Origin: Xanthobacteraceae bacterium
GTDB lineage: Bacteria > Pseudomonadota > Alphaproteobacteria > Rhizobiales > Xanthobacteraceae
Direction of reading: 5' to 3'
NCBI GenBank assembly: GCA_029239875.1
Contig: JARBUD010000022.1
Coordinates: 1-64,000 of the forward strand
Length of the DNA: 64,000 nt
Below the pieces are notes generated by a model. The model did no database searches. It saw nothing but the letters and a program-made list of their open reading frames with translations, and was not told the DNA's origin. The translations under genes were made by a program, and so were the position numbers. This document shows positions 1 to 64,000 of this stretch, piece by piece. Numbering within the stretch: position 1 is the stretch's first letter; each line of letters begins with the position of its first letter.

Positions 1-94
1 AGGAAGACGGGAAGCGCAAAGGGAACCGATGGTCTGGCGGATGAGCCTCATCCGCAGCCGACCGGCAACCTCCGGAGCACCCCGCCCGAAAGAT

Positions 95-283
95 CGTTCA
101 CGATCAGGGCAGGTCTCCTGGCTCGCGGGTCAATGCTGGCTCTGTCCGGCCTTCCCGACCCATGCGGGTCAGTGGACGTTGGACAGAGGGCTCGCCGCTT
201 ACAGTTGCGGGGGCAGCTTCGGCCTTGGCGTGTCACGCCGCACCGAGTTCCCTCTTAGCTCCGGGCACGAACACCCGAAGAAC
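95..283 (-). promoter_or_regulatory. Cobalamin (B12) riboswitch
   Basis: Read on the minus strand, this stretch carries the conserved blocks of the cobalamin riboswitch in order: GAGGGAACTCGGTG (complement of about 241-256), then CCCCCGCAACTGTAAGCGG, then CCACTG, then GGGAAGGC with CAGAGCCAGCA, and finally GAGCCAGGAGACCTGCC (complement of about 108-124). It binds adenosyl- or other cobalamins and lowers expression of the downstream gene. That gene lies at or beyond the left edge; an ATG on the minus strand at 51 could be its start but leaves too few codons to name. A perfect 8-bp stem with a 3-nt loop (37-55) sits at the expected expression-platform position without a T-run, which would suit translational control. 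Confidence 0.93.
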
Positions 284-299
284 CCTAATCCCTTTCATC

Positions 300-1050
300 G
301 ATAGCCACCCCGCGCGTCCCGTCAACCATCCTTTTGCACGTTGCGAGCTGCGTGCAGCCCAAGCCGACTGCTGGGTTACAGAGAATGATACATTATATCA
401 ATTGGCGCTGGCGACATATGTCCGCAGGGATTGATGTGGGCGTTAGATGTGCAAGGACGTCGTCGGCTGGAGCGGTCGGAGATTCAGGGCGACGCCGCGC
501 GCTCCCCCGCCTTCCTCGGCGTGGATACTACGCCGGCTCCGGTTCGCCGGAAGCGGCATTCCCTTGGGTCCAACTTAGGGAGTAAATCCGCGCCCCATCG
601 GCGCCACTCAGGCGTAGGCGAACGAAAACAGTCCGCATCCGCGCGCCCTGACGGACAAAACTTTTACACGCGCCCCCCTGCGCAATGGTGCAGAACTTTG
701 GCCTCGACGGGTGCCCCTATGTGATGAGCTGGCATCGTCGGAACGACGCTCACCCGGCGCAGAGATGGCTGCGCGGTTTGTCTGGAAGGACGTGTGGCGT
801 GACGCCGTCGGAGCTGCGTCCGCCTAAGAGGTGCCGTGGAGGAGATAGAATTCCGCCTCGATACCGAAGACATCCCGAAATCCGCCACCCGACGCAGGAT
901 CGGCGGGCGTGTCACCAGGCGCCGTCCTGAACATGCGCGCGTCCGCTTTTGGGCAATGCGCCAGTTTCCGCGTGTGGCGCGAAATTCCCCTGCACTGCCA
1001 GCATCCTTCACTCTGTCAGTCGCGACTGTTTCGCGTTGTCGGCGGGAGCC
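300..1050. other. Long stretch with no supportable gene
   Basis: No reading frame here has recognisable family motifs, a convincing ribosome binding site or a conserved-looking composition. The short open frames are the overlapping kind expected by chance in GC-rich DNA. It lies between the riboswitch leader and an AraC fragment, so it may be degraded coding sequence or an upstream promoter region for the riboswitch transcript. I see nothing specific in it. Confidence 0.5.
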
Positions 1051-1059
1051 CGCGCCGTG

Positions 1060-1320
1060 TCAGCTGCTGATCCGCCGTCGGGGCCACGCCGAAACGGCGG
1101 CGGAAGGCAGTCGCGAAATTGGCGGGGTGGCGATAGCCGACATAGAAGGCGGCCTGCGACACCGCTCTATCCTTCATGCCGCAAGCCGTCGCGCGCCCGC
1201 AGCAGCCGCTGCTCGTGCAGGAAATGGAACACCGGCTGACCGACCACCGCCGCGAACTTGATCTTGAAGGCAGTTGTAGTGAAGCAAGTCGCACGACTTC
1301 CGCGCGAACTTCGACAGAGG
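1060..1320 (-). pseudogene. AraC-family regulator, C-terminal DNA-binding remnant
   Basis: In two minus-strand frames the sequence encodes the two helix-turn-helix motifs of an AraC/XylS C-terminal domain. The first frame reads FKIKFAAVVGQPVFHFLHEQ and continues through RLLRARDGL to a stop; the second picks up with AVSQAAFYVGYRHPANFA, then FRRRFGVAPTA. The change of frame near 1165 and the lack of any N-terminal effector domain show a broken remnant. Proteins of this kind often regulate siderophore or nutrient uptake, but no target can be assigned. Confidence 0.75.
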
Positions 1321-1400
1321 CATGAAAAATGTCGGAATGGACAGCTAGTCGTCCAGAACTATCGGTCTAGGATCGAAATTCGATGCAGAGGCTGTTGATT

Positions 1401-1506
1401 AGCCCATTCGGAGAAGCTGAGATTGGTGGTGATGACCACGCTGGTGCGCTCATAGAGCTTGCTCAGCAGGTGGAACAGCAGGGCGCCGGCCGAGGTGATG
1501 AACGGC
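1401..1506 (-). pseudogene. IS21-type IstB helper ATPase fragment
   Basis: The minus strand encodes GALLFHLLSKLYERTSVVIT followed by TNLSFSEWA, which is the strongly conserved middle of IstB, the AAA+ ATPase that partners the IS21 transposase. Only about 35 codons survive; neither the Walker A region nor the C-terminus is present, and no IstA frame is nearby. It marks an old IS21-family insertion or a recombination junction. The following 270 bases up to the next gene show nothing I can identify. Confidence 0.8.
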
Positions 1507-1775
1507 GGTAAGCGCAAGGCCCGCCTGCTCTCCGCCTACGGGCTTGGCCTGGTCCGCTATTCTTCACCTGAGGCACCAGGGAACGAGAGTGGGACGGGCT
1601 GGTTGAAGTGAACAACGGCTGTGCCGCCAAGGCCAGCTATGAGAGGAGGGCCTCCGGCAACAGCCTCACTGCTCGTAGAAACTCGCCACCTCGATCACCG
1701 ATAAACCCGTTCCGCAGGCAGAGCTGATCTTCAAGTCCTGCCAGATCCCACATCGGCAGCAGAGGAAGAGCGCTA

Positions 1776-3749
1776 ATGGGCGCCCAGGGGAAGAGCGGGG
1801 GAAGCCCAGTCTCCATCGTTAGGACCGAAGCGAAGCTCGCGCGAACCTCCTTGCCAACCGTCGTGACCCTCGTGGGTGTCACGGCTATCCTCTATGTCGG
1901 ACGCGAAGTGTTCCTGCCGCTGGCCGTGGCGCTGCTGCTGACCTTCGCGTTGGCGCCGATCGTCTCGCTCCTGCGCAAGCACTCGCTGCCGAAGATTCCC
2001 GCCGTCATCCTCACGGTCGCCGTCGCCTTTGCCGTCATCGCCCTGGTCAGCTTTGTCGTCGCGACGCAAGTCGGTAGTCTGGCGCAGAGCATACCGACCT
2101 ATCAGAACAACGTTCTCGAGAAGATACGCTCGCTAAGGGAGCTGGGAGCCGGTGGCGGCATCATCGATCGCCTCAGCGGCGCGGTCGAGCAGGTCGGCGC
2201 CGAACTTGAGAAGGGCACGCAATCCGCGAACGCGCCGCAACAGCCTGCAAGGGAGCCGCTTCCCGTCGAGATCGTGTCACGGCAGAGCCCGATCGACACA
2301 CTGAAGAATGTGATCGTGCCGCTCATCAGCCCGTTCGCCACTGCAGGGCTCATCGTTATCGTCGTCATCTTCATGCTGCTGGAGCGCGAGAACCTGCGCG
2401 ACCGGTTCATTCGCCTCGTCGGCTCTGGCGACCTCCACCGGACCACCGAGGCCTTGCAGGATGCCGGAAAGCGGGTCGCACGCTACCTGCTCATGCAGTT
2501 AGTGATCAACACACTGTACGCGGTCCCCATCACCATCGGTCTGTGGGTGCTGGGGATTCCGAACGCCCTGCTCTGGGGTGTGCTGACGCTGATCCTGCGG
2601 TTCGTCCCCTATATCGGGCCGGCCATCGGCATGGTGCTGCCGCTGTTCCTGGCGCTCGCCGTCTCTCCGGATTGGTCGTTGCTGATGTGGACCGCAGCGC
2701 TGTTCCTGGTCATGGAACTGATCAGCAATAATGTGCTCGAACCCTGGCTGTACGGATCGCGCACCGGGCTTTCGTCGCTGGCAATCATCGTCGCGGCGAT
2801 CTTCTGGGCCTGGCTGTGGGGACCGCTCGGTCTCGTGCTCTCGACGCCGCTGACCGTTTGCCTGGTCGTTTTGGGGCGGCATGTGCCGCAGTTCGAGTTC
2901 CTGAACGTGCTGCTCGGCAACGAGCCCGTACTGGAACCACATGCGCGGCTTTACCAGCGCTTACTGGCCGGCGATCCGGACGAAGCGACGGATCACGCAG
3001 AAGAGTTTCTCGAAAACGGATATCTCGTCGAGTTCTATGACAAGATCGGCATTCCAGCCTTGCTGCTCGGCGAACAGGATCGCCAGCGCGGCGTGATGCG
3101 CGAAGAACAGCGCATGAGGTTAGCGGCAAGTACGCGAGCGCTGGTCGTCAATCTCACGGAGATTGCGGACGAAGAAGAGAATGAGGAGGAGATCGTCGAG
3201 GAACCCGCCAACTCCGACCGACCCGATGAGGAAGAAGTCGACCTTCCTGATGGCGAGGGCAAATCGCTCATCTGCATCGGGGGGCGAGGTGAGATCGACG
3301 ACGCGGCAGCTGCCATGCTTGCCCAAGTGTTTGAAGTTCAGGGCGCCGCCGCCTCGGCGGCGAGCCATTCGTCACTCAAAGCAGGTTCAATCCAGAATCT
3401 TGTCCCTGTGGAGGTCGAGACGGTGGTGGTCGTCTATCTGAACGCACAGTCCTCGACATATGCGCGTCATTCCGTTCGCCGCCTCAAACGCCTGCGGCGG
3501 GGCTTACGGGTGGGTATCCTGGTTCCACGCCCGGACATTAGTGCCCCAGCCAACGCCGCAATACAGCCTGAGGACGTCAATGCCGACTTCGTGGCATCCA
3601 GCATTGCTGAAGCTGTGGTGTACGCCCTTGTAGATGCGCCGCCGGTTCCATTGAAAGCCGAGCCAAAACGTTTGTCCCGAAGCCGGGCGGGATTGCGAAG
3701 CCGTCTGACTGTCACGCCTCCTGCCGTCCCAGAAACCGATACAAATTGA
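1776..3749 (+). CDS. AI-2E family transporter (PerM/TqsA-like) with long cytosolic extension
   Basis: The first 370 residues are a typical AI-2E/UPF0118 polytopic membrane protein. Paired hydrophobic helices lie near residues 25-65 and 85-110, a soluble segment at 115-175, and further helices at 180-205 and 240-370, including the family stretch ending RFVPYIGPAIGMVLPL. Members export signals or small solutes, or act in Na+/H+ exchange; the substrate cannot be read from sequence. At 657 aa it is nearly twice the usual 340-370 aa. The extra part contains an acidic linker rich in Glu and Asp around residue 465-495 and then a soluble alpha/beta-looking domain. It stands alone between IS scars, with no operon partner. 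The start at 1776 is the first good ATG; a longer N-terminus is not excluded. Confidence 0.88.
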   Translation: MGAQGKSGGSPVSIVRTEAKLARTSLPTVVTLVGVTAILYVGREVFLPLAVALLLTFALAPIVSLLRKHSLPKIPAVILTVAVAFAVIALVSFVVATQVGSLAQSIPTYQNNVLEKIRSLRELGAGGGIIDRLSGAVEQVGAELEKGTQSANAPQQPAREPLPVEIVSRQSPIDTLKNVIVPLISPFATAGLIVIVVIFMLLERENLRDRFIRLVGSGDLHRTTEALQDAGKRVARYLLMQLVINTLYAVPITIGLWVLGIPNALLWGVLTLILRFVPYIGPAIGMVLPLFLALAVSPDWSLLMWTAALFLVMELISNNVLEPWLYGSRTGLSSLAIIVAAIFWAWLWGPLGLVLSTPLTVCLVVLGRHVPQFEFLNVLLGNEPVLEPHARLYQRLLAGDPDEATDHAEEFLENGYLVEFYDKIGIPALLLGEQDRQRGVMREEQRMRLAASTRALVVNLTEIADEEENEEEIVEEPANSDRPDEEEVDLPDGEGKSLICIGGRGEIDDAAAAMLAQVFEVQGAAASAASHSSLKAGSIQNLVPVEVETVVVVYLNAQSSTYARHSVRRLKRLRRGLRVGILVPRPDISAPANAAIQPEDVNADFVASSIAEAVVYALVDAPPVPLKAEPKRLSRSRAGLRSRLTVTPPAVPETDTN

Positions 3750-3771
3750 CTGGCACGTTGACGGATTCACG

Positions 3772-3960
3772 ATGCCCCGCCTTGCGGACGCGGCGGAAAA
3801 GATGGAGGCTTGGCTCAGATACTACAACGAGGATCGGCCGCATGGGGCCATCGGCCACAAGCCCCCGATCTCGCTGCAGAACCCCGGCGGCCTAGCCAGC
3901 CCACCGCCGTGACGAAGGCCGGAAACTCCAGCTTCCGGTCCAGAAAACGGTCTCGGATCA
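3772..3960 (+). pseudogene. IS3-family transposase 3' end plus right terminal repeat
   Basis: The 46 codons from 3772 end an IS3-type OrfB: KMEAWLRYYNEDRPHGAIGH then KPPISLQNPGG, the segment after the last catalytic Glu of the DDE core. After the stop at 3912 comes a terminal repeat ending in TCA at 3960. Its reverse complement, with GTTTTCTGGACCGG near the tip, closely resembles the ends of the complete IS3 element at 43410-44680. The 5' part of the element is gone, so this is a stranded right end rather than a mobile element. Confidence 0.8.
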
Positions 3961-3972
3961 CCGTTCGAGACC

Positions 3973-4173
3973 GTGCCGGCGATCCTGAAGGAAATCGCCT
4001 ACACCGAGCTGCCGGTGCTCGAGATCATCTCCTACGAGGGCGACGCTGGCGTGCCAGGCTCAATGGACCGCCTCGCCGAGATCGGCTGGTTGCGACTTGT
4101 CGCACACGGATCAGAGTTCGCTTGTCCGCATCCGGTATCCCGGGTGCGGACACATACATCGTTTGAGGACTAG
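3973..4173 (+). pseudogene. Possible ScpB-like winged-helix fragment
   Basis: Just outside the IS3 end is an open stretch (read from about 3964) encoding TVPAILKEIAYTELPVLEII and then GSMDRLAEIGWLR. Its spacing resembles the helix and strand pattern of the second winged helix of ScpB, the condensin accessory protein, where alphaproteobacterial members have a GTLDVLMETGWIR-like segment. The match is short and lacks the middle of the domain, and the rest of the frame to the stop looks random. I regard it as a gene fragment of uncertain origin. Confidence 0.3.
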
Positions 4174-4266
4174 GTGCAGACTCTCGACCACGCCAGGAGG
4201 GCGGTGGATCTCGGCGCCGACGTCATCGTTGCCCGGGGAATCGAAGCCGGCGGGCACGTCCAATGT
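4174..4266 (+). pseudogene. Nitronate monooxygenase fragment
   Basis: Thirty codons starting with GTG at 4174 read VQTLDHARRAVDLGADVIVA followed by RGIEAGGHV. This is the conserved FMN- and substrate-contacting strand of nitronate monooxygenases (2-nitropropane dioxygenase family), where the His of GGH is the usual catalytic base. Nothing upstream or downstream continues the family, so it is an isolated fragment. The following 150 bases up to the EtfA stop contain no recognisable coding sequence. Confidence 0.7.
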
Positions 4267-4421
4267 TCAGTCGACTGCGTCCCCTTGGTTGCAGATTTAC
4301 TTGCCTAGCGGGCACAGCCACCAGCAGCTCGAGATTGACGCACGACACAAACGGACGGATGGATCGTCCGCTAGCCGGATCCATTTCCAGTTCATACGTG
4401 GGCGGCAGGCTCTTCCGCAGC

Positions 4422-5363
4422 TCACGCCCGATCCCGCAGCGCCTTTTCAAATGCCGGCACGATCTCGAATAGGTCGCCGACGAGGCCATAATCGGCTACC
4501 TGGAAGATCGGTGCTTCCTCGTCCTTGTTCACCGCCACGATGACCTTGGAATCCTTCATGCCGGCGAGGTGCTGGATGGCACCGGAAATGCCGCAGGCGA
4601 TGTAGAGGTCGGGCGCTACCACCTTGCCTGTCTGGCCGACCTGCCAGTCGTTCGGCGCATAGCCCTCGTCCACCGCTGCGCGCGAGGCGCCGACCGCCGC
4701 GCCGAGCGTGTCCGCGAGCGGCAGAAGAACCTCCTCGAATTTTTCGGTCGAACCAAGCGCGCGGCCGCCGGAGATGACTATCCTGGCGGAGGTCAGCTCG
4801 GGCCGGACAGTCTCCGACAGCCGGTTTCCAACGCAGCTCGACAGGCCGGGATCGCCAGCCGACGGCACCGTCAGGACGGGCGCCGCCCCGCCCTGCGATG
4901 CTGGCGCGAAGGAGGCTGGGCGCACGGTGACGATCTTGCGGGAATCGAGTGCCTGCACCGTCTGGACCGCATTGCCGGCATAGATCGGACGTTTGAAGGT
5001 ATCGGGCGCGACGACCTCGATGATCTCCGAGACCTGCGCGACGTCGAGCAGCGCGGCGACGCGCGGCGCGACGTTCTTTCCCGAGGAGGTCGCCGGCGCC
5101 AGGATGGTGTCGTAGCCGTCGGCCAGCGACACGATCAGTGCCGCCAGGGGTTCGGCTAGCCGCTCGGCCAGTTCGTCGGCCTCCGCCAACAGAACCTTCC
5201 GCACGCCCTTCAGCCCGGCGACAGCCTCGGCGGTGGGCCGGGCATGGCTGCCGGCCACCAGCACATCGATGTCGGTCCCGATCAGCAGTGCGGCCGAGAG
5301 CGCCCTTGCGGTCAGTTCCATCACGGTCGCGTTGTCATGCTCGGCAATCAGCAGAATGGCCAT
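4422..5363 (-). CDS. etfA: Electron transfer flavoprotein alpha subunit
   Basis: A 313-aa EtfA. The N-terminal domain begins [11 protein letters not shown]; the C-terminal FAD domain carries the ETF-alpha signature around residue 255-290 ([20 protein letters not shown], then [10 protein letters not shown]). With EtfB it accepts electrons from a flavin dehydrogenase and passes them to ETF-ubiquinone oxidoreductase. I start it at 5363 because AAGGAAG lies six bases upstream; an in-frame ATG two codons earlier overlaps that site. It follows etfB and a DAO-type dehydrogenase on the same strand. Together these suggest a dedicated ETF for that dehydrogenase rather than the housekeeping beta-oxidation ETF, which is an inference from context. 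Confidence 0.95.
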
Positions 5364-5435
5364 CTTCATCTTCCTTGGGTTCCGCCCGGCTCGTCCGGTC
5401 GTGTCGACCCGCACAGGGCGCCCGGCGCCGCGGCT

Positions 5436-6185
5436 TCACAGAACGCAGGCTTCGTTACTTAGCTTGTCGATTAGCTCGGCGACGGAGGCGACCTTCACTC
5501 CCGGCTTGCGGGCATGGGGCTCCTCGGTTCTAAGAATCTTCAGCCGCGGCGCGAGGTCGACGCCGTAGGAGGCCGGCGACTTCTCGTCGATCGGCTTCTT
5601 CTTCGCCTTCATGATGTTGGGAAGGCTGGCATAGCGCGGCTCGTTGAGGCGCAGATCCGTCGTCACGATGGCCGGCAGCTTTAGTTCCACCGTCTGCAGG
5701 CCGCCGTCGACTTCCCGCGTCACCCGGGCCTTGTCGCCTTCGACGGCGAGTTCGGACGCGAAGGTGCCCTGTGCCCAGCCAAGCAGGGCCGCGAGCATCT
5801 GGCCGGTCTGGTTGCAGTCGTCGTCGATCGCCTGCTTGCCGAGAATGACCAGCCCCGGCTGTTCGGTCAGCGCCACGCCCCGCAGCACCTTGGCGACGCC
5901 GAGCGGCTCGACAGCCTCGTCCGTGCGCACGAGGATCGCGCGGTCGGCCCCCATCGCCAGCGCGGTGTGCAGGGTCTCCAGCGCCTGCGCCGGCCCGATG
6001 GAGACGACCACGATCTCCTGCGCCTTGCCGGCCTCCTTCAGGCGCAGCGCCTCCTCGACGGCGATCTCGTCGAAGGGGTTCATTGCCATCTTGAGATTGG
6101 CGAGGTCCACGCCCGAGCCGTCCGCCTTCACGCGGACCTTCACATTCCCGTCGACCACCCGCTTCACGGGCACGAGAATCTTCAT
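5436..6185 (-). CDS. etfB: Electron transfer flavoprotein beta subunit
   Basis: A 249-aa EtfB, starting [20 protein letters not shown] with AAGGAG eight bases upstream at a start decided by that site. It shows the family's [19 protein letters not shown] segment and the AMP-binding region ([10 protein letters not shown], then [13 protein letters not shown]). The C-terminus contains [12 protein letters not shown], the segment that docks partner dehydrogenases. It forms the AMP-binding half of the ETF heterodimer. It lies 37 bases after the FAD dehydrogenase and 72 bases before etfA, so the three are probably one transcript together with the upstream aldolase gene. Confidence 0.95.
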
Positions 6186-6222
6186 CGTCGCTTCTCCTTG
6201 ACGCGCGCCTGCTCGGCGGCCG

Positions 6223-7440
6223 TTAGATGACGGCCTCTTCGAGGAACGGCTCGTTGCGCGGTATGCGCTCATAGTGGAAGGGTGAGAGATCGAGGGTCTG
6301 GAACGACCCGTGGATGATCAGCTCGGAGACGGCGCGCCCGACCGCCGGCGACTGCTGCAGGCCGTGCCCGGAGAAGCCGTTGGCGAACATGAAGTTCGTC
6401 ACCTCCGGGTGGAAGCCGACGATGCCGTTGTGATCGAGCATGTTGTACTCGTAGTGGCCGGTCCAGCACTGCTGCACCTTCAGCGCCTCGAAGGCGGGGA
6501 TGCGGTGCCAGAGCGCCGGCCAGATGCGCTCGTCGAATTCCTCGTGATGCATCTGGAAGTCGTCGTAATCGGCCGGACCGTCGTCGACCGGGGTGTTGCC
6601 GGTGAGGAAGAGCTCGCCCTCGGGGCGCACGAAGGTGCCGGAGAGGTCGATGACGTTGGGCATCCGGCCGGGGATCGGGACGGCGCTGGAGAACACGAAG
6701 CTGTAGCGCTTGAAGGGCGCGACGGGGATCGACAGCCCGGCCATCGCGGCCACCTGCTGGGCGCGCGGGCCGGCGGCGTTGACCAGCGTGCCGCAGGAGA
6801 CGGTCTCGCCGGTCGCGAGCTGCGCGGCGACGACGCGCCCGCCGTCGACGGTCAGCCCGGTGACGGCGTTGTCGATATACTCGACGCCGCTGGCGCGGGC
6901 GGCGCGCCGAAAGCCGTTCAGCAGGCCCATGGAATCGAACCAGCCCTCGTCGCGCGAGCCCCAGGCGCCGCCGCCGAGATCCTCGACGTTGAGCCAGGGG
7001 AAGCGCTCCTTCAGCGGGCCGGGCTCGAGGAACACGGTGTGGGCGCCGAGGCTCCGCTGGAGATCGACCCGCGCCTTCGCCGCCTCCACGCCGTCCGGCG
7101 AGCAGCAATAGAGGTAGCCGTGCTCCTTGAAGCCGAGATCGGGCGCCGGCTCGTCCTTGTAGAAGGGCTTCATCCGCTCGGCGAAGCCGCGGATGATCCC
7201 GATGCCGAACTGGCTGATCTTCACGTTGATCGGGTTGGAATATTGCTGGCGGATCGCGCTGGTCGACAGGGCGGTGGAGGAGAACTCGTAGCTGCTGTCG
7301 CGCTCCACCACGAGGATGGACATGCGGCCGCCCAGCGCCTGGCTGAGCCAGTAGGCGACGGAGGAGCCGACCACCGCGCCGCCGACGATGACGATGTCAT
7401 AGGCCGGGCGGGACGGCGCCTTGTAGGGAGGGACGGCCAT
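6223..7440 (-). CDS. DAO-family FAD-dependent amine/amino-acid dehydrogenase
   Basis: A 405-aa protein of the D-amino-acid oxidase/sarcosine oxidase-beta fold. The dinucleotide-binding motif is at residues 15-35 ([20 protein letters not shown]), a second FAD strand near 150-190 ends [18 protein letters not shown], and the C-terminal FAD lid reads [20 protein letters not shown]. Family members oxidise secondary or primary amines (sarcosine, dimethylglycine, glycine, D-amino acids) to imines. With etfBA immediately downstream, electron transfer to ETF rather than to oxygen is likely, as in dimethylglycine and sarcosine dehydrogenases. No folate-binding aminomethyltransferase domain is present, so formaldehyde capture by tetrahydrofolate is not encoded here. 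The start at 7440 is 13 bases after the aldolase stop. Confidence 0.85.
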
Positions 7441-7453
7441 GCGAACGCTCCGC

Positions 7454-8218
7454 TCAGCGGTTGAAGGAAGCGACCAGCGCGTCCGACCCGCGGGCCAGCA
7501 GGCCGAGATCCGAGCCGACCGCGACCATGGTGAAGCCGTCCGCGATGTAGCGGTCGGCATCGGCCTTCACCGGCGCCAGAATGCCGCTCCCCTTGCCGGC
7601 CGCCGCGGCCGCCTCGCGCACGGAGGCGATGGCCTCCTGCACGTGCGGCGCGCCGGGATTGCCCATGGCGCCCATGTTCGTGGAGAGGTCGCCGGGCCCG
7701 ACGAAGAGCACGTCCACCCCTTCCACCGCCGCGATCTCGGCGGCGTTGGCGACGCCGGTCTCGCACTCGATCTGCACCGCCAGAAGCTGCTGCTGGCGCG
7801 CATTGGCGTGGTAGCCGGCGATGCGGCCGAAGGAATTGGCGCGGTGCGCGACGGAGAAGCCGCGAATGCCATGCGGCGCGTAGCTCATGGCCGAGACGAT
7901 GGCGCGGGCCTGATCGGCGGAGCGCACGTTCGGGATCATCAGGCTGCGCGCACCGGCATCGAGCATCTGCTTGATGAGGTCGGGATCGTCGGAGCGCAGC
8001 CGCACGGCGCCCTCGCAGGCCGAGCCGTTGAGGACCTGAAGCTGGGACACGATGCTGCGCAGGTCGTTGGGGCTGTGCTCGCCGTCGATAAGAACCCAGC
8101 CCACGCCCGAACCGGCGACGATCTCGGTGGTCAGGGCCGAGGCGAGGGAACACCACAGGCCGATATGCGCCCGCCCGGCGGTGACCGCGGCCTTCAGGGA
8201 ATTGGGACGCTCCTGCAT
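7454..8218 (-). CDS. HpcH/HpaI family aldolase
   Basis: A 254-aa class II pyruvate-type aldolase. Characteristic parts are LCSLAS-like strand 1 (IGLWCSLASALTTEIVAGSG), VLIDGEHSPND with the base His and acidic residues near 45-50, PNVRSADQAR near 100, VQIECETGVANA near 150 with the metal-binding Glu, and VGPGDLSTNMG with the metal-binding Asp. The family reversibly cleaves 4-hydroxy-2-oxo acids to pyruvate (or glyoxylate/tartronate semialdehyde type products) and an aldehyde. It is the first gene of the leftward operon and faces an AroE-like gene across a promoter region with an inverted repeat. It presumably supplies the final C-C cleavage of the pathway; the substrate is unknown. Confidence 0.9.
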   Translation of the reverse strand: MQERPNSLKAAVTAGRAHIGLWCSLASALTTEIVAGSGVGWVLIDGEHSPNDLRSIVSQLQVLNGSACEGAVRLRSDDPDLIKQMLDAGARSLMIPNVRSADQARAIVSAMSYAPHGIRGFSVAHRANSFGRIAGYHANARQQQLLAVQIECETGVANAAEIAAVEGVDVLFVGPGDLSTNMGAMGNPGAPHVQEAIASVREAAAAAGKGSGILAPVKADADRYIADGFTMVAVGSDLGLLARGSDALVASFNR

Positions 8219-8254
8219 CTCGTCTGTCTCCGGCGAAAACGCGAATTGAAATTT

Positions 8255-8275
8255 GTATGATGTCCTATATCATAC
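8255..8275. promoter_or_regulatory. Candidate regulator operator in divergent promoter
   Basis: The 179-base divergent spacer between the aldolase and AroE-like genes contains a perfect inverted repeat, GTATGAT (8255-8261) and ATCATAC (8269-8275), separated by seven bases. A second small palindrome, ATACGTAT, overlaps its right end. The AT-rich patch stands out against GC-rich surroundings. Size and form suit a dimeric GntR/FCD regulator such as the one encoded at 10494, which would then control both directions. That assignment is inference. Confidence 0.6.
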
Positions 8276-8397
8276 GTATTTGACGGCTCGCAACGGGATC
8301 TTGCGCCGCCCGCGGCGGCGGGGAGGCAAGAGCGAAGACGAGCCGCCGGCGCCCGGCGCGCCGGCACCCGAATGGCCGAAGGAAAGGAAGCAGACCG

Positions 8398-9210
8398 ATG
8401 CGCGGGACAGGCAAGGCGGACGTCTTCGTGATGCTGGCTCACCCAGTGGGGCACGCGAAAAGTCCGGGTGTCTTCAACGAGATCTTCGAGCAGAAGGGCC
8501 TCGACAGCCTGATGGTGCCGATGAGCTGCAAGCCGGAGGATTTCGACACCTTCTGGGCCGGCCTCACCGCGGCCGAGAACGTGCGCGGCGTCATCGTCTC
8601 CGTGCCCTACAAGGCGGCGGTCTACCGCAAATGCGCCGCCGCGCACGACCGCGCCGCGCGGGTGCGGAGCGCCAATTCGGTCCGCCGGCAGGCCGACGGG
8701 ACCTGGTACGGCGACAATTTCGACGGCGTCGGCTTCATCGACGGCCTGAAAGCCGGCGGCCACGCCATCGCCGGCCGGCGCATCCTGCAGGTGGGGGCCG
8801 GCGGCGCGGGCGCCTCGCTCGCCTATTGCCTCGCGGAGGCCGGCGCCCAGGAGATCCGCCTCGCCGACATCGACGCCGACCGGGCCGAGAACCTCGCCGC
8901 ACTGGTCCGCAAGACCTTCCCGCAGTGCCGGATCGAGGTCGGCGCGGCCGATCCCTCCGGCATGGACATGGCGGTCAACGCCACCCCGTCCGGGCTGAAG
9001 GCCGGCGACCCGCTCCCCATGGACGTCGGCCGGCTGACGCCGGAGATGACGGTGGTGGACATCATCATGGAGCCGGCCGAGACGGCGCTGCTGCGCGCGG
9101 CGAAGGAGATCGGCTGCCGCATCCAGCCGGGCCGGCCGATGATGGACTTCCAGGTCCGCGGCATGTCCGAGTTCTTCGACATCGAGCGCCGGAGCCGCGG
9201 CAATGGCTGA
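8398..9210 (+). CDS. Shikimate/quinate dehydrogenase-like oxidoreductase (AroE paralogue)
   Basis: A 270-aa AroE-fold enzyme. The substrate domain includes VSVPYK (the catalytic Lys position) and GDNFDGVGF (catalytic Asp position); the nucleotide domain has ILQVGAGGAGASLAYCLAEA. The usual SxS shikimate-clamping pair is altered: the segment reads HPVGHAKSPGVFNE, so the first Ser is Ala and the usual His before Asn is Phe. Together with its catabolic setting, this suggests that it acts on something other than shikimate. GGAAGCAGACCG precedes the ATG. Its stop overlaps the next gene by eight bases, so the two are translationally coupled. Confidence 0.85.
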   Translation: MRGTGKADVFVMLAHPVGHAKSPGVFNEIFEQKGLDSLMVPMSCKPEDFDTFWAGLTAAENVRGVIVSVPYKAAVYRKCAAAHDRAARVRSANSVRRQADGTWYGDNFDGVGFIDGLKAGGHAIAGRRILQVGAGGAGASLAYCLAEAGAQEIRLADIDADRAENLAALVRKTFPQCRIEVGAADPSGMDMAVNATPSGLKAGDPLPMDVGRLTPEMTVVDIIMEPAETALLRAAKEIGCRIQPGRPMMDFQVRGMSEFFDIERRSRGNG

Positions 9211-10021
9211 GGCGGGGACGCACGCACGCACGGTCGTCGTCACCGGCGGCACCTCCGGGATCGGCCACGCCATCGCCCTGCGCTTCGCCGAGGACGGTAG
9301 CCGGGTCGCCGTCGCCGGACGCAGCGCGGAACGCGGCGGCGCGGTCGCCGCCGCCTGCATCGGCGCCGGCGCTCCCGATGCCCGCTTCTTCGAGACCGAC
9401 GTCGCCGACGCCGCCTCGGTCGAGGCTCTGGCGCAGGCGGTGGAGGCGGCGTTCGGCGTGCCGGACGTCGTCGTCAACTGCGCCGGCATCCTGCAGAGCG
9501 GCAAACATGTGCTCGACCAGGACCTCGACGAGGACGAGCGCATATGGCGGGTGAACTACCGCGGCACGCTGCTCGGCTGCCAGTCGTTCGGGCGGCGCCT
9601 GTCCGCCGCCGGGCGAGGGGCCATCCTCAATGTCGGCTCGCTCGCCTCCTTCGCGCCGCTGTCGCTGCCGGCCTACACGCCGGGCAAGCATGCGGTGCTG
9701 GCGCTGACGCAGATCCTCGCCGCCGAACTCGGGCCGCACGGCGTGCGGGTCAACGCGGTCGCGCCCGGCTACACGCTCTCCGACGGGCTGAAGGCCAAGA
9801 TCGCCAAGGGCGAGCGCAACCCGGAGGCCATCCAGGCGACGACGGCGCTGCGCCGCTTCGTCGAGCCGCGCGACGTGGCGGAAGCCGCGCTGTTCCTGTG
9901 CTCGGACCGCGCGGCCTCGATCACCGGGGTGACGCTGCCCGTCGACGCGGGATGGCTCATCCAGGCGCCCTATGCCCAGTACCTGCGGGGCAACCCGATC
10001 CGCCCCGCGTCCAATGTCTGA
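9203..10021 (+). CDS. SDR family oxidoreductase
   Basis: A 272-aa classical short-chain dehydrogenase. It has the cofactor motif TGGTSGIGHAIA near residue 14, a CAGI segment (NNAG equivalent) near 95, the catalytic Ser in VGSLASFAPLS, and YTPGK (YxxxK) near 160. The C-terminal part ends with TGVTLPVDAGWLIQ. It reduces or oxidises a hydroxyl/keto group with NAD(P). It starts inside the end of the AroE-like gene, and the RidA gene follows 13 bases later. In the pathway it is probably one of several steps handling hydroxy acid intermediates. Confidence 0.9.
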   Translation: MAEAGTHARTVVVTGGTSGIGHAIALRFAEDGSRVAVAGRSAERGGAVAAACIGAGAPDARFFETDVADAASVEALAQAVEAAFGVPDVVVNCAGILQSGKHVLDQDLDEDERIWRVNYRGTLLGCQSFGRRLSAAGRGAILNVGSLASFAPLSLPAYTPGKHAVLALTQILAAELGPHGVRVNAVAPGYTLSDGLKAKIAKGERNPEAIQATTALRRFVEPRDVAEAALFLCSDRAASITGVTLPVDAGWLIQAPYAQYLRGNPIRPASNV

Positions 10022-10034
10022 AAGGCCGAGACAC

Positions 10035-10382
10035 GTGACCGACATCCAGCGCTTCGACTTCGACACCCGCATCCACCACGGCGTGATCCATAACGGCACG
10101 CTCTACCTGACCGGGCAGGTGGCGACGCCCGGCCGCTCCGCCGCCGAGCAGATGCGCGAGGTGCTCGGCAAGATCGACGCGCTGCTGGCCAGGGCCGGCA
10201 CCGACAAGACGCGCATCCTGCACGTGCAGATGTGGCTCGACGACGTGCGCGACTTCGACGAGGTGAACACCGTCTGGGACGCCTGGATGCCCAGGGAGCA
10301 CGCCCCCGCGCGCTCCTCCGGCGAGGGCCGTATGGCCAAGCCGGGCATGCTGGTGGAACTGATCGTGACGGCGGCGGTGTGA
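10035..10382 (+). CDS. RidA family protein (enamine/imine deaminase)
   Basis: A 115-aa YjgF/YER057c/UK114 protein that starts at GTG 10035, just after AAAGGCCGAG. The core segments are NGTLYLTGQVATPG, LARAGTDKTRILHVQMWLDD and WDAWMPREHAPARSSGEGRM, followed by VELIVTA. The Arg in GEGRM falls where several Rid subfamilies place the residue that binds the substrate carboxylate. RidA proteins hydrolyse reactive imines/enamines formed by flavin amine oxidases or PLP enzymes. Location in the locus that also encodes a DAO-type dehydrogenase and an aminotransferase fits that role. Confidence 0.9.
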   Translation: MTDIQRFDFDTRIHHGVIHNGTLYLTGQVATPGRSAAEQMREVLGKIDALLARAGTDKTRILHVQMWLDDVRDFDEVNTVWDAWMPREHAPARSSGEGRMAKPGMLVELIVTAAV

Positions 10383-10492
10383 AGGGGCGGTGTGACGGGG
10401 CGGTGTGACGAGGCTTGCCGATCGGCGCATCTTCGTCCATCGGCGTTCTGGCAAGGGAACGTTCTGGCAAGGGAAGAGGAACGCGATAACGC
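10368..10492 (+). repeat. Cluster of short tandem duplications ahead of GntR
   Basis: Three runs of short direct repeats occupy the end of the RidA gene and its downstream gap. GGCGGTGTGA occurs three times at about 13-base spacing (10371-10410). CGTTCTGGCAAGGGAA is tandemly doubled at about 10444-10475. ACGCGAT is repeated at about 10481-10495, the second copy running into the GntR start. The last two lie in the leader that holds the ribosome binding site. They look like replication-slippage products. Confidence 0.75.
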
Positions 10493-10493
10493 G

Positions 10494-11282
10494 ATGACGA
10501 AGCGCAAGCCGCTCTCCACCGTGGTGGCCGACAGCCTTCGGGAGAAGATCAGCTCCGGGGAATTGCAGCCGGGCATCCAGCTCCCGACGGAGGCCGAGCT
10601 CGGCGCCCAGTACGACGTGAGCCGCACCGTGGTGCGCGAGGCGGTGGCGCGCCTGCGCTCGGAGGGCCTCGTCGTCCCCCATCAGGGGCGCGGCATGTTC
10701 GTCAACGAGGCGCCGGTGCCGCGCACCTTCTCCATTCCCGACGAGGCGCTGCGGACCCTGCCGGAGACCATCGCGCTGCTGGAGCTGCGGCTCAGCGTCG
10801 AGGTGGAGGCGGCGGGCCTGTGCGCCGAGCGCCGGACGGAGGCGGAAGCGAGCGACATCCGGGCGCTGATGGAGCAGGTCGACGCGCGGCACGACGACCC
10901 TTCCGCCATCCAGATCCACTACGACTACGACTTCCACCTCGCCGTCGCCAAGGCGACGCGCAACGAGTTCATCTACGCCTTCCTGACCTATCTGCGTCCG
11001 ATCATCGTGCCGCGCTTCCAGCTCGGCCACGTCGTGGCGACGGACGTCAAGGAGGTCTATTACGCGCGCATCCACGCCGAGCATCGCGCGATCGTCGACG
11101 CCATCGGCAAGCAGGACGGGCGCGCCGCCCGGCGCGCCATGCGCGCCCATCTCGCCAACAGCCTCGAACGGGTCCGCGCGCTCGCCCTCGCCGCCGGCAT
11201 CGACGCCACCGATGTCGACCAGCAGGCGGCGGCCGCCGCGCTTTTCGCCGCGCTGAAGGGTGCCCCGCGCACGGAGAGGTGA
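10494..11282 (+). CDS. GntR/FadR-subfamily transcriptional regulator
   Basis: A 262-aa regulator. The N-terminal winged helix (residues 10-75) contains SLREKISSGELQPGIQLPTE and YDVSRTVVREAVARLRSEGL; the C-terminal FCD domain has metal-binding-type residues in YDYDFHLAVAKATRNEFIY (Asp and His) and later YARIHAEHRAIVDAI. FCD regulators release DNA on binding an organic or amino acid. The start is set by GGGAAGAGG about nine bases upstream. It lies within the catabolic locus; the inverted repeat at 8255-8275 is the best candidate site. Local slippage repeats in its leader could alter its own translation. Confidence 0.9.
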   Translation: MTKRKPLSTVVADSLREKISSGELQPGIQLPTEAELGAQYDVSRTVVREAVARLRSEGLVVPHQGRGMFVNEAPVPRTFSIPDEALRTLPETIALLELRLSVEVEAAGLCAERRTEAEASDIRALMEQVDARHDDPSAIQIHYDYDFHLAVAKATRNEFIYAFLTYLRPIIVPRFQLGHVVATDVKEVYYARIHAEHRAIVDAIGKQDGRAARRAMRAHLANSLERVRALALAAGIDATDVDQQAAAAALFAALKGAPRTER

Positions 11283-11553
11283 AACCGCCTCCGCACGGCC
11301 GGCGAGGGCGACCAGAGCGAAAGCCAGAATTTTTCCGGCTCCCGGCAAGTCGCGGATGAATCACGCGTTACCGCCGGCGCGACCCCAAGCGCTGACAGGC
11401 CTTCCCCGGTTCCGGCGCGGGCGGCGGGGGGCGCGACCGATCCCGGCCGCGTGATGGACAGGAAAGCTTATCTTTCGAATTTCCACGGTTTTCTTGGTTT
11501 GCCCGCGCTCCTGAACGTCACACACTCGCCTCACAACAACCGGGAAAGCCGAC

Positions 11554-12267
11554 GTGACAACAGCCTTCATCACGGGTGCGACGAGCGGCATCGGGCGCGC
11601 CATGGCGGTGGCGCTGAGCGACGCCGGCTATGAGGTCTTCGCCGTCGGCCGCAGCAAGGCGGCGCTCGAGGCGCTGCGCTCGGAGCGGGCCGGCATCACG
11701 CCGATCGCGGTCGACGTGACCGACCGCGAGGCCATCGAGGCGGTCGTCAACGGGCTGCACATCGACGTGCTGATCAACAATGCCGGGATAATGCCGCCGC
11801 TCGGCAATTTCGCCGACATGAACCTCGCGGACATCGACGCCGCCCTGGAGGTCAATCTCAGCGCCGCCATCCTGCTCACCCGGCTGGTCGTGCCGCAGAT
11901 GCGCGAACGCGAATCCGGGCACATCGTCTTCACCGGCTCCTCGGCGGCCCACGCGGCCTTCCCCAACGTCGCGGTCTATTCGGCGACCAAGGCCGCCATC
12001 GCCGGCTTCTCCGCCGCCCTGCGCGCCGATCTCTCGCCCTTCGGCATCCGCGTGACCGAGATCGTGCCCGGCCGCGTCGAGACGCAGCTCTACAGGGACA
12101 TCCTCGACGCCAAGGCGCGGGCGGCGATGTACGCCGGCAACGTGGCGGTGCAGCCCGAGGACGTCGCGAAGATGGTCGTCGCCCTGCTCGGCCTGCCTTC
12201 CTGGGCCGACGTGACCCGCTTCGACATCATGCCGACCCGCCCCACCACCCCAAGCGGCAGCAAGTAA
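11554..12267 (+). CDS. SDR family oxidoreductase
   Basis: A 237-aa classical SDR starting at GTG 11554 with GGGAAAG upstream. It shows [12 protein letters not shown] at residues 7-18, NNAGIMPPL near 76, the catalytic Ser in [12 protein letters not shown], and YSATK near 147. The C-terminus is close to the clavulanate-dehydrogenase/YdfG type ([11 protein letters not shown]), enzymes that often oxidise 3-hydroxy acids such as serine or 3-hydroxypropionate. It is preceded by 271 bases without a gene, including an AT-richer patch near 11460-11500 that could hold its promoter, and is followed 13 bases later by a second SDR. Confidence 0.88.
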
Positions 12268-12280
12268 GGGTATCAAGACC

Positions 12281-13030
12281 ATGAAGGATCTTTCCGTGCT
12301 CATCGTCGGCGGCGGCTCGGGTCTCGGGGCGCTGCTCGCCCGCATGGCCGTCGAGAACGGGGCGGCCGGGATCGGGATCATCGACATCAACCGCGCCGCC
12401 GCCGAGGCCGCGCTGGAGCCGGCGCGCGCTAAGGGGCTGCCGACCGCCGCCGCCGAAGCCGACATCCAGGTCGGCCCGCAAGCCCACGCCGCCTTCGAGG
12501 CGGTGGCCGCCGAGCTCGGGCGCATCGACACGCTGATCAACTGTGCGGCGGTCTATCCGCGCCGCCCGATCCTCGAGATCACCGACGCCGAATGGGATGC
12601 CTCCAACGGCATCAACATCAAGGGCACCTACCACATGATGGTGGCCGCCATCCGGCACATGCAGCCGCAGGAGCCGAAGGACGAGGTTCGCGGCCGCATC
12701 GTCAACCTGACCTCGGTCGACGCCTTCAAGGCGCATCCGCAGAACGCCCATTACGCCGCCACCAAGGCGGCGGTCGTCAGCCTCACCCGCTCCTTCGCCC
12801 ACCACGTCGCCAAGGACGGCATCCTGGTGAACTCGGTCGCGCCGGCCGGCATGGCGACCGAGCGCGCCCGCCAGCTCGGCTTCCTCGAGGAACTCGCCAA
12901 GGCGAGCCCGCTCGGCCGCGGCGCGCAGCCCATCGAGATCGCCGAATGGGTGCTGATGACCGGCGGGCCGAAGAACACCTACATGACCGGCGAAAACGTC
13001 ATCGTTTCCGGCGGATACATCTACGCGTGA
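12281..13030 (+). CDS. SDR family oxidoreductase
   Basis: A 249-aa SDR. The cofactor motif is [11 protein letters not shown] near residue 10, a Cys-containing [10 protein letters not shown] replaces NNAG near 87, the catalytic Ser is in [11 protein letters not shown], and YAATK follows near 157. Family function is NAD(P)-linked oxidation or reduction of an alcohol/ketone. Its nucleotide motif follows a strand ([11 protein letters not shown]) with Val rather than the usual Thr before Gly. It is tightly spaced after the previous SDR and separated from the LysR gene by a GC-rich hairpin. Confidence 0.88.
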
Positions 13031-13039
13031 CGTCCGGCG

Positions 13040-13060
13040 CCGGCCGCCTTGCGCGGCCGG
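13040..13060 (+). terminator. GC-rich stem-loop after SDR pair
   Basis: CCGGCCGC (13040-13047) and GCGGCCGG (13053-13060) form a perfect 8-bp stem with a 5-base loop, ten bases after the SDR stop. No T-run follows, so it may attenuate or stabilise rather than fully terminate. Confidence 0.45.
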
Positions 13061-13111
13061 TCCGAGCGGAGGCCGATCGAGGGAGTTCCCAACCGAGGGG
13101 TGGAAGAGAGA

Positions 13112-14062
13112 ATGACCGGGAAGCTGCGTCTTCCGCCGCTGAATGCCTTGCGGGTCTTCCACGCGGTGGCGCGGCACAAGAGCTTTCGCCACGCGGCCGA
13201 CGAGCTGCTCGTCACCCCGCAGGCCGTCGGCCAGCAGATCAAGCTCCTGGAAGACACGCTCCAGGTGACGCTGTTCGAGCGCAAGGGCCGCTCGATCGAA
13301 CTGACGGAGTCCGCGATCCTGCTGTCGCACTACGTCAACGCCGGCTTCGAGGAATTCGCGGAAGGCGTGCGGCGCGTCACCAAGTCCAACTACCGGGACC
13401 GCATCAACCTCAATGCGAGCCCGTATTTCGCCACGCACTACCTGCTGCCGCGCCTCTCGCTGTTCCGGGAGATCCTGCCCGGCGCCGACCTTCGCCTGAC
13501 CACCATGGTCGACCTGCCGGACTTCGGCCGCGACGACATCGACATGGCGGTGCAGTGGGGATACGGCGGCTGGTCCGACTACGAGACGACGCTGCTGGTG
13601 CCGGACCCAAAGATCATCTGCTGCACCGCCGCGATCGGCGCGCAGATCCGGCTGGCGCAGGACATCACGCGCTTCACCCTGCTCGACACCGTCAAGTCGA
13701 AGCGCCTGTGGCCGGACATCCTGCGCCATCTCGGCGTCGAGCTGACCGAAGGCGACCGGAGCATCGGCTTCGACGACGCCGCCACCATGCGGCGCGCGGC
13801 GCTGCAGGGGATCGGGGTGGGGCTGGTCTCGGTGATCGACGCCGAGGAGGACCTGCGCTCGGGCGCCCTCGTCGCGCCGCTCGGCCGCGACGCGCTCGCC
13901 GGCATGCGGCCGGAGGAGGTGCCCGGCTTCTACCTCATCCTGCCCAAGGGCCACCTGCGCGTGAAGGCCGTGGCGGCGCTGCACCGCTGGCTGAGCCAGC
14001 AGGACTGGAGCAGCGACCTCAAGGTCTCGCCGCTGCCGCAGCCGACCCAACTGTCGGACTGA
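13112..14062 (+). CDS. LysR-family regulator (GcvA-like)
   Basis: A 316-aa LysR protein. The N-terminal winged helix (residues 8-65) reads LNALRVFHAVARHKSFRHAA and then VTPQAVGQQIKLLEDTL; the remainder is a two-lobed effector domain of the GcvA group (MVDLPDFGRDDIDMAVQWGYG). The start at 13112 has GGAAGAGAG just upstream. It sits directly before a polar amino-acid ABC operon on the same strand; the palindrome at 14087-14105 between them is a candidate binding site. Regulation of that importer is likely but inferred from position. Confidence 0.88.
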   Translation: MTGKLRLPPLNALRVFHAVARHKSFRHAADELLVTPQAVGQQIKLLEDTLQVTLFERKGRSIELTESAILLSHYVNAGFEEFAEGVRRVTKSNYRDRINLNASPYFATHYLLPRLSLFREILPGADLRLTTMVDLPDFGRDDIDMAVQWGYGGWSDYETTLLVPDPKIICCTAAIGAQIRLAQDITRFTLLDTVKSKRLWPDILRHLGVELTEGDRSIGFDDAATMRRAALQGIGVGLVSVIDAEEDLRSGALVAPLGRDALAGMRPEEVPGFYLILPKGHLRVKAVAALHRWLSQQDWSSDLKVSPLPQPTQLSD

Positions 14063-14086
14063 AGACCGCTTCGAGTTCCGGGCTCC

Positions 14087-14105
14087 TATCGCCCCAACAA
14101 CGATA
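14087..14105. promoter_or_regulatory. Candidate LysR site upstream of ABC operon
   Basis: TATCG (14087-14091) and CGATA (14101-14105) form an interrupted palindrome with nine bases between, 32 bases before the ABC substrate-binding gene start. Dyads of this kind are typical LysR contacts. The assignment to the adjacent regulator is inference. Confidence 0.4.
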
Positions 14106-14137
14106 AAACCCAGCAACCTCAAGAGTGGACAACGGAC

Positions 14138-15175
14138 ATGCAACTTCTGAAATGGGGGGCGACCGCCGCCCTGGCGCTCGGTCTCTTCCAGCTCTCCGCG
14201 CCGGCGCAGGCCGCCGGCGGCAAGACCCTCGAAGCCGTCAAGGCGCGCGGCGTGCTCAACTGTCCCGGCCATGACGGCTCCTATCTCGGCTTCGCGGAAG
14301 TCGACGACAAGGGCAACTGGAAGGGGATGGACATCGACCTGTGCCGGGCCGTCGCGACGGCGGTGCTGGGCGACCCGTCCAAGGTGAAGATCGTGCCGAT
14401 CAGTTGGGCCCAGCGCTGGCCCTCGCTGCAGTCCGGCGACATCGACATCATCATCAAGGCCTCGGGCGGCACGCTGAGCCGCGACACCGAGCTCGGCCTG
14501 CAGTTCTCCAACTCCTACTATCTCGGCACCACCAAGGTGATGGCCCACAAGGAGCTGAACCTGAACTCGCTGAAGGACGCGGACGGCGGCAGCATCTGCA
14601 TCCCGGCCGGCACCTCGCAGGAGCAGCAGGTCGCCGCCTACGCGCAGAAGCTCGGCATCAAGCTGCAGCCGGTCGTCATCGAGAAGACCGAGGAGCTGGA
14701 GCAGGCCTATTTCTCCAAGCGCTGCGACCTCTACACCCAGTGGGGCCCCGTGCTCGCCATCGCCCGCGTCGCCAAGGGCAAGGTCGAGGACCATGTGATC
14801 CTGCCGGACGTGCTCGCCGTGGAGCCGGAAGTCATGATCGTCCGCCAGGGCGACGACAACTGGGTGGACGTCGCCAACTGGACGCTGAGCGCGCTGCTCT
14901 TCGCCGAGCAGGAGGGCATCACCTCCAAGAACGTCGACGAGCTCCGCGCCAAGCCGACCTCGCCGCAGGTCGCCAAGTTCCTCGGCGCCACGCCGGGCGT
15001 GGGCAAGGGCCTCGGCCTGTCGGACGACTGGGCCTACAACGTGATCAAGAAGGTCGGGAACTACTCCGAGATCTTCGACAACGATCTCGGCAAGAACTCG
15101 CCCTACAAGATGGATCGCGAGCTGACCAACCTCTGGAACAATGGCGGCGTCCTGTTCCCGATGGTCATCGACTGA
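14138..15175 (+). CDS. Polar amino-acid ABC transporter substrate-binding protein (AapJ-like)
   Basis: A 345-aa periplasmic binding protein. It has a Sec signal peptide (MQLLKWGATAALALGLFQLS, cleavage after APAQA) and the family-3 opening KTLEAVKARGVLNCPGHDGS. Further landmarks are GMDIDLCRAVATAVLGD and TQWGPVLAIARVAKG. Length and sequence match the AapJ/BztA subgroup (about 340 aa), which binds general L-amino acids, rather than the 250-aa HisJ group. It is followed by a hairpin and then two permeases and an ATPase, a full importer. The actual ligand in this locus may be a modified amino acid. Confidence 0.92.
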   Translation: MQLLKWGATAALALGLFQLSAPAQAAGGKTLEAVKARGVLNCPGHDGSYLGFAEVDDKGNWKGMDIDLCRAVATAVLGDPSKVKIVPISWAQRWPSLQSGDIDIIIKASGGTLSRDTELGLQFSNSYYLGTTKVMAHKELNLNSLKDADGGSICIPAGTSQEQQVAAYAQKLGIKLQPVVIEKTEELEQAYFSKRCDLYTQWGPVLAIARVAKGKVEDHVILPDVLAVEPEVMIVRQGDDNWVDVANWTLSALLFAEQEGITSKNVDELRAKPTSPQVAKFLGATPGVGKGLGLSDDWAYNVIKKVGNYSEIFDNDLGKNSPYKMDRELTNLWNNGGVLFPMVID

Positions 15176-15186
15176 AGACCCTCCGG

Positions 15187-15212
15187 CTCCTCCCGGCGCA
15201 GGCCGGGCGGAG
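15187..15212 (+). terminator. Hairpin after substrate-binding gene
   Basis: CTCCTCCCGGC (15187-15197) pairs with GCCGGGCGGAG (15202-15212), an 11-bp stem with one mismatch and a 4-base loop, just after the binding-protein stop. No T-run follows. Such hairpins commonly protect the upstream mRNA so that binding protein outnumbers the permeases. Confidence 0.6.
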
Positions 15213-15242
15213 TCCCGTCCGTTTCCGCAAGAAGGTTGGTCG

Positions 15243-16406
15243 ATGGGAAGCCTGCTGAGAAATCAGAAGGCCCGCAACGCATTGTTGCAGGCCGTCTTTG
15301 TCGGCGCGCTGGGCTCGCTGGTGATCGCCGGCGCCCTGATCGCGCGGCAGAACATGGCGGCGCAGGGCATCACCTCGGGATTCGACTTCCTCTTCAAGCC
15401 GACCGGTTGGGAAGTGACGTTCTCGCTGCTGCCGGCCAAGCCCACCGATCCCTACTGGTGGTACTTCCTGATCGGCATCATCAACACGCTGTTCCTCGGC
15501 GCCTTCGGCCTGGTGACGGCGACGCTCGTGGGAACCGTCGTCGGCCTGGCGCGCACCTCCTCCAACGATCTGGCGCGCCTGCTCGGGCGCTCCTATGTCG
15601 ACGTCTTCCGCAACATCCCGCTGATCCTGCAGGTCTTCTTCTGGAACGCGCTCATCACCAACCTGCCGCCGCCGCGCGAGGCGCATGAGGCGTGGGGCTT
15701 CGCGCTGACCAGCCGCGGCCTCTACGTTCCTATCCTCAACGTCCACGGCCTCGCCTTCGCCGGCGCGACGCTGGCGCTGCTCGCCGCCATCGTCCTGCCG
15801 ATCTGGCTGGGGCGCACCACGCGCCTCGACAGCCGTCCCGAGCAGCGCCGCCCCGCGCAGCTCGGGACGGCCGTCCTCGCGCTCGCCGGCGCGGTGCTGA
15901 TCCTGTTCCTCGGCCGCCTGCCCGACACCTCGCTGATGAGCGTGCCGGCCCTCCGGGGGCTCAATCTGCAGGGCGGGCTTCGCGTGCCGCCGGAATTCAC
16001 CGCGCTGGTGGTGGCGATCGCCGTCTATGGCGGCTCCTACATCGCCGAGATCGTGCGCGGCGGCTTCAAGGCGGTCGGCAAGGGGCAGGTGGAGGCGGCG
16101 AATTCGCTGGGCCTCACGCCCTGGCAGGTGTTCTCCTGCGTGCGCCTGCCGCTGGCGCTGCGGGCGATGCTGCCGATCCTCGCCAACCAGTATGTGTGGC
16201 TGATGAAGGCCACCACGCTCGGCATCGCCGTCGGTTTCGCCGACTTCTTCATGATCGTCGCCCTGACGATCAACCATTCCGGCCAGACGCTCGAAGCTAT
16301 CGGCATCCTGATGGCTGGCTTCCTGATCATCAATCTCAGCCTGGCCGCGCTGTTCAACCGCATCAACAAGGCGATCGCCCTCAAGGGCAGTCAGCTGAGG
16401 GGGTAG
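15243..16406 (+). CDS. Amino-acid ABC transporter permease (AapQ-like)
   Basis: A 387-aa inner-membrane permease with about eight hydrophobic segments. It has the long periplasmic loop typical of AapQ/BztB between the first helices and the late core, and the EAA-loop motif near residue 270-290 (GQVEAANSLGLTPWQVFSCV). The family segment VTATLVGTVVGLARTSSNDL is near 95. It pairs with the next permease. The start at 15243 follows AAGAAGG. It ends three bases before the next gene. Confidence 0.92.
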   Translation: MGSLLRNQKARNALLQAVFVGALGSLVIAGALIARQNMAAQGITSGFDFLFKPTGWEVTFSLLPAKPTDPYWWYFLIGIINTLFLGAFGLVTATLVGTVVGLARTSSNDLARLLGRSYVDVFRNIPLILQVFFWNALITNLPPPREAHEAWGFALTSRGLYVPILNVHGLAFAGATLALLAAIVLPIWLGRTTRLDSRPEQRRPAQLGTAVLALAGAVLILFLGRLPDTSLMSVPALRGLNLQGGLRVPPEFTALVVAIAVYGGSYIAEIVRGGFKAVGKGQVEAANSLGLTPWQVFSCVRLPLALRAMLPILANQYVWLMKATTLGIAVGFADFFMIVALTINHSGQTLEAIGILMAGFLIINLSLAALFNRINKAIALKGSQLRG

Positions 16407-16409
16407 GAG

Positions 16410-17483
16410 ATGACCGATCTTGCTCCGCCCGCCCCGGGAATGCTCGAAGACCTGCGGCGCCGCTTCTTCGCCAGCCCGCTGCAGGCGCTGGTGTCGCTGC
16501 TCTCGCTCGGCCTGATCGCCCTTGTCGGGTGGAAGCTGCTGAACTGGGCGCTGCTCTCCGCCGTGTTCGACGCCAGCCAGGGTGCCGAAGCCTGCCACCG
16601 GGCGGCCGGCGCCTGCTGGTCGGTCATCGCCGCCCGCTGGCGCATCATCCTGTTCGGCCTCTATCCCTATGAGGAACAGTGGCGCTCGGCGCTGGCCTGC
16701 GTCGCGGTCGTGGCGATGACCGTGCTCTCCTGCATTCCCGCCTTCTGGACCGGCCGGCGCATCGCCGCCATCTGGCTGGCGGGAACGACGGTGTTCTACG
16801 TGCTGATGAAGGGCGGCGTGCTGGGCCTGTCCCATGTCGGTGAGGAATCCTGGGGCGGCCTCGCGCTGACCCTGTTCATCTTCGTCGCCACCTGCCTGAT
16901 CGGCTTCCCGCTGTCGATCGTCCTCGCCCTGCTCCGCCGCTCCGAGCTGCCGTGGATCTCGCGCACGACGGGCCTCATCATCGACGCGGTGCGCTCGCTG
17001 CCGCTGATCTCGATCCTGTTCACCTTCGCCATCGTGCTGCCCTTCGCGCTGCCGCACTGGCTCCAGGGCGACAAGCTCTACCGGGTGATCGTCGGCTCGG
17101 CGCTGTTCTTCGCCGCCTATCAGGCGGAGATCGTGCGCGGCGGCATGCAGGGCGTGGCGCACGGGCAGGGCGAAGCCGCCATGGCGCTCGGGCTGAGCTA
17201 CTGGCAGCGCGTCAGCCGGATCCTGCTGCCGCAGGCCATGCGCAACGCCTTGCCGGCGACGATCAACCAGTTCGTGATCTCCTTCAAGGAGACCTCGCTG
17301 GTGGTCATCGTCGGCTTCTTCGAGATCATCGCCTCCGGCAATGCGGCCTACGGCACCGGCGAATGGCGGTTCGCCTATGCCGAGGTCTACACCTTCATCG
17401 CCTTCATCTATTTCGTCTTCGTCTTCAGCCTGTCCCGTTACGGCGCCTTCCTCGAACGGCGCATGTCGGTCGGCGAACGGTAA
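16410..17483 (+). CDS. Amino-acid ABC transporter permease (AapM-like)
   Basis: A 357-aa permease of the AapM/BztC group, with an N-terminal soluble lead, about six to eight membrane helices and the EAA motif near residue 250-265 ([20 protein letters not shown]). A Cys-containing periplasmic segment ([11 protein letters not shown]) near 60-75 is seen in this subgroup. It forms the channel with the AapQ-like subunit and contacts the ATPase at the EAA loop. TAGGAG abuts its ATG. Confidence 0.92.
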
Positions 17484-17494
17484 GGATGCGTCCC

Positions 17495-18259
17495 ATGGCC
17501 ACCCTCGCTCAGTCCCCGAACCCCGACATCGCCCTCCGGATCGAGGGGATGAACAAGTATTTCGGCAATTTCCACGCCCTGCGGAACATCGAGCTGACCG
17601 TGACGCGCGGCGAGAAGATCGTCGTCTGCGGCCCCTCCGGCTCCGGCAAGTCGACGATGATCCGCTGCATCAACCGGCTCGAGGAACACAATAGCGGGCG
17701 GATCGTCGTGCTCGGCACCGAGCTGAACGACGATGTCGGCAACATCGACGAGATCCGCCGCGAGGTCGGCATGGTGTTCCAGCACTTCAACCTGTTCCCG
17801 CACATGAGCGTGCTGGAGAACTGCGTGCTGGCGCCGATGCTGGTACGCAAGCTGCCGCGCCCGCAGGCGGAGGAGATGGCGCTGCGCTTCCTGGAGAAGG
17901 TGCGCATTCCCGAGCAGGCGTCGAAATATCCCGGCCAGCTCTCGGGCGGGCAGCAGCAGCGCGTCGCCATCGCGCGGGCGCTGTGCATGCAGCCGCAGAT
18001 GATGCTGTTCGACGAGCCGACCTCCGCGCTCGACCCGGAGATGATCTCCGAGGTGCTGGACGTGATGGTGACGCTCGCCGCCGACGGCATGACGATGATC
18101 TGCGTGACCCACGAAATGGGCTTCGCCCGGCGCGTCGCGGACCGGGTGATCTTCATGGACCGCGGCGAGATCATCGAGGAAGCGCCGCCGGAGACGTTCT
18201 TCACCGCCTCGCGGAACGAGCGCACGCGGCAGTTCCTCTCGCAGATACTGAACCACTGA
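17495..18259 (+). CDS. Amino-acid ABC transporter ATP-binding protein (AapP-like)
   Basis: A 254-aa ATPase. It has Walker [10 protein letters not shown] near residue 45, Q-loop [13 protein letters not shown], signature [15 protein letters not shown] and Walker [14 protein letters not shown] with the catalytic Glu, then the switch His in VTHEMGF. I prefer the start at 17495 because AAGG lies nine bases before it; a second in-frame ATG at 17486 is possible. It is the last gene of the importer operon and ends inside a large stem-loop. Confidence 0.93.
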
Positions 18260-18309
18260 GCCGCGCGACGCCTCGTTCCGGCGCCTTCTGCCGGACACCG
18301 GCGCGGCTC
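18258..18309 (+). terminator. Nested stem-loop at the end of the ABC operon
   Basis: GAGCCGCGC (18258-18266) pairs perfectly with GCGCGGCTC (18301-18309), and inside it TCCGGC (18277-18282) pairs with GCCGGA (18290-18295). The structure begins at the ATPase stop codon. Without a T-run, it is a probable 3'-end stabiliser or Rho-linked end. Confidence 0.6.
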
Positions 18310-18329
18310 CACCTGCTCACGGGTTCCCC

Positions 18330-19561
18330 ATGACCGACCCTGTCGCGGCGCTTTCCGGCCTTCTCGGAGGGAAAGGCTGGCTTTCGGGAGACGACACCGC
18401 GCCCTACCGGCGCGACTGGCTCGACCGGTACGGCGTCGCCCCTCTCGGCGTGGCGCGGCCGGCGACGACGGCCGAAGTCGCCGGGGTCGTGCGCATCTGC
18501 CGGGAGGCGGGAATAGCGCTGGTGCCGCAGGGCGGCAATGCCGGCCTGTGCGCCGCCGCCGTCGCCGACCGGCAGGACTCGGTGATCCTGTCGCTGGCCC
18601 GCATGAACGCCATCGGCGCGCCCGACCGGGACAGCGGGACCATCCTCGTCGAGGCCGGCGTCGTGCTGGCGGCGCTGCACGAGGCGCTCGAACCGCACGG
18701 GCTCATCTTTCCCCTGCATCTCGGCGCGGAGGGCAGCGCCCGGATCGGCGGCCTCGTCGGCACCAATGCCGGCGGCAGCCATGCCAGCCGCTACGGGATG
18801 ATGAGCGACCTCGTGCTCGGCCTGGAGGTGGTCCTGCCGGACGGCGCGTCTGGGACGGCCTGCGCGCCGTGCAGAAGGACAATGCGGGTTATCCGCTGCG
18901 CAGGCTGTTCTGCGGCTCGGAGGGCACGCTCGGCGTGGTGACGCGCGCCGTGCTGCGGCTGTTTCCGGCCCCGAAGCAGCGGGCGACCGCCCTGCTGGCC
19001 TTTCCGGACCTCGCCTCGATGGTCGCCTTCGGCACCTTCCTGCGGGAGGAGGCGGGCGAGTTCCTTTCGGGGCTGGAGTTCTTCTCCGAACTCGGCATGT
19101 CGCTCCTCTCGAAGCATCTGCCGGAGCTCGTCCTGCCGCTGGAGACGCACGGCGCGGCCTATCTTCTGGTGGAGCTCGCCTCAAGCTCGCGGCATGTGCC
19201 GCCCGGCGCCATCGCCCGCTTCGTCGAAGCGGGGGCGGCGCTGTGCGAGGGCATCCTGCCGGACGTGCGCATCAACCCGTTCGGGCATCTGGGCGACGGC
19301 AACATCCATTACAATCTCTCGCCGCCCGAGGGGCGGGACGGCTTCGACGGCAAGGGCCCGCACATTGGCGAGGCGCTGGCGCGGCTCGCCACCGGGATGG
19401 GTGGCAGCTTCGCCGCCGAGCACGGGCTGGGCCGCACCAAGACGGCGCTGGCCGACGCGATCCGCAGCCCAGAGGAGCGGGCCCTGATGGCGCGCCTCAA
19501 GGCGGCTATGGACCCTTCCGGCACGATGAACCCCGGCGTCCTCGTGGACGCCGCTGAATAA
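18330..19561 (+). pseudogene. GlcD-like FAD-binding dehydrogenase, frameshifted and internally deleted
   Basis: This is a D-2-hydroxyacid dehydrogenase of the GlcD/DLD type. The first frame covers the PP-loop FAD domain (VPQGGNAGLCAAAV, then GGLVGTNAGGSHASRYGMM) up to VLPDG. There one base appears missing (about 18846): the next frame continues with VWDGLRAVQKDNAGYPLRRL to the end. A second lesion is an internal deletion of roughly 60-70 codons: after YLLVELAS the sequence jumps to VPPGAIARFVEAG, omitting the cap segment that normally separates them. The C-terminus (FGHLGDGNIHYNLS, then AAEHGLGRTK) is intact. It would have oxidised a D-2-hydroxy acid in the pathway and is very probably inactive. 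Confidence 0.88.
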
Positions 19562-19639
19562 AGAAGAACTTTCCTGTGGGCCGGATTTCTTGATTTCTCC
19601 GCGTCCCGCCAGGGTTCACGGTCGAGCGGAAATCCGAAG

Positions 19640-19669
19640 CGGCACGGCAGGGCATCCGCCCCCGTGCCG
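19640..19669 (+). terminator. Stem-loop before the TPP enzyme gene
   Basis: CGGCACGG (19640-19647) and CCGTGCCG (19662-19669) are perfect complements, with an inner GGGC/GCCC pairing in the loop. It lies between the broken FAD oxidase and the TPP enzyme gene, 58 bases before the latter. There is no T-run, so termination is not certain. Confidence 0.5.
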
Positions 19670-19726
19670 TCCGGTTACGGGCGTGAGACCCGGCGCGAGC
19701 CGGCGTCGTTGTGAGGACATCAGCGC

Positions 19727-21397
19727 ATGGTGAGGAACGGGGGGTGCCTTCTGGTCGAGTGCCTGATCGCCTTGGGCGCGACCAAGAGCTTCGGCGTGCC
19801 GGGGGAAAGCTACCTCGCGGTTCTGAACGCCCTGCACGACACGGCCGGCCGGCTCGACTACGTGCTGTGCCGCAACGAGGGCGGCGCGTCCTTCATGGCC
19901 AGCGCCTACGGCAAGCTGACCGGCTCGCCCGGCATCTGCTTCGTGACGCGCGGCCCCGGCGCCACCAACGCTTCCATCGGCGTCCACACCGCCATGCAGG
20001 ACAGCTGCCCGATGATCCTGTTCGTCGGGCAGGTGGGCACCGACATGAAGGGCCGCGAGGCCTTCCAGGAACTCGACTACCGCGCCGTCTTCGGCACCCT
20101 CGCCAAATGGGCGGTGGAGATCGACGACGTCGCCCGGCTGCCGGAGATCATCGCGCGGGCCTGGACCACGGCGCTGGCCGGACGGCCGGGGCCGGTGGTC
20201 GTCGCCCTGCCCGAGGACATGCTGAGCACCGTCACCGACGTCGCCCCGCTCGACGGGCCGGCCACGCTGTTCGAGCCGGCCCCCGCCGGCGCGGCGGTCG
20301 CGGCCGTCCGTGCCGCGCTCGGGCAGGCGCAGCGCCCGCTGCTGCTGATCGGCGGCGCCAACTGGAGCGCGCAGGGACGCGCGGCGCTTCAGGCCTTCGC
20401 CGAGGGCTCGGACATCCCGGTCGTCGCGGCGTTCCGCTACCAGGACCAGTTCGATAACCACTCTCCGGTCTTCGTCGGCGAGGCCGGCGTCGGCATGGCG
20501 CCGCATGTGAAGGCGCTGATCCGCGAGGCGGACGTCGTCCTCGCCGTCAATGTGCGCTTCGGCGAGATGACCACGGACGGCTACACGCTGCTTGCCGTGC
20601 CGGCGCCGCGGCAAACGCTGATCCATGTGCACGCGTCGGATCGCGAGATCGGCAAGGTCTATGTGCCGGCGCTCGGCATCGTCGCCGGCCCGAACGCCTT
20701 CGCCGGGGCGCTGGCGCCGGTCATCGGGAGCTGGGGCGACTGGCGGCGCACGGCGCGGGCGGCGTACGAGGCCTCGTTCGAGGCGCCGGCCCAGCCGAGC
20801 CCGGTCGACATGGTGGCGGTGAGCGCCTGGCTGCGCGACACCCTGCCCGACGACGTGATCCTGACCAACGGCGCCGGCAACTTCACCGTCTGGCCGAACA
20901 AGTTCTTCCGGTTCGGCCGCCGCGCGCGGCTGCTGGCGCCGCAATCGGGCGCCATGGGCTACGGGCTGCCGGCCGCCATCGCCGCCAAGGTCGCCTTCCC
21001 CGGGCGCACGGTGGTGTGCTTCGCCGGCGACGGCGACTTCCAGATGAACTGCCAGGAACTCGGCACCGCCATGCAGGCCGGCGCGCAGCCGATCGTGCTG
21101 GTGCTCAACAACGGCGTCTACGGCACGATCCGCGCCCATCAGGAACGCACCTATCCCGCGCGCATCTCCGGCACCACGCTGGAGAACCCCGATTTCGTCG
21201 GGCTCGCCCGCGCCTACGGCTTCCACGCCGAGCACGTCCGCTCGACCGCCGACTTCGCCGACGCCTTCGGGCGGGCGCTCGCCTCGCCGACCGGCGCGGT
21301 CCTCGAACTTTCCATATCGGCGGAGGCGCTGACGCCCCGCCAGACCCTTTCCCAGATGCGCGATGCTGCGCTCGCTTCGCAGAAGGCCCACGCATGA
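19727..21397 (+). CDS. Thiamine-diphosphate-dependent enzyme (acetolactate-synthase-like decarboxylase)
   Basis: A 556-aa three-domain TPP enzyme. The catalytic Glu lies in CRNEGGASFMASAYG near residue 50. The central DHS-like domain spans about 190-330. The C-terminal TPP/Mg motif starts at GDGDFQMNCQELG and ends at VLVLNNGVYGTI. These enzymes decarboxylate 2-oxo acids or carboligate the product. Placement directly ahead of HyuAB and an aminotransferase, and not with an ilvN regulatory subunit, argues for catabolic 2-oxo acid decarboxylation instead of valine biosynthesis. It overlaps hyuA by ATGA. Confidence 0.88.
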   Translation: MVRNGGCLLVECLIALGATKSFGVPGESYLAVLNALHDTAGRLDYVLCRNEGGASFMASAYGKLTGSPGICFVTRGPGATNASIGVHTAMQDSCPMILFVGQVGTDMKGREAFQELDYRAVFGTLAKWAVEIDDVARLPEIIARAWTTALAGRPGPVVVALPEDMLSTVTDVAPLDGPATLFEPAPAGAAVAAVRAALGQAQRPLLLIGGANWSAQGRAALQAFAEGSDIPVVAAFRYQDQFDNHSPVFVGEAGVGMAPHVKALIREADVVLAVNVRFGEMTTDGYTLLAVPAPRQTLIHVHASDREIGKVYVPALGIVAGPNAFAGALAPVIGSWGDWRRTARAAYEASFEAPAQPSPVDMVAVSAWLRDTLPDDVILTNGAGNFTVWPNKFFRFGRRARLLAPQSGAMGYGLPAAIAAKVAFPGRTVVCFAGDGDFQMNCQELGTAMQAGAQPIVLVLNNGVYGTIRAHQERTYPARISGTTLENPDFVGLARAYGFHAEHVRSTADFADAFGRALASPTGAVLELSISAEALTPRQTLSQMRDAALASQKAHA

Positions 21398-23490
21398 CCT
21401 CCAGGACTGACGACATCCGTCTCGGTGCGGACATCGGCGGCACCTTCACCGACATCGCCCTCGACGTGCGGGGGACGATCTTCTCGACCAAGGTGCTGAC
21501 CAACTACGCCGCGCCCGAACAGGCGATCCTGGACGGCCTGGAGATCGTCGCCCGCGACGCCGGCATCTCGCCGGCCGAGATCGGCCTCGTCATCCACGGC
21601 ACGACGCTGGCCACCAACGCGCTGATCGAGCGGCGCGGCGCGAAGACGGCGCTGATCACCACCGAGGGATTCCGCGACGTCATCGAGATGCGCACGGAAA
21701 ACCGCTTCGAGCAGTACGACCTGAACCTGAAGCTGCCCACGCCGCTCATTCCGCGCGAGCACCGCTTCACCGTGAAGGGCCGCATCGGCGCCGAGGGGCA
21801 GGAACTGCAGCCGCTCGACGAGGCCGCGCTCGAGGAGATCGCCGGCACCATCGCCACTGGTGGCTTCGGCGCCGTCGCGATCGGCTTCATCCATTCCTAC
21901 ATGAACCCGGCGCATGAGCGGCGGGCGCGCGCGATCCTCGCCCGCCGGCTCTCGGTGCCGATCTCGATCAGCGCCGAGGTCTCCCCGCAGATGCGCGAGT
22001 TCGAGCGCTTCAACACGGTCTGCGCCAACGCCTATGTCCGCCCGCAGATGGCGGACTACCTCGCCCGGCTGCAGACCCGGCTCAAGGACATGGGCGCGAC
22101 CTGCCCGGTCTTCATGATCCATTCGGGCGGCGGGCTGATCTCGGTGGAGACGGCGTCGGAATTCCCGGTCCGCCTGGTGGAATCCGGCCCGGCCGGCGGC
22201 GCGATCTTCGCCGCCGACATCGCCCGGCGCTTCGACCTCGATTCCGTCGTCTCCTACGACATGGGCGGCACCACCGCGAAGATCTGCCTGATCGAGGACT
22301 TCGCGCCGCAGACGGCGCGGACCTTCGAGGTCGCCCGCACCTATCGCTTCTGCAAGGGCTCGGGCATGCCGATCTCGATCCCGGTGATCGAGATGATCGA
22401 GATCGGCGCGGGCGGCGGCTCCCTGGCCTGGGTCGACGCCATGGGGCGCATCCAGACCGGGCCGGAAAGCGCCGGCTCCGAGCCGGGTCCGGCCTGCTAC
22501 GGCCGCGGCGGCGAGCGCCCCGCCATCACCGACGCCGATCTGGTGCTCGGCAAGCTCGACCCCGATAATTTCGCCGGCGGCGCCATCCGGCTCGACACCG
22601 CGGCGTCGCAGCGGGCGATCACCCGCGATGTCGGCGCCCGCCTGTCGCTGGAGCCGCAGGCGGCGGCCTTCGGCATCTGCGAGGTCGTGGACGAGAACAT
22701 GGCCAACGCGGCCCGCGTCCACGCCGTCGAGAACGGCAAGAACATCTCCGACAACGTGATGATCGCCTTCGGCGGCGCCGCGCCGCTGCACGCGGCGCGC
22801 CTGTGCGAGAAGCTCGGCCTCGACCGCTGCCTCGTCCCGCAGGGGGCCGGCGTCGGCTCGGCGATCGGCTTCCTCAAGGCGCCCTTCGGCTATGAGGCGC
22901 TGGCCTCGAAGCTGGTGCGGCTGTCGCGGTTCCGCGCCGACGAGGTGAACGCGCTGCTGGCCGACCTCAAGGCGTCCGCCGAGAGCTTCGTGCGCGCCGG
23001 CACCAGCGGCACGATCCGGCGCGAGATCACCGCCTTCATGCGCTATGCCGGGCAGGGCTGGGAAATCCCCGTGCCGCTGGCGGACGAACCCTTCGGCGAG
23101 GGCGCCGTGGCGGGCCTCACCGAGGCCTTCCGCCGGAACTACGCCCGCTTCTTCGGCCGCGCCATCGACGGCCTCGACGGCCTGGAGATCGAGGTCGTCA
23201 CCTGGTCGGTGAAGGCGAGCGACGAGCGCCCGGCGCCCGAAAGGCACACCATCACCACCGGCACGCGGACGGTGGCGGCGAGCGTGACGCGCCCGGTCTT
23301 CGACCCCGCAACCGGAACCACGCAGACATCCGCGATCGTCGAGCGCGCCACTCTCTCGGCCGGCGACCGCGTTCCCGGCCCGGCGGTGATCGTCGAGCGC
23401 GAGACCTCGACGGTGGTCACCACGACGTTCGACGCGGTCATGCAGAGCGACGGCGGGATACTTCTGGTCCGCAAGGAGATCGCGGCATGA
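21394..23490 (+). CDS. Hydantoinase/5-oxoprolinase family subunit A
   Basis: A 698-aa HyuA-type protein. It has the actin/acetate-kinase-like ATP site RLGADIGGTFTDIALDVRG at the N-terminus, HGTTLATNALIERRGAKTAL near 65, a second phosphate loop SYDMGGTTAKICLIED near 288, and FGGAAPLHAARLCEKLGLDR near 460. With HyuB it uses ATP to open cyclic amides (5-oxoproline, N-methylhydantoin) or, in acetone/acetophenone carboxylase relatives, to carboxylate ketones. Here A and B are separate genes, as in the bacterial hydantoinases. ATGA overlaps on both sides indicate translational coupling with the TPP enzyme and HyuB. Confidence 0.92.
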   Translation: MTSRTDDIRLGADIGGTFTDIALDVRGTIFSTKVLTNYAAPEQAILDGLEIVARDAGISPAEIGLVIHGTTLATNALIERRGAKTALITTEGFRDVIEMRTENRFEQYDLNLKLPTPLIPREHRFTVKGRIGAEGQELQPLDEAALEEIAGTIATGGFGAVAIGFIHSYMNPAHERRARAILARRLSVPISISAEVSPQMREFERFNTVCANAYVRPQMADYLARLQTRLKDMGATCPVFMIHSGGGLISVETASEFPVRLVESGPAGGAIFAADIARRFDLDSVVSYDMGGTTAKICLIEDFAPQTARTFEVARTYRFCKGSGMPISIPVIEMIEIGAGGGSLAWVDAMGRIQTGPESAGSEPGPACYGRGGERPAITDADLVLGKLDPDNFAGGAIRLDTAASQRAITRDVGARLSLEPQAAAFGICEVVDENMANAARVHAVENGKNISDNVMIAFGGAAPLHAARLCEKLGLDRCLVPQGAGVGSAIGFLKAPFGYEALASKLVRLSRFRADEVNALLADLKASAESFVRAGTSGTIRREITAFMRYAGQGWEIPVPLADEPFGEGAVAGLTEAFRRNYARFFGRAIDGLDGLEIEVVTWSVKASDERPAPERHTITTGTRTVAASVTRPVFDPATGTTQTSAIVERATLSAGDRVPGPAVIVERETSTVVTTTFDAVMQSDGGILLVRKEIAA

Positions 23491-25106
23491 GCAACGTGGC
23501 CGAAATCCGCATGCAGGTCATGTGGAACCGACTGATCTCGGTGGTCGAGGAGCAGGCGCTGACGCTGCTGCGCACCGCCTTCTCTACCTCGGTGCGCGAG
23601 TCCGGCGACCTGTCCGCCGGCGTGTTCAACCCGCGCGGCGAGATGCTGGCGCAGGCGGTGACGGGAACGCCCGGCCACGTGAACACCATGGCCGAGGCCG
23701 TGCTGCAGTTCATGAACGAGATCCCCCGCGAGGAGATGTTCGAGGGCGACACCTACGTCACCAACGATCCCTGGCAGGGCACCGGGCACCTGCACGACAT
23801 CACCATGGTGTCGCCGTCCTTCCTCAATGGCGAGCTCGTCGCCTTCTTCGCCTGCACGGCGCATGTCGTGGACGTGGGCGGGCGCGGCTTCGGCGCCGAC
23901 GGCAAGTCGGTCTACGAGGAAGGCATCCAGATTCCGATCATGAAGTTCGCCGAGCGGGGCACGGTCAATCGCGACCTGATCCGGATCCTGCGCAGCAACG
24001 TCCGCGAGCCCAACCAGGTGGTGGGCGACTTCTATTCGCTCGCCGCCTGCAACGATGTCGGCCACCGGCGGCTCGTCGACATGATGAACGAGATCGGCCT
24101 GACCTCGCTGGACGGGCTGGGGGAGTTCATCTTCTCGCGCACGCACGACGCCATGCTGGAGCGGATCAGGACCCTGCCGAAGGGGTCGTGGTCGAACGAG
24201 CTGGTCACCGACGGCTATGACGAGCCGGTCAAGCTGGCGGCGGCCGTCCGCGTGCATGACGAGCGCATCGACGTCGACTTCACCGGCAGCGCGCCGATGA
24301 GCCGATGGGGCATCAACGTGCCCATCATCTACAGCAAGGCCTATGCCTGCTACGCGCTCAAATGCGTGGTCGCGCCCGATATCCCGAACAACGCCGCCTC
24401 GCTGGCCTTCTTCACCGTCTCCTCGCCGACCAACATCCTCAACGCGGCCCGGCCGGCGCCGGTGGCGCTGCGCCATGTCATCGGCCACATGGTCCCTGAT
24501 CTCGTGCTCGGCGCGATCGCGCAGGCGCTGCCGGGCAAGATCCTCGCCGAGGGCGCGGCAGCGTTGTGGAACATCCACATCTCGGTGAGGCCCGCCAACG
24601 GCGCCGCCGGAAGACGCGCCGAGGTGCTGATGTTCAATTCCGGCGGCATGGGCGCACGCCCGGCGCTCGACGGGCTGTCGGCGACCGCCTTCCCCTCCGG
24701 CGTGCACACCATGCCCATCGAGGCGACCGAGCATACCGGCCCGATCGTCATCTGGCGCAAGGAGCTGCGCCCCGACTCGGGTGGCGATGGCGAGTTTCGC
24801 GGCGGGCTCGGGCAGGTGATCGAGATCGCCGCGACGGACGGTCACGAGTTCGATTTCTCGGCCATGTTCGACCGGGTGCGCCATCCCGCGCGGGGGCGTA
24901 ACGGCGGCCGCGACGGCGCTCCGGGCGTCGTGCAGCTCGACGATGGGACGCAGCTGCGGCCCAAGGGCTGGCAGCACGTCCCGGAAGGGCGGCGGCTGAT
25001 TCTGGAATTGCCGGGTGGCGGTGGCTATGGCGACCCCGCGAGGCGCAACGTCGATGCCCGAGCCGAGGACCGGTCCAAGGGCTATGTTTCGGAGAACGAC
25101 CGATGA
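23487..25106 (+). CDS. Hydantoinase/5-oxoprolinase family subunit B
   Basis: A 539-aa HyuB-type protein, the partner of the preceding subunit. Family hallmarks are EQALTLLRTAFSTSVRESGD near residue 20-40, NDPWQGTGHLHDITMVSP near 92 with likely metal ligands Asp and His, ACTAHVVDVGGRGFGADGKS near 128, and a C-terminal LELPGGGGYGDPARR. Length is a little under the usual 550-590 aa, with no obvious gap. It is coupled to the neighbouring genes through ATGA overlaps on both sides. Confidence 0.92.
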   Translation: MSNVAEIRMQVMWNRLISVVEEQALTLLRTAFSTSVRESGDLSAGVFNPRGEMLAQAVTGTPGHVNTMAEAVLQFMNEIPREEMFEGDTYVTNDPWQGTGHLHDITMVSPSFLNGELVAFFACTAHVVDVGGRGFGADGKSVYEEGIQIPIMKFAERGTVNRDLIRILRSNVREPNQVVGDFYSLAACNDVGHRRLVDMMNEIGLTSLDGLGEFIFSRTHDAMLERIRTLPKGSWSNELVTDGYDEPVKLAAAVRVHDERIDVDFTGSAPMSRWGINVPIIYSKAYACYALKCVVAPDIPNNAASLAFFTVSSPTNILNAARPAPVALRHVIGHMVPDLVLGAIAQALPGKILAEGAAALWNIHISVRPANGAAGRRAEVLMFNSGGMGARPALDGLSATAFPSGVHTMPIEATEHTGPIVIWRKELRPDSGGDGEFRGGLGQVIEIAATDGHEFDFSAMFDRVRHPARGRNGGRDGAPGVVQLDDGTQLRPKGWQHVPEGRRLILELPGGGGYGDPARRNVDARAEDRSKGYVSENDR

Positions 25107-26305
25107 GCTACATCTCCTCGCGCCTCGCGGTGGTCAAGCAGTCCGCCTCGATGGCGGCCTCGCAGGCGGCCAAGGCGCTGCGGGCCAAGGGCGTCGACGT
25201 CATCGACCTCGGCCTCGGCGAGCCCGATTTCCCGACCCCCACCCACATCATCGAGGCGGCCTATGCCGCGGCCAAGGCCGGGCAGACGCTCTACACCGGA
25301 GCGACCGGCACGCCGGAGGTCCGCGAGGCGGTAGCCGGCAAGTTCCGGCGCGAGGGCGGCCTCGACTACACCGCCAACGACATCGTGGTGGCCAATGGCG
25401 CCAAGCAGATCATCTTCAACGCGCTGATGGCGACGCTGGAGACCGGCGACGAGGTGATCCTGCCCGCGCCCTATTTCGTCTCCTACCCGGAGATGGTGAA
25501 GCTGCTGGGGGGCATCCCCGTCGTCGTCGAGTGCCCGGAGACGACCGGCTTCCGGCTGACGCCGGAACTGCTGGAGCAGGCCATCACGCCGAAGACCAAG
25601 TGGCTGTTCCTCAACATGCCCGGCAACCCCTCCGGCGTGGTCTATTCCGAGGGCGACCTCACGGCGCTGGGCGCCGTGCTGGCCCACCACCCGCAGGTGC
25701 TGGTGCTGTCGGATGAGATCTACGAGCACATCCTGTTCGACGGGCGCTCCTTCGTCTCGTTCGGCAAGGCCTGCCCGGAACTGAAGGACCGCAGCCTGAT
25801 CGTCAACGGCGTCTCCAAGTCCTATGCCATGACCGGCTGGCGCGTCGGCTACGCGGCCGGCCCGGCGCCGCTGGTCAAGGCGATGGCGACCATCCAGAGC
25901 CAGTCCGTCACGTCCGTCTGCTCAATCGCGCAGGCGGCGACGGTGGCCGCGCTCAACGGCCCGCAGGATGAGGTGGCGCGCTTCCGCAAGGCCTTCGAGG
26001 CGCGGCGCGACCTCGTCGTCGACGGCATAGGCGGGATCAACGGGCTGACCCTCTCGCCACCGGAAGGCGCCTTCTACGCCTATATCGGCTGCGCCGGCCT
26101 GGTCGGCCGTAGGACGCCCGCCGGTGTGGTGCTGGAGGACGATGCCGCCGTCGCCGCCTATCTGCTCAACGAGGGGCGGGTGGCGTCGGTGCCGGGCGTG
26201 GCCTATGGCCTGTCTCCCTATTTCCGCATCTCCACCGCGACCAGCGAGGAGGTGCTCACCGAGGCGGTGGCGCGCATCAAGGCCGCCGTCGCGCATGTGG
26301 AGTAA
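25103..26305 (+). CDS. PLP-dependent class I aminotransferase (aspartate/aromatic type)
   Basis: A 400-aa fold-type I aminotransferase of the AspC subgroup I-gamma. It shows DLGLGEPDFPTPTHI near 32, NGAKQIIFNALMA near 97, NMPGNPSGVVYSEGD near 172, and the PLP lysine in VSKSYAMTGWRVGYAAG near 236, with a C-terminal Arg region PYFRISTATS for the carboxylate. It moves an amino group between an amino acid and a 2-oxo acid; in the locus it could feed the TPP decarboxylase. It is the fourth gene of the coupled chain and is separated from the Udh-like gene by three bases. Confidence 0.9.
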   Translation: MSYISSRLAVVKQSASMAASQAAKALRAKGVDVIDLGLGEPDFPTPTHIIEAAYAAAKAGQTLYTGATGTPEVREAVAGKFRREGGLDYTANDIVVANGAKQIIFNALMATLETGDEVILPAPYFVSYPEMVKLLGGIPVVVECPETTGFRLTPELLEQAITPKTKWLFLNMPGNPSGVVYSEGDLTALGAVLAHHPQVLVLSDEIYEHILFDGRSFVSFGKACPELKDRSLIVNGVSKSYAMTGWRVGYAAGPAPLVKAMATIQSQSVTSVCSIAQAATVAALNGPQDEVARFRKAFEARRDLVVDGIGGINGLTLSPPEGAFYAYIGCAGLVGRRTPAGVVLEDDAAVAAYLLNEGRVASVPGVAYGLSPYFRISTATSEEVLTEAVARIKAAVAHVE

Positions 26306-26308
26306 ATC

Positions 26309-27124
26309 ATGCCGCAGTATGAACGCATCCTGATCACCGGCGCCGCCGGCCGCCTCGGCTCGGAGCTGCGGAAGGCGCTGGCGCCGCTGGCGGGCAGGAT
26401 TCGCCTGGCGGCGCGCGAGCCGCTGGGCGCGCTCGCGGTGCATGAGGAGGAGGTGGTCTTCGACCTCGCCGACATGGACGCCACCATCGCGGCGACCGAG
26501 GGATGCGACGCGATCGTGCATTTCGGCGGGGCGTCGCTGGAAAGCCCGTGGCAGACCATTCTGGACGCCAATATCCGCGGCTCCTACCACATCTACGAAG
26601 GCGCCCGGAAACACGGCGCCAAGCGTGTGGTCTACGCCTCTTCCGTGCACGCCATCGGCTATCACGAGGTGGAAGCCCAGATCGGCGTAGACGCGCCGGT
26701 GCGGCCCGACAGCCTCTACGGCGTGTCGAAGAACTTCGTGGAGAGCCTCAGCCGGCTCTACTGGGACAAGTTCGGCATCGAGTCGGCGTGCCTGCGTATC
26801 TTCTCGTCCTTCCCCGAGCCGGCCGACCGGCGCATGCTCTGGTCCTATCTTTCCTTTGCCGACTGCATAAGGCTGGTCGAAGGCTCGCTCACCGCTCCGC
26901 GCGTGGGCCACACCATCTCGTTCGGCATGTCCGACAACAGGGTGAAGACGGTCGACAACCGCGGCGCCAACCATCTCGGCTTCATCCCGCAGGACAGCTC
27001 CGAGCCGTTCCGCGCGGCGGTGGAGGCGCGCACCCCCATTCCCGACCCGGCGCGGCCTTCGGTGAAGTATCTCGGCGGCTGGTTCTGCGAGCTCGGCCAT
27101 CCCGACGACGAGCCGAAGAGGTAA
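26309..27124 (+). CDS. Uronate-dehydrogenase-like NAD-dependent epimerase/dehydratase family enzyme
   Basis: A 271-aa extended SDR. It has RILITGAAGRLGSELRKALA at the N-terminus, a DLAD strand near 51, HFGGASLESPWQTILDANIR near 70, YASSVHAIGY near 110 and SLYGVSKNFVESLSRLYWDK (YxxxK) near 136. Layout and length follow uronate dehydrogenase (Udh), which oxidises hexuronates to aldarolactones. Substrate identity is uncertain because the locus has no other obvious hexuronate genes. AAATC separates it from the aminotransferase stop, so it is probably the last gene of the same transcript. Confidence 0.82.
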   Translation: MPQYERILITGAAGRLGSELRKALAPLAGRIRLAAREPLGALAVHEEEVVFDLADMDATIAATEGCDAIVHFGGASLESPWQTILDANIRGSYHIYEGARKHGAKRVVYASSVHAIGYHEVEAQIGVDAPVRPDSLYGVSKNFVESLSRLYWDKFGIESACLRIFSSFPEPADRRMLWSYLSFADCIRLVEGSLTAPRVGHTISFGMSDNRVKTVDNRGANHLGFIPQDSSEPFRAAVEARTPIPDPARPSVKYLGGWFCELGHPDDEPKR

Positions 27125-27156
27125 GGGGACAGCATGTAATCAGTCCGAGCGCCTAG

Positions 27157-27453
27157 TGTGAAGCGCGGGAAGCGCTCGGCGAGCAGCACGCTGCGATCAC
27201 ACTGGCCGCGATCTACCAGCGCGCCGACCAGATCGGATCGCCCGGCGGCTATCTGCGGAGCCTGACGGACCGGGCGAGAGACGGGACGTTCTCGACCTGG
27301 CCGATGATCATGGCGCTGCTGCGGGCCAAGCTCGATGCGCAGAAGGTGCCTGGCGGCCTGGATCCAGCGCAATCGGGCGGTTTCGAAGCGGGTGCCAACC
27401 TTCGGGCGTCAGAGGCCCTGCTGAAAAGCCTCCGCAAAGCGAAGCCGCGATGA
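27157..27453 (+). pseudogene. repC: RepC replication initiator 3' fragment (repABC plasmid type)
   Basis: An open stretch ending at 27453 encodes the C-terminus of RepC: EQHAAITLAAIYQRADQIGS, then PGGYLRSLTDRARDGTF, STWPMIMALLRAKLDAQK, and SEALLKSLRKAKPR before the stop. RepC starts replication of repABC plasmids and chromids of Hyphomicrobiales. Only the last 98 codons remain, beginning abruptly 30 bases after the Udh-like gene, with no repA or repB. It marks a junction with former plasmid DNA. Confidence 0.85.
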
Positions 27454-27476
27454 CGGGCAGGGCACCTATCGCGCGC

Positions 27477-27914
27477 TCAGAGGTCCGGCACGGAAAGGTC
27501 GATCGCGAAGGGCTCGAAATGCTTGCGGTTTCGCGTCACGACGGTGAGCCCGTGGGCCTTGGCTGTACCGGCGATCAAAGTATCGGCCATGCCGGGACTA
27601 TGGCCACTCACTACGGCCTTGGCCTCGAGCGCGCCAGAGATCGTCACGACCATGGTGTCGATCGGCAGGATCCTGTCGGCATAGCTCGAACCCAGCCCCT
27701 CTAGCCATGAGCGCAGGCCTCCCGCTTTGCCGGTCGCCCCCTTGTGCTCAAGAAGGCTAATGCCGCGTTCGATTTCATGGATGGTGACGACCGAGAGATA
27801 GAGCTCGCCCCGCGCCTCTGCTTGTTCGAGCCAATCGAGAACGTTTGGCGGAACCTCGGCTGCCGACGGGGAGAGAAGTGAAACGATGTTCGTGTCGAGC
27901 AGGTAGCCTTTCAC
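27477..27914 (-). CDS. vapC: VapC-type PIN-domain toxin
   Basis: A 145-aa PIN ribonuclease that starts at GTG 27914 and overlaps the antitoxin stop by four bases. The conserved acidic residues are present: Asp in YLLDTNIVS near residue 7, Glu in SVVTIHEIERGI near 48, Asp in GMADTLIAGTA near 109, and the TRNRKHFEPF tail. Such toxins cleave tRNA or rRNA when the antitoxin is lost. The FitB-like length and order (antitoxin first) are usual. It may have stabilised the plasmid whose repC remnant lies beside it. Confidence 0.93.
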   Translation of the reverse strand: MKGYLLDTNIVSLLSPSAAEVPPNVLDWLEQAEARGELYLSVVTIHEIERGISLLEHKGATGKAGGLRSWLEGLGSSYADRILPIDTMVVTISGALEAKAVVSGHSPGMADTLIAGTAKAHGLTVVTRNRKHFEPFAIDLSVPDL

Positions 27915-28159
27915 AGGTCGATATCCCGGGACGGCGTCATATTGCGTTCGAAGCTGCCGCCGGGAAATGTCCTCAGATAGGCGAGAAAGCTGGGCCTGTC
28001 CTTGGTCATGGACTTTCGGGCGATTTCGGCTGCGGCGAGTGGGACGATGGCAGCAACCGGCTTTCCATGGCGGGTGATGGTTATGAATTCACCCTTGATG
28101 GCATCATCGACATAGTTCGAAAGAGACGCCTTGGCGTCCTTTAGGCTGACGGTCGACAT
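27911..28159 (-). CDS. vapB: Phd/YefM-family antitoxin (VapB)
   Basis: An 82-aa antitoxin. The N-terminal Phd fold reads MSTVSLKDAKASLSNYVDDA and then GEFITITRHGKPVAAIVPL, which binds DNA; the C-terminal tail after residue 50 should wrap around the toxin. The start at 28159 begins the conserved domain. It is translationally coupled to vapC. AT-rich repeats just upstream probably serve autoregulation. Confidence 0.9.
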   Translation of the reverse strand: MSTVSLKDAKASLSNYVDDAIKGEFITITRHGKPVAAIVPLAAAEIARKSMTKDRPSFLAYLRTFPGGSFERNMTPSRDIDL

Positions 28160-28172
28160 GCTGAAATTCCAA

Positions 28173-28184
28173 ATATGGTCATAT
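28173..28184. promoter_or_regulatory. Candidate VapB autoregulatory repeat
   Basis: ATATG (28173-28177) and CATAT (28180-28184) face each other two bases apart, with a further CATATT on the minus strand at about 28193-28198. They lie directly upstream of the antitoxin start, where Phd-type operators sit. Confidence 0.45.
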
Positions 28185-28335
28185 GTGACTACAATATGCG
28201 CTTTGGGCGGGCGGATCTCAAGTCGGATCATCACGCGAACATGTAGCGCTGTGAGGGTACTTTATCGTTGGAACCCGTCCTCTGACCACGCAATCATATG
28301 CCGCGAGTTTCGAGACGGGGAGGGGACCTCTCCGC

Positions 28336-28920
28336 CTACAGCCCTGCCGCTTTGGTGAGGTTCACTCGGAAGCGGTCGCGCCGGCGCTGGTAGCGGCGGG
28401 TCATTTCGGGGGAGGCGTGGCCAAGCTGCTTCTGGACATGGCGCTCGTCGACCTCGGCCGAGGAGGCGAGACCGGCGCGCAACGAATGGCCGGCGAATTT
28501 TTCCTCCCGTTGGCTCTCGGGAAGATCGCCACGTACCCCGGCGGCGAGCGCCGTGCGCTTGACTAGGCGAGCGACCTCGCGATCATTCAGGCGGACGGGG
28601 CCGACGTCCTTGCCTTGCCGGGTGACGCGGCGGAACAGTGGCCCATGGCCGATGTGTGCCAGCTTCAGCCAGGTCTGCAGCGCGACCACCGGGTAGGTGG
28701 CATCTGACGAGCCGCGGCCGATTTCCACCTCCCGCCAGCCGGTCTTGCCGCGCAGCGTGACGAGCAGGCCCTTGTCGAGGACCTCGACCCAGCCGCGCCC
28801 GTCCTCGGTCTGGTCGCGGCCAACGTCCAGCCCGACGATTTCGGAGCGGCGAAGTCCGCCGGCGAAGCCGACGAGCCGCAGCGGCCCTTTGCGGATCTTC
28901 GTTGTCGTTCTGGCTCTGCT
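28336..28920 (-). pseudogene. Tyrosine recombinase/integrase, C-terminal catalytic part
   Basis: One minus-strand frame from about 28920 to 28336 encodes the catalytic domain of a phage-type integrase: GFAGGLRRSEIVGLDVGRDQ with the first Arg, LRGKTGW with Lys, AGHSLRAGLASSAEV (HxxR), HVQKQLGHASPEMTRRYQRR with the second His and the nucleophile Tyr. All catalytic residues are visible, but the N-terminal arm/core-binding domain and a plausible start are absent. It is a truncated integrase beside repC and vapBC remnants, pointing to excision or recombination of an integrated element. The next 286 bases (to 29206) hold nothing I can identify. Confidence 0.82.
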
Positions 28921-29206
28921 GCAGGCTCATGAATCGACCGGCGCTGTGATGCTTTTCATTCTTAGCATCGTCTTATGACGAGCTGAAACCATAACGCATC
29001 TGCGGGGCGACATCCCCAGCGGGAGGGCCGCTCGTGTCTACACTCATAACCGCGCGGTTGGCTGTGCGGTAGAACTCCACGGGCCCTTCGTCCGGAGTAG
29101 GTACGCACGACGTCTTCGACCATTAAGGAGGCGACGGCAATGTCCGATCTCTGCGGGTGAATAGAGCATATGTCCTCCCACAACCCGCTCCGTCGCCGAT
29201 AGAGCG

Positions 29207-31429
29207 TCATGCTCGCGTAAGGACACTCACGTCAGCTTCCGCCTTCAGTGCGCTCACCACGACTTCCCCCTCGGAGCGCCGCAGCACCACATCGATTATG
29301 GCCTCGCCGCAGCGGATACGTCGCAGCGCCACTTCGTCGAGGAAATCGGGCAGGTACGGCCTATCCAGCACGATCTCGCAGGCATGCGGCCGGAAAGACA
29401 GCCCGATGCATGATTGCAGCAGCGAGAGCGGCGTGCCGGCGGCCCATGCCTGTGGCGAGCAGGCGACGGGGTAGAAGGTTGGCCCTGTGCTGCGCTGGCG
29501 CGGAAAGCCGCAGAACAGCTCGGGCAGGCGCCGCAGCTCGATATAGGTGGATGCAGCGAACAGGCCTTCGAAAATGCGTGCCGCCTCGCGGCGGAAGCCG
29601 TATCGCGCGAAGCCGGCGGCAATCAGCGCATTGTCGTGCGGCCAGACCGAGCCATTGTGATAGCTCATCGGATTGTAGCGTGCCTCAGTGCTAGCGATCG
29701 TGCGTACGCCCCAGCCCGAGAAGGAGGTAGCATCCATCAGCGTCGCGACGACGTGCCGGGACCGCTCGGGAAGAGCCAGGCCGGTATAGAGCACGTGGCC
29801 GGCATTCGACGAGCGCACGCGGCACGGGCGCTTCTCGCCATCCAGCGCCAGTACATAGGTGCCTATCTCCTCGTCAAAAAAGGCGGCATCGAAGCGCTTA
29901 CGCAGCAGTTCCGCTTTCCACGTGGCCGTGGCGGCGAACGCCTCGTCGCCCAGCGCCGTGGCAAGCGCTGCGCCTGCCCGCCAAGCACCATAGGCATAGG
30001 CCTGCACCTCAGCGAGGGCGATAGGACCTCGCGCCAGAGTGCCATCCGCATGGAAGACCGAATCGTAGCTATCTTTCCAACCCTGATTAATCAGGCCTTC
30101 GGCCGTGCGCCGGCCATATTCGACGAAGCCGTCGTCGTCCCGGTCGCCCTCGTTCTGCAGCCAGTCGAGCGCGGCACGCACATTCGGCCATAGAGCACGG
30201 ATGGTGGCGAGGTCATCGGTCCGCTCGAAGTAAGCGCCGGCGAGCATGACGAAGAGCGGCGTTGAATCGATGCTGCCGTAATAGCGCCGGAACGGGACCT
30301 CGCGCAGTTCCGCCATTTCGCCGTAGCGCACTTCGTGCAGGATTTTTCCCGGCTCGGCATCGGCGACGGGATCGAAGCTTGTTGCTTGGTTGGCCGCGAG
30401 ATGTCGCAGCACGCCCTGGGAGATGGTCGGATCGAGCCAAAGCGTCTGCAGGGCGGTGATGATGGCATCCCGGCCGAAGACGGTGCTGAACCAAGGTATA
30501 CCGGCATAAGGATAGGGGCCTTCCGGCGTCTGAGTGACCAGCATGTAGAGGTCCGAGACACTGCGGCGGAACGCCTCGTCGAAGATCTGGTTGGAGGTGT
30601 CGGTGAAGGCGGCGCGCGCGGTGGAATAGTGTAACGTCCGGCGCGCATCGCGCAGCGCAACGAAGAAACGCCGGCGGGTGTCGGCCGTGTTCTCCATTTC
30701 CCTGCAGGCGATCTCAAGGAAGATGAGATGCCTCTCGCGCGGCTTCAATTTGATGTCGTAAGTTGCGCGCTTGGCGGTGAGCTTTTGCGGCTTCGGGTCA
30801 AAGCTCAGCGTCGTGGTACGGGTGACCTCGTCGAGCCCCGTATAATGGAGCGCGACGCTTCCAGCCCCGAGTTGCGGAGTATTGCGCCGGCCGCGCTTGG
30901 CGCGATGGGTGCCGCGGACCTCGAAGAGGTCGGCAAAGTCGGAGGCGAAATCTATCAGCAGCCGGACGTGGCGAGGCGCATTATCGAAATTGCGCAGCAT
31001 AATGCGCTCGTAGCAGCGGCCCTCCCACAAGAAGCGTGAGCGGCGCAGGTGCAGCATATCGTGCGTCAGCTTCAGCCGGCCGTCGGCGTCGAACACGTCC
31101 GGATTGGTGAGGTCGCAGGTCAGCGCGGCATTGTCGTCCCTGAGCGTCGAGGAGAGCAGCATCGGCCGCCCACCCTCGATCGTCAGGAAGAAATGCGAGA
31201 GATGGCGAGTATCGCGGTGAAACAGCCCTTCGGGACTGCCGGGTCCAGCGATGATGTCGCCGTTGCGATCGAATACGCCAAAGGTATCGCCATGCTTCAG
31301 CGTGAGAGGGCGCCGCTCCTGCAGCGAGGCGGTAGCGGGCACGAGGAACTGATCGAGGCCGCCAGCTTCCGCACCAGCAGGGGCCGGGGCATGCGCAACC
31401 GCATCGGCACTCGTCTGCGCGCTGTGCAT
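29207..31429 (-). CDS. Amylo-alpha-1,6-glucosidase / glycogen-debranching-type enzyme
   Basis: A 740-aa protein with an N-terminal GDE_N-like beta domain (residues 30-260; LKHGDTFGVFDRNGDIIAGP, GLFHRDTRHLSHF) and a C-terminal (alpha/alpha)6 glucosidase domain. The latter includes AGIPWFSTVFGRDAIITALQ near 318, GWKDSYDSVFHADG near 450 and NPMSYHNGSVWPHDNALIAA near 600, which carry likely catalytic acids. It releases glucose from alpha-1,6 branches or related oligosaccharides in the cytoplasm. It follows a GT4 glycosyltransferase by 17 bases on the same strand. This pairing, seen beside stress genes in Hyphomicrobiales, suggests a storage or osmoprotectant glucan. Confidence 0.9.
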   Translation of the reverse strand: MHSAQTSADAVAHAPAPAGAEAGGLDQFLVPATASLQERRPLTLKHGDTFGVFDRNGDIIAGPGSPEGLFHRDTRHLSHFFLTIEGGRPMLLSSTLRDDNAALTCDLTNPDVFDADGRLKLTHDMLHLRRSRFLWEGRCYERIMLRNFDNAPRHVRLLIDFASDFADLFEVRGTHRAKRGRRNTPQLGAGSVALHYTGLDEVTRTTTLSFDPKPQKLTAKRATYDIKLKPRERHLIFLEIACREMENTADTRRRFFVALRDARRTLHYSTARAAFTDTSNQIFDEAFRRSVSDLYMLVTQTPEGPYPYAGIPWFSTVFGRDAIITALQTLWLDPTISQGVLRHLAANQATSFDPVADAEPGKILHEVRYGEMAELREVPFRRYYGSIDSTPLFVMLAGAYFERTDDLATIRALWPNVRAALDWLQNEGDRDDDGFVEYGRRTAEGLINQGWKDSYDSVFHADGTLARGPIALAEVQAYAYGAWRAGAALATALGDEAFAATATWKAELLRKRFDAAFFDEEIGTYVLALDGEKRPCRVRSSNAGHVLYTGLALPERSRHVVATLMDATSFSGWGVRTIASTEARYNPMSYHNGSVWPHDNALIAAGFARYGFRREAARIFEGLFAASTYIELRRLPELFCGFPRQRSTGPTFYPVACSPQAWAAGTPLSLLQSCIGLSFRPHACEIVLDRPYLPDFLDEVALRRIRCGEAIIDVVLRRSEGEVVVSALKAEADVSVLTRA

Positions 31430-31446
31430 CGGTTTCCTCTCCCCGG

Positions 31447-32544
31447 TCAGGCGACGACGTGCAGATCGACTCCCGCGCTGTTGGCGCGCCGGGCATAGAC
31501 GGCATTGAGGTGCGCGCCTTCGAGCTCATGATAAAGCTGGACGTAGTCGGACGCCATGCGGTCGGCGGTGAAGCGGGCCTCGAAGTCCGCACGCACTGCG
31601 CCGCGGTCGAGCGCCAGTGCCACCTGCACCGCCGCCTCTGCCTCGTCCATGCTGTCGATGATGACGCCGCTCACCCCTGGCCTCAGCACTTCCGGCACCG
31701 AGCCACATCTGAAGGCGACGACCGGTGTGCCGCAGGCCATGGCCTCGATCATCACCAGGCCGAAAGGTTCGGGCCAGTCAACCGGGAAAAGTACCGCGCT
31801 CGCGTGGCCGATCAGCTTCGCCTTCTGCCGGTCATCGACCTCGCCAATGAAGTCGACATGCGGGCTGGTTCGCACCATGGGGCCAATCACCTCATCCCAG
31901 TAGACTTGGTCGACGCGATCAACCTTTGCAGCGATTACCAGCCGCAACCCCACCCGCCGCGCGATCTCGATCGCGCGGTCCGGTCGCTTTTCTGGCGAGA
32001 TGCGACCGATGAAGACGAGATAGCCACCATGTGCGCTCGGGCTGAACGGCAGCCGGTCGCGAGGCAGGCCGTGATAGATATTCCCGACCCAATTGACGGA
32101 GGGAGGCATGGGCGCGCGCTGGCTGTAGGAAATGGAGCATAGCGGCACGTCGCAGAAGCTTTCGAACAGCGGATGAATGTCGGGAAGGTCGAGCCGGCCG
32201 TGTAGCGTCGTCAGGGTGCGGCCGACGAAATCTCGGCTCATCGGGAAGTGCAGGAAATCGATATGGAAGTGCAGCACGTCAAACTCGTCCACCCGGCGGC
32301 GTACCTCTTCCAGCATGGCGACATGGTAGGGCAGGTGGTCCCTGACATTGGGATTGAGCCGCAGCGCTTGGCGCGAGCACGGAATGAGGCGCGCGGCGGT
32401 TCGGGTGTCGCCGCTGGCAAAGAGGGTTACATCATGGCCCTGGGCTACCAATTCCTCGGTGAGGAAGGAAACGATGCGCTCGGTACCGCCGTAAAAGCGG
32501 GGCGGACAGCTTTCAGCAAGTGGGGCGATCTGGGCAATGCGCAT
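31447..32544 (-). CDS. Family 4 glycosyltransferase (GT-B)
   Basis: A 365-aa GT4 enzyme. The N-terminal lobe begins MRIAQIAPLAESCPPRFYGG followed by TERIVSFL, as in sucrose-synthase-like family members. The C-terminal lobe has VFIGRISPEKRPDRAIEIA near 180, AVLFPVDWPEPFGLVMIEAM near 250 with the EX7E motif, and GTPVVAFRCGSVPEV for nucleotide-sugar binding. It transfers a sugar from a nucleotide donor; acceptor unknown. It leads the operon with the debranching-type enzyme. Confidence 0.9.
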   Translation of the reverse strand: MRIAQIAPLAESCPPRFYGGTERIVSFLTEELVAQGHDVTLFASGDTRTAARLIPCSRQALRLNPNVRDHLPYHVAMLEEVRRRVDEFDVLHFHIDFLHFPMSRDFVGRTLTTLHGRLDLPDIHPLFESFCDVPLCSISYSQRAPMPPSVNWVGNIYHGLPRDRLPFSPSAHGGYLVFIGRISPEKRPDRAIEIARRVGLRLVIAAKVDRVDQVYWDEVIGPMVRTSPHVDFIGEVDDRQKAKLIGHASAVLFPVDWPEPFGLVMIEAMACGTPVVAFRCGSVPEVLRPGVSGVIIDSMDEAEAAVQVALALDRGAVRADFEARFTADRMASDYVQLYHELEGAHLNAVYARRANSAGVDLHVVA

Positions 32545-32994
32545 GGTAGGCGCTCCGAGGTGACCACGATCTCATCGCCGCCGCAGCCCCCACGGCATCG
32601 ACTCCGTTCATAACGCCGAGCGAAGTATGAGGTTGCGCTGGTGTTATTCCGAGGCTGTTACATTGATCCGAAATGCAATAAACCCCACCTCCCAAGCAGA
32701 ACGGGGAAGTGCTTGGCTGATGTCGACGTGGACGGGAACCCCGCACCGCCGGCGCCGAAGGGAGTGATGAGCCGCTGATCGAGTCCTTTGCGCGCTTTGG
32801 TCGCCGACGCACAAAACCTGGCTCGCTTAGCTGCGCGACAATTCGAGCATGACCGTCGTGCGCACGTCGGTTCCGCGCCATCTCGCTGTCGCCCCGAAGA
32901 GCGGAGCGGCCGCCTAGGGGATCAGGGCCAGCCGACCCTAGACGCGAGGTTCGCCGCCGTCACCCAGGCCGTCGAACTGGCCTCGATCAATCTC
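32545..32994. other. Gene-free spacer between glycosyltransferase and Mn-catalase
   Basis: This 450-base stretch holds the upstream region of the glycosyltransferase operon (minus strand) and the downstream region of the Mn-catalase. An AT-richer patch at about 32600-32690 may contain the promoter. I found no EcfG-type GGAAC-N16-CGTT on the minus strand and no coding sequence with family motifs. Confidence 0.5.
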
Positions 32995-33918
32995 CTAGCG
33001 CGAGGCTTGATACAGCTTCCGGGCAATCTCCATCATCTCTTCCGGCGCATAGTCCGGCGTAAAGGCGGAGGGAACGCCGCTGAGCATATGTATCTTGCCG
33101 CCGTCGGGCATTCCCTCGATGACGGTAAGTTCGCCCGGCGGGTCATCGGGGAGTGCGACCTCGCCATTGCCCCAGATACCGGACATCTCTTTGTAGTCGT
33201 CCATGCTGAACGTATAGAGCCGACGATGTGAGCCCTCCTCCAGATACTTCTGAGCCTCGGGGATGTTGGAAAGCGGGATGTTGGGCACCGGGAGCATCTT
33301 CTCGATCTCCACACCGGTAAGCTTCTTCAGCGCCAGTGCGTAGGCATGGGCGTGTACTGAGCCGCGCACCAGCAGATAGCCGCAGACCTCCCGGCCAGTG
33401 GGATCGGTAAGCGATTCATAGACCCGCAGCTTGTGCAGGCGCGCCCCGCATTCAAGGTGAAAATTGTGCAGGAGGTCAAAGACGACGTTGCCGGTGGTGG
33501 TAACGAAATCCTGGTTCCACGAGGCACCATTGCTGTTCGCCGGCGTGACGCCACCACCGTTTGAAAAGAAGCTTGCCGCTAGTCTTATGTCCTTCATGTC
33601 CTCGAACGGCGCGCCCGATATGTCGCCGCCGGCCTCCTCGTCCAGATCGGTGTCGGGCCCGTTGTTGAGCATGGCAACACCGTTGCTGACCAACTCCACA
33701 TGCCCGAGCTCCTCCGCGGTGATCGCCGCTACAAGGCTGTAGAATGGGCGCAGCTTCGACTTGGAGCGGAAATTGAAGCTCTGGAACATGTAGTTCCCGA
33801 GCGTGGACATCTCGCCATACTTACCGCCGAGCAATTCCTGGAGCGCCGCGCCCGCATTAGGGTCCTGTTTGAGCGGCGCCGGAAGCTCGATCTGCAGTCG
33901 GTCGACACGAATGAACAT
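32995..33918 (-). CDS. Manganese catalase
   Basis: A 307-aa non-haem catalase with a dimanganese four-helix bundle. The metal ligands can be placed: Glu in GKYGEMSTLGNY near residue 36, Glu and His in TAEELGHVELVSNG near 69-72, Glu in NFHLECGARLHKLRVYESLT near 150, and the His/Glu region VRGSVHAHAYALAL near 185. It converts hydrogen peroxide to water and oxygen in the cytoplasm. GGGAGG lies upstream of the ATG. It lies between carbohydrate genes and a PAS hybrid kinase, consistent with a stress cluster. Confidence 0.95.
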   Translation of the reverse strand: MFIRVDRLQIELPAPLKQDPNAGAALQELLGGKYGEMSTLGNYMFQSFNFRSKSKLRPFYSLVAAITAEELGHVELVSNGVAMLNNGPDTDLDEEAGGDISGAPFEDMKDIRLAASFFSNGGGVTPANSNGASWNQDFVTTTGNVVFDLLHNFHLECGARLHKLRVYESLTDPTGREVCGYLLVRGSVHAHAYALALKKLTGVEIEKMLPVPNIPLSNIPEAQKYLEEGSHRRLYTFSMDDYKEMSGIWGNGEVALPDDPPGELTVIEGMPDGGKIHMLSGVPSAFTPDYAPEEMMEIARKLYQASR

Positions 33919-33998
33919 TAGATCCTCCCTTGATATTGGAGATCGAAGTATTCGGCATCAGGAATTCACGTCAAAGAAAATGTTTTAGTAGATTGGCT

Positions 33999-34023
33999 GG
34001 AACCGGAGTGCCTCAAAAACGTT
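33999..34023 (+). promoter_or_regulatory. EcfG (general stress sigma) type promoter
   Basis: GGAAC (33999-34003) and CGTT (34020-34023) are separated by exactly 16 bases, the consensus of alphaproteobacterial EcfG/RpoE2-dependent promoters. It points rightward toward the PAS hybrid kinase at 34397, leaving a leader of about 360 bases. In the leader are two interrupted palindromes, GGGTAT/ATACCC (34047-34069) and CACGAT/ATCGTG (34074-34092). No convincing gene fills the leader. Confidence 0.7.
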
Positions 34024-34396
34024 ACGGGCACCCTGGCACCGATCATGGGTATGTAAGTATCGGATACCCGAGGCACGATGGTTACTATCGTGCATGCCGC
34101 ACTGATCGCATTGTCGCGGTCCGGCGACGCGGCCGCAGCGATGTCAAAGTTGCGCAAGTCCGGCGCCCGCGAGGAGGTGATCGGTCCCAAGAGGCGAGCG
34201 CCACAACAAGTCACATCTTTGCCAGGCACGACGAGGGCGTCCCTGCGCCCTTCGGGCGCGTACGGGCGGAAATGCTTGAAGCGGTGGCGTAACCCAACAG
34301 CCTCGACGCGGATTCTGATCAGGAAAAATTGCCGTTCGGGCTGGTTTGTTGGCCACGGCGCGCTAAGTGTCGCCGACTGCCGGGACAAAGTGCACA

Positions 34397-35974
34397 ATGG
34401 ATCAAAGTGAACGACTTCACGCGGCCCTGAGCGAGGATGGCCGATTCCGTCTCCTCGTCGACGCGATTACGGACTATGCCATCTACATGCTTGATGCCGA
34501 TGGCCACATTTCGAGCTGGAACGCCGGTGCCCAACGACTGAAGGGCTACACCGAGCACGAAATTATAGGTCAGCATTTCTCGCGCTTCTACACAGAGGAA
34601 GACCGTAACGACGGCCTTCCGGCGCGCGCCCTTCGGATCAGCGCAGCGGAGGGCAAGTTCGAAGCCGAGGGGTGGCGCGTTCGAAAAGGCGGAGAGCGCT
34701 TTTGGGCGCACGTCGTGATCGATCCCATTTTCGCCCCGAATGGGGAGCTCTTGGGCTATGCCAAGATCACGCGGGACGTCACTGAGCTGCGAGCCGCTCA
34801 GAAGGCCCTGGAAGAGACCCGCGAACGCCTGCTTCAATCACAGAAGATGGAGGCGATCGGTCAACTGACCGGTGGGATCGCACATGACTTCAATAACCTG
34901 CTGATGGTCGTGCAGAGCAGTCTCGAACTGCTTCGCAAGCGTCTACCGCCGGCGGTGAGCGGGGTCGAGCTGCTGGACAACGCAATTCAGGCGACCCAAC
35001 GGGGAGCTTCTCTCACCCAGCGCATGCTGGCCTTCGCGCGCAGGCAGGAGCTGAAGGCCAAGGCCGTTGACGTTCCTGAACTGGTGCTTGGAATGGCCGA
35101 TCTGCTGCAGCGTTCGATCGGCCCCAGCATCCACATGGAAACGCGTTTCGCCATCGGACTTCCGAAGGCATATATCGACGCGAACCAACTTGAACTTGCG
35201 TTGGTCAATTTGGTGGTGAACGCCCGCGATGCCATGCCGGTGGGCGGCAACATCACCATTGGCGCCCGCGCCGGCACGGTTGGAACCGCGACCCGGGTAG
35301 ACGACCTCACTGAGCTTGCCGCCGGAACTTACCTGTGCGTGTGGGTACAAGACACCGGTACAGGTATGGACGAGGCGACGCTGACCCGAGCCGCTGAGCC
35401 CTTTTTCACAACCAAAGGAGTAGGCAAAGGCACCGGCCTTGGACTCGCGATGGTGCACGGCTTCGCCGCTCAGTCGGGTGGCAAGCTTCTGTTGAAAAGC
35501 AGCCCAGATGCTGGCACCACGGCAGAGATTTGGCTGCCGGTTGCAATTGCGGAGGCAAAGCGGGCCTCGGTCGTGCCAAGTCTTGAACCAAAAGCCGCCA
35601 CCGAAAGCCTGCGCATCATCGCTGTGGATGATGATCCCTTGGTGCTCTTGAGCACCGCCGAAATGCTGAGAGAACTCGGTCACGAGGTCATCGAGGTCAA
35701 TTCGGCGGTTCAGGCTCTCGAGACACTCCAAAGCGACGAAGAGTTCGACCTGCTCATCGCTGACCAGGCAATGCCAGGCATGACAGGGCTACAGCTTGTC
35801 GGCGAGGTTCACAGGCTATATCCCGGCATGGCTACGATCATCGCCACAGGGTATGCCGAACTCCCGGAAACCGGGTCGGAGCATTTCGTCAGGCTTTCGA
35901 AGCCATTCCCAGAATCCGGCCTGGCGGGCAGCATCGACGAAGCGCTCCAGATGAGGCGGAAACGAAAAAGTTAA
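34397..35974 (+). CDS. PAS-domain hybrid histidine kinase with receiver domain
   Basis: A 525-aa soluble sensor without membrane helices. A PAS domain spans about residues 15-135 (YMLDADGHISSWNAGAQRLK, then RFYTEEDRNDG). The HisKA phosphoacceptor is His163 in QLTGGIAHDFNNLL, an HATPase domain covers about 260-385 (ALVNLVVNARDAMP, GTGLGLAMVHGFAAQSGG), and a C-terminal receiver starts near 403 (IIAVDDDPLVLL), with Asp456 in LIADQAMPG as phosphoacceptor. Proteins of this form sense redox, light or metabolic state and feed a phosphorelay. No response regulator is adjacent. The start at 34397 has a weak binding site; GTG 34367 would add ten residues. The EcfG-type promoter upstream suggests stress induction. 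Confidence 0.92.
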   Translation: MDQSERLHAALSEDGRFRLLVDAITDYAIYMLDADGHISSWNAGAQRLKGYTEHEIIGQHFSRFYTEEDRNDGLPARALRISAAEGKFEAEGWRVRKGGERFWAHVVIDPIFAPNGELLGYAKITRDVTELRAAQKALEETRERLLQSQKMEAIGQLTGGIAHDFNNLLMVVQSSLELLRKRLPPAVSGVELLDNAIQATQRGASLTQRMLAFARRQELKAKAVDVPELVLGMADLLQRSIGPSIHMETRFAIGLPKAYIDANQLELALVNLVVNARDAMPVGGNITIGARAGTVGTATRVDDLTELAAGTYLCVWVQDTGTGMDEATLTRAAEPFFTTKGVGKGTGLGLAMVHGFAAQSGGKLLLKSSPDAGTTAEIWLPVAIAEAKRASVVPSLEPKAATESLRIIAVDDDPLVLLSTAEMLRELGHEVIEVNSAVQALETLQSDEEFDLLIADQAMPGMTGLQLVGEVHRLYPGMATIIATGYAELPETGSEHFVRLSKPFPESGLAGSIDEALQMRRKRKS

Positions 35975-36239
35975 TACTAGGTCACTCCTTCTGCCTATGG
36001 GCGAGAGGAAAGCCCCCTTAGGGCATGAGCAGAGCCGCATGCGTCCGGCCATATGCGAGCTGGTTTCCAACACGTTCTACCAACGACAGCTGCTGTCCTC
36101 GGATCGGATGAAAACACGCCGGCAGGCCATGGAGCGCAGCGGATTTCCCACTTCGCCAATCGTCATTCTAGACGTGTCCTCGCTGAGTATGGTCAAGCGA
36201 CGGACATTCGAACAGCCTGTGAGGCGTTCAATCCGCAAG

Positions 36240-36680
36240 GCGCGAGCGAGCGGCTCGTCGATGCTCTCAAGGCTACGATTGAGACCGGCGCCTTGCCGAA
36301 AGCCATGCGGGCCGTGGCCGGTGAGCGCCGCCGCTTCGGCTACCGGCGCATCCACATCATGCTGAGGCGCCAGGGCATCGTCATGAACCAGAAGAAGCTG
36401 CGCCGGCTGTATCGGGAAGAGAAGCTTCAGGTCCGTCGGCGCGGAGGACGCAAGCGAGCGCTTGGCACCCGGCGTCCCATCCTGGTGCCGGATCGGATCA
36501 ACGTCCGCTGGAGCCTCGACTTCGTGTCGGATGCCTTCACGGACGGTCGGCGTTTTCGGGTGCTGGCCGTGGTCGACGACTTCAGTCGGGAGTGCCTGGC
36601 GCTGGTGGCCGACACCTCGCTCTCGGGCCTTCGGGTGACACGCGAGCTCGATGCGCTGCTCGCCATTCGTGGCAGGCTAC
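36240..36680 (+). pseudogene. IS3-family transposase OrfB fragment
   Basis: The frame contains the OrfB segment ERRRFGYRRIHIMLRRQGIV then QKKLRRLYREEKLQVRRRGG and WSLDFVSDAFTDGRRFRVLA with the first catalytic Asp of the DDE triad, then VVDDFSRECLALV. Homology stops at LRVTRELDALLAIRG (about 36675), before the second Asp and the Glu. OrfA and both ends are missing. It belongs to a different IS3 subgroup from the complete copy at 43410. Confidence 0.82.
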
Positions 36681-36899
36681 GCAGCTCGGTCCGCCGTCGC
36701 TACATTCCTTATTGCGCGTGGCTAGGGCCGGGACGATGGTGAGGCTTGTTGTGATAGCCGGCATGGCCAAAGCTGCGGCGGACCCGGTGTTAGCCTCAGG
36801 TCTGGCCGCCGTCGCCGCTTCTGCCGCACGCGCTGGAACCGGTGGGGCAGCCCCTACCGGAGGTGCTATTGGCGCAGGTGGTGAGGGGTATAGCTGAAG

Positions 36900-37148
36900 C
36901 TATCCGGGCTCCAGCGCCCCCTCTGGCACCTCGCCATAGCTGGCGATCAGGACCGGAGGCTCAGCATCGCCGCTCTCGGTTTCCACCTCGGTTGAAAAGG
37001 CGATGGCGCCGGCCTTCACCAGGCTGAAGCGCTTGGCCTTCCGGTCAGCATCTTCGGCACTGCGGGCCTCCATCGGAATGCCCGCTTTGATCCGACCACG
37101 CTTTCCAGCCTCGAACGGCTGGACGACGTAGAACGTCTTCTTGGTCAT
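36900..37148 (-). CDS. Small conserved-looking hypothetical protein
   Basis: An 82-aa protein starting MTKKTFYVVQPFEAGKRGRI at 37148, where the charged, non-repetitive composition begins. Residues 5-60 alternate strands and a basic helix (RSAEDADRKAKRFSLVKAGA), and the tail is acidic and proline-rich. Small proteins of this appearance occur in accessory regions of Hyphomicrobiales. No domain or function is recognised. It is isolated; the sequence between it and the IS3 fragment contains only a Gly/Ala-rich open frame of doubtful reality. Confidence 0.6.
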   Translation of the reverse strand: MTKKTFYVVQPFEAGKRGRIKAGIPMEARSAEDADRKAKRFSLVKAGAIAFSTEVETESGDAEPPVLIASYGEVPEGALEPG

Positions 37149-37353
37149 TGGAGCCCCAGCTTCTGCGTGGCTGCGGGTCTGCGCCACGGCGGCGACTTGT
37201 CGATAGCGCTCTCGAACTATCTGCAAACGAATCGCTAGCCCTCTAGGAACGGGCTTTCCAAAGGCTCGTCCATACACGTTTGCGGGCTCCCCTCATCCGG
37301 CGCGTCGGGCCAGGTATCGCGGAACGGCCGCATTCCCCGCGCTATTGTGCAGG

Positions 37354-37584
37354 ATGAAAAACACCGTTGAAGTGCGTGCCAGGGCCATATGCGAGCTCGA
37401 TCTGATGGAGACCACGGAGCTGCGGCAGGCGGCCCTGGCTGCCGCCGTGGATCGCTATTGGCATGTCATTGCCGCTGAGATCGAAGCGGGGCTGATCGAT
37501 GCCGCTGGCGTCCGCGTCGACTATGACCATGAAACCGGGATGAAGGCGTATCAGGCTTGGTGCGCGCGGCATCCCGTCTGCTAG
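37354..37584 (+). CDS. Small hypothetical protein
   Basis: A 76-aa protein, MKNTVEVRARAICELDLMET at its start (ATG 37354 with GCAGG four bases upstream). It is mostly helical by composition, with ELRQAALAAAVDRYWHVIAA in the middle and a short aromatic C-terminus. No family recognised. A weak GGAAC-N16-CGTC at 37246-37270 upstream resembles a stress promoter but lacks the final consensus base. Confidence 0.55.
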   Translation: MKNTVEVRARAICELDLMETTELRQAALAAAVDRYWHVIAAEIEAGLIDAAGVRVDYDHETGMKAYQAWCARHPVC

Positions 37585-37766
37585 ACGGCGGCGAACAGAC
37601 GTCTCGCCCTATGTCTTCATCGCTGCCGGCCCTCTCTGCCTTCCGGTTTCGACACCGCGTGCGGCATTCGAAGACCATACGTCCCCCGCCCGTAGTGATT
37701 TCGAAGTTTGCGGAACCGAAAGTGGGTCTGGTCGTTTGCCGCTGCGTCAGGGGCGACGCGTAGCGC

Positions 37767-38072
37767 GTGGGGACAGTGGTGGAAATTCTCCGCAGACTGA
37801 CAGGCGCGGGCATGTTGCGCCCGCCAGGCATGGCCGCTGCACGAGCTGAATACTGGCTTTCCGTGAGGCGGCGAAAGACCGGTCCGAAGGCCGGCGAGGT
37901 GATCATCAGCGGGCAGGTTCAGACCGATATGGCCGCGCTTCTTGGCGCCCGCGAGGGTCGCGCTTGGCTGACGCTGGAGACTGGCGCGATCTACGAGGTC
38001 GAACTGCACCCTCTCACCACCACGACGGCCGAGTTCCGTGTGCTGCCTCCCTTCGACGGGCTCCTGGAGTAA
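37767..38072 (+). CDS. Small hypothetical protein
   Basis: A 101-aa protein read from GTG 37767; ATG 37812 is an alternative start. The middle is a beta-rich segment (GEVIISGQVQTDMAALLGAR, then AWLTLETGAIYEVELHPL) suggesting a small barrel. No family or function recognised. A perfect hairpin follows directly at the stop codon, supporting a real transcript that ends there. Confidence 0.55.
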   Translation: MGTVVEILRRLTGAGMLRPPGMAAARAEYWLSVRRRKTGPKAGEVIISGQVQTDMAALLGAREGRAWLTLETGAIYEVELHPLTTTTAEFRVLPPFDGLLE

Positions 38073-38090
38073 GGTGCACTTGTGCACCTT
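38071..38090 (+). terminator. Perfect stem-loop at gene end
   Basis: AAGGTGCA (38071-38078) and TGCACCTT (38083-38090) form a perfect 8-bp stem with loop CTTG, overlapping the stop codon of the preceding small gene. It is followed by GGGG rather than a T-run, so it is a likely transcript end or an RNA/protein binding site. Confidence 0.6.
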
Positions 38091-38144
38091 GGGGCTCACG
38101 CATGGACCTGATGGGGTATGATCCTCTGCCAGGAGGCCACCGCC

Positions 38145-38384
38145 ATGCCCCATAGATTGCAGCAGCCGCTTGCCCGGCCTATCGTGCTGTTGGGTGATCC
38201 TCCACGCACGATTGATTTCTTGGCAGCCGTGGAGTTTCTGGCGTCGAACGACGAGATGCGCACGCCGGAAGTCGAAGCTACTATCGATCAGCTCATCGCC
38301 GCCGGACAGAGCGGTGACCCCTCCGCTGTAGACGATGTTACCGACCGGCTCGTGCGACTGCTACGTCAGCGCGGGCAAATCTGA
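38145..38384 (+). CDS. Small hypothetical protein
   Basis: A 79-aa protein beginning MPHRLQQPLARPIVLLGDPP, with GGAGG eight bases upstream, which decides this start. The rest is helical and acidic (TIDFLAAVEFLASNDEMRTP) with a basic C-terminal helix. No recognised family. It lies between two other small unknown genes on the same strand and may be cotranscribed with the next. Confidence 0.6.
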   Translation: MPHRLQQPLARPIVLLGDPPRTIDFLAAVEFLASNDEMRTPEVEATIDQLIAAGQSGDPSAVDDVTDRLVRLLRQRGQI

Positions 38385-38435
38385 GCCGCCGATCCCTATA
38401 TTGATTGTCTAGGCCCGCTGCATTAACCCGCCACC

Positions 38436-38609
38436 ATGACCGAAAAACTGGAAGCCCTTCGCGACCGTCTGATGTCGGCGCAGCGCGAACTCATCAAGGC
38501 CGCCGCTGAGGCCGGCACCATCCCCTCTGACAACGCACTGCGCAAGATTGCAGACTTGGAGGTCACCATTGGCGCCGTCGAGACGATGATCGACGAGCGG
38601 ACGAGATAA
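38436..38609 (+). CDS. Very small coiled-coil-like hypothetical protein
   Basis: A 57-aa open frame, MTEKLEALRDRLMSAQRELI then KAAAEAGTIPSDNALRKIAD, amphipathic with Leu/Ile at heptad-like spacing and a break at the central Pro. The upstream region has only CCACC next to the ATG and no strong Shine-Dalgarno. Similar short helical-hairpin proteins occur in accessory DNA of this order. Function unknown. Confidence 0.5.
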   Translation: MTEKLEALRDRLMSAQRELIKAAAEAGTIPSDNALRKIADLEVTIGAVETMIDERTR

Positions 38610-38643
38610 ATCGCGGACGCTGTGCAGCAAGCGACGGGCAGCG

Positions 38644-39137
38644 TTATGCGTCGAGCCCGCCGATGACCGGAGGCGGCCGGATCGGACCATGTGCGATTGG
38701 CATTCGCCGGGTCGAAACGGCTCTCAGCATTGCCGGTGGCGGCGACTGCGGCGAGGGCATAGGGGTTGGTAAGGCCATCTCCAGCGCGCGAGGCTCGAGT
38801 TCATTGCGCTTGCCCTCCGACATCTTCGCTGGGGCCTCCAAAATGGAGAGCAGGCGAGCGCCATAGGACCGGATGGCTGCCTCGTCTTGCGGATCGGCTT
38901 CGCGGTAGAGGCGAGAGCCAGCGATACTGGCGGGCGCCGAAACGAGGACACGGGAGAGCAAGCCCTGATCACGCAGGGTCCGGTCCGCGAGGAACCAACT
39001 GCTGCGTCCGGCTGCACCATGACGTGCAGTGATAGGCGCCGACCGGGGAGGATGGAGATGCCGTCGCCGGCCCGCACACGTTTGATCGGCTTACCGACTA
39101 TGGGCTGATGGAACAGACCCGCCGCCTCCCGCTCCAC
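38644..39137 (-). pseudogene. DUF3987 (YfjI-like) protein, C-terminal remnant with frameshift
   Basis: On the minus strand a first frame reads KPIKRVRAGDGISILPGRRL followed by SLHVMVQPDAA; near 39000 homology shifts frame to SSWFLADRTLRDQGLLSRVL and VSAPASIAGSRLYRE, then AAIRSYGARLLSILEAP. This is the C-terminal core of DUF3987 proteins, which are common on plasmids and in integrated elements and often adjoin primase/helicase domains. The N-terminal two thirds are absent and the frame is broken, so it is a fossil. It abuts the nuclease gene start. Confidence 0.75.
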
Positions 39138-39139
39138 GC

Positions 39140-39622
39140 ATGACAATCCGTGCCGCCTTTACCGTCCTTCTGGCGCTCGCAGCCTTCCCGGCCGCGGGCG
39201 CTTCGCTTTCTGGGCAGGCGACCGTGATCGACGGCGACACGCTGGAGATCCACGGCCAGCGCATCCGACTGCACGGGGTCGACGCGCCGGAGAGCCGGCA
39301 GAGCTGTGAGGATGCTTCAGGTCGCTCCTATGCCTGCGGAAGGGCCGCTGCCTTCGCACTGGCGGACTGGATCGGCCGCGCCATCGTCACCTGTAAGCCG
39401 CGCGACCGTGACCGCTACGGACGCATCCTGGCCACCTGCACCGTACGCGGGGAGGATATGGGCGCCTGGCTCGTCCGATCCGGCCACGCGCTCGCCTTCC
39501 GGCGCTACAGTCTCGACTACGTGCCTGCCGAGGATGCAGCTCGCGCGGCCGAGGCTGGTATCTGGCAGGGACGGTTCACACCACCGTGGGAGTGGCGGAG
39601 GCGACAGGCTGCTCGACCGTGA
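39140..39622 (+). CDS. Secreted thermonuclease-family (SNase-like) protein
   Basis: A 160-aa staphylococcal-nuclease-fold protein. It has a signal peptide (TIRAAFTVLLALAAFPAAGA) and then the OB-fold core SGQATVIDGDTLEIHGQRIR and LHGVDAPESRQSCEDASG, where Asp and the following Arg/Glu form the active site. CKPRDRDRYGRILATC with the second Arg and DMGAWLVRSGHALAFRRYS follow. It likely degrades nucleic acid in the periplasm or outside. Four Cys could form disulfides. Its last 47 bases overlap the convergent Rnk gene. Confidence 0.9.
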   Translation: MTIRAAFTVLLALAAFPAAGASLSGQATVIDGDTLEIHGQRIRLHGVDAPESRQSCEDASGRSYACGRAAAFALADWIGRAIVTCKPRDRDRYGRILATCTVRGEDMGAWLVRSGHALAFRRYSLDYVPAEDAARAAEAGIWQGRFTPPWEWRRRQAARP

Positions 39623-40004
39623 GCACCGTGAGCTCATGCTCACGACCGTCGCGAGCCACCCATCGGATGGACTGCCCGGCCGAGAGTCCGATCAGAGCGA
39701 CGCCAATAGGCGTCAGGATTGAAACCCGGCCCTCTGCGATGTCAGCCTCCCCAGGAAAGACGAGCGTAACGCGCCGCCGCTGCTCGACGTCGGAATGATA
39801 TTCCACGGTCGAAGCCATTTGCACGACGCCCTCGGGGATCGTAGCGGTGCTGAGAACCTGAGCCCTTTCCAACTCGATCTGGAGTTCCTCGGCGACTTCA
39901 GGAAAACGCTCGATCGCGGCCATGGCGAGCTTGGTCAGACGTCCATAGTCTTCGTCGCTGACGACGATTGGCGGCTTGCCGGCAGTGGTGCTGAACTTGG
40001 TCAT
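39576..40004 (-). CDS. rnk: Nucleoside diphosphate kinase regulator (Rnk/GreA-type)
   Basis: A 142-aa protein with a helical N-terminal part (IVVSDEDYGRLTKLAMAAIE) and a C-terminal GreA/GreB FKBP-like domain (VEYHSDVEQRRRVTLVFPGE, then TPIGVALIGLSAGQSIRW). Rnk proteins bind RNA polymerase's secondary channel region and influence nucleotide metabolism and stress genes. The start at 40004 begins the conserved sequence; longer frames upstream look random. It converges on the nuclease gene. Confidence 0.85.
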   Translation of the reverse strand: MTKFSTTAGKPPIVVSDEDYGRLTKLAMAAIERFPEVAEELQIELERAQVLSTATIPEGVVQMASTVEYHSDVEQRRRVTLVFPGEADIAEGRVSILTPIGVALIGLSAGQSIRWVARDGREHELTVLTVEQPVASATPTVV

Positions 40005-40304
40005 GATTGTACGGCTCCATGCCACGGGACCACTTTGGGATCTCATGGCGCTGATACGAATTGGGATGTGATGGCAGACGCGCGGGTGAGCTGATCCACC
40101 CATGGCCCAGCCCCCGAAGTCCGGCGCGTCCAGGCCGAACTTCGGGCTACGATTCCGCGGTCGGATGCAGTCGCAAAACGATGGGCTGTGCCGTGCTCAT
40201 GCGCTTGAACTTGAGGGCTGGTGGCGCATTGTCAAGTCGACGCCCGTGTCGGAGCAGCAGCGCCGCTGCGAGCCGGTCAGCCGACAGGCTGTATCTCGGG
40301 CGCT

Positions 40305-40549
40305 TCAACGTAGGCGAGGTGCGCTGGTTTCCAGGCGACGAACAGCATCCACGGAAATGGATGCCACGAGGGTGCCGTCCTCAGCGAAGACGTCGAGCGT
40401 CAGCAGGCCGAGAGGTGACAGGTTCCCTCCCACGTCCGCAGAAGCTGCCCGATCGATGATACGGCTTCCGACCAAGCCATATTGTCATCTCGAAGATCAG
40501 CTTCGGTTACAAAGGGGCGGTCAGACCAACGGAAGACATAATGCGGCAC
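40305..40549 (-). pseudogene. DUF6894-like small protein, frameshifted
   Basis: From GTG 40549 the minus strand reads VPHYVFRWSDRPFVTEADLR and WSEAVSSIGQLLRTWEG; the frame then stops, while the next frame continues plausibly with NLSPLGLLTLDVFAEDGTLV and ends SAPRLR at 40305. The order matches small DUF6894 proteins, whose central helix is followed by a strand pair ending in a residue pattern such as VxDxxG. A single-base change near 40425 explains the break. An intact relative is at 42041. Confidence 0.6.
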
Positions 40550-40628
40550 CTGGCACCTCTGGTCGGTTGCCTTGACTGTCTCCTGGGCAAACATCTCTCT
40601 TTTGAAGAGGTTGCACGCGTGCCGACGG

Positions 40629-40820
40629 CTACTCGGCCAAGGTTTCTCTTTGGCGGATGAGATTGTCTAAGAGAGCTTGCTGATCCGCGATGCGTTCAGC
40701 GGTGCGCTCTTCGTCCGCGCCGCCGGAGAGGGCGGCCGCCTGTTCAGTCAGCTCGGACAGATTCTGACGCGCGATGGCGATGCGCTCATCCAATTCGATC
40801 AACGTCGAAGAATGGGACAT
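40629..40820 (-). CDS. Small coiled-coil hypothetical protein
   Basis: A 63-aa protein starting MSHSSTLIELDERIAIARQN with GAGG upstream of the ATG at 40820. It is a long amphipathic helix (ERIADQQALLDNLIRQRETL) interrupted by a Gly-Gly turn near residue 34, so probably a helical hairpin. Its composition recalls the 57-aa protein at 38436. Function unknown. Confidence 0.6.
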   Translation of the reverse strand: MSHSSTLIELDERIAIARQNLSELTEQAAALSGGADEERTAERIADQQALLDNLIRQRETLAE

Positions 40821-40914
40821 GTACCTCGTTCCTCCATAAGCAGAGATCCAGGCAGCGCGCATCGATTTGGGCTAGGGTCGGTGCGTCAGTCGGATGATGA
40901 TTGCAGTGACTCAG

Positions 40915-41952
40915 TCAATCCCGCCTCTTTGTCCGGCTTGCTTCCTCGAACGCTACCAGGCGCCCCTGCTCTTCATCCCAGAGTGTCAACCGGACACATT
41001 TGAAGCTCTGCCAAAGCGTCAACCGGCCAATGTCAGCAAGGTCGGGGTGGTCGCGCAGCACTTCCGGCAAGCGATAGTAGGGAATCCGGCTGCAAAGGTG
41101 GTGCACATGGTGCATTCCGATATTTGCCGTGAACCATCTGAGCACCCTTGGCAGATCATAGTGCGAGCTGCCATGCAGCGCCGCCTCATGGAAGCTCCAG
41201 CTGTCGTCCCTCGCCCAGTTGGCCCCGTCGAACTGGTGCTGGACGTAAAAGAGCCAGACGCCAGCCGCTGCACCAAGGAAGACAATGGGCATATGGATGA
41301 TGATGAAGGGCCAGAAGCCCGCCGCCCAGGCAAGCAGCGCACCAAGAACGCTTATGCCCAAATTGGTCGCCATTGTGCTTACCCATGGCGACCAGCCCCT
41401 TCGAAGCGCGCCATACGGTAGGCGGCTCTGGAGAGCAAAGATATAGATCGGGCCGAGGCCGAACATCACCAAGGGATGTCGATATAGGCGGTAACGCGCT
41501 CGTCCCCACCGCGAAAGATCGAGGAATTCGCGGACCGTCAATGTATCGATGTCGCCTATGCCCCTATGGTCAAGATTGCCGGAGCTCGCATGATGGATGG
41601 TATGGCTGGCTTTCCAATAGTCATATGGCGTCAGGGTCAGGACACCTATGATCCGCCCGGTCCAGTCATTCCAGTGCCTGCTTCGAAAGAAGGATCCGTG
41701 TCCGCAATCGTGCTGGATCATGAACAGCCGCATCAGAAGGCCAGCGGCGGGGAGCACGAGCAAGCCATAGAGCCAGAATTGTTCGAGCTTCAATGCCAGC
41801 AGCATCGCGCTCCACGCGATGGCGAATGGAAATGCCGTGATCACCAGTTCAATCATGCTTCGACGCGCGCTGGACTGCCGATAGGCTTGCAGTTTTCTCA
41901 GCCACGCAAGTGCCTCCGGATCAGGTGATTTCACTTCACGAGCAGTGGCCAT
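40915..41952 (-). CDS. Membrane fatty acid desaturase
   Basis: A 345-aa integral membrane desaturase. The three His boxes are HDCGH (near residue 81), HTIHH (near 117) and HHVHH (near 280), with hydrophobic pairs at about 35-75 and 185-235. It introduces a double bond into acyl chains with a di-iron centre and an external electron donor, adjusting membrane fluidity. Its context beside stress genes fits cold or general stress adaptation. No electron-donor gene is adjacent. Confidence 0.93.
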   Translation of the reverse strand: MATAREVKSPDPEALAWLRKLQAYRQSSARRSMIELVITAFPFAIAWSAMLLALKLEQFWLYGLLVLPAAGLLMRLFMIQHDCGHGSFFRSRHWNDWTGRIIGVLTLTPYDYWKASHTIHHASSGNLDHRGIGDIDTLTVREFLDLSRWGRARYRLYRHPLVMFGLGPIYIFALQSRLPYGALRRGWSPWVSTMATNLGISVLGALLAWAAGFWPFIIIHMPIVFLGAAAGVWLFYVQHQFDGANWARDDSWSFHEAALHGSSHYDLPRVLRWFTANIGMHHVHHLCSRIPYYRLPEVLRDHPDLADIGRLTLWQSFKCVRLTLWDEEQGRLVAFEEASRTKRRD

Positions 41953-42040
41953 GGAACTCTCGAAGCCTGTTTTCTGGGCGCCGGCGAAACACTGGGTCTC
42001 GTGAGGCGTTGTTGAAGGTGCTTAATGGGGACCGACCGCC

Positions 42041-42274
42041 ATGCCGCTCTATCGCTTTAGGCTTACGGGCCAGGATCAGGAAACGCCGGTCGACCTGCCT
42101 GATGATGACGCCGCTTGGGCGCAGGTCCGGGCTTTGTGCGGAGAAATTCTGACGGACGTGAACGCCAATCTTCCAAGCGGCGCGGATTGGCAGATCACCG
42201 CGACAGACCACCGCGGGCAAGACGTCGGTTCAATTCGGATCGTGACTTCGCGACGCCCGCGGCCCTTATCCTAG
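42041..42274 (+). CDS. DUF6894-like small protein
   Basis: A 77-aa protein, MPLYRFRLTGQDQETPVDLP at the start and DWQITATDHRGQDVGSIRIV near the end. The pattern of an N-terminal strand, Asp-rich turn, central helix and a final strand pair is that of DUF6894, abundant in Hyphomicrobiales but without known function. It is divergent from the desaturase and converges with the next gene, one base apart. A frameshifted relative lies at 40305-40549. Confidence 0.7.
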   Translation: MPLYRFRLTGQDQETPVDLPDDDAAWAQVRALCGEILTDVNANLPSGADWQITATDHRGQDVGSIRIVTSRRPRPLS

Positions 42275-42275
42275 C

Positions 42276-42959
42276 TTATCTCGCCGCGTCTTCCGGTATG
42301 TCGCTGGCGCCCCCCTCATTTTCCCAGCGAGCAACAGCCCGGCCATCTGAGCCGATGGCTTGACCATCAGCCTCCACCGGAGATCCGCCATCTTTATGCC
42401 TGTGCAGGAACCGCGCTATCTGTCCCCTCAGCAAAGCGGTGTTCTGCAGTTCACCCATGGTTCCTGCGCTGTCAAACAGCTCTCGCTGCATCATTGTAGG
42501 AAGGCGGGGCCAATGCATGAGAAGCGCGGCTCCCAGACAGCGAAGTACATGCTCCTCTTCTGCCGCGAAGGTAGTGTTGTCGTGTTGCGCAGGGTTATCG
42601 GAATGCAGTGTATGCTCATAATTGTTCATGAGCCACTCTTCGTTGTCGGCTAGATCTTGTGAGCTTTTCTGTAGCTTGCGAAATCGTGAAATCTCGGAGG
42701 AATTATCGGTCATATTGGCCATGCTTTCGTAATCATCTGACATTTTTAAATATTTCCTCGGATTAAACATCGATTGTCCCGCATCGTTCACATCTCTGAA
42801 TTGTATATTGTCGATTTCGGAAATTGTTCCGGTTGTAACGTCAACCCATCCCCGAGGCACTGTCCGGTCGGACCCGCAGTCCATACAGTCAATGGAAATC
42901 GAGTCGAGCCCATTTGCAGTCACAACGACATTCGATGACTCACAGGCATAACAACGCAT
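42276..42959 (-). CDS. Hypothetical protein with zinc-ribbon-like N-terminus
   Basis: A 227-aa protein. From the ATG at 42959 (AGGGA upstream) residues 1-35 hold two CxxC pairs (MRCYACESSNVVVTANGLDS, then CMDCG), a probable zinc ribbon. The centre, coded by AT-rich DNA (about 42660-42800), is polar and Asn/Asp/Ser-rich. The last 80 residues contain LGAALLMHWPRLPTMMQREL and LRGQIARFLHRHKDGG, a segment that I recall from small Hyphomicrobiales proteins of unknown function. It looks like two unrelated parts joined; an ATG at 42992 is an alternative start. Confidence 0.6.
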   Translation of the reverse strand: MRCYACESSNVVVTANGLDSISIDCMDCGSDRTVPRGWVDVTTGTISEIDNIQFRDVNDAGQSMFNPRKYLKMSDDYESMANMTDNSSEISRFRKLQKSSQDLADNEEWLMNNYEHTLHSDNPAQHDNTTFAAEEEHVLRCLGAALLMHWPRLPTMMQRELFDSAGTMGELQNTALLRGQIARFLHRHKDGGSPVEADGQAIGSDGRAVARWENEGGASDIPEDAAR

Positions 42960-43284
42960 CTCGCGTCCCTGCGCGATTTGTCGATTGTCCATTTTGGATG
43001 CCAATCTCGGCGGTGGCCGGGGTTCGAGATTTGCGGACGGGCGATACGGCCGCCGTCCGAACATTTCTCGGCGCGCGCCTTTTATAGCGGCGATTACCTA
43101 CCCTATCACTTCGCGATTAAGTCGTAATCACACAGGTTCGTGTCTCGAAGGTAGTATTTCGCGGTCGGCAGGATGGTGACAATGCGCCGCCCTTCCCCTT
43201 TCTGCCGGTGCACTCTTCAAATCCTAACGCTGCTTCGAACGCGGGGCCTCTGCGCCGTCGCGCAGCGGCTCTCCCATCGCCTTC

Positions 43285-43409
43285 GCAATATCACTGCCGA
43301 TCCGGTTCATCGAGGCTTGGCGGATCGACTACAACACCGTCAGAACCCATACGAGCCTCGGCGGCCTCGCGCCGTCGATGTTCGCAAGCCGGTCCCATGA
43401 GGACCAAAC
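43285..43409 (+). pseudogene. Older IS3-family OrfB C-terminal remnant
   Basis: The open stretch reads FIEAWRIDYNTVRTHTSLGG then LAPSMFASRSHEDQT, the end of an IS3-type transposase after the catalytic Glu. Its stop codon falls at 43411-43413, inside the left end of the complete IS element, so that element inserted right at this older remnant. Between it and the gene ending at 42959, about 330 bases show no further gene. Confidence 0.78.
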
Positions 43410-44680
43410 CTGACGTGCTCCCGGTTTTCTGGTCCGGCCGGAACTGGAATTTTCCACTTATGATCCCCTGGTCGGAGACGAGGAGAGTTCCATGAAGGCA
43501 TCGAAGTTCAGCGAGGCGCAGATCGCCTTCGTGCTGAAGCAGGCGGAGAACGGCACGGCGATCGGCGAGGTATGCCGGAAGGCCGGGATTTCGGAGGCGA
43601 CGTTCTACAACTGGCGCAAGCGCTATGGCGGGATGATGCCGTCCGAGGTGAAGCGGCTGCGCCAGCTGGAGGAGGAGAACGCCAAGCTGAAGCGGATCGT
43701 GGCCGACCTGTCGCTCGATAAGGCGATGTTGCAGGACGTGCTGTCAAAAAAGCTCTGAGGTCTGCGCGCAAACGGGCGCTTGTCGACGTGGTGCGCGGCG
43801 ACTGGAAGGTTTCGGTGCGGCGCGCCTGCGCGACGCTCCGGATCGACCGGTCGCTCTACGCCTACCGGTCGAAGCGCGGCACGCAGGCCGAGCTGAAGCA
43901 GCGGATCAAGGAGATCTGCCAGACGCGCATTCGCTACGGCTATCGCCGCATCCATGTCCTGCTCCGGCGCGACGGCTGGGCCGTCAACCCGAAACGGATC
44001 TACCGCCTTTACAAGGAGTTGGGTCTCCAGCTGCGCAACAAGGTGCCCCGCCGCCGGGTGAAGGCGAAATTGCGCGAGGACCGCACGCCGGCGACGCGCA
44101 GCAACGAGACCTGGGCGATGGACTTCGTCCACGACCAGCTCGCCACCGGCCGCAAGATCCGGGTGCTGACCATCGTCGATACCTTCACGCGGTTCTCGCC
44201 GGTGGTGGATCCGCGGTTCAGCTACAAGGGCGAGGACGTCGTCGCCACGCTTGAGCGGATCTGCCGGAGCACCGGCTATCCGCAGAGCATCCGGGTCGAC
44301 CAGGGCTCGGAGTTCATCAGCCGCGACCTGGACCTGTGGGCCTACCAGAAAGGCGTCGTGCTCGACTTCTCGCGGCCTGGCAAGCCGACGGACAACAGCT
44401 TCATCGAGTCGTTCAACGGCAAGTTCCGGGCGGAGTGCCTGAACACCCACTGGTTCATGAGCCTTGACGACGCGCGAACGAAAATGGAGGCTTGGCGCAG
44501 AGACTACAACGAGGTTCGCCCGCACAGCGCGATCGGCAACAAGCCGCCGATTGCGCTCACCCCCGCCGGGATGAGTCCCAACCCCGGAATTTTCCAGCTC
44601 CCGCTGACCCAAATTCGGGGAGCACCTCAAACCCAGCCGGGCCTAACTTATGACCGGCAGGAAAATGGGGAGCACGTCAG
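43410..44680 (+). mobile_element. Complete IS3-family insertion sequence
   Basis: A 1271-bp element with imperfect terminal inverted repeats: CTGACGTGCTCCCGGTTTTC at 43410 and, at the other end, the complement of CTGACGTGCTCCCCATTTTC ending at 44680; both continue into CCGG-containing sequence. It carries orfA and orfB joined by a slippery A AAA AAG at 43746-43752. No clear 3-4 base target duplication is seen (AAC on the left, CGC on the right), so flanks may have rearranged after insertion. The ends resemble the stranded right end at 3913-3960. Confidence 0.9.
43492..43758 (+). CDS. IS3-family transposase OrfA
   Basis: An 88-aa OrfA with an N-terminal helix-turn-helix (KASKFSEAQIAFVLKQAENG, then ISEATFYNWRKRYGG) that binds the terminal repeats, and a leucine-zipper-like helix (RLRQLEEENAKLKRIVADLS) for multimerisation. 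It ends five codons after the A AAA AAG slip site, where a -1 shift yields the OrfAB transposase. GAGGAGAG precedes its ATG. Confidence 0.93.
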   Translation: MKASKFSEAQIAFVLKQAENGTAIGEVCRKAGISEATFYNWRKRYGGMMPSEVKRLRQLEEENAKLKRIVADLSLDKAMLQDVLSKKL

Positions 44681-45002
44681 CGCCTCTCGAATTCTTCAGC
44701 ATTTGAGATTTCCACGCGCACCAGCGATGGCGAGCTGTCTGTCACACTACCAATTGGATCACCAAGATCAGGCATATGAGTTCCTCAGCTTCAGCGCATA
44801 TTCGAGATCGGACAGGCGCTCGATTTCGAAGCGATGGACGGCGACGTCTGGTTGCTTCCAGGCATCGTTTGCCACATTGATCAGGAAGAGTTCGTCGGGC
44901 CGCTGCGGCGGTTTCTCGCTGACGCTACTACGACTTGCGAGTCGAAGGCTGAATTCGATCTCGAAGGGCGTTTTCTTGCGCATTGGGCGTCGGAATGATT
45001 GA
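43788..45002 (+). CDS. IS3-family transposase OrfB (DDE integrase), with read-through tail
   Basis: OrfB is in the -1 frame from the slip site at 43746; the internal start shown is GTG 43788. The HTH_21 region ends IRYGYRRIHVLLRRDGWAVN. The rve/DDE core has WAMDFVHDQ (Asp), RVDQGSEFISRDL (Asp) and NSFIESFNGKFRAECLN (Glu), so the catalytic triad is intact. At 44680 the element ends, but the frame stays open for 107 more codons into flanking DNA to 45002. Usual OrfB products end near HSAIGNKPPI plus a short tail, so the native stop may be lost or supplied by flanking DNA. Confidence 0.85.
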   Translation: MVRGDWKVSVRRACATLRIDRSLYAYRSKRGTQAELKQRIKEICQTRIRYGYRRIHVLLRRDGWAVNPKRIYRLYKELGLQLRNKVPRRRVKAKLREDRTPATRSNETWAMDFVHDQLATGRKIRVLTIVDTFTRFSPVVDPRFSYKGEDVVATLERICRSTGYPQSIRVDQGSEFISRDLDLWAYQKGVVLDFSRPGKPTDNSFIESFNGKFRAECLNTHWFMSLDDARTKMEAWRRDYNEVRPHSAIGNKPPIALTPAGMSPNPGIFQLPLTQIRGAPQTQPGLTYDRQENGEHVSASRILQHLRFPRAPAMASCLSHYQLDHQDQAYEFLSFSAYSRSDRRSISKRWTATSGCFQASFATLIRKSSSGRCGGFSLTLLRLASRRLNSISKGVFLRIGRRND

Positions 45003-45303
45003 GATCGCTGAGCCGCGCCGCATCTGCTTCCTCCGACATGTGATCGAGCAGCCTCGCAGCCGCCTCTAGATCGGATGGCTCAAGCTTCCCGCACGCGAGA
45101 CGAAGCGCCTCAACCTCCAGGACGACCCTCATCCCGTAGATTTCCCGAAGGTCGACCACATCCAAGCGGGCGACCTGTGCGCCCTTCGTCGGATGGATCG
45201 AGACCAGACCCTCGGCTTCGAGCTGCCGAAGCGCGTCACGGATCGGCATTCGGCTGACCCCGAACCGGGCGGCCAGATCGTCCTGACGTAGCACCTCTCC
45301 GCG
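44990..45303 (-). pseudogene. GntR-family regulator remnant, both ends truncated
   Basis: The minus strand encodes VLRQDDLAARFGVSRMPIRD followed by ALRQLEAEGLVSIHPTKGAQ, a GntR winged helix, then the start of an FCD domain (REIYGMRVVLEVEALRLACG, ARLLDHMSEEADAARLSDLN). The N-terminal helix before VLRQDD and everything after about residue 100 are missing. The remaining C-terminal frame is antisense to the transposase read-through tail and looks random. Confidence 0.82.
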
Positions 45304-45348
45304 CCGCGCTCGTCGGGTCCGGATTCAAAAAAGGAAGGATGAGGCAGG

Positions 45349-45815
45349 GTGGGCAAGGATCGGCTTTGGCGCGGCGTCCTGTTCATGCTGATCGCGTCGG
45401 CATGCGCGGCGCTGCTCTCGACCTATGCCCGGTTCCTTCCGCCAGCCGTCGTCGGCAGCGGCCACAACATCCTGCCGGTGCTGCTGGTCGCCGCCTTCGC
45501 CGACCGGCGACCTGGGCGAAGTGAGCGTGCCGGTTGTGTCGTGCCCGGAAGCTGCAGTCATCCACGCCGTCTACGACTATGTGGCGCCGCGGATGGTGGC
45601 GGGGCATATCGCGCTCATGGCGACGCCGCCTTCGTCGCACGCCACCTACCGCCACGGGCGTCGCCAAGGCGGCCGGAGACGCTTTCGCATTGCGGGGCGC
45701 CCTGGTGCCAACGCCAGACATGGACAAGGCCCTTGTGGCCCATGAGGCGGCTCGAGCTCCGGTGGGAGCCAACATCGTCGCCTATGGGCAGAGGCTCGGC
45801 CGCTCGATGGCCTAA
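45349..45815 (+). pseudogene. FAD-dependent monooxygenase C-terminal remnant, joined to a membrane-segment fragment
   Basis: From about 45506, three frames in turn spell the end of a group A FAD monooxygenase (2,6-dihydroxypyridine hydroxylase-like): HAVYDYVAPRMVAGHIALM, then GDAAFVARHLPP (the FAD-pyrophosphate GD motif), then TGVAKAAGDAFALRGALVPT and AHEAARAPVGANIVAYGQRL to the stop at 45815. Two frameshifts (about 45625 and 45655) and no N-terminus make it nonfunctional. The first part, from 45349, encodes MGKDRLWRGVLFMLIASACA, a hydrophobic stretch perhaps from a DMT-type transporter; its identity is uncertain. Confidence 0.65.
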
Positions 45816-45862
45816 TCGTTCGCAGCGAACCGATGGCGCGGGCTCGCCCGCCCTCACCGCAT

Positions 45863-46882
45863 TCAGTCCAAGCTTTCGAGATAAGGCAACGGCGTCGGCC
45901 GGAATTCCCGACGCACCATCTCGAGCCGATGGATGGCGCGATCGAGCGAGGTCTGCAGGTGGCGTCGCAGTTCCAGGGCCGCGCCGGCGGCATCGCCGGC
46001 CGTCAGACGTTCGGCGATGGCGAGATGTTCGGAAAGAAAGGGCTCGACGGCATAGAGGCGCGGCGCCCAGCGATAGAGGAAGCTGTGCGCGACGAGCAGC
46101 GACTGATAGGTGGTCACCGCCTCCATCAGCGTGCCGTTGCCGCAATGGGCCAGCAAGTCGACGTGCAGCTCCGCCTCGAGCGCGGAGAGCTCGTCGCCGC
46201 TCAGCGTCTCCGCCCTCCCGATAGCCGCGAGGAGATGGTCGCGCAGGCGTTCGGCGGTCCCCGCCGGCAGCTTCGGGACGGCGGCGGCGAGGGCCGCGGG
46301 CTCCAGCAGCGCACGCATCTCATAAAGTTCCCCGACATAGCGCGGCGTGAGAGCAGGCGCGAACCAGCGCAGCTTGCCGTCCTTCTTGACGACGCCGCGC
46401 TGCTGCAGGCGGGCGATCACTTCACGCGCAACCGTTCGGCTGACGCCGTAATGGGCGGCGAGATGGTTCTCCACCACCCGCCAGGAGGCAAAGCCGGTGC
46501 GCGAGACGATCTCCTGTTCGACTTCCTTATAGATGCGCTCCCAGGTAGCAGAGGCGGTGAGCTGAATCTCCGCATCCACTTGCTCTATCTTGCCGGCCTC
46601 CACGGCGGCGCCGGAACGCACCTCGTAGCCGTGCGGCTCGGCGCGGGCGACGAGGCCGAGCGCCTCGAGACGCTCCAGCGCCTGCCGTGCCGGAGCGCGG
46701 GAGATGCCGAACTCCTGTGCCACATGCGATTCGAGCAGCCGCGCACCCGCCGCCAGGCTGCCGGCGCGAATGCGTCCGGAGAGGATCTCCGCTGCGCGCT
46801 CATTGAGGCGGGGCGTCGCCCCTGTCTGGACGCGCGCCGCCTGCGCCGACCTGTGCTGTGCCTGATCCCGGCCCTGCTGCAT
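45863..46882 (-). CDS. GntR/FCD regulator with two winged-helix domains
   Basis: A 339-aa regulator, longer than the usual 220-260 aa. A first GntR winged helix spans about residues 25-90 (LNERAAEILSGRIRAGSLAA, then FGISRAPARQALERLEALGL). A second spans about 110-175 (TWERIYKEVEQEIVSRTGFA, then YGVSRTVAREVIARLQQRGV). An FCD domain follows (LYEMRALLEPAALAAAVPKL and HCGNGTLMEAVTTYQSLLVA). Its start at 46882 overlaps the SDR stop (ATGA). It faces, through the SDR gene, the divergent promoter region with a GTATAC-centred palindrome, likely its operator. Probable local repressor of the TRAP/dehydrogenase genes. Confidence 0.88.
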   Translation of the reverse strand: MQQGRDQAQHRSAQAARVQTGATPRLNERAAEILSGRIRAGSLAAGARLLESHVAQEFGISRAPARQALERLEALGLVARAEPHGYEVRSGAAVEAGKIEQVDAEIQLTASATWERIYKEVEQEIVSRTGFASWRVVENHLAAHYGVSRTVAREVIARLQQRGVVKKDGKLRWFAPALTPRYVGELYEMRALLEPAALAAAVPKLPAGTAERLRDHLLAAIGRAETLSGDELSALEAELHVDLLAHCGNGTLMEAVTTYQSLLVAHSFLYRWAPRLYAVEPFLSEHLAIAERLTAGDAAGAALELRRHLQTSLDRAIHRLEMVRREFRPTPLPYLESLD

Positions 46883-47658
46883 CAAATCCCCGAGGCGAGG
46901 TATCCACCATCCACGTGCAACGTGGCCCCGGTGACGAACCGCGCCGCTGGGGAGGCTAGAAATATCGCCGCGCCGACCAATTCGGAAGTCTCGCCCATCC
47001 GTTTCATCGCGGCGCGGCGCTGCGCCTCGGCCTTGCGCTCGGGCGCCATCCGGTCGCGGTTGAGATCGGTCAGAAAGAAGCCCGGCGCGATGGCATTCAC
47101 CCGCACACCCAGCGTGCCCCATTCGGCAGCGAAGCTCTGCGTCAGACCGGCCACCGCCCATTTGCTGGCGCAATAGGCCGCCGCGCCGGCCCAGCCGGAA
47201 TGAGCAGCCAGCGAGGTGACGTTGATGATGGTGCCGCCGCCCGCCGCTGCCATCGCGCGGCCGAAAGTCGTGCAGGCGAAGAACACGCTCTTGGCGTTGG
47301 TCTCAAGCACATCGTCATATTCTTCCTCGCTTACGTCGAAGGCCGGCTTGATGACTGTGACGCCCTGGCAGTTCACCAGGCAATGCAACCGCCCATGGTC
47401 GTGCCCGATGGTCTCGGCAAGCCGCGCAAGTGCGGCGGGCGAGCGCGCATCCACCTCGTAGGTGAACGGCGCTCCGCGATCCCCGCTTTCGACCCGCAGG
47501 GCTGCTGCGGCGGCGGCGAGTTTGTCCCTGTCCCGCCCCGCCACAACCACGCGGGCACCCGCGCCGGCAAGCCCCAGAGCGATCGCGCGGCCGATGCCGC
47601 CAGAGCCACCGATCACAAGCGCGGTCTGGCCTTCAAGGGAGAAGCTGTCGGACGCCAT
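46882..47658 (-). CDS. SDR family oxidoreductase
   Basis: A 258-aa classical SDR. It has IGGSGGIGRAIALGLAGAGA near residue 17, NCQGVTVIKP near 95 (NNAG equivalent with Cys and Gln), the catalytic Ser in NVTSLAAHSGWAG and YCASK near 160; it ends ATLHVDGGYLASGI. Family members of this type include gluconate 5-dehydrogenase and related sugar-acid enzymes. It starts the minus-strand pair with the GntR regulator and is divergent from another SDR. Confidence 0.9.
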   Translation of the reverse strand: MASDSFSLEGQTALVIGGSGGIGRAIALGLAGAGARVVVAGRDRDKLAAAAAALRVESGDRGAPFTYEVDARSPAALARLAETIGHDHGRLHCLVNCQGVTVIKPAFDVSEEEYDDVLETNAKSVFFACTTFGRAMAAAGGGTIINVTSLAAHSGWAGAAAYCASKWAVAGLTQSFAAEWGTLGVRVNAIAPGFFLTDLNRDRMAPERKAEAQRRAAMKRMGETSELVGAAIFLASPAARFVTGATLHVDGGYLASGI

Positions 47659-47717
47659 GAAATTCCTCGCACTCGGCCGACGCCCGGTTGCGCGCGCCGG
47701 TTTACAGATTTATGTCT

Positions 47718-47729
47718 AGTGTATACTCT
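47718..47729. promoter_or_regulatory. Candidate GntR operator
   Basis: AGTGTATACTCT (47718-47729) is a near-perfect palindrome centred on GTATAC in the 120-base spacer between two divergent SDR genes. GntR/FCD proteins often bind such centres. It would allow the neighbouring GntR protein to control both directions; this is inference. Confidence 0.5.
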
Positions 47730-47778
47730 GAACGTAAAATGACAACCGGCGCCGCTGCGCCGGCAAAGGGAGGACGGC

Positions 47779-48546
47779 ATGGCTTCGATGACGGCCCGCT
47801 CGAGTGGGGAACGGCTCGCGGGCAAGCGTGCGCTGATAACCGGAGCGGGCCAGGGCATGGGCCGTGCCATGGCGCTGCTGTTCGCGCAGGAGGGTGCGGA
47901 AGTCATCGCGGTCAGCCGCTCGGCGGAGAAGATGGCGGATCTCCCCCGCCACAGCGCCGCCATCACGGCGCTCGGCGTCGACGTGACCGATCGGACGGCG
48001 ATTGAGCGAGCGTTCGGCGTGATCGGACCGCTGGACATACTGGTGAACTGTGCGGCGGCTGTACCCTCCGGCACGGTGCTCGATTGCCCCGAAGAGGAGT
48101 GGGCGGCAACCTTCGACGTCAATGTAACGGCCTGCTACCGCACTATACGTCTCGCTCTGCCCGAAATGATCGGCAAGGGCGGAGGGGTCATCGTCAACGT
48201 CGCCTCCGTGGCGTCTAGCCTGACGGGGGTTCCCAACCGCGCCGCCTACGGCGCCAGCAAGGCGGCGCTGATCGGTCTCACCAAGGCCGTGGCACGCGAC
48301 TTCATCGGGCAGGGGATACGGTGCAACGCGCTCTGCCCCGGCACCACCGCATCGCCGTCGCTGGAGGACCGCATCAACGCGACGGACGACCCCGCGGCGA
48401 CCCGCGCCGCCTTCGTTGCACGCCAGCCCATGGGGCGGCTGGGCGCGGTCGAGGAGATGGCCGGGGCCGCGCTCTACCTCGTCAGCGACGAAGCCGCCTT
48501 CATGACCGGCACAACGCTGGTGATCGACGGGGGCCAGACGCTGTGA
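47779..48546 (+). CDS. SDR family oxidoreductase
   Basis: A 255-aa SDR with GGGAGG upstream. Motifs are TGAGQGMGRAMALLFAQEGA near 22, NCAAAVPSGT near 90, the catalytic Ser in VASVASSLTGVPN and YGASK near 157; it ends TGTTLVIDGGQTL. The TGAGQGMG loop and overall form resemble the DHRS6/2-keto-3-deoxy-L-fuconate dehydrogenase group that oxidises sugar-acid intermediates. It overlaps the next gene by GTGA, so both are translationally coupled. Confidence 0.9.
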   Translation: MASMTARSSGERLAGKRALITGAGQGMGRAMALLFAQEGAEVIAVSRSAEKMADLPRHSAAITALGVDVTDRTAIERAFGVIGPLDILVNCAAAVPSGTVLDCPEEEWAATFDVNVTACYRTIRLALPEMIGKGGGVIVNVASVASSLTGVPNRAAYGASKAALIGLTKAVARDFIGQGIRCNALCPGTTASPSLEDRINATDDPAATRAAFVARQPMGRLGAVEEMAGAALYLVSDEAAFMTGTTLVIDGGQTL

Positions 48547-49625
48547 CCGACACCACCGCTTCCGCATCCGTCGCCCGCTATGACGAGACGAGCCTTGCCG
48601 CCTTCTGCCGGAAGGCCCTGGCCGCGGCCGGAGCGGATGCGCCGACGGCCGATGCCGCCACACGCGCCATGATGCATGGCTCGCGTCTGGGCATCGACAG
48701 CCATGGCGTGCGGCTGCTCGACCATTATGTGGCTGCCATGGAAGGTGGGCGCGTGCGCGGACGCCCGCAGATGCGGTATGTGCGCGAGGCGGGCGCGGTC
48801 GCAACTCTCGATGCCGATGCGGCACATGGCGCGCTCGCTGCCTACGCTGCGATGGACCGGGCGATGGCAATGGCGCAGCGCTTCGGCATCGGCGCCGTCG
48901 CCATCCGCAACTCCTCGCATTTCGGCGCGGCAGGCGCCTTCGCCCTCGCCGCGGCCGAACTGGGCCATGTCGGGCTCGCCATGTGCAATTCCGACAGTTT
49001 CGTGCGCCTTCATGGGGGCGCCGAGCGCTTCCACGGCACCAATCCCATCGCTGTCGCTGCGCCCTTCGAGGGCGGTCGGCCTTGGTTGCTCGACATGGCG
49101 ACCAGTGCGGTGCCTTACAACCGCGTGCTGCTCTACCGGAGCCTCGGCCTGTCATTGCCCGCCGAAGTGGCCTCCGACGCGAGCGGGATCGACATCCAGA
49201 ACCCCGACCTGGTGGAAATGCTCGCGCCGCTCGGCGGGGCATTCGGCTTCAAGGGGGCGGGGCTCGCAGGATTGGTCGAGATTTTGAGCGCTGTGCTCTC
49301 GGGCGCGCAGCTCAGCTTCGACATCCTGCCGATGGGCGGGCCGGATATGTCCTCGGCCCGCGACCTCGGGGCCTTCGTCCTGGCGCTGCGGCCGGAAGCC
49401 TTCGTGGATCGCAGTGTCTATGAAGCCGGCATGCGGCGTTATCTTGCCGCCCTGCGCGCGTCGCGCACCGCCCCGGATGGCGAGGTGCTGGCTCCCGGCG
49501 ATCGTGAGTGGCGGGAGGAGGAACGCCGCCGCACTGCGGGGATTCCGGTGGACCCGGCAACCGCACAGGCCTTTGCGCGTCTTGCGGAGCGTCATGGGCT
49601 CGCACTGCCGGCAGCGTCTGGCTGA
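48543..49625 (+). CDS. Ldh family oxidoreductase (malate/L-lactate/ureidoglycolate dehydrogenase type)
   Basis: A 360-aa NAD(P)-dependent enzyme of the LDH2/MDH2 fold, unrelated to classical lactate dehydrogenase. It has DSHGVRLLDHYVAAMEGGRV near 50 (catalytic His), IRNSSHFGAAGAFALAAAEL near 122 (second His), and HGTNPIAVAAPFEGGRPWLL with MATSAVPYNRV for cofactor and substrate. Members oxidise L-2-hydroxy acids, ureidoglycolate or 2,3-diketo-L-gulonate. It starts at GTG 48543 and is followed by a TRAP transporter, so its substrate is probably the imported hydroxy acid. Confidence 0.92.
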   Translation: MTDTTASASVARYDETSLAAFCRKALAAAGADAPTADAATRAMMHGSRLGIDSHGVRLLDHYVAAMEGGRVRGRPQMRYVREAGAVATLDADAAHGALAAYAAMDRAMAMAQRFGIGAVAIRNSSHFGAAGAFALAAAELGHVGLAMCNSDSFVRLHGGAERFHGTNPIAVAAPFEGGRPWLLDMATSAVPYNRVLLYRSLGLSLPAEVASDASGIDIQNPDLVEMLAPLGGAFGFKGAGLAGLVEILSAVLSGAQLSFDILPMGGPDMSSARDLGAFVLALRPEAFVDRSVYEAGMRRYLAALRASRTAPDGEVLAPGDREWREEERRRTAGIPVDPATAQAFARLAERHGLALPAASG

Positions 49626-49682
49626 GCGGATAAGCCTTCGCAACCTACAAAAACAAAAACGGCATGAGAGGAGGAGACGACA

Positions 49683-50672
49683 ATGGTGATGACGAAGTCG
49701 CTTTGCGCAGCCGCGCTGGCTCTTGGAGTGACCGTCGGTGGTCCGGCGCTGGCACAACAGACCTACACGCTGCGTCTCAACCATGTGCTCGGCCCGCGCG
49801 AGGCGTTCCACGCCGGCTTCCAGGATTGGGCGAAGCGGGTGGAAGCGAGGACCGACGGCGGTCTAAAAATCCAAGTCTTTCATAGTGCTCAGCTCGGCGT
49901 GGAGGAGGACGTCATCGAGCAGATGCGCCAGGGCGCCAATATCGGCCAGAACACCGATGCCGCCCGGCTCGGCACCTATGTTCCCGGCATCGCCGTGGTG
50001 AACGGTCCCTATCTCGTGGAGACGCTGGAGGAGGTCGGCAAGCTTGCCGACGCACCGACGCTGAAGGCCTGGCGACAGGAACTCGCCGACACGCACGGGT
50101 TGACGGTGGTCTGCTTCGATTGGGTGCAGGGGCACCGCAACTTCTTCACCAACAAGCCCGTCCGCTCGCCGGCCGATCTCGCCGGCCAACGGGTACGCAC
50201 GCCGCCGGCGCCGATCTGGCAGGAGAGCGTGCGGGCACTCGGCGCGTCGCCCGTCGCCATGGCCTTCGGCGACATGTATCCGGCGCTGCAGCAGCAGGCC
50301 ATCGATGGCGTCGAGCTCGTCTATGGCAACATCGCCTCCGGCCGGTTCTACGAGGTGCTGAAGTTCGCCAGCCCGACCCGGCACATTCTGCTCGTGAACT
50401 TCCAGGTCGTCGGCTCCAAGTTCTTCAACAGCCTGCCGCCCGACTACCAGAAGGCACTGGTGGAAGAGTGTCGCGCCGCCGGCCAGGCCACCTCCCGGAA
50501 GGTGCTCGCCGCCGAGGCGGAGCAGCAGAAGGCGCTCGAGCAGCGCGGCATGACCGTCGTCGGTGACGTCGACACCGCCGCTTTCCGGGCCGCCGGCGAC
50601 AAGGCCTATGACGCGCTCGGCCTGACCGACGAGAAGAACGCGGTGCTGAAGGAAATCGGCAAGGCGCAGTGA
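49683..50672 (+). CDS. dctP: TRAP transporter substrate-binding protein (DctP family)
   Basis: A 329-aa periplasmic protein with signal peptide (TKSLCAAALALGVTVGGPAL, cleavage after AQ). The DctP core includes NHVLGPREAFHAGFQDWAKR, then GVEEDVIEQMRQGANIGQNT, and RTPPAPIWQESVRALGASPV with the carboxylate-binding Arg. It delivers an organic or sugar acid to the DctQM membrane unit using the sodium gradient. GGAGG lies upstream of the start region (ATG 49683; ATG 49689 also possible). It is followed by a strong hairpin. Confidence 0.92.
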   Translation: MVMTKSLCAAALALGVTVGGPALAQQTYTLRLNHVLGPREAFHAGFQDWAKRVEARTDGGLKIQVFHSAQLGVEEDVIEQMRQGANIGQNTDAARLGTYVPGIAVVNGPYLVETLEEVGKLADAPTLKAWRQELADTHGLTVVCFDWVQGHRNFFTNKPVRSPADLAGQRVRTPPAPIWQESVRALGASPVAMAFGDMYPALQQQAIDGVELVYGNIASGRFYEVLKFASPTRHILLVNFQVVGSKFFNSLPPDYQKALVEECRAAGQATSRKVLAAEAEQQKALEQRGMTVVGDVDTAAFRAAGDKAYDALGLTDEKNAVLKEIGKAQ

Positions 50673-50685
50673 AGCGGTGGGCCCG

Positions 50686-50704
50686 GCCGCGCCGGCGGCG
50701 CGGC
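50686..50704 (+). terminator. Hairpin between dctP and dctQ
   Basis: GCCGCGCC (50686-50693) and GGCGCGGC (50697-50704) form a perfect 8-bp GC stem with a 3-base loop, 13 bases after the dctP stop and 28 before dctQ. With no T-run, it likely protects the dctP message and lowers dctQM levels, a usual arrangement in binding-protein operons. Confidence 0.65.
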
Positions 50705-50732
50705 TGTGCGACATGACAGGGAGCGACGAACC

Positions 50733-51215
50733 ATGCGGCAGGTTCATGCAGTGCTCGGCCAGATCGAGGCGGCGGTCGCCGGCCTGTTCCTGGTCGCCAT
50801 GGTGGGGCTGATCTTCGCCGGCGGCGTCGCCCGCCTGATGCAGCATCCGCTCAACTGGACCACGGACGTTGCCACCTGTCTGTTCGCGTGGTCCTGCTTC
50901 CTGTGTGCCGATCTTGCTTGGCGCAAGGATGGCCTGATGTCGGTGGAACTGGTCACCGAGCTCCTGCCGCCGCCGGCACGGCGAGCGCTCGCCTTGGTCA
51001 ACTATCTGCTGATCGCCGTCTTCCTCGCCTTTCTCACCGCCTCCGGCGCTTGGCTCGCCCATGTGAGCGGCACCCGCACTTTCCAGGGTATTCCCGGCGT
51101 GAGCTATTCCTGGGTGACGGCCAGTATCGCGGTGGGCAGTGCGCTGCTGCTGTTCACCACGCTGGTAAAGATCGTCGATCACCTGCACCGGCCGCAAGCC
51201 GGACGGACGGCGTAG
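50733..51215 (+). CDS. dctQ: TRAP transporter small permease (DctQ)
   Basis: A 160-aa membrane protein with four hydrophobic helices (about residues 15-35, 50-65, 90-110 and 130-150). The family segment DVATCLFAWSCFLCADLAWR sits between helix 2 and an acidic loop. It pairs with DctM. The start at 50733 has GGGAG upstream. Eleven bases separate it from dctM. Confidence 0.9.
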   Translation: MRQVHAVLGQIEAAVAGLFLVAMVGLIFAGGVARLMQHPLNWTTDVATCLFAWSCFLCADLAWRKDGLMSVELVTELLPPPARRALALVNYLLIAVFLAFLTASGAWLAHVSGTRTFQGIPGVSYSWVTASIAVGSALLLFTTLVKIVDHLHRPQAGRTA

Positions 51216-51226
51216 GGATTGCTCGG

Positions 51227-52510
51227 ATGCTACTCGTCGCGCTCGCCTTCATGCTGCTGGTGCTGATCGGAATGCCGGTGGCCTTCGCCATCGGCATTTC
51301 CGGTCTCGTGTTCTTCCTGCAGAACCCGGATCTGCCCTGGACCATCCCGGCGCAAATCACCGTGTCGCAGACACAGAATTTCACACTCCTCGCGATCCCA
51401 TTGTTCATCATTGCCGGCAATTTTCTCAACGCCTCCGGCATCACCGGCGAGTTGCTGAAACTCGCCTCGGTGCTGACCGGCAGGCTGCGCGGCGGGCTGG
51501 CGCAGGTGTCGCTGGCGCTCTCGGTGCTGATGGGCGGTGTCTCCGGCTCGGCTATCGCTGACGCAGCCATGCAGTCGCGCATGCTCGGCCGCGACATGAT
51601 GCGGAGCGGTATGTCGCGCGGCTTCGCGGCCGGCGTGCTTTCCTTCGGATCGATCCTCACCCCGATCGTGCCGCCGGGTCTCGGCATGATCATCTATGGC
51701 TCCATCGGCGAGGTCTCGATCGGGCGGCTGTTCGCTGCCGGCGTCGCCCCGGCGCTGCTCCTGTGGCTGGCGCTCGGTGTCACCGTCTCGGTTGTCGCTC
51801 GCCGCCGCGGCTACCCGGCGGCGCGAACTGCCCGGCCGAGCCTGGAGGAAGCCGGACGGGCGTTTCGCGGTGGCGTCTGGGCTCTCCTGTTCCCGGTCTT
51901 CCTGCTGGCCGGGCTGAGGTTCGGCCTATTCACGCCCTCGGAAATCGGTGCCGCCGCGGTGGTCTACGCCATCGTCATCGGCCTGTTCGCCTATCGCCAA
52001 CTGACGCGAACCTCTTTTATCGACGGACTACAGCACAGCCTGGCCGATGTCGGAGCCGTGATGTTCCTTATCGTGCTCTCGGCGGTCTTCAGCTACGGCA
52101 TCGTCTACGACCAGATCCCCGACCTGATCTCGGGCGCCATTCTCGATCTGAGCGATAACCTTCATCTGGTGATGGTGCTCGTCGTCCTGTTTGTGCTGGC
52201 AGCGGGGTTCGTGATCGACAGCACGGTGCTCATCATCATGCTGACACCGATCTTCCTGCCGCTCATCGAACAGCTCGGCGGCGATCCTGTGCATTTCGGC
52301 ATCGTCTTCATCGTTGCCGCCACCATCGGCAACTTCACCCCGCCGGTGGGAGCGGCCATGTATGCCGTTTGCTCGATTCTCAACACGCCGCTCAAGGAAT
52401 ATACTCGTGAATCTTTTCCCTTCCTGATCGCCGTCAGCTTGGTAAGCCTGCTGCTCATCTTCATTCCCACCGTCGTTCTGTTCCTGCCGAATATTCTCTT
52501 CGGTCCGTAG
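51227..52510 (+). CDS. dctM: TRAP transporter large permease (DctM)
   Basis: A 427-aa integral membrane protein with about 12-13 helices. Family marks are MLLVLIGMPVAFAIGISGLV at the N-terminus, LAIPLFIIAGNFLNASGITG near 60, GGVSGSAIADAAMQSRMLGR near 100, SILTPIVPPGLGMIIYGSIG near 140, and a late NFTPPVGAAMYAVCSIL motif near 365 involved in sodium and substrate movement. It completes the importer with DctP and DctQ. The start at 51227 follows AGGGA. Confidence 0.93.
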   Translation: MLLVALAFMLLVLIGMPVAFAIGISGLVFFLQNPDLPWTIPAQITVSQTQNFTLLAIPLFIIAGNFLNASGITGELLKLASVLTGRLRGGLAQVSLALSVLMGGVSGSAIADAAMQSRMLGRDMMRSGMSRGFAAGVLSFGSILTPIVPPGLGMIIYGSIGEVSIGRLFAAGVAPALLLWLALGVTVSVVARRRGYPAARTARPSLEEAGRAFRGGVWALLFPVFLLAGLRFGLFTPSEIGAAAVVYAIVIGLFAYRQLTRTSFIDGLQHSLADVGAVMFLIVLSAVFSYGIVYDQIPDLISGAILDLSDNLHLVMVLVVLFVLAAGFVIDSTVLIIMLTPIFLPLIEQLGGDPVHFGIVFIVAATIGNFTPPVGAAMYAVCSILNTPLKEYTRESFPFLIAVSLVSLLLIFIPTVVLFLPNILFGP

Positions 52511-52621
52511 GTTATGTCCCAGAATGCCACGCCCCGGCTGGCGGGACGCATAGCTCGGCTCTTTCGCGCTGATGCCTGCGTGACGAGCCACACTGGCCCG
52601 GCTGCACGATCTTTGCTCGCC

Positions 52622-52776
52622 TCAGCCTGCTTGGCCGAAGATCTTCAGTCCCACTACGCCGCAAACGATGAGGGATAGGCATGCAATCTTCGCGACCGAC
52701 AGGGCTCGCCGAACAGGACAAAGCCCGCCACCATGACGCCGGCCGCGCCGATACCGCCCCAGGCCGCATAGCCTGT
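52622..52776 (-). pseudogene. SMR (EmrE/SugE) efflux protein, C-terminal remnant with frameshift
   Basis: The minus strand reads GYAAWGGIGAAGVMVAGFVL and FGEP, then in the next frame VAKIACLSLIVCGVVGLKIF and GQAG before the stop at 52622. These are the third and fourth helices of small multidrug resistance proteins, including the AxWxGIGAAG motif. The N-terminal half with the essential Glu is absent and there is a one-base frameshift near 52710. About 175 bases after it toward the RidA gene show nothing else. Confidence 0.8.
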
Positions 52777-52953
52777 TATCCATCCCGACTAGGCATCTGC
52801 AGAATGGGGAGCATCGCCTGCCAGCGAACAGTAAGGATCGTAGATCTTCGTACCAAAATGCTCCTCACTGGCGTTAACACGCCTGGTTTCGCGGTGGATC
52901 ACACGATCGTCCGATTGGGGGAGCAAGCTTAGGTCGACTTGCCGCCGCAGGGC

Positions 52954-53355
52954 TCAGGCGATGATGGCGGTGACGCGGATCTCGATGCGCATCGTCGGCA
53001 GTCCAAGCGCCTCGACGCCTGTCTGCGTCCAGATCGGGGCGTGGTCGGGCATGTAGTGGCGATAGAGCTGCGTCATCGTCTCGTTGACCTCCGGAGGGAA
53101 GCCGCCGACATGGTAGGAGTTGACGTGCACCACATGTTCCCAGCCCGCGCCGGCCGTTGCCAGCGTGCGCTCCACATTGCGGAACGCCTGAGCGATCTCT
53201 TCCTCCAACGCCTCGGGAATCCGCAAGTCGTCATCCCAGCCGCCCTGGCCCGATATCTCGACGCGGTTTCCGATTCTCACCGCCTGTGAGTAGTGCAGCA
53301 GGTCGCGCAGGCGTTCCCCATAACCCGGGGTGACGAAGAATTCCGGCTTTTCCAT
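52954..53355 (-). CDS. RidA family protein
   Basis: A 133-aa YjgF-like protein: DLLHYSQAVRIGNRVEISGQ, then AQAFRNVERTLATAGAGWEH and a C-terminal TGVEALGLPTMRIEIRVTAI. The segment where RidA proper carries its catalytic Arg reads GVEALGLPTM, without Arg, so it belongs to a Rid subgroup whose imine deaminase activity is in doubt. It is upstream-adjacent to no obvious amine oxidase; 37 bases separate it from the MDR gene on the same strand. Confidence 0.88.
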   Translation of the reverse strand: MEKPEFFVTPGYGERLRDLLHYSQAVRIGNRVEISGQGGWDDDLRIPEALEEEIAQAFRNVERTLATAGAGWEHVVHVNSYHVGGFPPEVNETMTQLYRHYMPDHAPIWTQTGVEALGLPTMRIEIRVTAIIA

Positions 53356-53392
53356 TCTGTCCTCTCTTCAGTGATTCATCCCGGACAGCACA

Positions 53393-54352
53393 TCAGGGGA
53401 CGATGACGACGCGCCCGAGGATGGAATGGCTTTCGGCGTAGGCATGAGCCTCGGCAGCCGCCGCGAGTGGAAACGCCCTGTCCACGATCACCTCGAAGTC
53501 CCCCGTCGCCGCCAGCTCCAGCATCCGGGAGACCGCGCGGTAGGCATCCGGCTTTTTCAGTTGCGTTCCCATGAAGACGCCGAAGAGCGACTGGTTCGCC
53601 TGCAGCGCCGGCCACAGATCGATGCCGAGCTGCGAACCGCCGGCGTTGCCGACGAAGACCAGACGTCCCTCGGGGCGGAGCGCCGCCAGGGAGCCTTGCA
53701 AGGTGCTTCCCATCGGGTCCAGGACGAGATCCACGCCGCGACCTTCCGTCAGACGCATGACCGTATCGACCACGTCGGCCGCGCGATGCTCGATCGCGTG
53801 ATCGAGGCCGAGCCCGATCAGACGTTCGGCCCTCTCGGCCCCGGAGACCGTTGCAAGCACGGTCGCACCTGCCCGGTGCGCGAGTTGGATGGCGGCAAGC
53901 CCGACGCCGCCGGCGCCCCCCTGGATGAGGACGGTTTCGCCGCGTTTCAGACCGCCCCGTGCGAAGAGGCAGTGATGAGCGGTCCCGAACGCGATGGGCA
54001 GGGCTGCGGCGGCGGCCATGTCGAGCCCTTCCGGCACAGGCCAGGTTCGGCTGGCGGCAACGGCACGCAACTCCGCGTGCGACCCGGCGAGATCGAAGCT
54101 CGTCACCTTCTGGCCCGGCCGGCGATCCTTCACCTTCTCTCCGACCGCGATGATTTCGCCGGCGGCGGCATAGCCGACGACGAAGGCCGGGTGAGGCGGA
54201 GGCGTGGACGCGCGATTGATCAGGTCGCCGCCCTCGATCGCGGCGGCCTCGACGCGGATAAGGACGCCATCGCCCGAGCAAACCGGATCGGGGACGTCCG
54301 CATAACGAAGGACATCCGGCGGGCCGGGGTGATCATAGACGGCTGCTTTCAT
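53393..54352 (-). CDS. Zinc-independent MDR quinone oxidoreductase / alcohol dehydrogenase-like protein
   Basis: A 319-aa medium-chain reductase. The N-terminal catalytic domain starts MKAAVYDHPGPPDVLRYADV; the Rossmann motif is VLIQGGAGGVGLAAIQLAHR near 140. It lacks the Cys/His ligands for zinc, as in quinone oxidoreductases (QOR). It uses NADPH to reduce quinones or enones. The start at 54352 begins the family sequence. It belongs to a minus-strand group with an SDR and an alpha/beta hydrolase, perhaps for detoxifying electrophiles. Confidence 0.88.
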   Translation of the reverse strand: MKAAVYDHPGPPDVLRYADVPDPVCSGDGVLIRVEAAAIEGGDLINRASTPPPHPAFVVGYAAAGEIIAVGEKVKDRRPGQKVTSFDLAGSHAELRAVAASRTWPVPEGLDMAAAAALPIAFGTAHHCLFARGGLKRGETVLIQGGAGGVGLAAIQLAHRAGATVLATVSGAERAERLIGLGLDHAIEHRAADVVDTVMRLTEGRGVDLVLDPMGSTLQGSLAALRPEGRLVFVGNAGGSQLGIDLWPALQANQSLFGVFMGTQLKKPDAYRAVSRMLELAATGDFEVIVDRAFPLAAAAEAHAYAESHSILGRVVIVP

Positions 54353-54492
54353 GGTTCGCTCGCTGCGTCCTAGCTCGGGAGCGGTCGGACCCATCTGCCG
54401 GACCGAAACAAGCGAGGCGGCGGAACGCGGCTGACGGGCCGGACCGGTGCTGCTCGTCGATACGCGACGTGTCCCGGGCCGCACCCGCGATG

Positions 54493-55227
54493 TCATACTT
54501 GGGCGATGCCACCATCGGCGAAGACTTCGCTCCCGGCCATGAAGCTGCTGTCACGCGAGGCGAGGAACGCCGCTACCGCGCCGATCTCGTCCGGATCGGC
54601 GACGCGTCCGATCGGTGTCGCCCCCCGGAGCGCCTCGATCCCTTCGTCGCCCATGAGTTCCAGCGCCTTTTCCGTCCGCGTGCCGCCCGGCGACAGCACG
54701 TTCACGCGGATCCCCCTGTCGGCGAGTTCCGGTGTCCAGCTACGCGCAAAGCTGCGGACCGCGGCCTTGGTCGCGGCATAGAGGCTGAAATTCGGGAACG
54801 CCTTCACCGACGCGCTCGAGCCGGTCAGGATGATGGATCCGCCTTCGCCCATGAGCGGCAAGGCGCCCTGGACGGTGAGCAGCAGTCCTTTCACGTTCGC
54901 ACCAAAGACCCGATCGAATTGTTCGGGGGCGATCTGCCCAAGCGGCGTCGGTTCCGAGATGGCGGCGTTCGCGAGTAGGATGTCGACGCGGCCACGCTCG
55001 GCCCTGACGGTTTCGAAGAGCCGATCGAGATCGGCTGTCTCGGTGATCGACCCGGCGACGGCACGCGCATGCGGCCCGAGTTTCGCGACCGCTTCATCGA
55101 GCCTCGACCGGGTGCGGCCGAAGAGGAACACGAAAGCGCCTTCCTCGACGAAGCGCTTGGCCGACGCAAAGCCGATGCCGGTCGCACCGCCCGTTATGAC
55201 CGCCGTTTTTCCTTCAAGTCTGCTCAT
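54493..55227 (-). CDS. SDR family oxidoreductase
   Basis: A 244-aa classical SDR: VITGGATGIGFASAKRFVEE near 10, NAAISEPTPL near 85, the catalytic Ser in LTGSSASVKAFPNFS, and YAATK near 150. It ends DSSFMAGSEVFADGGIAQV. Sequence features are of the widely distributed glucose-dehydrogenase-like SDRs that are often induced in stress or detoxification groups. 140 bases separate it from the MDR gene and 37 bases from the hydrolase upstream. Confidence 0.9.
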   Translation of the reverse strand: MSRLEGKTAVITGGATGIGFASAKRFVEEGAFVFLFGRTRSRLDEAVAKLGPHARAVAGSITETADLDRLFETVRAERGRVDILLANAAISEPTPLGQIAPEQFDRVFGANVKGLLLTVQGALPLMGEGGSIILTGSSASVKAFPNFSLYAATKAAVRSFARSWTPELADRGIRVNVLSPGGTRTEKALELMGDEGIEALRGATPIGRVADPDEIGAVAAFLASRDSSFMAGSEVFADGGIAQV

Positions 55228-55264
55228 CTTATCTGCCTCTTCTTGAGCTGCGCCCGCAGCCGTC

Positions 55265-56101
55265 TCAACTCGTGACGAACTTCAAAAGGTCGGCGTTCAG
55301 CACGTCGGCATTCACCGTCAGCATCCCGTGCGAGAAGCCGGGATAGGTCTTCAGCGAGCCGCTCGGGAGCAGCTTGACCGCTTTCAAAGCCGAGGCGGCG
55401 ATCGGAACGACCTGGTCGTCCTCGCCATGCAGCACCAGCGTCGGCACGGTGATCGCCTTGAGGTCGTCGGTCTGATCGGTTTCCGAGAAGGCCTTGATGC
55501 CGTCATAGTGCGCCTTGGCGCTCCCCATCATGCCCTGCCGCCACCAGTTCTGGATCACTCCTTCATGGACCGTCGCGCCCTCGCGGTTGAAGCCGTAGAA
55601 CGGGCCTGCCGGGACGTCGCGGAAGAACTGCGCGCGGTTGCCGGCCAGAGCCGTCCGGAAACCGTCGAAGACCTCCTTCGGCGTGCCTTCGGGATTTGCC
55701 TCTGTCCTCAGCATCAGCGGCGGGATGGCCGCGACGAGGACGGCCTTGGCGACCCGGCCCGCAGGTTCGCCATGGCGCGCCACATACCGCACCACTTCCC
55801 CGCCACCGGTGGAATGGCCGATGTGAACCGCGTTCTTCAGGTCCAGCGCCTTGGCGACGGCGAACGCGTCCGCCGCGTAGTGGTCGATGTCGTGACCGTC
55901 GGCAACCTGCTCCGAGCGCCCGTGGCCGCGGCGATCCTGCGCGACGACGCGATAGCCCTTCGACAGGAAGAACAGCATCTGCGCGTCCCAGTCGTCGGAA
56001 CTGAGCGGCCAGCCATGGTGGAAGACGATCGGCCGGGCGTCCTTCGGGCCCCAGTCCTTGTAGAAGATCTGCACGTCGTCGTCGGTCGTGACAAAGCCCA
56101 T
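55265..56101 (-). CDS. Alpha/beta hydrolase (non-haem chloroperoxidase/arylesterase type)
   Basis: A 278-aa alpha/beta hydrolase. The oxyanion region is FHHGWPLSSDDWDAQMLFFL, the nucleophile elbow GHSTGGGE (Ser near 98), the acid Asp is in LVLHGEDDQVVP and the His in YPGFSHGM. This subgroup includes perhydrolases and esterases misnamed chloroperoxidases. The start at 56101 gives a cytoplasmic protein. Twelve bases upstream ends a separate 37-codon frame encoding a Tat leader, so the ancestral protein may have been exported. Confidence 0.9.
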   Translation of the reverse strand: MGFVTTDDDVQIFYKDWGPKDARPIVFHHGWPLSSDDWDAQMLFFLSKGYRVVAQDRRGHGRSEQVADGHDIDHYAADAFAVAKALDLKNAVHIGHSTGGGEVVRYVARHGEPAGRVAKAVLVAAIPPLMLRTEANPEGTPKEVFDGFRTALAGNRAQFFRDVPAGPFYGFNREGATVHEGVIQNWWRQGMMGSAKAHYDGIKAFSETDQTDDLKAITVPTLVLHGEDDQVVPIAASALKAVKLLPSGSLKTYPGFSHGMLTVNADVLNADLLKFVTS

Positions 56102-56112
56102 GGGATGCTTTC

Positions 56113-56226
56113 CTACGTGAACATCGTGAGTGGTCGGCCCGCGGCGTATGCGGCGCTCGGCGGAAAGACCAAGCTCGCGGCGAGCGCCGAGGCCGAGATC
56201 AGGGCTTCGCGGCGGCTGAGCGGCAT
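56113..56226 (-). pseudogene. Stranded Tat signal peptide frame
   Basis: Thirty-seven codons from ATG 56226 read MPLSRREALISASALAASLV and end after PPSAAYAAGRPLTMFT. SRREALI is a twin-arginine motif, followed by a hydrophobic stretch and an AYA-A cleavage site. The stop at 56113 comes 12 bases before the hydrolase start, in a different frame (offset of two). It is either the lost leader of that hydrolase, separated by an indel, or the remnant of another exported protein. Confidence 0.6.
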
Positions 56227-56432
56227 TGAGGAGTCTCCGCGAGATATCAAATGGCGGTGCGTGGGATCTCACGCCGCCGCCCCACGTGAACGGTCCATTA
56301 CGGCGGGCAGATCGAGCCGCCGCGAGACATGCGCCGGCGGACGACGCGTGCCATGCGCAACTTGCCGTTCCGTCAGGTGATAGGGTAGCTCCATGGTCCG
56401 GCACGCAGTGTCGCAAAACGAGGAACGCCGAC

Positions 56433-57323
56433 TTGGATATCGAGGATCTTCAGACCTTCGTCGCCGTGGCCGATTCCGGGGGCGTATCGGCCGCCGCGCG
56501 CCGGCTCGGCATCTCCAAGTCGATCGTCAGTCGCCGACTTTTCCGGCTCGAAGCGGAGCTCGGCGTCCAGCTTCTTGCACGGACGACCCGCGGCGCCGCG
56601 CTTACCGAAGCGGGGATCACGTTCAGGGATCACGCGGCTCGAGCTAGCGCCGAGATCGATACGGCCAGGGAGGCGATCCTACCCACCGGAGCTGCGCGGC
56701 CACCTGAGGGTCGCCATGCCGCTTACCTTCGGCCCGACGCATTTTGCCCCGGTGCTCGCGGAAATGGCGCGACACCACCCGCAGCTTCACATTCAAACCG
56801 CCTACAGCGACCGCTTCGTCGATCTGATCACTGAAGGTTTCGATTGCGCGATCCGGGGAGGCTATCTTCAGGACTCGAACCTGATCGCGAAGCGCGTCGG
56901 GCCGATCCATGGAAAGCTCGTCGCAAGTCCGGATTACATCAAGGCGCACGGGTCGCCCGAGACGGTGGAGCAGATCGTCGATCACCAGGCTCTCATGCAG
57001 GGAACGGAAGCCTGGCAGTCCGTGGATGGCGACAGGATCGTCACGGTTCAGCCGCAGGGCAGGTTCAAGGCCGACAGCGCCACGGCGCTCGCCGCGGCGG
57101 CGGCGGCAGGTCTCGGCATCGCCTGGCTCCCCGACTGCATCACCTATGAATATGTGGCCTCTGGCGCGCTGGTCCCCATCATGACCCGCTATCCGGTGCC
57201 CCGGGAGCCGTCTATGTCGTTCGCCCGCGGGGTCAGCATCCCACACGGAAAGTGCGGGTGCTCACGGAGATGTTGATCGAGTACTTCGCGCGAAATCCGG
57301 ACGTTTGGGGTCTCGATCGTTAA
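56433..57323 (+). pseudogene. LysR-family regulator with two frameshifts
   Basis: From TTG 56433 the N-terminal winged helix is intact (LDIEDLQTFVAVADSGGVSA, then RRLGISKSIVSRRLFRLEAE). Near 56685 the reading frame slips and homology resumes as ELRGHLRVAMPLTFGPTHFA through the effector domain. Near 57205 it slips again and resumes as GAVYVVRPRGQHPTRKVRVL to the stop at 57323. All parts of a typical 297-aa protein are present, so the damage looks recent. It is divergent from the hydrolase/SDR/MDR group, which it may once have regulated. Confidence 0.85.
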
Positions 57324-57637
57324 AGGCAACAGGCAAGGTTGCGTTCGACGATCGCTCTACTGCGAGCCGCCGCGATCGACGACATTGCCCCGCCAAACTC
57401 ATCCCAGGCGAGGGAAATCGGTACGATTGACGCGCGCCCGAAAAGGCCGCCACCAACGATGAAGTTATTGGGTCTGTGGAGCTTGAACAGGAATAGCTCA
57501 CCTGGCTGCAGTGCCCGAAACTGAGATCGACCGCCCGGCTGCCAGAAATTGACCTCACCCGGGTTTCGCGCGGACAGGTACTCGAACCAGTCGAGGTCGG
57601 TCACGCCGACGTAGATCTTGATAGACCCCACGCTCAT
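57320..57637 (-). pseudogene. HNH-type restriction endonuclease-like protein, N-terminal fragment
   Basis: A 105-aa frame: IKIYVGVTDLDWFEYLSARN, PGEVNFWQPGGRSQFRALQP, then ELFLFKLHRPNNFIVGGGLF and SLAWDEFGG. This is the N-terminal domain of a family of putative HNH restriction endonucleases of about 300 aa. The rest, including the HNH motif, is missing; the last 20 codons look unrelated, and the stop overlaps the LysR stop by four bases. The domain may be a modified-base reader, but that is only suggested for relatives. It lies 100 bases from the ureohydrolase gene. Confidence 0.7.
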
Positions 57638-57737
57638 TCGAACGCGCCGATCCGCGCGACGACGATGTCCTTCACCCGCTCAATCGCGGTTCGACCGCTT
57701 TCTCGATCGAGAACCATGTCAGGCAGCGCTATCGCAT

Positions 57738-58733
57738 CTACGGCGTCTCGGAGAGCGGCGGAGAGCCGTCGCGGCTGGCCTGACGGGCGATGACGCCGAG
57801 TGCAGTCGTGATCAGCCGGGCAAAGGTGAACGCGCCGATGCTGTCGACGTCGCGTTCCGGCATGAACTCGACGAAGTCCATCGCCGCGATCCGGCCGCGC
57901 CTGGCGGCTCCCTTGATCAGATCGGCGACCTGATAATAGCTGAGGCCGCCCGCCGCGCGCCCGATCACGCCGGGAACGAGGGCGGGGTCGAGCGCGTCGG
58001 CATCGATGCAGATGATGACGTCGCTCCCCTCCGGGATGAGCCGGAGAGCCTCCTCCACACCCTTGCTGTGAAGCTCGTGCGCGGTCACGAACTGGGCGCC
58101 CCATGCGAGCGCATCCTCGTAATCCGCCGTCGCGGCGGAGCCGATCCCCCGCGCGCCGACCTGGATGATCCGCTCGATATGAGCCATCTCGGAAGCGCGT
58201 CGCATCGTCGACGACAGGCCCAGTCGCTCACCCATATGGGTGTCGCGCCAGTCGATATGGGCATCGATCTGCAGGATCGTGTAGCGACGCCCGTCCTTCC
58301 CACCGCCCAGCGCCTCGATCATCGGGATCGGAATCGAATCGTCGCCGCCGAGCAGGATCGGCACCGCTCCATGCTCGATCACCTTCGCTACCGCGTCACG
58401 AATGATCCGGCGGTTGCCGGCCGGGTCGCCTTCGTCGAAGGGCAGGTTGCCACAGTCGACCGCCCGCAGATGGGCCGCAGGAAAGACGGGGCCACCACTG
58501 TCGAAATCGTGCCGATCGAGATTGGCGGTCAGCGAGCTCGTCGCCTGGCGCAGCGCATCCGGCGCGTTGCGGCAATAGGCGCCGACCGAGACATAGGGCG
58601 TCGCGCAGGGCACGCCGATCAGGGCGATGGGCGCCTTCAGCGCGTCGAGATCGGCACAGGGCTCGAGGCCGAGAAAGGTCGTCGTCTTCGCCGCTGCTCC
58701 GAACAGAGCGCCGAGATCGGGCCGTTCGCTCAT
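57738..58733 (-). CDS. Ureohydrolase (agmatinase/guanidino-acid hydrolase family)
   Basis: A 331-aa arginase-fold enzyme. The binuclear manganese ligands are visible in LLGGDDSIPIPM (Asp where His is usual), LQIDAHIDWRD (Asp, His, Asp) and CIDADALDPALVPGV (Asp, Asp). It hydrolyses a guanidino group to urea. Candidate substrates are agmatine, guanidinobutyrate, guanidinopropionate or guanidine; sequence alone does not decide. The HGDHS-type motif of most agmatinases appears as GGDDS, which would replace one metal-binding His with Asp. It is the last gene of the minus-strand ABC operon. Confidence 0.88.
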   Translation of the reverse strand: MSERPDLGALFGAAAKTTTFLGLEPCADLDALKAPIALIGVPCATPYVSVGAYCRNAPDALRQATSSLTANLDRHDFDSGGPVFPAAHLRAVDCGNLPFDEGDPAGNRRIIRDAVAKVIEHGAVPILLGGDDSIPIPMIEALGGGKDGRRYTILQIDAHIDWRDTHMGERLGLSSTMRRASEMAHIERIIQVGARGIGSAATADYEDALAWGAQFVTAHELHSKGVEEALRLIPEGSDVIICIDADALDPALVPGVIGRAAGGLSYYQVADLIKGAARRGRIAAMDFVEFMPERDVDSIGAFTFARLITTALGVIARQASRDGSPPLSETP

Positions 58734-58743
58734 GATTGTCTCC

Positions 58744-59436
58744 TCAGCCTATCCGATTTTCGAGGTAGCCGGCGAAGCGCCGCTGCACCAATTGGAAGCC
58801 CGTGACGAGCGCGAAGGTCATTGCAAGGTAGATTGCCGCCGCGGTGACGTAAGGCTCGAACTGGACGTAGTAATTCAGGGTGATCATGCGGGCGACGCCG
58901 GTGATTTCGAGCAGCGTCACGGTGCTCGCGAGCGAAGTTGCGTGAAGCATCATGATCATCTCGTTGCCGTAGAGCGGCAGGGATCGGGTCAACATGGCCG
59001 GGACGAGAATCCGCCGCCCTCGCGTCCAGGGTGACATGCCGTAGGCACGCGCCGCTTCGATCTCGCCAGCCGGAATATGGCGCAGTCCGCCGGCGAAAAT
59101 CTCGGTGCTGTAGGCGGTGGAATTCAGCACGAAGGCGAGGAGCACGCAGACGAGCGGGCTCGACAGCCAAGGCCACAACAGGCTTGAGCGGACGAGCTCG
59201 AACTGAGCGAGGCCGAAATAGATCAGGAAAAGCTGAACCAGCAGCGGTGTGCCACGGAAGACCAGCGTGTAGGCGAGGACCGTGTAGCGGAGGAGCGGGC
59301 TCGCGCTGTTTCGGGCGAAGGCCAGCGGCAAGGCGAGGACGAATGAGAGCGCGAGCGAGGCCGCTGCCAACAGTAAAGTGAGCTTAGCTCCCTCGGCATA
59401 GAGTCCGAGATTCTCGACGATGACGTCCCAGTTCAC
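58744..59436 (-). CDS. Basic amino-acid ABC transporter permease (HisM-like)
   Basis: A 230-aa permease with five hydrophobic segments and the EAA motif near residue 135-150 (GEIEAARAYGMSPWTRGRRI). The N-terminal helix follows VNWDVIVENLGLYAEGAKLT. It starts at GTG 59436 and overlaps the preceding permease by GTGA, so the two are translationally coupled. It forms the channel with the HisQ-like subunit. Confidence 0.9.
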   Translation of the reverse strand: MNWDVIVENLGLYAEGAKLTLLLAAASLALSFVLALPLAFARNSASPLLRYTVLAYTLVFRGTPLLVQLFLIYFGLAQFELVRSSLLWPWLSSPLVCVLLAFVLNSTAYSTEIFAGGLRHIPAGEIEAARAYGMSPWTRGRRILVPAMLTRSLPLYGNEMIMMLHATSLASTVTLLEITGVARMITLNYYVQFEPYVTAAAIYLAMTFALVTGFQLVQRRFAGYLENRIG

Positions 59437-60122
59437 GGCGCGAGCTCCTTCGTGCCGAGCTCGAAGCGGCGAGCCAGCCAGGACAGGAGCGCGATCGAGA
59501 GGATGGTGACGACGAGATAGAAGCCGGCGGCGACCAGATAGAAGGTGAAGGGCTTGCCCGTCGCCTCGGCCGCGCCCTTGGCGCGGAACATCACGTCCTG
59601 CAGGCCAATCAGCGAAACGAGGGCCGTGGCCTTGGCCAGGACCAGCCAGTTGTTGGTGAAGCCCGGCAGCGCGAGGCGCACGAGCTGCGGCAGCATGATG
59701 CGCAGAAAGAGGCGCCGGCGGCTCAGGCCATAGGCGATGGCGGCCTCGATCTGCCCCTTCATGATGTTCTGCAGCGCCGATTTGAAGGTTTCGGTCATAT
59801 AGGCGCCGAAGATCAGGCCAAGCGTCAGGACGCCGGCGATGATCGGCGAGAACTCGACACGCATGTCCCACCCCAGCGTGTCGGTCAGCTGGTTCAGCAA
59901 GGCCGGCAGGCTGTAATAGATCAGCAGCATCACCACGAGGTCAGGGATGCCGCGGATGACAAAGGTATAGACCCCGGCGATTCTCCGCAGTGTCTGGCTG
60001 CCCGAAAGCGTGGCAAAGGCGGCGGCGAGGCCGAGCAGCGTCGCGACCAGAAGCGACGAGAGCGCGAGCAGCAGGGTCGTCGACCCCGCTGCCAGAATTG
60101 TCGCGACATAACCGGCGGTCAT
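59433..60122 (-). CDS. Basic amino-acid ABC transporter permease (HisQ-like)
   Basis: A 229-aa permease with about five helices and the EAA motif near 125-140 (GQIEAAIAYGLSRRRLFLRI). The segment FVIRGIPDLVVMLLIYYSLP near 55-75 is typical of HisQ/ArtQ proteins. It lies six bases after the substrate-binding gene and overlaps the next permease by four bases. Confidence 0.9.
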   Translation of the reverse strand: MTAGYVATILAAGSTTLLLALSSLLVATLLGLAAAFATLSGSQTLRRIAGVYTFVIRGIPDLVVMLLIYYSLPALLNQLTDTLGWDMRVEFSPIIAGVLTLGLIFGAYMTETFKSALQNIMKGQIEAAIAYGLSRRRLFLRIMLPQLVRLALPGFTNNWLVLAKATALVSLIGLQDVMFRAKGAAEATGKPFTFYLVAAGFYLVVTILSIALLSWLARRFELGTKELAP

Positions 60123-60128
60123 CCGGGC

Positions 60129-60890
60129 TTATTCGCCGAAGTACTTGGCGTTGAGGGCGGCGAGCTTCCCGCTCTCGCGGAACGCAGCAAGGCCCTTGTT
60201 GATCTCTTCCAGCAGCTTGGTGTTCTTCTTGTTGACGGCGATCGCGACGCCTTCGCCGAACTCCTTGGCGTCCTTGCCGGTCAACTGCGGCCCGACGAGC
60301 GCGAAGTCCTTGCCGCCATCGGTTTTGAGGAAGCCGTGGATGATCTGCGCCTGGTAGCTGATATGCAGGTCGGCGCGGCCAGCGGTGAGCTCGAGATAAG
60401 GCGCGCTGCCGGTATCGTAGCGCTTGATGATCGCCTTAGGGAAATGGCTGGTCACATAGGCATCCATCGGAGTGCCGGTCTGCACCGCGACAGTCTTGCC
60501 TGCGAGCCCATCGGGCGAGATCTCGAAAGAAGTGCCCTTCTTGGCGACGAAGCGGAAAATCGGGCGGTTGTAGATGTCGCTGAAGGCGATGACCTGACGC
60601 CGCTTCTCGGTAACGGTGAGCTGCGAGATCAGGGCGTCGTACTTACCGTTGATCAGCCCCGGAATCATGCCGTCCCAAGCCGCATTGAAGATGTCGCAGT
60701 CGAGCTTCGCTGCCTCGCAAACACCCTGCATCAGCTCGATGTCGTAGCCGACGAGCTTGCCGTTCGCGTCGATCGACTCGAAGGGCGGGAAGGTCGCGTC
60801 GGTCGCAATCTTGATCTTGTCTGTGGCGTGCGCGGGGCTCATCGCGCCGAGCGCGAGCACGGTAAAAAGCGCTATCAACGGTGTTTTCAT
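60129..60890 (-). CDS. Lysine/arginine/ornithine-type ABC substrate-binding protein
   Basis: A 253-aa periplasmic protein. The signal peptide is MKTPLIALFTVLALGAMSPA with cleavage at AHA. The family-3 start is KIKIATDATFPPFESIDANG, followed by YDIELMQGVCEAAKLDCDIF with a probable disulfide, NAAWDGMIPGLINGKYDALI and a final FGEGVAIAVNKKNTKLLEEI. It matches the HisJ/ArgT/ArtJ group that binds cationic amino acids or opines. GGAGGG lies upstream of the ATG. Confidence 0.92.
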   Translation of the reverse strand: MKTPLIALFTVLALGAMSPAHATDKIKIATDATFPPFESIDANGKLVGYDIELMQGVCEAAKLDCDIFNAAWDGMIPGLINGKYDALISQLTVTEKRRQVIAFSDIYNRPIFRFVAKKGTSFEISPDGLAGKTVAVQTGTPMDAYVTSHFPKAIIKRYDTGSAPYLELTAGRADLHISYQAQIIHGFLKTDGGKDFALVGPQLTGKDAKEFGEGVAIAVNKKNTKLLEEINKGLAAFRESGKLAALNAKYFGE

Positions 60891-60940
60891 GGTTCCCTCC
60901 TCTGGGTGCTTCTTGGTTCCAACTTCGCCGGCGCGCCAGC

Positions 60941-61711
<771 letters not shown>

Positions 61712-61813
61712 GGCCTCTCCTCGGCTCGAGCCCGGTCTGTTGTCAGCCACGTTCGGATCGCGACGAAGCTTCAGCCCTCAGCGCGCTGCCTATTACTTTG
61801 CCATATAGGGACA

Positions 61814-61869
61814 TGCGCGATTTTCGCGCAATTGATGAATCCTCAGCTAATATGTGATGGAGATTCATC
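61814..61869. promoter_or_regulatory. Two inverted repeats upstream of the ABC operon
   Basis: TGCGCGA (61814-61820) and TCGCGCA (61824-61830) form a perfect dyad with a 3-base centre. GATGAATC (61834-61841) and GATTCATC (61862-61869) form a second perfect dyad 20 bases apart. They lie about 100-160 bases upstream of the HisP-like gene, in the spacer after the LysR gene, which is a natural site for LysR-type activation. Which protein binds is not known. Confidence 0.55.
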
Positions 61870-61927
61870 TGTTTGGCCGAAAACTACGGATAGTCGCGCG
61901 ACATGCGGGGCGACGCTTGATTTCGGC

Positions 61928-62875
61928 TCAACCATCTTGCGATCGGCCGTCTTGCTCGGGGATCGCGTCCCAAGGCGTATCCCTTCCAAAGCAAGCGAGA
62001 AGCCAGAGCAGGAAACGCCGTGTGCTGGAGCGGCGCAGGCTTGCATTGCTGCAGACCACATACCATCCGCCGAAAGCATCGATCGAAAAGGCGAAGGGCC
62101 TGATGAGAACGCCCTTCTTCAGGTCCGTCGAAGACAGGGTGTCGCTGACCAGCGCGACGCCCGTGCCGTTGATGGCAAGGTCGATGGCGATGCCGAGATC
62201 GCTGCAATAGAGGTGGCGGGCCGTCCGGCCGACATCGGGCACTCCCGCCTCCAGCAGCCAACGCCGCCATTCCGAGCCGTCATCCCAATGCAGCAGGATC
62301 GTCCGGGCGAGATCCGAGGCCTGGGTTATCGTCGTGCCGATCCTCTGGAACAGCACAGGGCTGCAGACCGGGGTGATGTTGACGTGGGCGAGCAGCGCCG
62401 ACCAGCGATCCGGCCACCCGCCGGAGCCGAAGGCAATGCCGATGTCGGTGTCGGCAAGCTCGCTCACCCGCTGGTTTTCGACCAGCCGAATGTGGCATTC
62501 AACGGAGGGGTGATCCTGGCAGAAGGCGTTCAGGTGCTTGGCGAGCCAGGCGCTGGCAAACATCGGCGGGCAGGCGATGGTGAGCCGCCCGCCCACCTGA
62601 TCCGCTTCCGAGAGGCGGATCGCCGCGGCCAGGATATCCTGCAGGGCGGCGGAGACGGTCTTGGCGAAGACCCGGCCCGCATCGGTCAGGACGACGCCGC
62701 GGCCGACCTTGCCGAAGAGCTCGTAGCCGAGCGCGTCCTCCAGTCGGCGCAACTGGTGGCTAACGGCACTGTCCGTGAGGTTGAGCTCCGCGGCGGCCTT
62801 GGAGAGGCTCTGATGGCGGGCCGCGGCCTCGAAGGTCTTCAGGGTCGCCAGAGGTAGGTTGCGTAGGTCGGCCAT
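61928..62875 (-). CDS. LysR-family regulator (GcvA-like)
   Basis: A 315-aa LysR protein. The winged helix (residues 8-65) reads LATLKTFEAAARHQSLSKAA and then LTDSAVSHQLRRLEDALGYE. The effector domain has FGSGGWPDRWSALLAHVNIT near 165, of the GcvA/AmpR group. It lies between the CtlX-like gene and the ABC operon, all on the minus strand, and probably senses a guanidino compound or basic amino acid. The start at 62875 begins the conserved part. Confidence 0.9.
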   Translation of the reverse strand: MADLRNLPLATLKTFEAAARHQSLSKAAAELNLTDSAVSHQLRRLEDALGYELFGKVGRGVVLTDAGRVFAKTVSAALQDILAAAIRLSEADQVGGRLTIACPPMFASAWLAKHLNAFCQDHPSVECHIRLVENQRVSELADTDIGIAFGSGGWPDRWSALLAHVNITPVCSPVLFQRIGTTITQASDLARTILLHWDDGSEWRRWLLEAGVPDVGRTARHLYCSDLGIAIDLAINGTGVALVSDTLSSTDLKKGVLIRPFAFSIDAFGGWYVVCSNASLRRSSTRRFLLWLLACFGRDTPWDAIPEQDGRSQDG

Positions 62876-62996
62876 GGGTTGCTCGCGGATCGCTGCTTTG
62901 GAGCGCGCCGGTCCGATTGCAGGGCAGCCTGGTGAATCCGGCTCCAGCCCGCACGGCAGAGACTGGCCGGTGAAGGCCGGTCGACGCAAGCGCTGC

Positions 62997-63944
62997 TCAG
63001 CTGCGCGGCGTCAAATGAATGCCGGCGAGCGTGCAGCGGACGGAGCCTCCCGCCTTCTCGATGGTTGGGATATCGAGCGCGACAGGCGTCGCGCTCTCCT
63101 CGATCACCGCGATCTGCTCATCATCCAATGCCGCGAGCGCGGTCGTCGAGAGCGCGAGGACGCGCCCGTCCCGTCCCTGCAACTCCAGCGCATTGCCGGC
63201 GAAGCTGGCGATCTGCGCATTGCTCAGCGGGACGATCCTGCGGCCCGAGCGCTCCAGCCTGCCGACGATCTCGCGCCGCCTGGCCGGATCGGTCAGCATG
63301 TCGAGGCCGATCATGGCGAAATCAGTCGCGACGCACATCAGCACATTGGTGTGGTAGATGGGCACGCCGTCGCCGTCGCGGGCGTCGAAGACCATCGGCT
63401 CAAAATTGAAATGGGTCGAGAAGCGCTCGAGCGCGATCGGATCGGTTCGATCCGAGCGGACCGCATAGGCCACGCGGTCTATATGGTCGAGAACCATGGC
63501 GCCGGTGCCCTCAAGAAACAGCCCATCCGCTTCGAGGCCCGAATAATCGATCACCTCCTGCACGCGGTAGCTGATCTTCAGCATCTCGATGACGTCGCTG
63601 CGGCGCTCGCGACGGCGGCTCGCCGCCTTCATCGGATAGATCGCCGCATGGCCGCCGGGATGGGTCGAGAACCAGTTGTTCGGGAAGACGGAATCCGGCG
63701 TCTGCGTACCCTCGTCCTCGAAGAGGTGCACCTCGATCCCGTGGCTCTCGAGGACCGCGACCGCCCGGGTGATCTCGTCATAGGCGCGGCCCGCGAGTTC
63801 CTCGCCCGCATCCGCGCCGGCCTGGAAGCGGTTGTCGGCCGCGGTCTCGGTGTTCACGGTGAAATGGTGGGGCCGCACCATGACGACCGCAGCGGGCGCC
63901 TGCACGGAGTAGGCCGAAGTCTTCGGCGGTCTCACAATTCCCAT
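62997..63944 (-). CDS. ctlX: Amidinohydrolase/arginine-deiminase-like protein (CtlX family)
   Basis: A 315-aa guanidino-group-modifying enzyme. It shows PDSVFPNNWFSTHPGGHAAI near 95-115 (substrate Asp and the following residues), FLEGTGAMVLDHIDRVAYAV near 150 (Glu), YHTNVLMCVATDF near 205 (catalytic His) and the nucleophile Cys in GGSVRCTLAGIHL at the C-terminus. CtlX-type proteins serve citrulline or arginine utilisation. The start at 63944 is preferred because the residues before it (CSACCNVRKTE) do not look like family sequence. With the ureohydrolase, ABC importer and LysR gene it forms an arginine or guanidino utilisation module. About 56 bases upstream remain in the window. Confidence 0.87.
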   Translation of the reverse strand: MGIVRPPKTSAYSVQAPAAVVMVRPHHFTVNTETAADNRFQAGADAGEELAGRAYDEITRAVAVLESHGIEVHLFEDEGTQTPDSVFPNNWFSTHPGGHAAIYPMKAASRRRERRSDVIEMLKISYRVQEVIDYSGLEADGLFLEGTGAMVLDHIDRVAYAVRSDRTDPIALERFSTHFNFEPMVFDARDGDGVPIYHTNVLMCVATDFAMIGLDMLTDPARRREIVGRLERSGRRIVPLSNAQIASFAGNALELQGRDGRVLALSTTALAALDDEQIAVIEESATPVALDIPTIEKAGGSVRCTLAGIHLTPRS

Positions 63945-64000
63945 CTCAGTTTTTCGCACGTTGCAGCATGCCGAACAGATCACGCGGATCATCCGGATCG

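Follow-up and report, generated by a model that had tools for sequence, protein, structure and literature searches.

The window, by which we mean the whole 64,000-nucleotide stretch of Xanthobacteraceae contig JARBUD010000022.1, carries 21 genes between positions 4422 and 27124. Profile searches with Pfam and NCBIfam recovered there every gene family that the initial annotation had named, each where it had been placed, the sole correction being that the GlcD-like gene is broken. Four genes run leftward, on the minus strand. They code for the alpha and beta subunits of an electron transfer flavoprotein (EtfA, 4422..5414, Pfam ETF and ETF_alpha; EtfB, 5436..6185, Pfam ETF 6.6e-41), a DAO-family flavoprotein (6223..7440, Pfam DAO 2.4e-56), proposed to be an imino acid dehydrogenase, and a GarL-like class II aldolase of HpcH/HpaI type (7454..8218), proposed to be a 5-dehydro-4-deoxyglucarate aldolase. 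In a sequence search of the structure database the DAO protein resembles sarcosine and dimethylglycine enzymes, its closest solved structure being 1y56_B (6.3e-29), deposited as sarcosine oxidase. The aldolase comes closest to 1dxe, a 2-dehydro-3-deoxygalactarate aldolase (4.4e-68), and scores 265.1 bits on the GarL model TIGR03239, below the equivalog cut-off of 406.75. In the divergent promoter a palindrome (8254..8276), identified by a pattern search across loci, occurs once in the window and is found upstream of the aldolase gene in 50 of 57 loci; it is a candidate operator for the GntR regulator.

The remaining genes run rightward, on the plus strand. The first part comprises an AroE-like dehydrogenase (8398..9210, Shikimate_dh_N), its partner SDR1 (9203..10021, adh_short_C2), a RidA family protein (9972..10382, Ribonuc_L-PSP 2.2e-20), a GntR/FCD regulator (10494..11282, GntR and FCD), SDR2 (11554..12267, adh_short), SDR3 (12281..13030, adh_short_C2) and a GcvA-like LysR regulator (13112..14062, HTH_1 and LysR_substrate). 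There follow an ABC importer, made of an AapJ-like amino acid binding protein (14138..15175, SBP_bac_3; 4z9n 5e-83), AapQ-like and AapM-like permeases (15243..16406 and 16410..17483, both BPD_transp_1) and an AapP-like ATPase (17486..18259, ABC_tran), then the broken GlcD-like flavoprotein gene (18330..19561), a TPP enzyme (19727..21397), HyuA (21394..23490, Hydantoinase_A 2e-78), HyuB (23487..25106, Hydantoinase_B 3.7e-145), a class I aminotransferase of the aspartate type (25103..26305, Aminotran_1_2) and an SDR resembling uronate dehydrogenase (Udh-like, 26309..27124). The starts of EtfB, DAO, GntR, LysR and the AapQ-like and AapP-like proteins are inferred.

The AroE-like enzyme is divergent from true AroE: its closest solved structure is 4k28 (2.7e-43), the 5-ketofructose reductase 7cok is also matched, and its 132.3 bits on TIGR00507 fall below the equivalog-domain cut-off of 200.2. 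It keeps Lys, Asn, Asp and Gln, of which we take Lys and Asp to be the catalytic pair, and has Ala for the first Ser of the SxS motif. The GlcD-like gene has its N- and C-terminal domains in different frames and is short by about 174 bases when compared with the intact 468-residue copy of Ancylobacter moscoviensis (L084). That copy matches best 3pm9, named only a putative oxidoreductase (1.8e-96), and then the D-2-hydroxyglutarate dehydrogenase 6lpn at 2.5e-72, as against 7.1e-44 for glycolate oxidase; by sequence, intact copies are closer to the former activity than to the latter. The TPP enzyme, acetolactate-synthase-like on sequence comparison and recognized by NF006052 (766 bits, cut-off 539), is a proposed 2-oxo-acid decarboxylase; the aminotransferase reaches 547 bits on PRK06107, below the cut-off of 617.

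HyuA and HyuB would be the ATPase and metal subunits of an ATP-dependent lactamase. The ATP motifs of the HyuA family, given as DxGGTxTD, DMGGT and GxxPGP in the accessible part of PMC8453981, are present as DIGGTFTD, DMGGT and GSEPGP, and the protein matches the N-methylhydantoinase 7hk5 at 3.2e-105. All four Asp-His-Asp-His metal ligands of HyuB, taken from the same portion of that paper, are conserved in alignment to 6yra_B, a structure which we infer to be CapAB from chain lengths and residue numbers. These motifs and ligands would place the pair among enzymes of the ATP-dependent lactamase or hydantoinase-oxoprolinase kind (HyuAB, OplAB, CapAB). Among solved structures the Udh-like protein comes closest to uronate dehydrogenases (with values that include 8.6e-76 and 1.3e-68), the next other family coming at only 1.1e-13, and the YxxxK catalytic pair is present. 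The Asn and Gly of the uronate dehydrogenase pocket (positions 111 and 163 of UdhAt; PMC4476818) are replaced by Val and Phe, as in 51 of 55 homologues; two (L056 and L061) have Asn/Gly and two Ile/Leu. The enzyme of Oceanicola granulosus, UdhOg, is unusual at the same two positions, with a hydrophobic residue for Asn and Phe for Gly, the first being Ile there, not Val, and the natural substrate of its subgroup has been left open in print (PMC4476818). We see in the Udh-like enzyme what is probably the lactam-forming step.

Taking the AroE-like gene as search key, we retrieved 49 genomes (35 Mesorhizobium and 14 others). The key gene, DAO, SDR1, HyuB, the aminotransferase and the Udh-like gene are present in each of the 49, the aldolase in 48 and RidA in 43, so that the single catabolic locus envisaged in the initial annotation is supported by a co-occurrence that is indeed conserved in other genomes, the absence of which had been named there as a ground for refutation. 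The ETF link of the dehydrogenase would hold in this strain and not as a general feature: just 4 of the 49 homologous loci contain EtfAB. ETF is lineage-specific in loci of this kind, and the DAO-HyuAB sets of L170 and L200 likewise have ETF genes close by. The same gene order recurs in Ancylobacter, Bosea, Labrys, Mesorhizobium, Aureimonas, Lichenifustis, Pseudochelatococcus and one Paracoccus (L050/L072), several of these genera missing single genes. Other Paracoccus (L045/L074, L055), a Roseovarius (L056) and a Paracoccaceae MAG (L061) have the genes in a different arrangement, the last two with dao, udh, the aminotransferase gene, hyuB and hyuA adjacent. Among 20 distant HyuAB loci taken as a control, none had a Udh, DAO, GarR or aminotransferase match. 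In the flanks that were listed, for one set of 12 loci and one of 20, no gene beyond etfA/dao and udh was seen to be generally recurrent, and the boundaries 4422 and 27124 are therefore about right. The 21-gene block is one conserved catabolic locus, common to many soil and plant-associated bacteria, and far from a chance arrangement.

Relatives display several endings downstream of this core. A GarR gene accompanies the aldolase and AroE-like genes in 39 of 49 genomes and is absent or partial in 10; none lies in the window's locus, the homologues in its own genome reaching only 46%. The GarR proteins beside the GarL-like aldolase in L009 (377.8) and L056 (397.5) pass TIGR01505 (cut-off 340.75), as does that of L168 (357.3), and the first two fail the narrower models PRK15059 and PRK11559. 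KdgD, again missing from the window's locus, is recognized by TIGR03249 (cut-off 373.95) in L079 (403.0), L168 (400.2) and Sinorhizobium meliloti L160 (413.4). It lies near HyuAB and the aminotransferase in L079, L160, Agrobacterium tumefaciens L166 (called from annotation and 80% identity) and L171–L174, four genomes of one genus. In L160 KdgD is followed by an aldehyde dehydrogenase (ALDH) with ketoglutarate-semialdehyde dehydrogenase as best model; none of the ALDHs tested in relatives passes its model. Besides Udh and HyuAB, L167 and L168 have KdgD, a dehydratase of the serine/threonine type and a protein annotated as sarcosine oxidase/SolA, and L168 has RidA as well as GarR; the sarcosine oxidase/SolA proteins of L167–L169 show no match to the window DAO. 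Finally, the TPP enzyme is accompanied by a YdiJ D-2-hydroxyglutarate dehydrogenase in L083 (1404.7) and L163 (1494.3; cut-off 1350).

We may understand this locus as a nitrogen counterpart to the oxidative pathway for uronates, devoted to hydroxylated pipecolic acids, that is, six-membered imino acids or imino-sugar acids, the fragments of which would enter central metabolism. As a whole this best explanation has, in our estimate, an even chance of being right, hydroxypipecolates as substrate class stand equally in the balance, and the front end formed by DAO, Udh and HyuAB fares somewhat better. The reactions, drawn from the observed gene families, conservation and neighbours, would run as follows. 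The importer would take in a hydroxylated pipecolate, and the DAO flavoprotein would oxidize a ring C–N bond to a cyclic imine, its electrons probably passing to ETF in this strain. The hydrated imine resembles the hemiacetal of a uronic acid with nitrogen in the ring, and the Udh homologue would oxidize it to a delta-lactam, opened by HyuAB at the expense of ATP to give a 2-amino-hydroxyadipate, which the aminotransferase would convert to the 2-oxo acid. With a 4-hydroxyl present, as in 4,5-dihydroxypipecolate, this would be 5-dehydro-4-deoxyglucarate, split by the GarL-like aldolase into pyruvate and tartronate semialdehyde, which GarR would reduce to glycerate. With a 5-hydroxyl only, the TPP enzyme would decarboxylate 2-oxo-5-hydroxyadipate, and an ALDH (none is seen for this branch in the window's locus) would yield 2-hydroxyglutarate, to be oxidized to 2-oxoglutarate by the GlcD/YdiJ flavoprotein. 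The AroE-like enzyme and SDR1, with SDR2 and SDR3, might adjust ring hydroxyls, perhaps by oxidation then re-reduction, roles at which we can only guess; RidA may assist with imines. Amino-compound import, flavin oxidation to an imine and ATP-dependent ring opening, as previously deduced, are retained here; decarboxylation and aldol cleavage seem to be two different ways of ending the pathway rather than successive steps, and imine hydrolysis does not have to depend chiefly on RidA. The initial annotation had assigned neither a role to the Udh-like gene nor a definite substrate. Several features would count against the proposed pathway: the scores of HyuAB and of the aldolase below their caprolactamase and GarL cut-offs, the variation of the Udh pocket, the gaps in GarR, L160 and L166, the broken glcD of the window, and a survey of close HyuB places not selected by their neighbours, 16 of 34 of which had no Udh or KdgD nearby (some contigs being short).

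The proposal shares with the oxidative uronate pathway, in its GarL/GarR and KdgD/KGSADH endings, Udh-like oxidation of a ring carbon and the same downstream families, acting on 5-dehydro-4-deoxyglucarate. It would differ in having nitrogen instead of oxygen in the ring, hence a lactam and ATP-dependent HyuAB in place of a lactone, with flavin oxidation before and transamination after. Caprolactam degradation in Pseudomonas jessenii likewise couples ATP-dependent lactam opening by CapAB to an aminotransferase. The ATP motifs and metal ligands are kept here, yet HyuAB stays far below the CapAB models NF050156 and NF050157 (467.7 and 175.2 bits, equivalog cut-off 1000); the lactam, moreover, would probably be made in the cell from an imino acid, and the aminotransferase is aspartate-type. 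Catabolism of pipecolate and D-lysine leads to 2-oxoadipate and D-2-hydroxyglutarate via a semialdehyde and an ALDH. It has in common with our scheme the oxidation of an imino acid at ring carbon 6 and the 2-hydroxyglutarate ending, whereas we propose a lactam instead of the semialdehyde. Why a lactam should be made and ATP spent, rather than the imine opened to a semialdehyde, is left unexplained by the proposed pathway.

No named pathway with this complement had been recognized initially, and literature searches, with subscription journals mostly outside their coverage, gave among the matches listed no description of such a pathway or of bacterial hydroxypipecolate use. With a confidence a little short of even, we regard it as the first genetic description of an imino-sugar acid catabolic pathway, in which a Udh homologue would convert a cyclic hemiaminal to a delta-lactam, to be opened by HyuAB with ATP. 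Several modular variants of it would occur among rhizobia and other bacteria, the aminotransferase going with the aldolase, with KdgD, or with the TPP enzyme and D-2-hydroxyglutarate dehydrogenase, or else a beta-hydroxy-amino-acid dehydratase with RidA serving trihydroxylated forms; the orphan UdhOg may belong here. If true, a possible role is at hand for that Udh subgroup (PMC4476818), and a lactam-forming step would be added upstream of ATP-dependent HyuAB enzymes, widely annotated without a substrate. Hydroxypipecolic acids occur in legumes (accessible sections of PMC12299671 and PMC6271146), where, according to those of the former, hydroxylated forms are common and probable precursors of imino-sugar glycosidase inhibitors. 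With a defined gene set in Mesorhizobium, Rhizobium, Sinorhizobium and others, it would become directly testable which organisms use these plant compounds.

Among other accounts, the one that survives best, unlikely as it is, would have the imported compound already a lactam or amide, HyuAB acting first, with DAO and the Udh-like enzyme taking part at a later stage or dealing with side products. L160 and L166 fit it, with importer, HyuAB, aminotransferase and KdgD and nothing matching DAO or Udh in the searched stretch, the annotated FAD-dependent oxidoreductase of L160 having no match to the window DAO either. Against this, both genes are universal in the 49 window-type loci, and small HyuAB-DAO-Udh sets exist in L092, L095 and L162, which suggests that DAO and the Udh-like enzyme feed HyuAB. 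A little less probable is a five-membered ring, where hydroxyproline-type imino acids would give a gamma-lactam, 4-hydroxyglutamate and 4-hydroxy-2-oxoglutarate, cleaved by the aldolase to pyruvate and glyoxylate. HpcH/HpaI-type aldolases are promiscuous and the DAO family includes proline-type dehydrogenases, which would suit such a route, but the endings of relatives (KdgD, D-2-hydroxyglutarate dehydrogenase, GarR, ALDHs closest to ketoglutarate-semialdehyde dehydrogenases) fit six- or five-carbon acids or tartronate semialdehyde. The HyuAB family does include 5-oxoprolinases (from the Pfam name and the available text of PMC8453981); OplAB, of the same enzyme kind, nevertheless hydrolyses delta-valerolactam strongly and gamma-butyrolactam only in traces (PMC11033972, in the part accessible). 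The comparative evidence points to six-membered hydroxylated imino acids.

It is less probable still that the substrate be either N-alkylated, for example an N-methyl imino acid, or an amino-sugar acid such as an aminouronate, DAO being a demethylase or deaminase. Its likeness to sarcosine and dimethylglycine enzymes, a GcvT/SoxA-type protein near L083 and the possible presence of N-methyl hydroxypipecolates in Amorpha fruticosa (PMC12299671, accessible text) speak for this, but no folate-type partner is seen among the 21 genes and the constant company of HyuAB and Udh with DAO would be left unexplained. Two unrelated loci brought together by chance, as the separate regulators of the left part (GntR, with its palindrome) and the right part (LysR) and the right-half clusters of L083, L163, L164 and L165, with no AroE-like or aldolase match in the stretch, might suggest, are very improbable and largely refuted by the 49/49 co-occurrence, since HyuB, the aminotransferase and Udh accompany the AroE-like gene across several families within the fetched locus stretches, and the halves, although rearranged, remain together in L055, L056 and L061.

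The locus at 4422-27124 of the window is a real, conserved and catabolic one. Its AroE-like protein, used as a query against a collection of 84,980 species with one genome each, retrieved 62 distinct loci, of which L064 rests on a match of 21 residues and has none of the genes. These AroE-type loci, together with the HyuB-side stretches of the same genomes, were compared by tblastn with 22 queries from the window, which stand for its 21 genes, glcD being taken as two pieces. The resulting table of 49 genomes, where presence means an identity of at least 45% and a summed coverage of at least 70%, leaves out 13 of the 62 loci, L054 among them. Among these genomes, which are not independent, as 35 of the 49 are Mesorhizobium by their record titles, the genes for the DAO-type dehydrogenase, SDR1, HyuB, the aminotransferase and the uronate-dehydrogenase-like (Udh-like) enzyme are present in all 49, as is aroE, by construction, being the search key; they are followed by the aldolase gene and gntR (48 each), hyuA (48, the remaining one partial), sdr2, sdr3, lysR and sbp (47 each), aapQ and aapM (46 each), aapP (45), rid (43), tpp (42), glcD (41) and garR (39), etfA and etfB standing at 4 of 49 each. 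The first six are present in each of the 14 genomes outside Mesorhizobium (Ancylobacter, Bosea, two Labrys, three Paracoccus, Pseudochelatococcus, Aureimonas, Lichenifustis, Roseovarius and three MAGs).

The locus is apparently present more than once in some genomes: two AroE-type loci (L016 and L020) come from separate contigs of M. plurifarium STM8773, and three matches (L007, L032 and L063) from short contigs of Mesorhizobium sp. ORS 3428. In Paracoccus yeei and some Mesorhizobium (L074, L078, L128), the stretch past udh holds a further DAO-family gene, 51-52% identical to that of the window, in addition to the one adjacent to the aldolase gene; two substrates, or two stereoisomers, may thus be handled by some loci.

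The source genome amounts to 5.07 Mb in 71 contigs, the window being positions 1-64000 of contig C51. All the gene families named in the initial annotation are there, as 21 genes; what did not stand is the GlcD-like oxidase as an intact gene (18330-19561), its domains lying in two frames. When compared with the intact copy of Ancylobacter moscoviensis, which codes for 468 aa, the gene is shorter: its frame shifts near 18.85 kb, and some 174 bases are lost near 19.2 kb. Many relatives possess intact copies. The AroE-like protein of the window is 100% identical to that of L003, a Xanthobacteraceae MAG, and 99% identical to that of A. moscoviensis (L004). The frameshift junction, which alone was compared, is identical in L003, and a flaw of the window record alone is therefore unlikely, with the caveat that the genome of L003 may be almost identical to that of the window.

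The best-supported of the mechanisms proposed, which we hold to be rather probable, is a lactam route: the DAO-type enzyme would convert a hydroxypipecolate into a cyclic imine, from which the Udh-like enzyme would make a delta-lactam, to be opened by HyuAB at the expense of ATP, the aminotransferase then leading to an aldolase or a TPP ending. The main reason for proposing a six-membered lactam is found in the neighbours of related genes. HyuAB with an aminotransferase, or with a dehydratase, recurs in the vicinity of enzymes consuming 5-dehydro-4-deoxyglucarate, or of enzymes expected to convert 2-oxo-5-hydroxyadipate into 2-oxoglutarate, and such endings point to a six-carbon 2-amino-dicarboxylate after ring opening. 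In the AroE-type loci whose genes were listed, a GarR-like reductase gene sits between those of the aldolase and AroE, and the GarR of L009 and L056 passes TIGR01505, the equivalog for tartronate-semialdehyde reductase, though not two more narrowly drawn models bearing that name. The Aureimonas locus L079 has a KdgD, an enzyme acting on 5-dehydro-4-deoxyglucarate, above cut-off with HyuAB and an aminotransferase. In Sinorhizobium meliloti (L160) we find GntR, RidA, an importer, HyuA, HyuB, an aminotransferase and KdgD, together with an aldehyde dehydrogenase that scores best against ketoglutarate-semialdehyde dehydrogenase models, though below their cut-offs; A. tumefaciens (L166) has the same set, but no annotated aldehyde dehydrogenase. 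Four genomes of one genus (L171-L174) associate RidA, the aminotransferase and HyuAB with a KdgD about 2 kb further. Rhizobium etli (L167) and a Mesorhizobium (L168) combine Udh, a serine/threonine-type dehydratase, HyuAB, an importer and KdgD, L168 having also GarR and an annotated RidA. The dehydratase of L168 has threo-3-hydroxyaspartate ammonia-lyase as its best model (239 bits versus a cut-off of 452), and both loci carry a protein annotated as sarcosine oxidase or SolA, names that indicate the DAO type, which gave no tblastn match to the DAO of the window; for the protein that L167 annotates as a semialdehyde dehydrogenase, no NCBIfam model was matched at E 1e-30. In the TPP-type set, YdiJ (D-2-hydroxyglutarate dehydrogenase) is above cut-off in L083 and L163 and matched at 65% in L165, while Paracoccus L164 has GlcD and an aldehyde dehydrogenase. 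The TPP enzyme of the window displays the sequence RNEG in a region that we take to be the site of the catalytic Glu; a function as glyoxylate carboligase is not favoured, as acetolactate synthases outscore glyoxylate carboligases.

An alanine-racemase-like protein is conserved after HyuB in the dehydratase-type clusters (L168:10645-11964, L167:10644-11960, L169:10646-11938), that of L168 matching no NCBIfam model at E 1e-30. L169 belongs to the Klebsiella pneumoniae plasmid pINF192.3, typed as conjugative, in a host outside the alphaproteobacteria; its cluster has an annotated SolA, Udh-like, HyuAB, the alanine-racemase-like protein, RidA and an amino-acid importer.

The closest solved relatives of the DAO are 1y56_B and dimethylglycine dehydrogenases. 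Oxidation of pipecolate at carbon 6 yields piperideine-6-carboxylate, alongside which 6-oxopipecolate is reported as a biomarker of ALDH7A1 deficiency. In HyuAB the ATP motifs are retained, as are all four metal-binding residues of caprolactamase; OplAB, an enzyme of the same kind, is described in PMC11033972 as hydrolysing delta-valerolactam strongly and gamma-butyrolactam in traces only. Uronate dehydrogenases are by far the best among the solved relatives of the Udh-like protein. A true hexuronate pathway was rejected for the window, because none of the 21 genes is by family a lactonase, a lactone isomerase or an aldarate dehydratase, and because Udh is found together with HyuB and the aminotransferase in all 49 genomes. 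At two pocket positions taken from PMC4476818, Val and Phe replace Asn and Gly in 51 of 55 homologues, L092 and L095 having Ile with Leu. The Oceanicola granulosus enzyme UdhOg, which has Ile and Phe at these positions, performs poorly on uronates according to that paper, where the authors state that its natural substrate may differ and is yet to be determined (PMC4476818). Since L056 and L061 retain Asn and Gly, the pocket change was discarded as a marker that would hold throughout the pathway.

Distant HyuAB loci of the same genomes served as a control. Among 20 of them (HyuB identity 27-34%), no match to udh, dao, garR or the aminotransferase was found at E 1e-8. SDR and ABC-ATPase matches were common there, aldehyde dehydrogenases (32-41%) occurred in six, and single weak matches concerned the aldolase (36%, L109), KdgD (29%, partial, L111), TPP (28%, L125), GlcD (29-38%, L124), RidA (35%, L115), LysR (27%, L122) and AroE (41%, L113). 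At the ends of the latter stretch, from Mesorhizobium, are fragments resembling the GntR and ATPase of the window; its distant AroE-like gene lies near the partial GntR match (67%; L113:17300-19701), and the HyuAB pair, an unrelated one, is several kb away. With HyuB at 54-57% identity (L098-L107), Udh was found in none of 10 loci and DAO in one; in 10 closer ones (L088-L097), Udh was found in three and DAO (at least 40%) in two. L097:7300-11000 has one HyuA followed by two tandem HyuB (54% and 57% to that of the window). A survey of 397 genomes of the order for a HyuB close to that of L079, whatever its neighbours, gave 34 places (all 35 listed minus the window), with Udh in 14, the aminotransferase in 11, DAO in 8, RidA in 6, TPP and GlcD in 5 each and KdgD in 4, three places (L181-L183) appearing to be genomes already counted and the four KdgD cases being one genus. 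Both Udh and KdgD are missing from 16 of the 34, several contigs being short. At six loci (L188, L192, L193, L196, L202, L204), close relatives of HyuAB are accompanied by an SDR match (34-38%), and in some cases by RidA and an amino-acid importer, with no Udh or DAO match nearby; their HyuAB perhaps belongs to another lactam pathway.

The AroE-like protein scores below the aroE cut-off. Its 60 entries, including the copy of the window and the identical one of L003, retain Lys, Asn, Asp and Gln, presumably catalytic and binding positions, and in 59 of them Ala replaces the first Ser of what we assume to be the substrate motif. 5-Ketofructose reductase, a known AroE-like enzyme, is among its solved relatives, and our guess is that it acts on the hydroxyls of a shikimate-shaped ring, which would fit. 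In L056 and L061, AroE-like and SDR1 accompany the aldolase and GarR, with no TPP or GlcD match, whereas the stretches of L083, L163 and L165 have TPP and YdiJ but no match to AroE-like, SDR1 or the aldolase. The pattern suggests two modules that have DAO, Udh, HyuAB and the aminotransferase in common.

Hydroxypipecolates are the best candidate class of substrates, a choice to which we give even chances. Mesorhizobium amorphae, a symbiont of Amorpha, is the source of two of the 62 AroE-type loci. Hydroxypipecolic acids, 4,5-dihydroxy forms included, are found in legumes (PMC6271146, PMC12299671), one of these papers reporting them, some tentatively, from Amorpha fruticosa; the tie is circumstantial. 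No description of the locus or pathway was found among the literature matches listed, nor by term search within the rhizoSMASH paper.

As for regulation, the generic TNGT-ACNA pattern of GntR operators was matched in none of the intergenic regions of the window. The divergent promoter between the aldolase and aroE genes holds a palindrome (8254-8276), which we regard as a candidate operator for the GntR protein. No match better than shuffled sequence was found in other cluster types. A strict pattern for the palindrome is matched once in the window and in 50 of 57 homologous upstream regions, a number that includes the window's own copy and many closely related Mesorhizobium.
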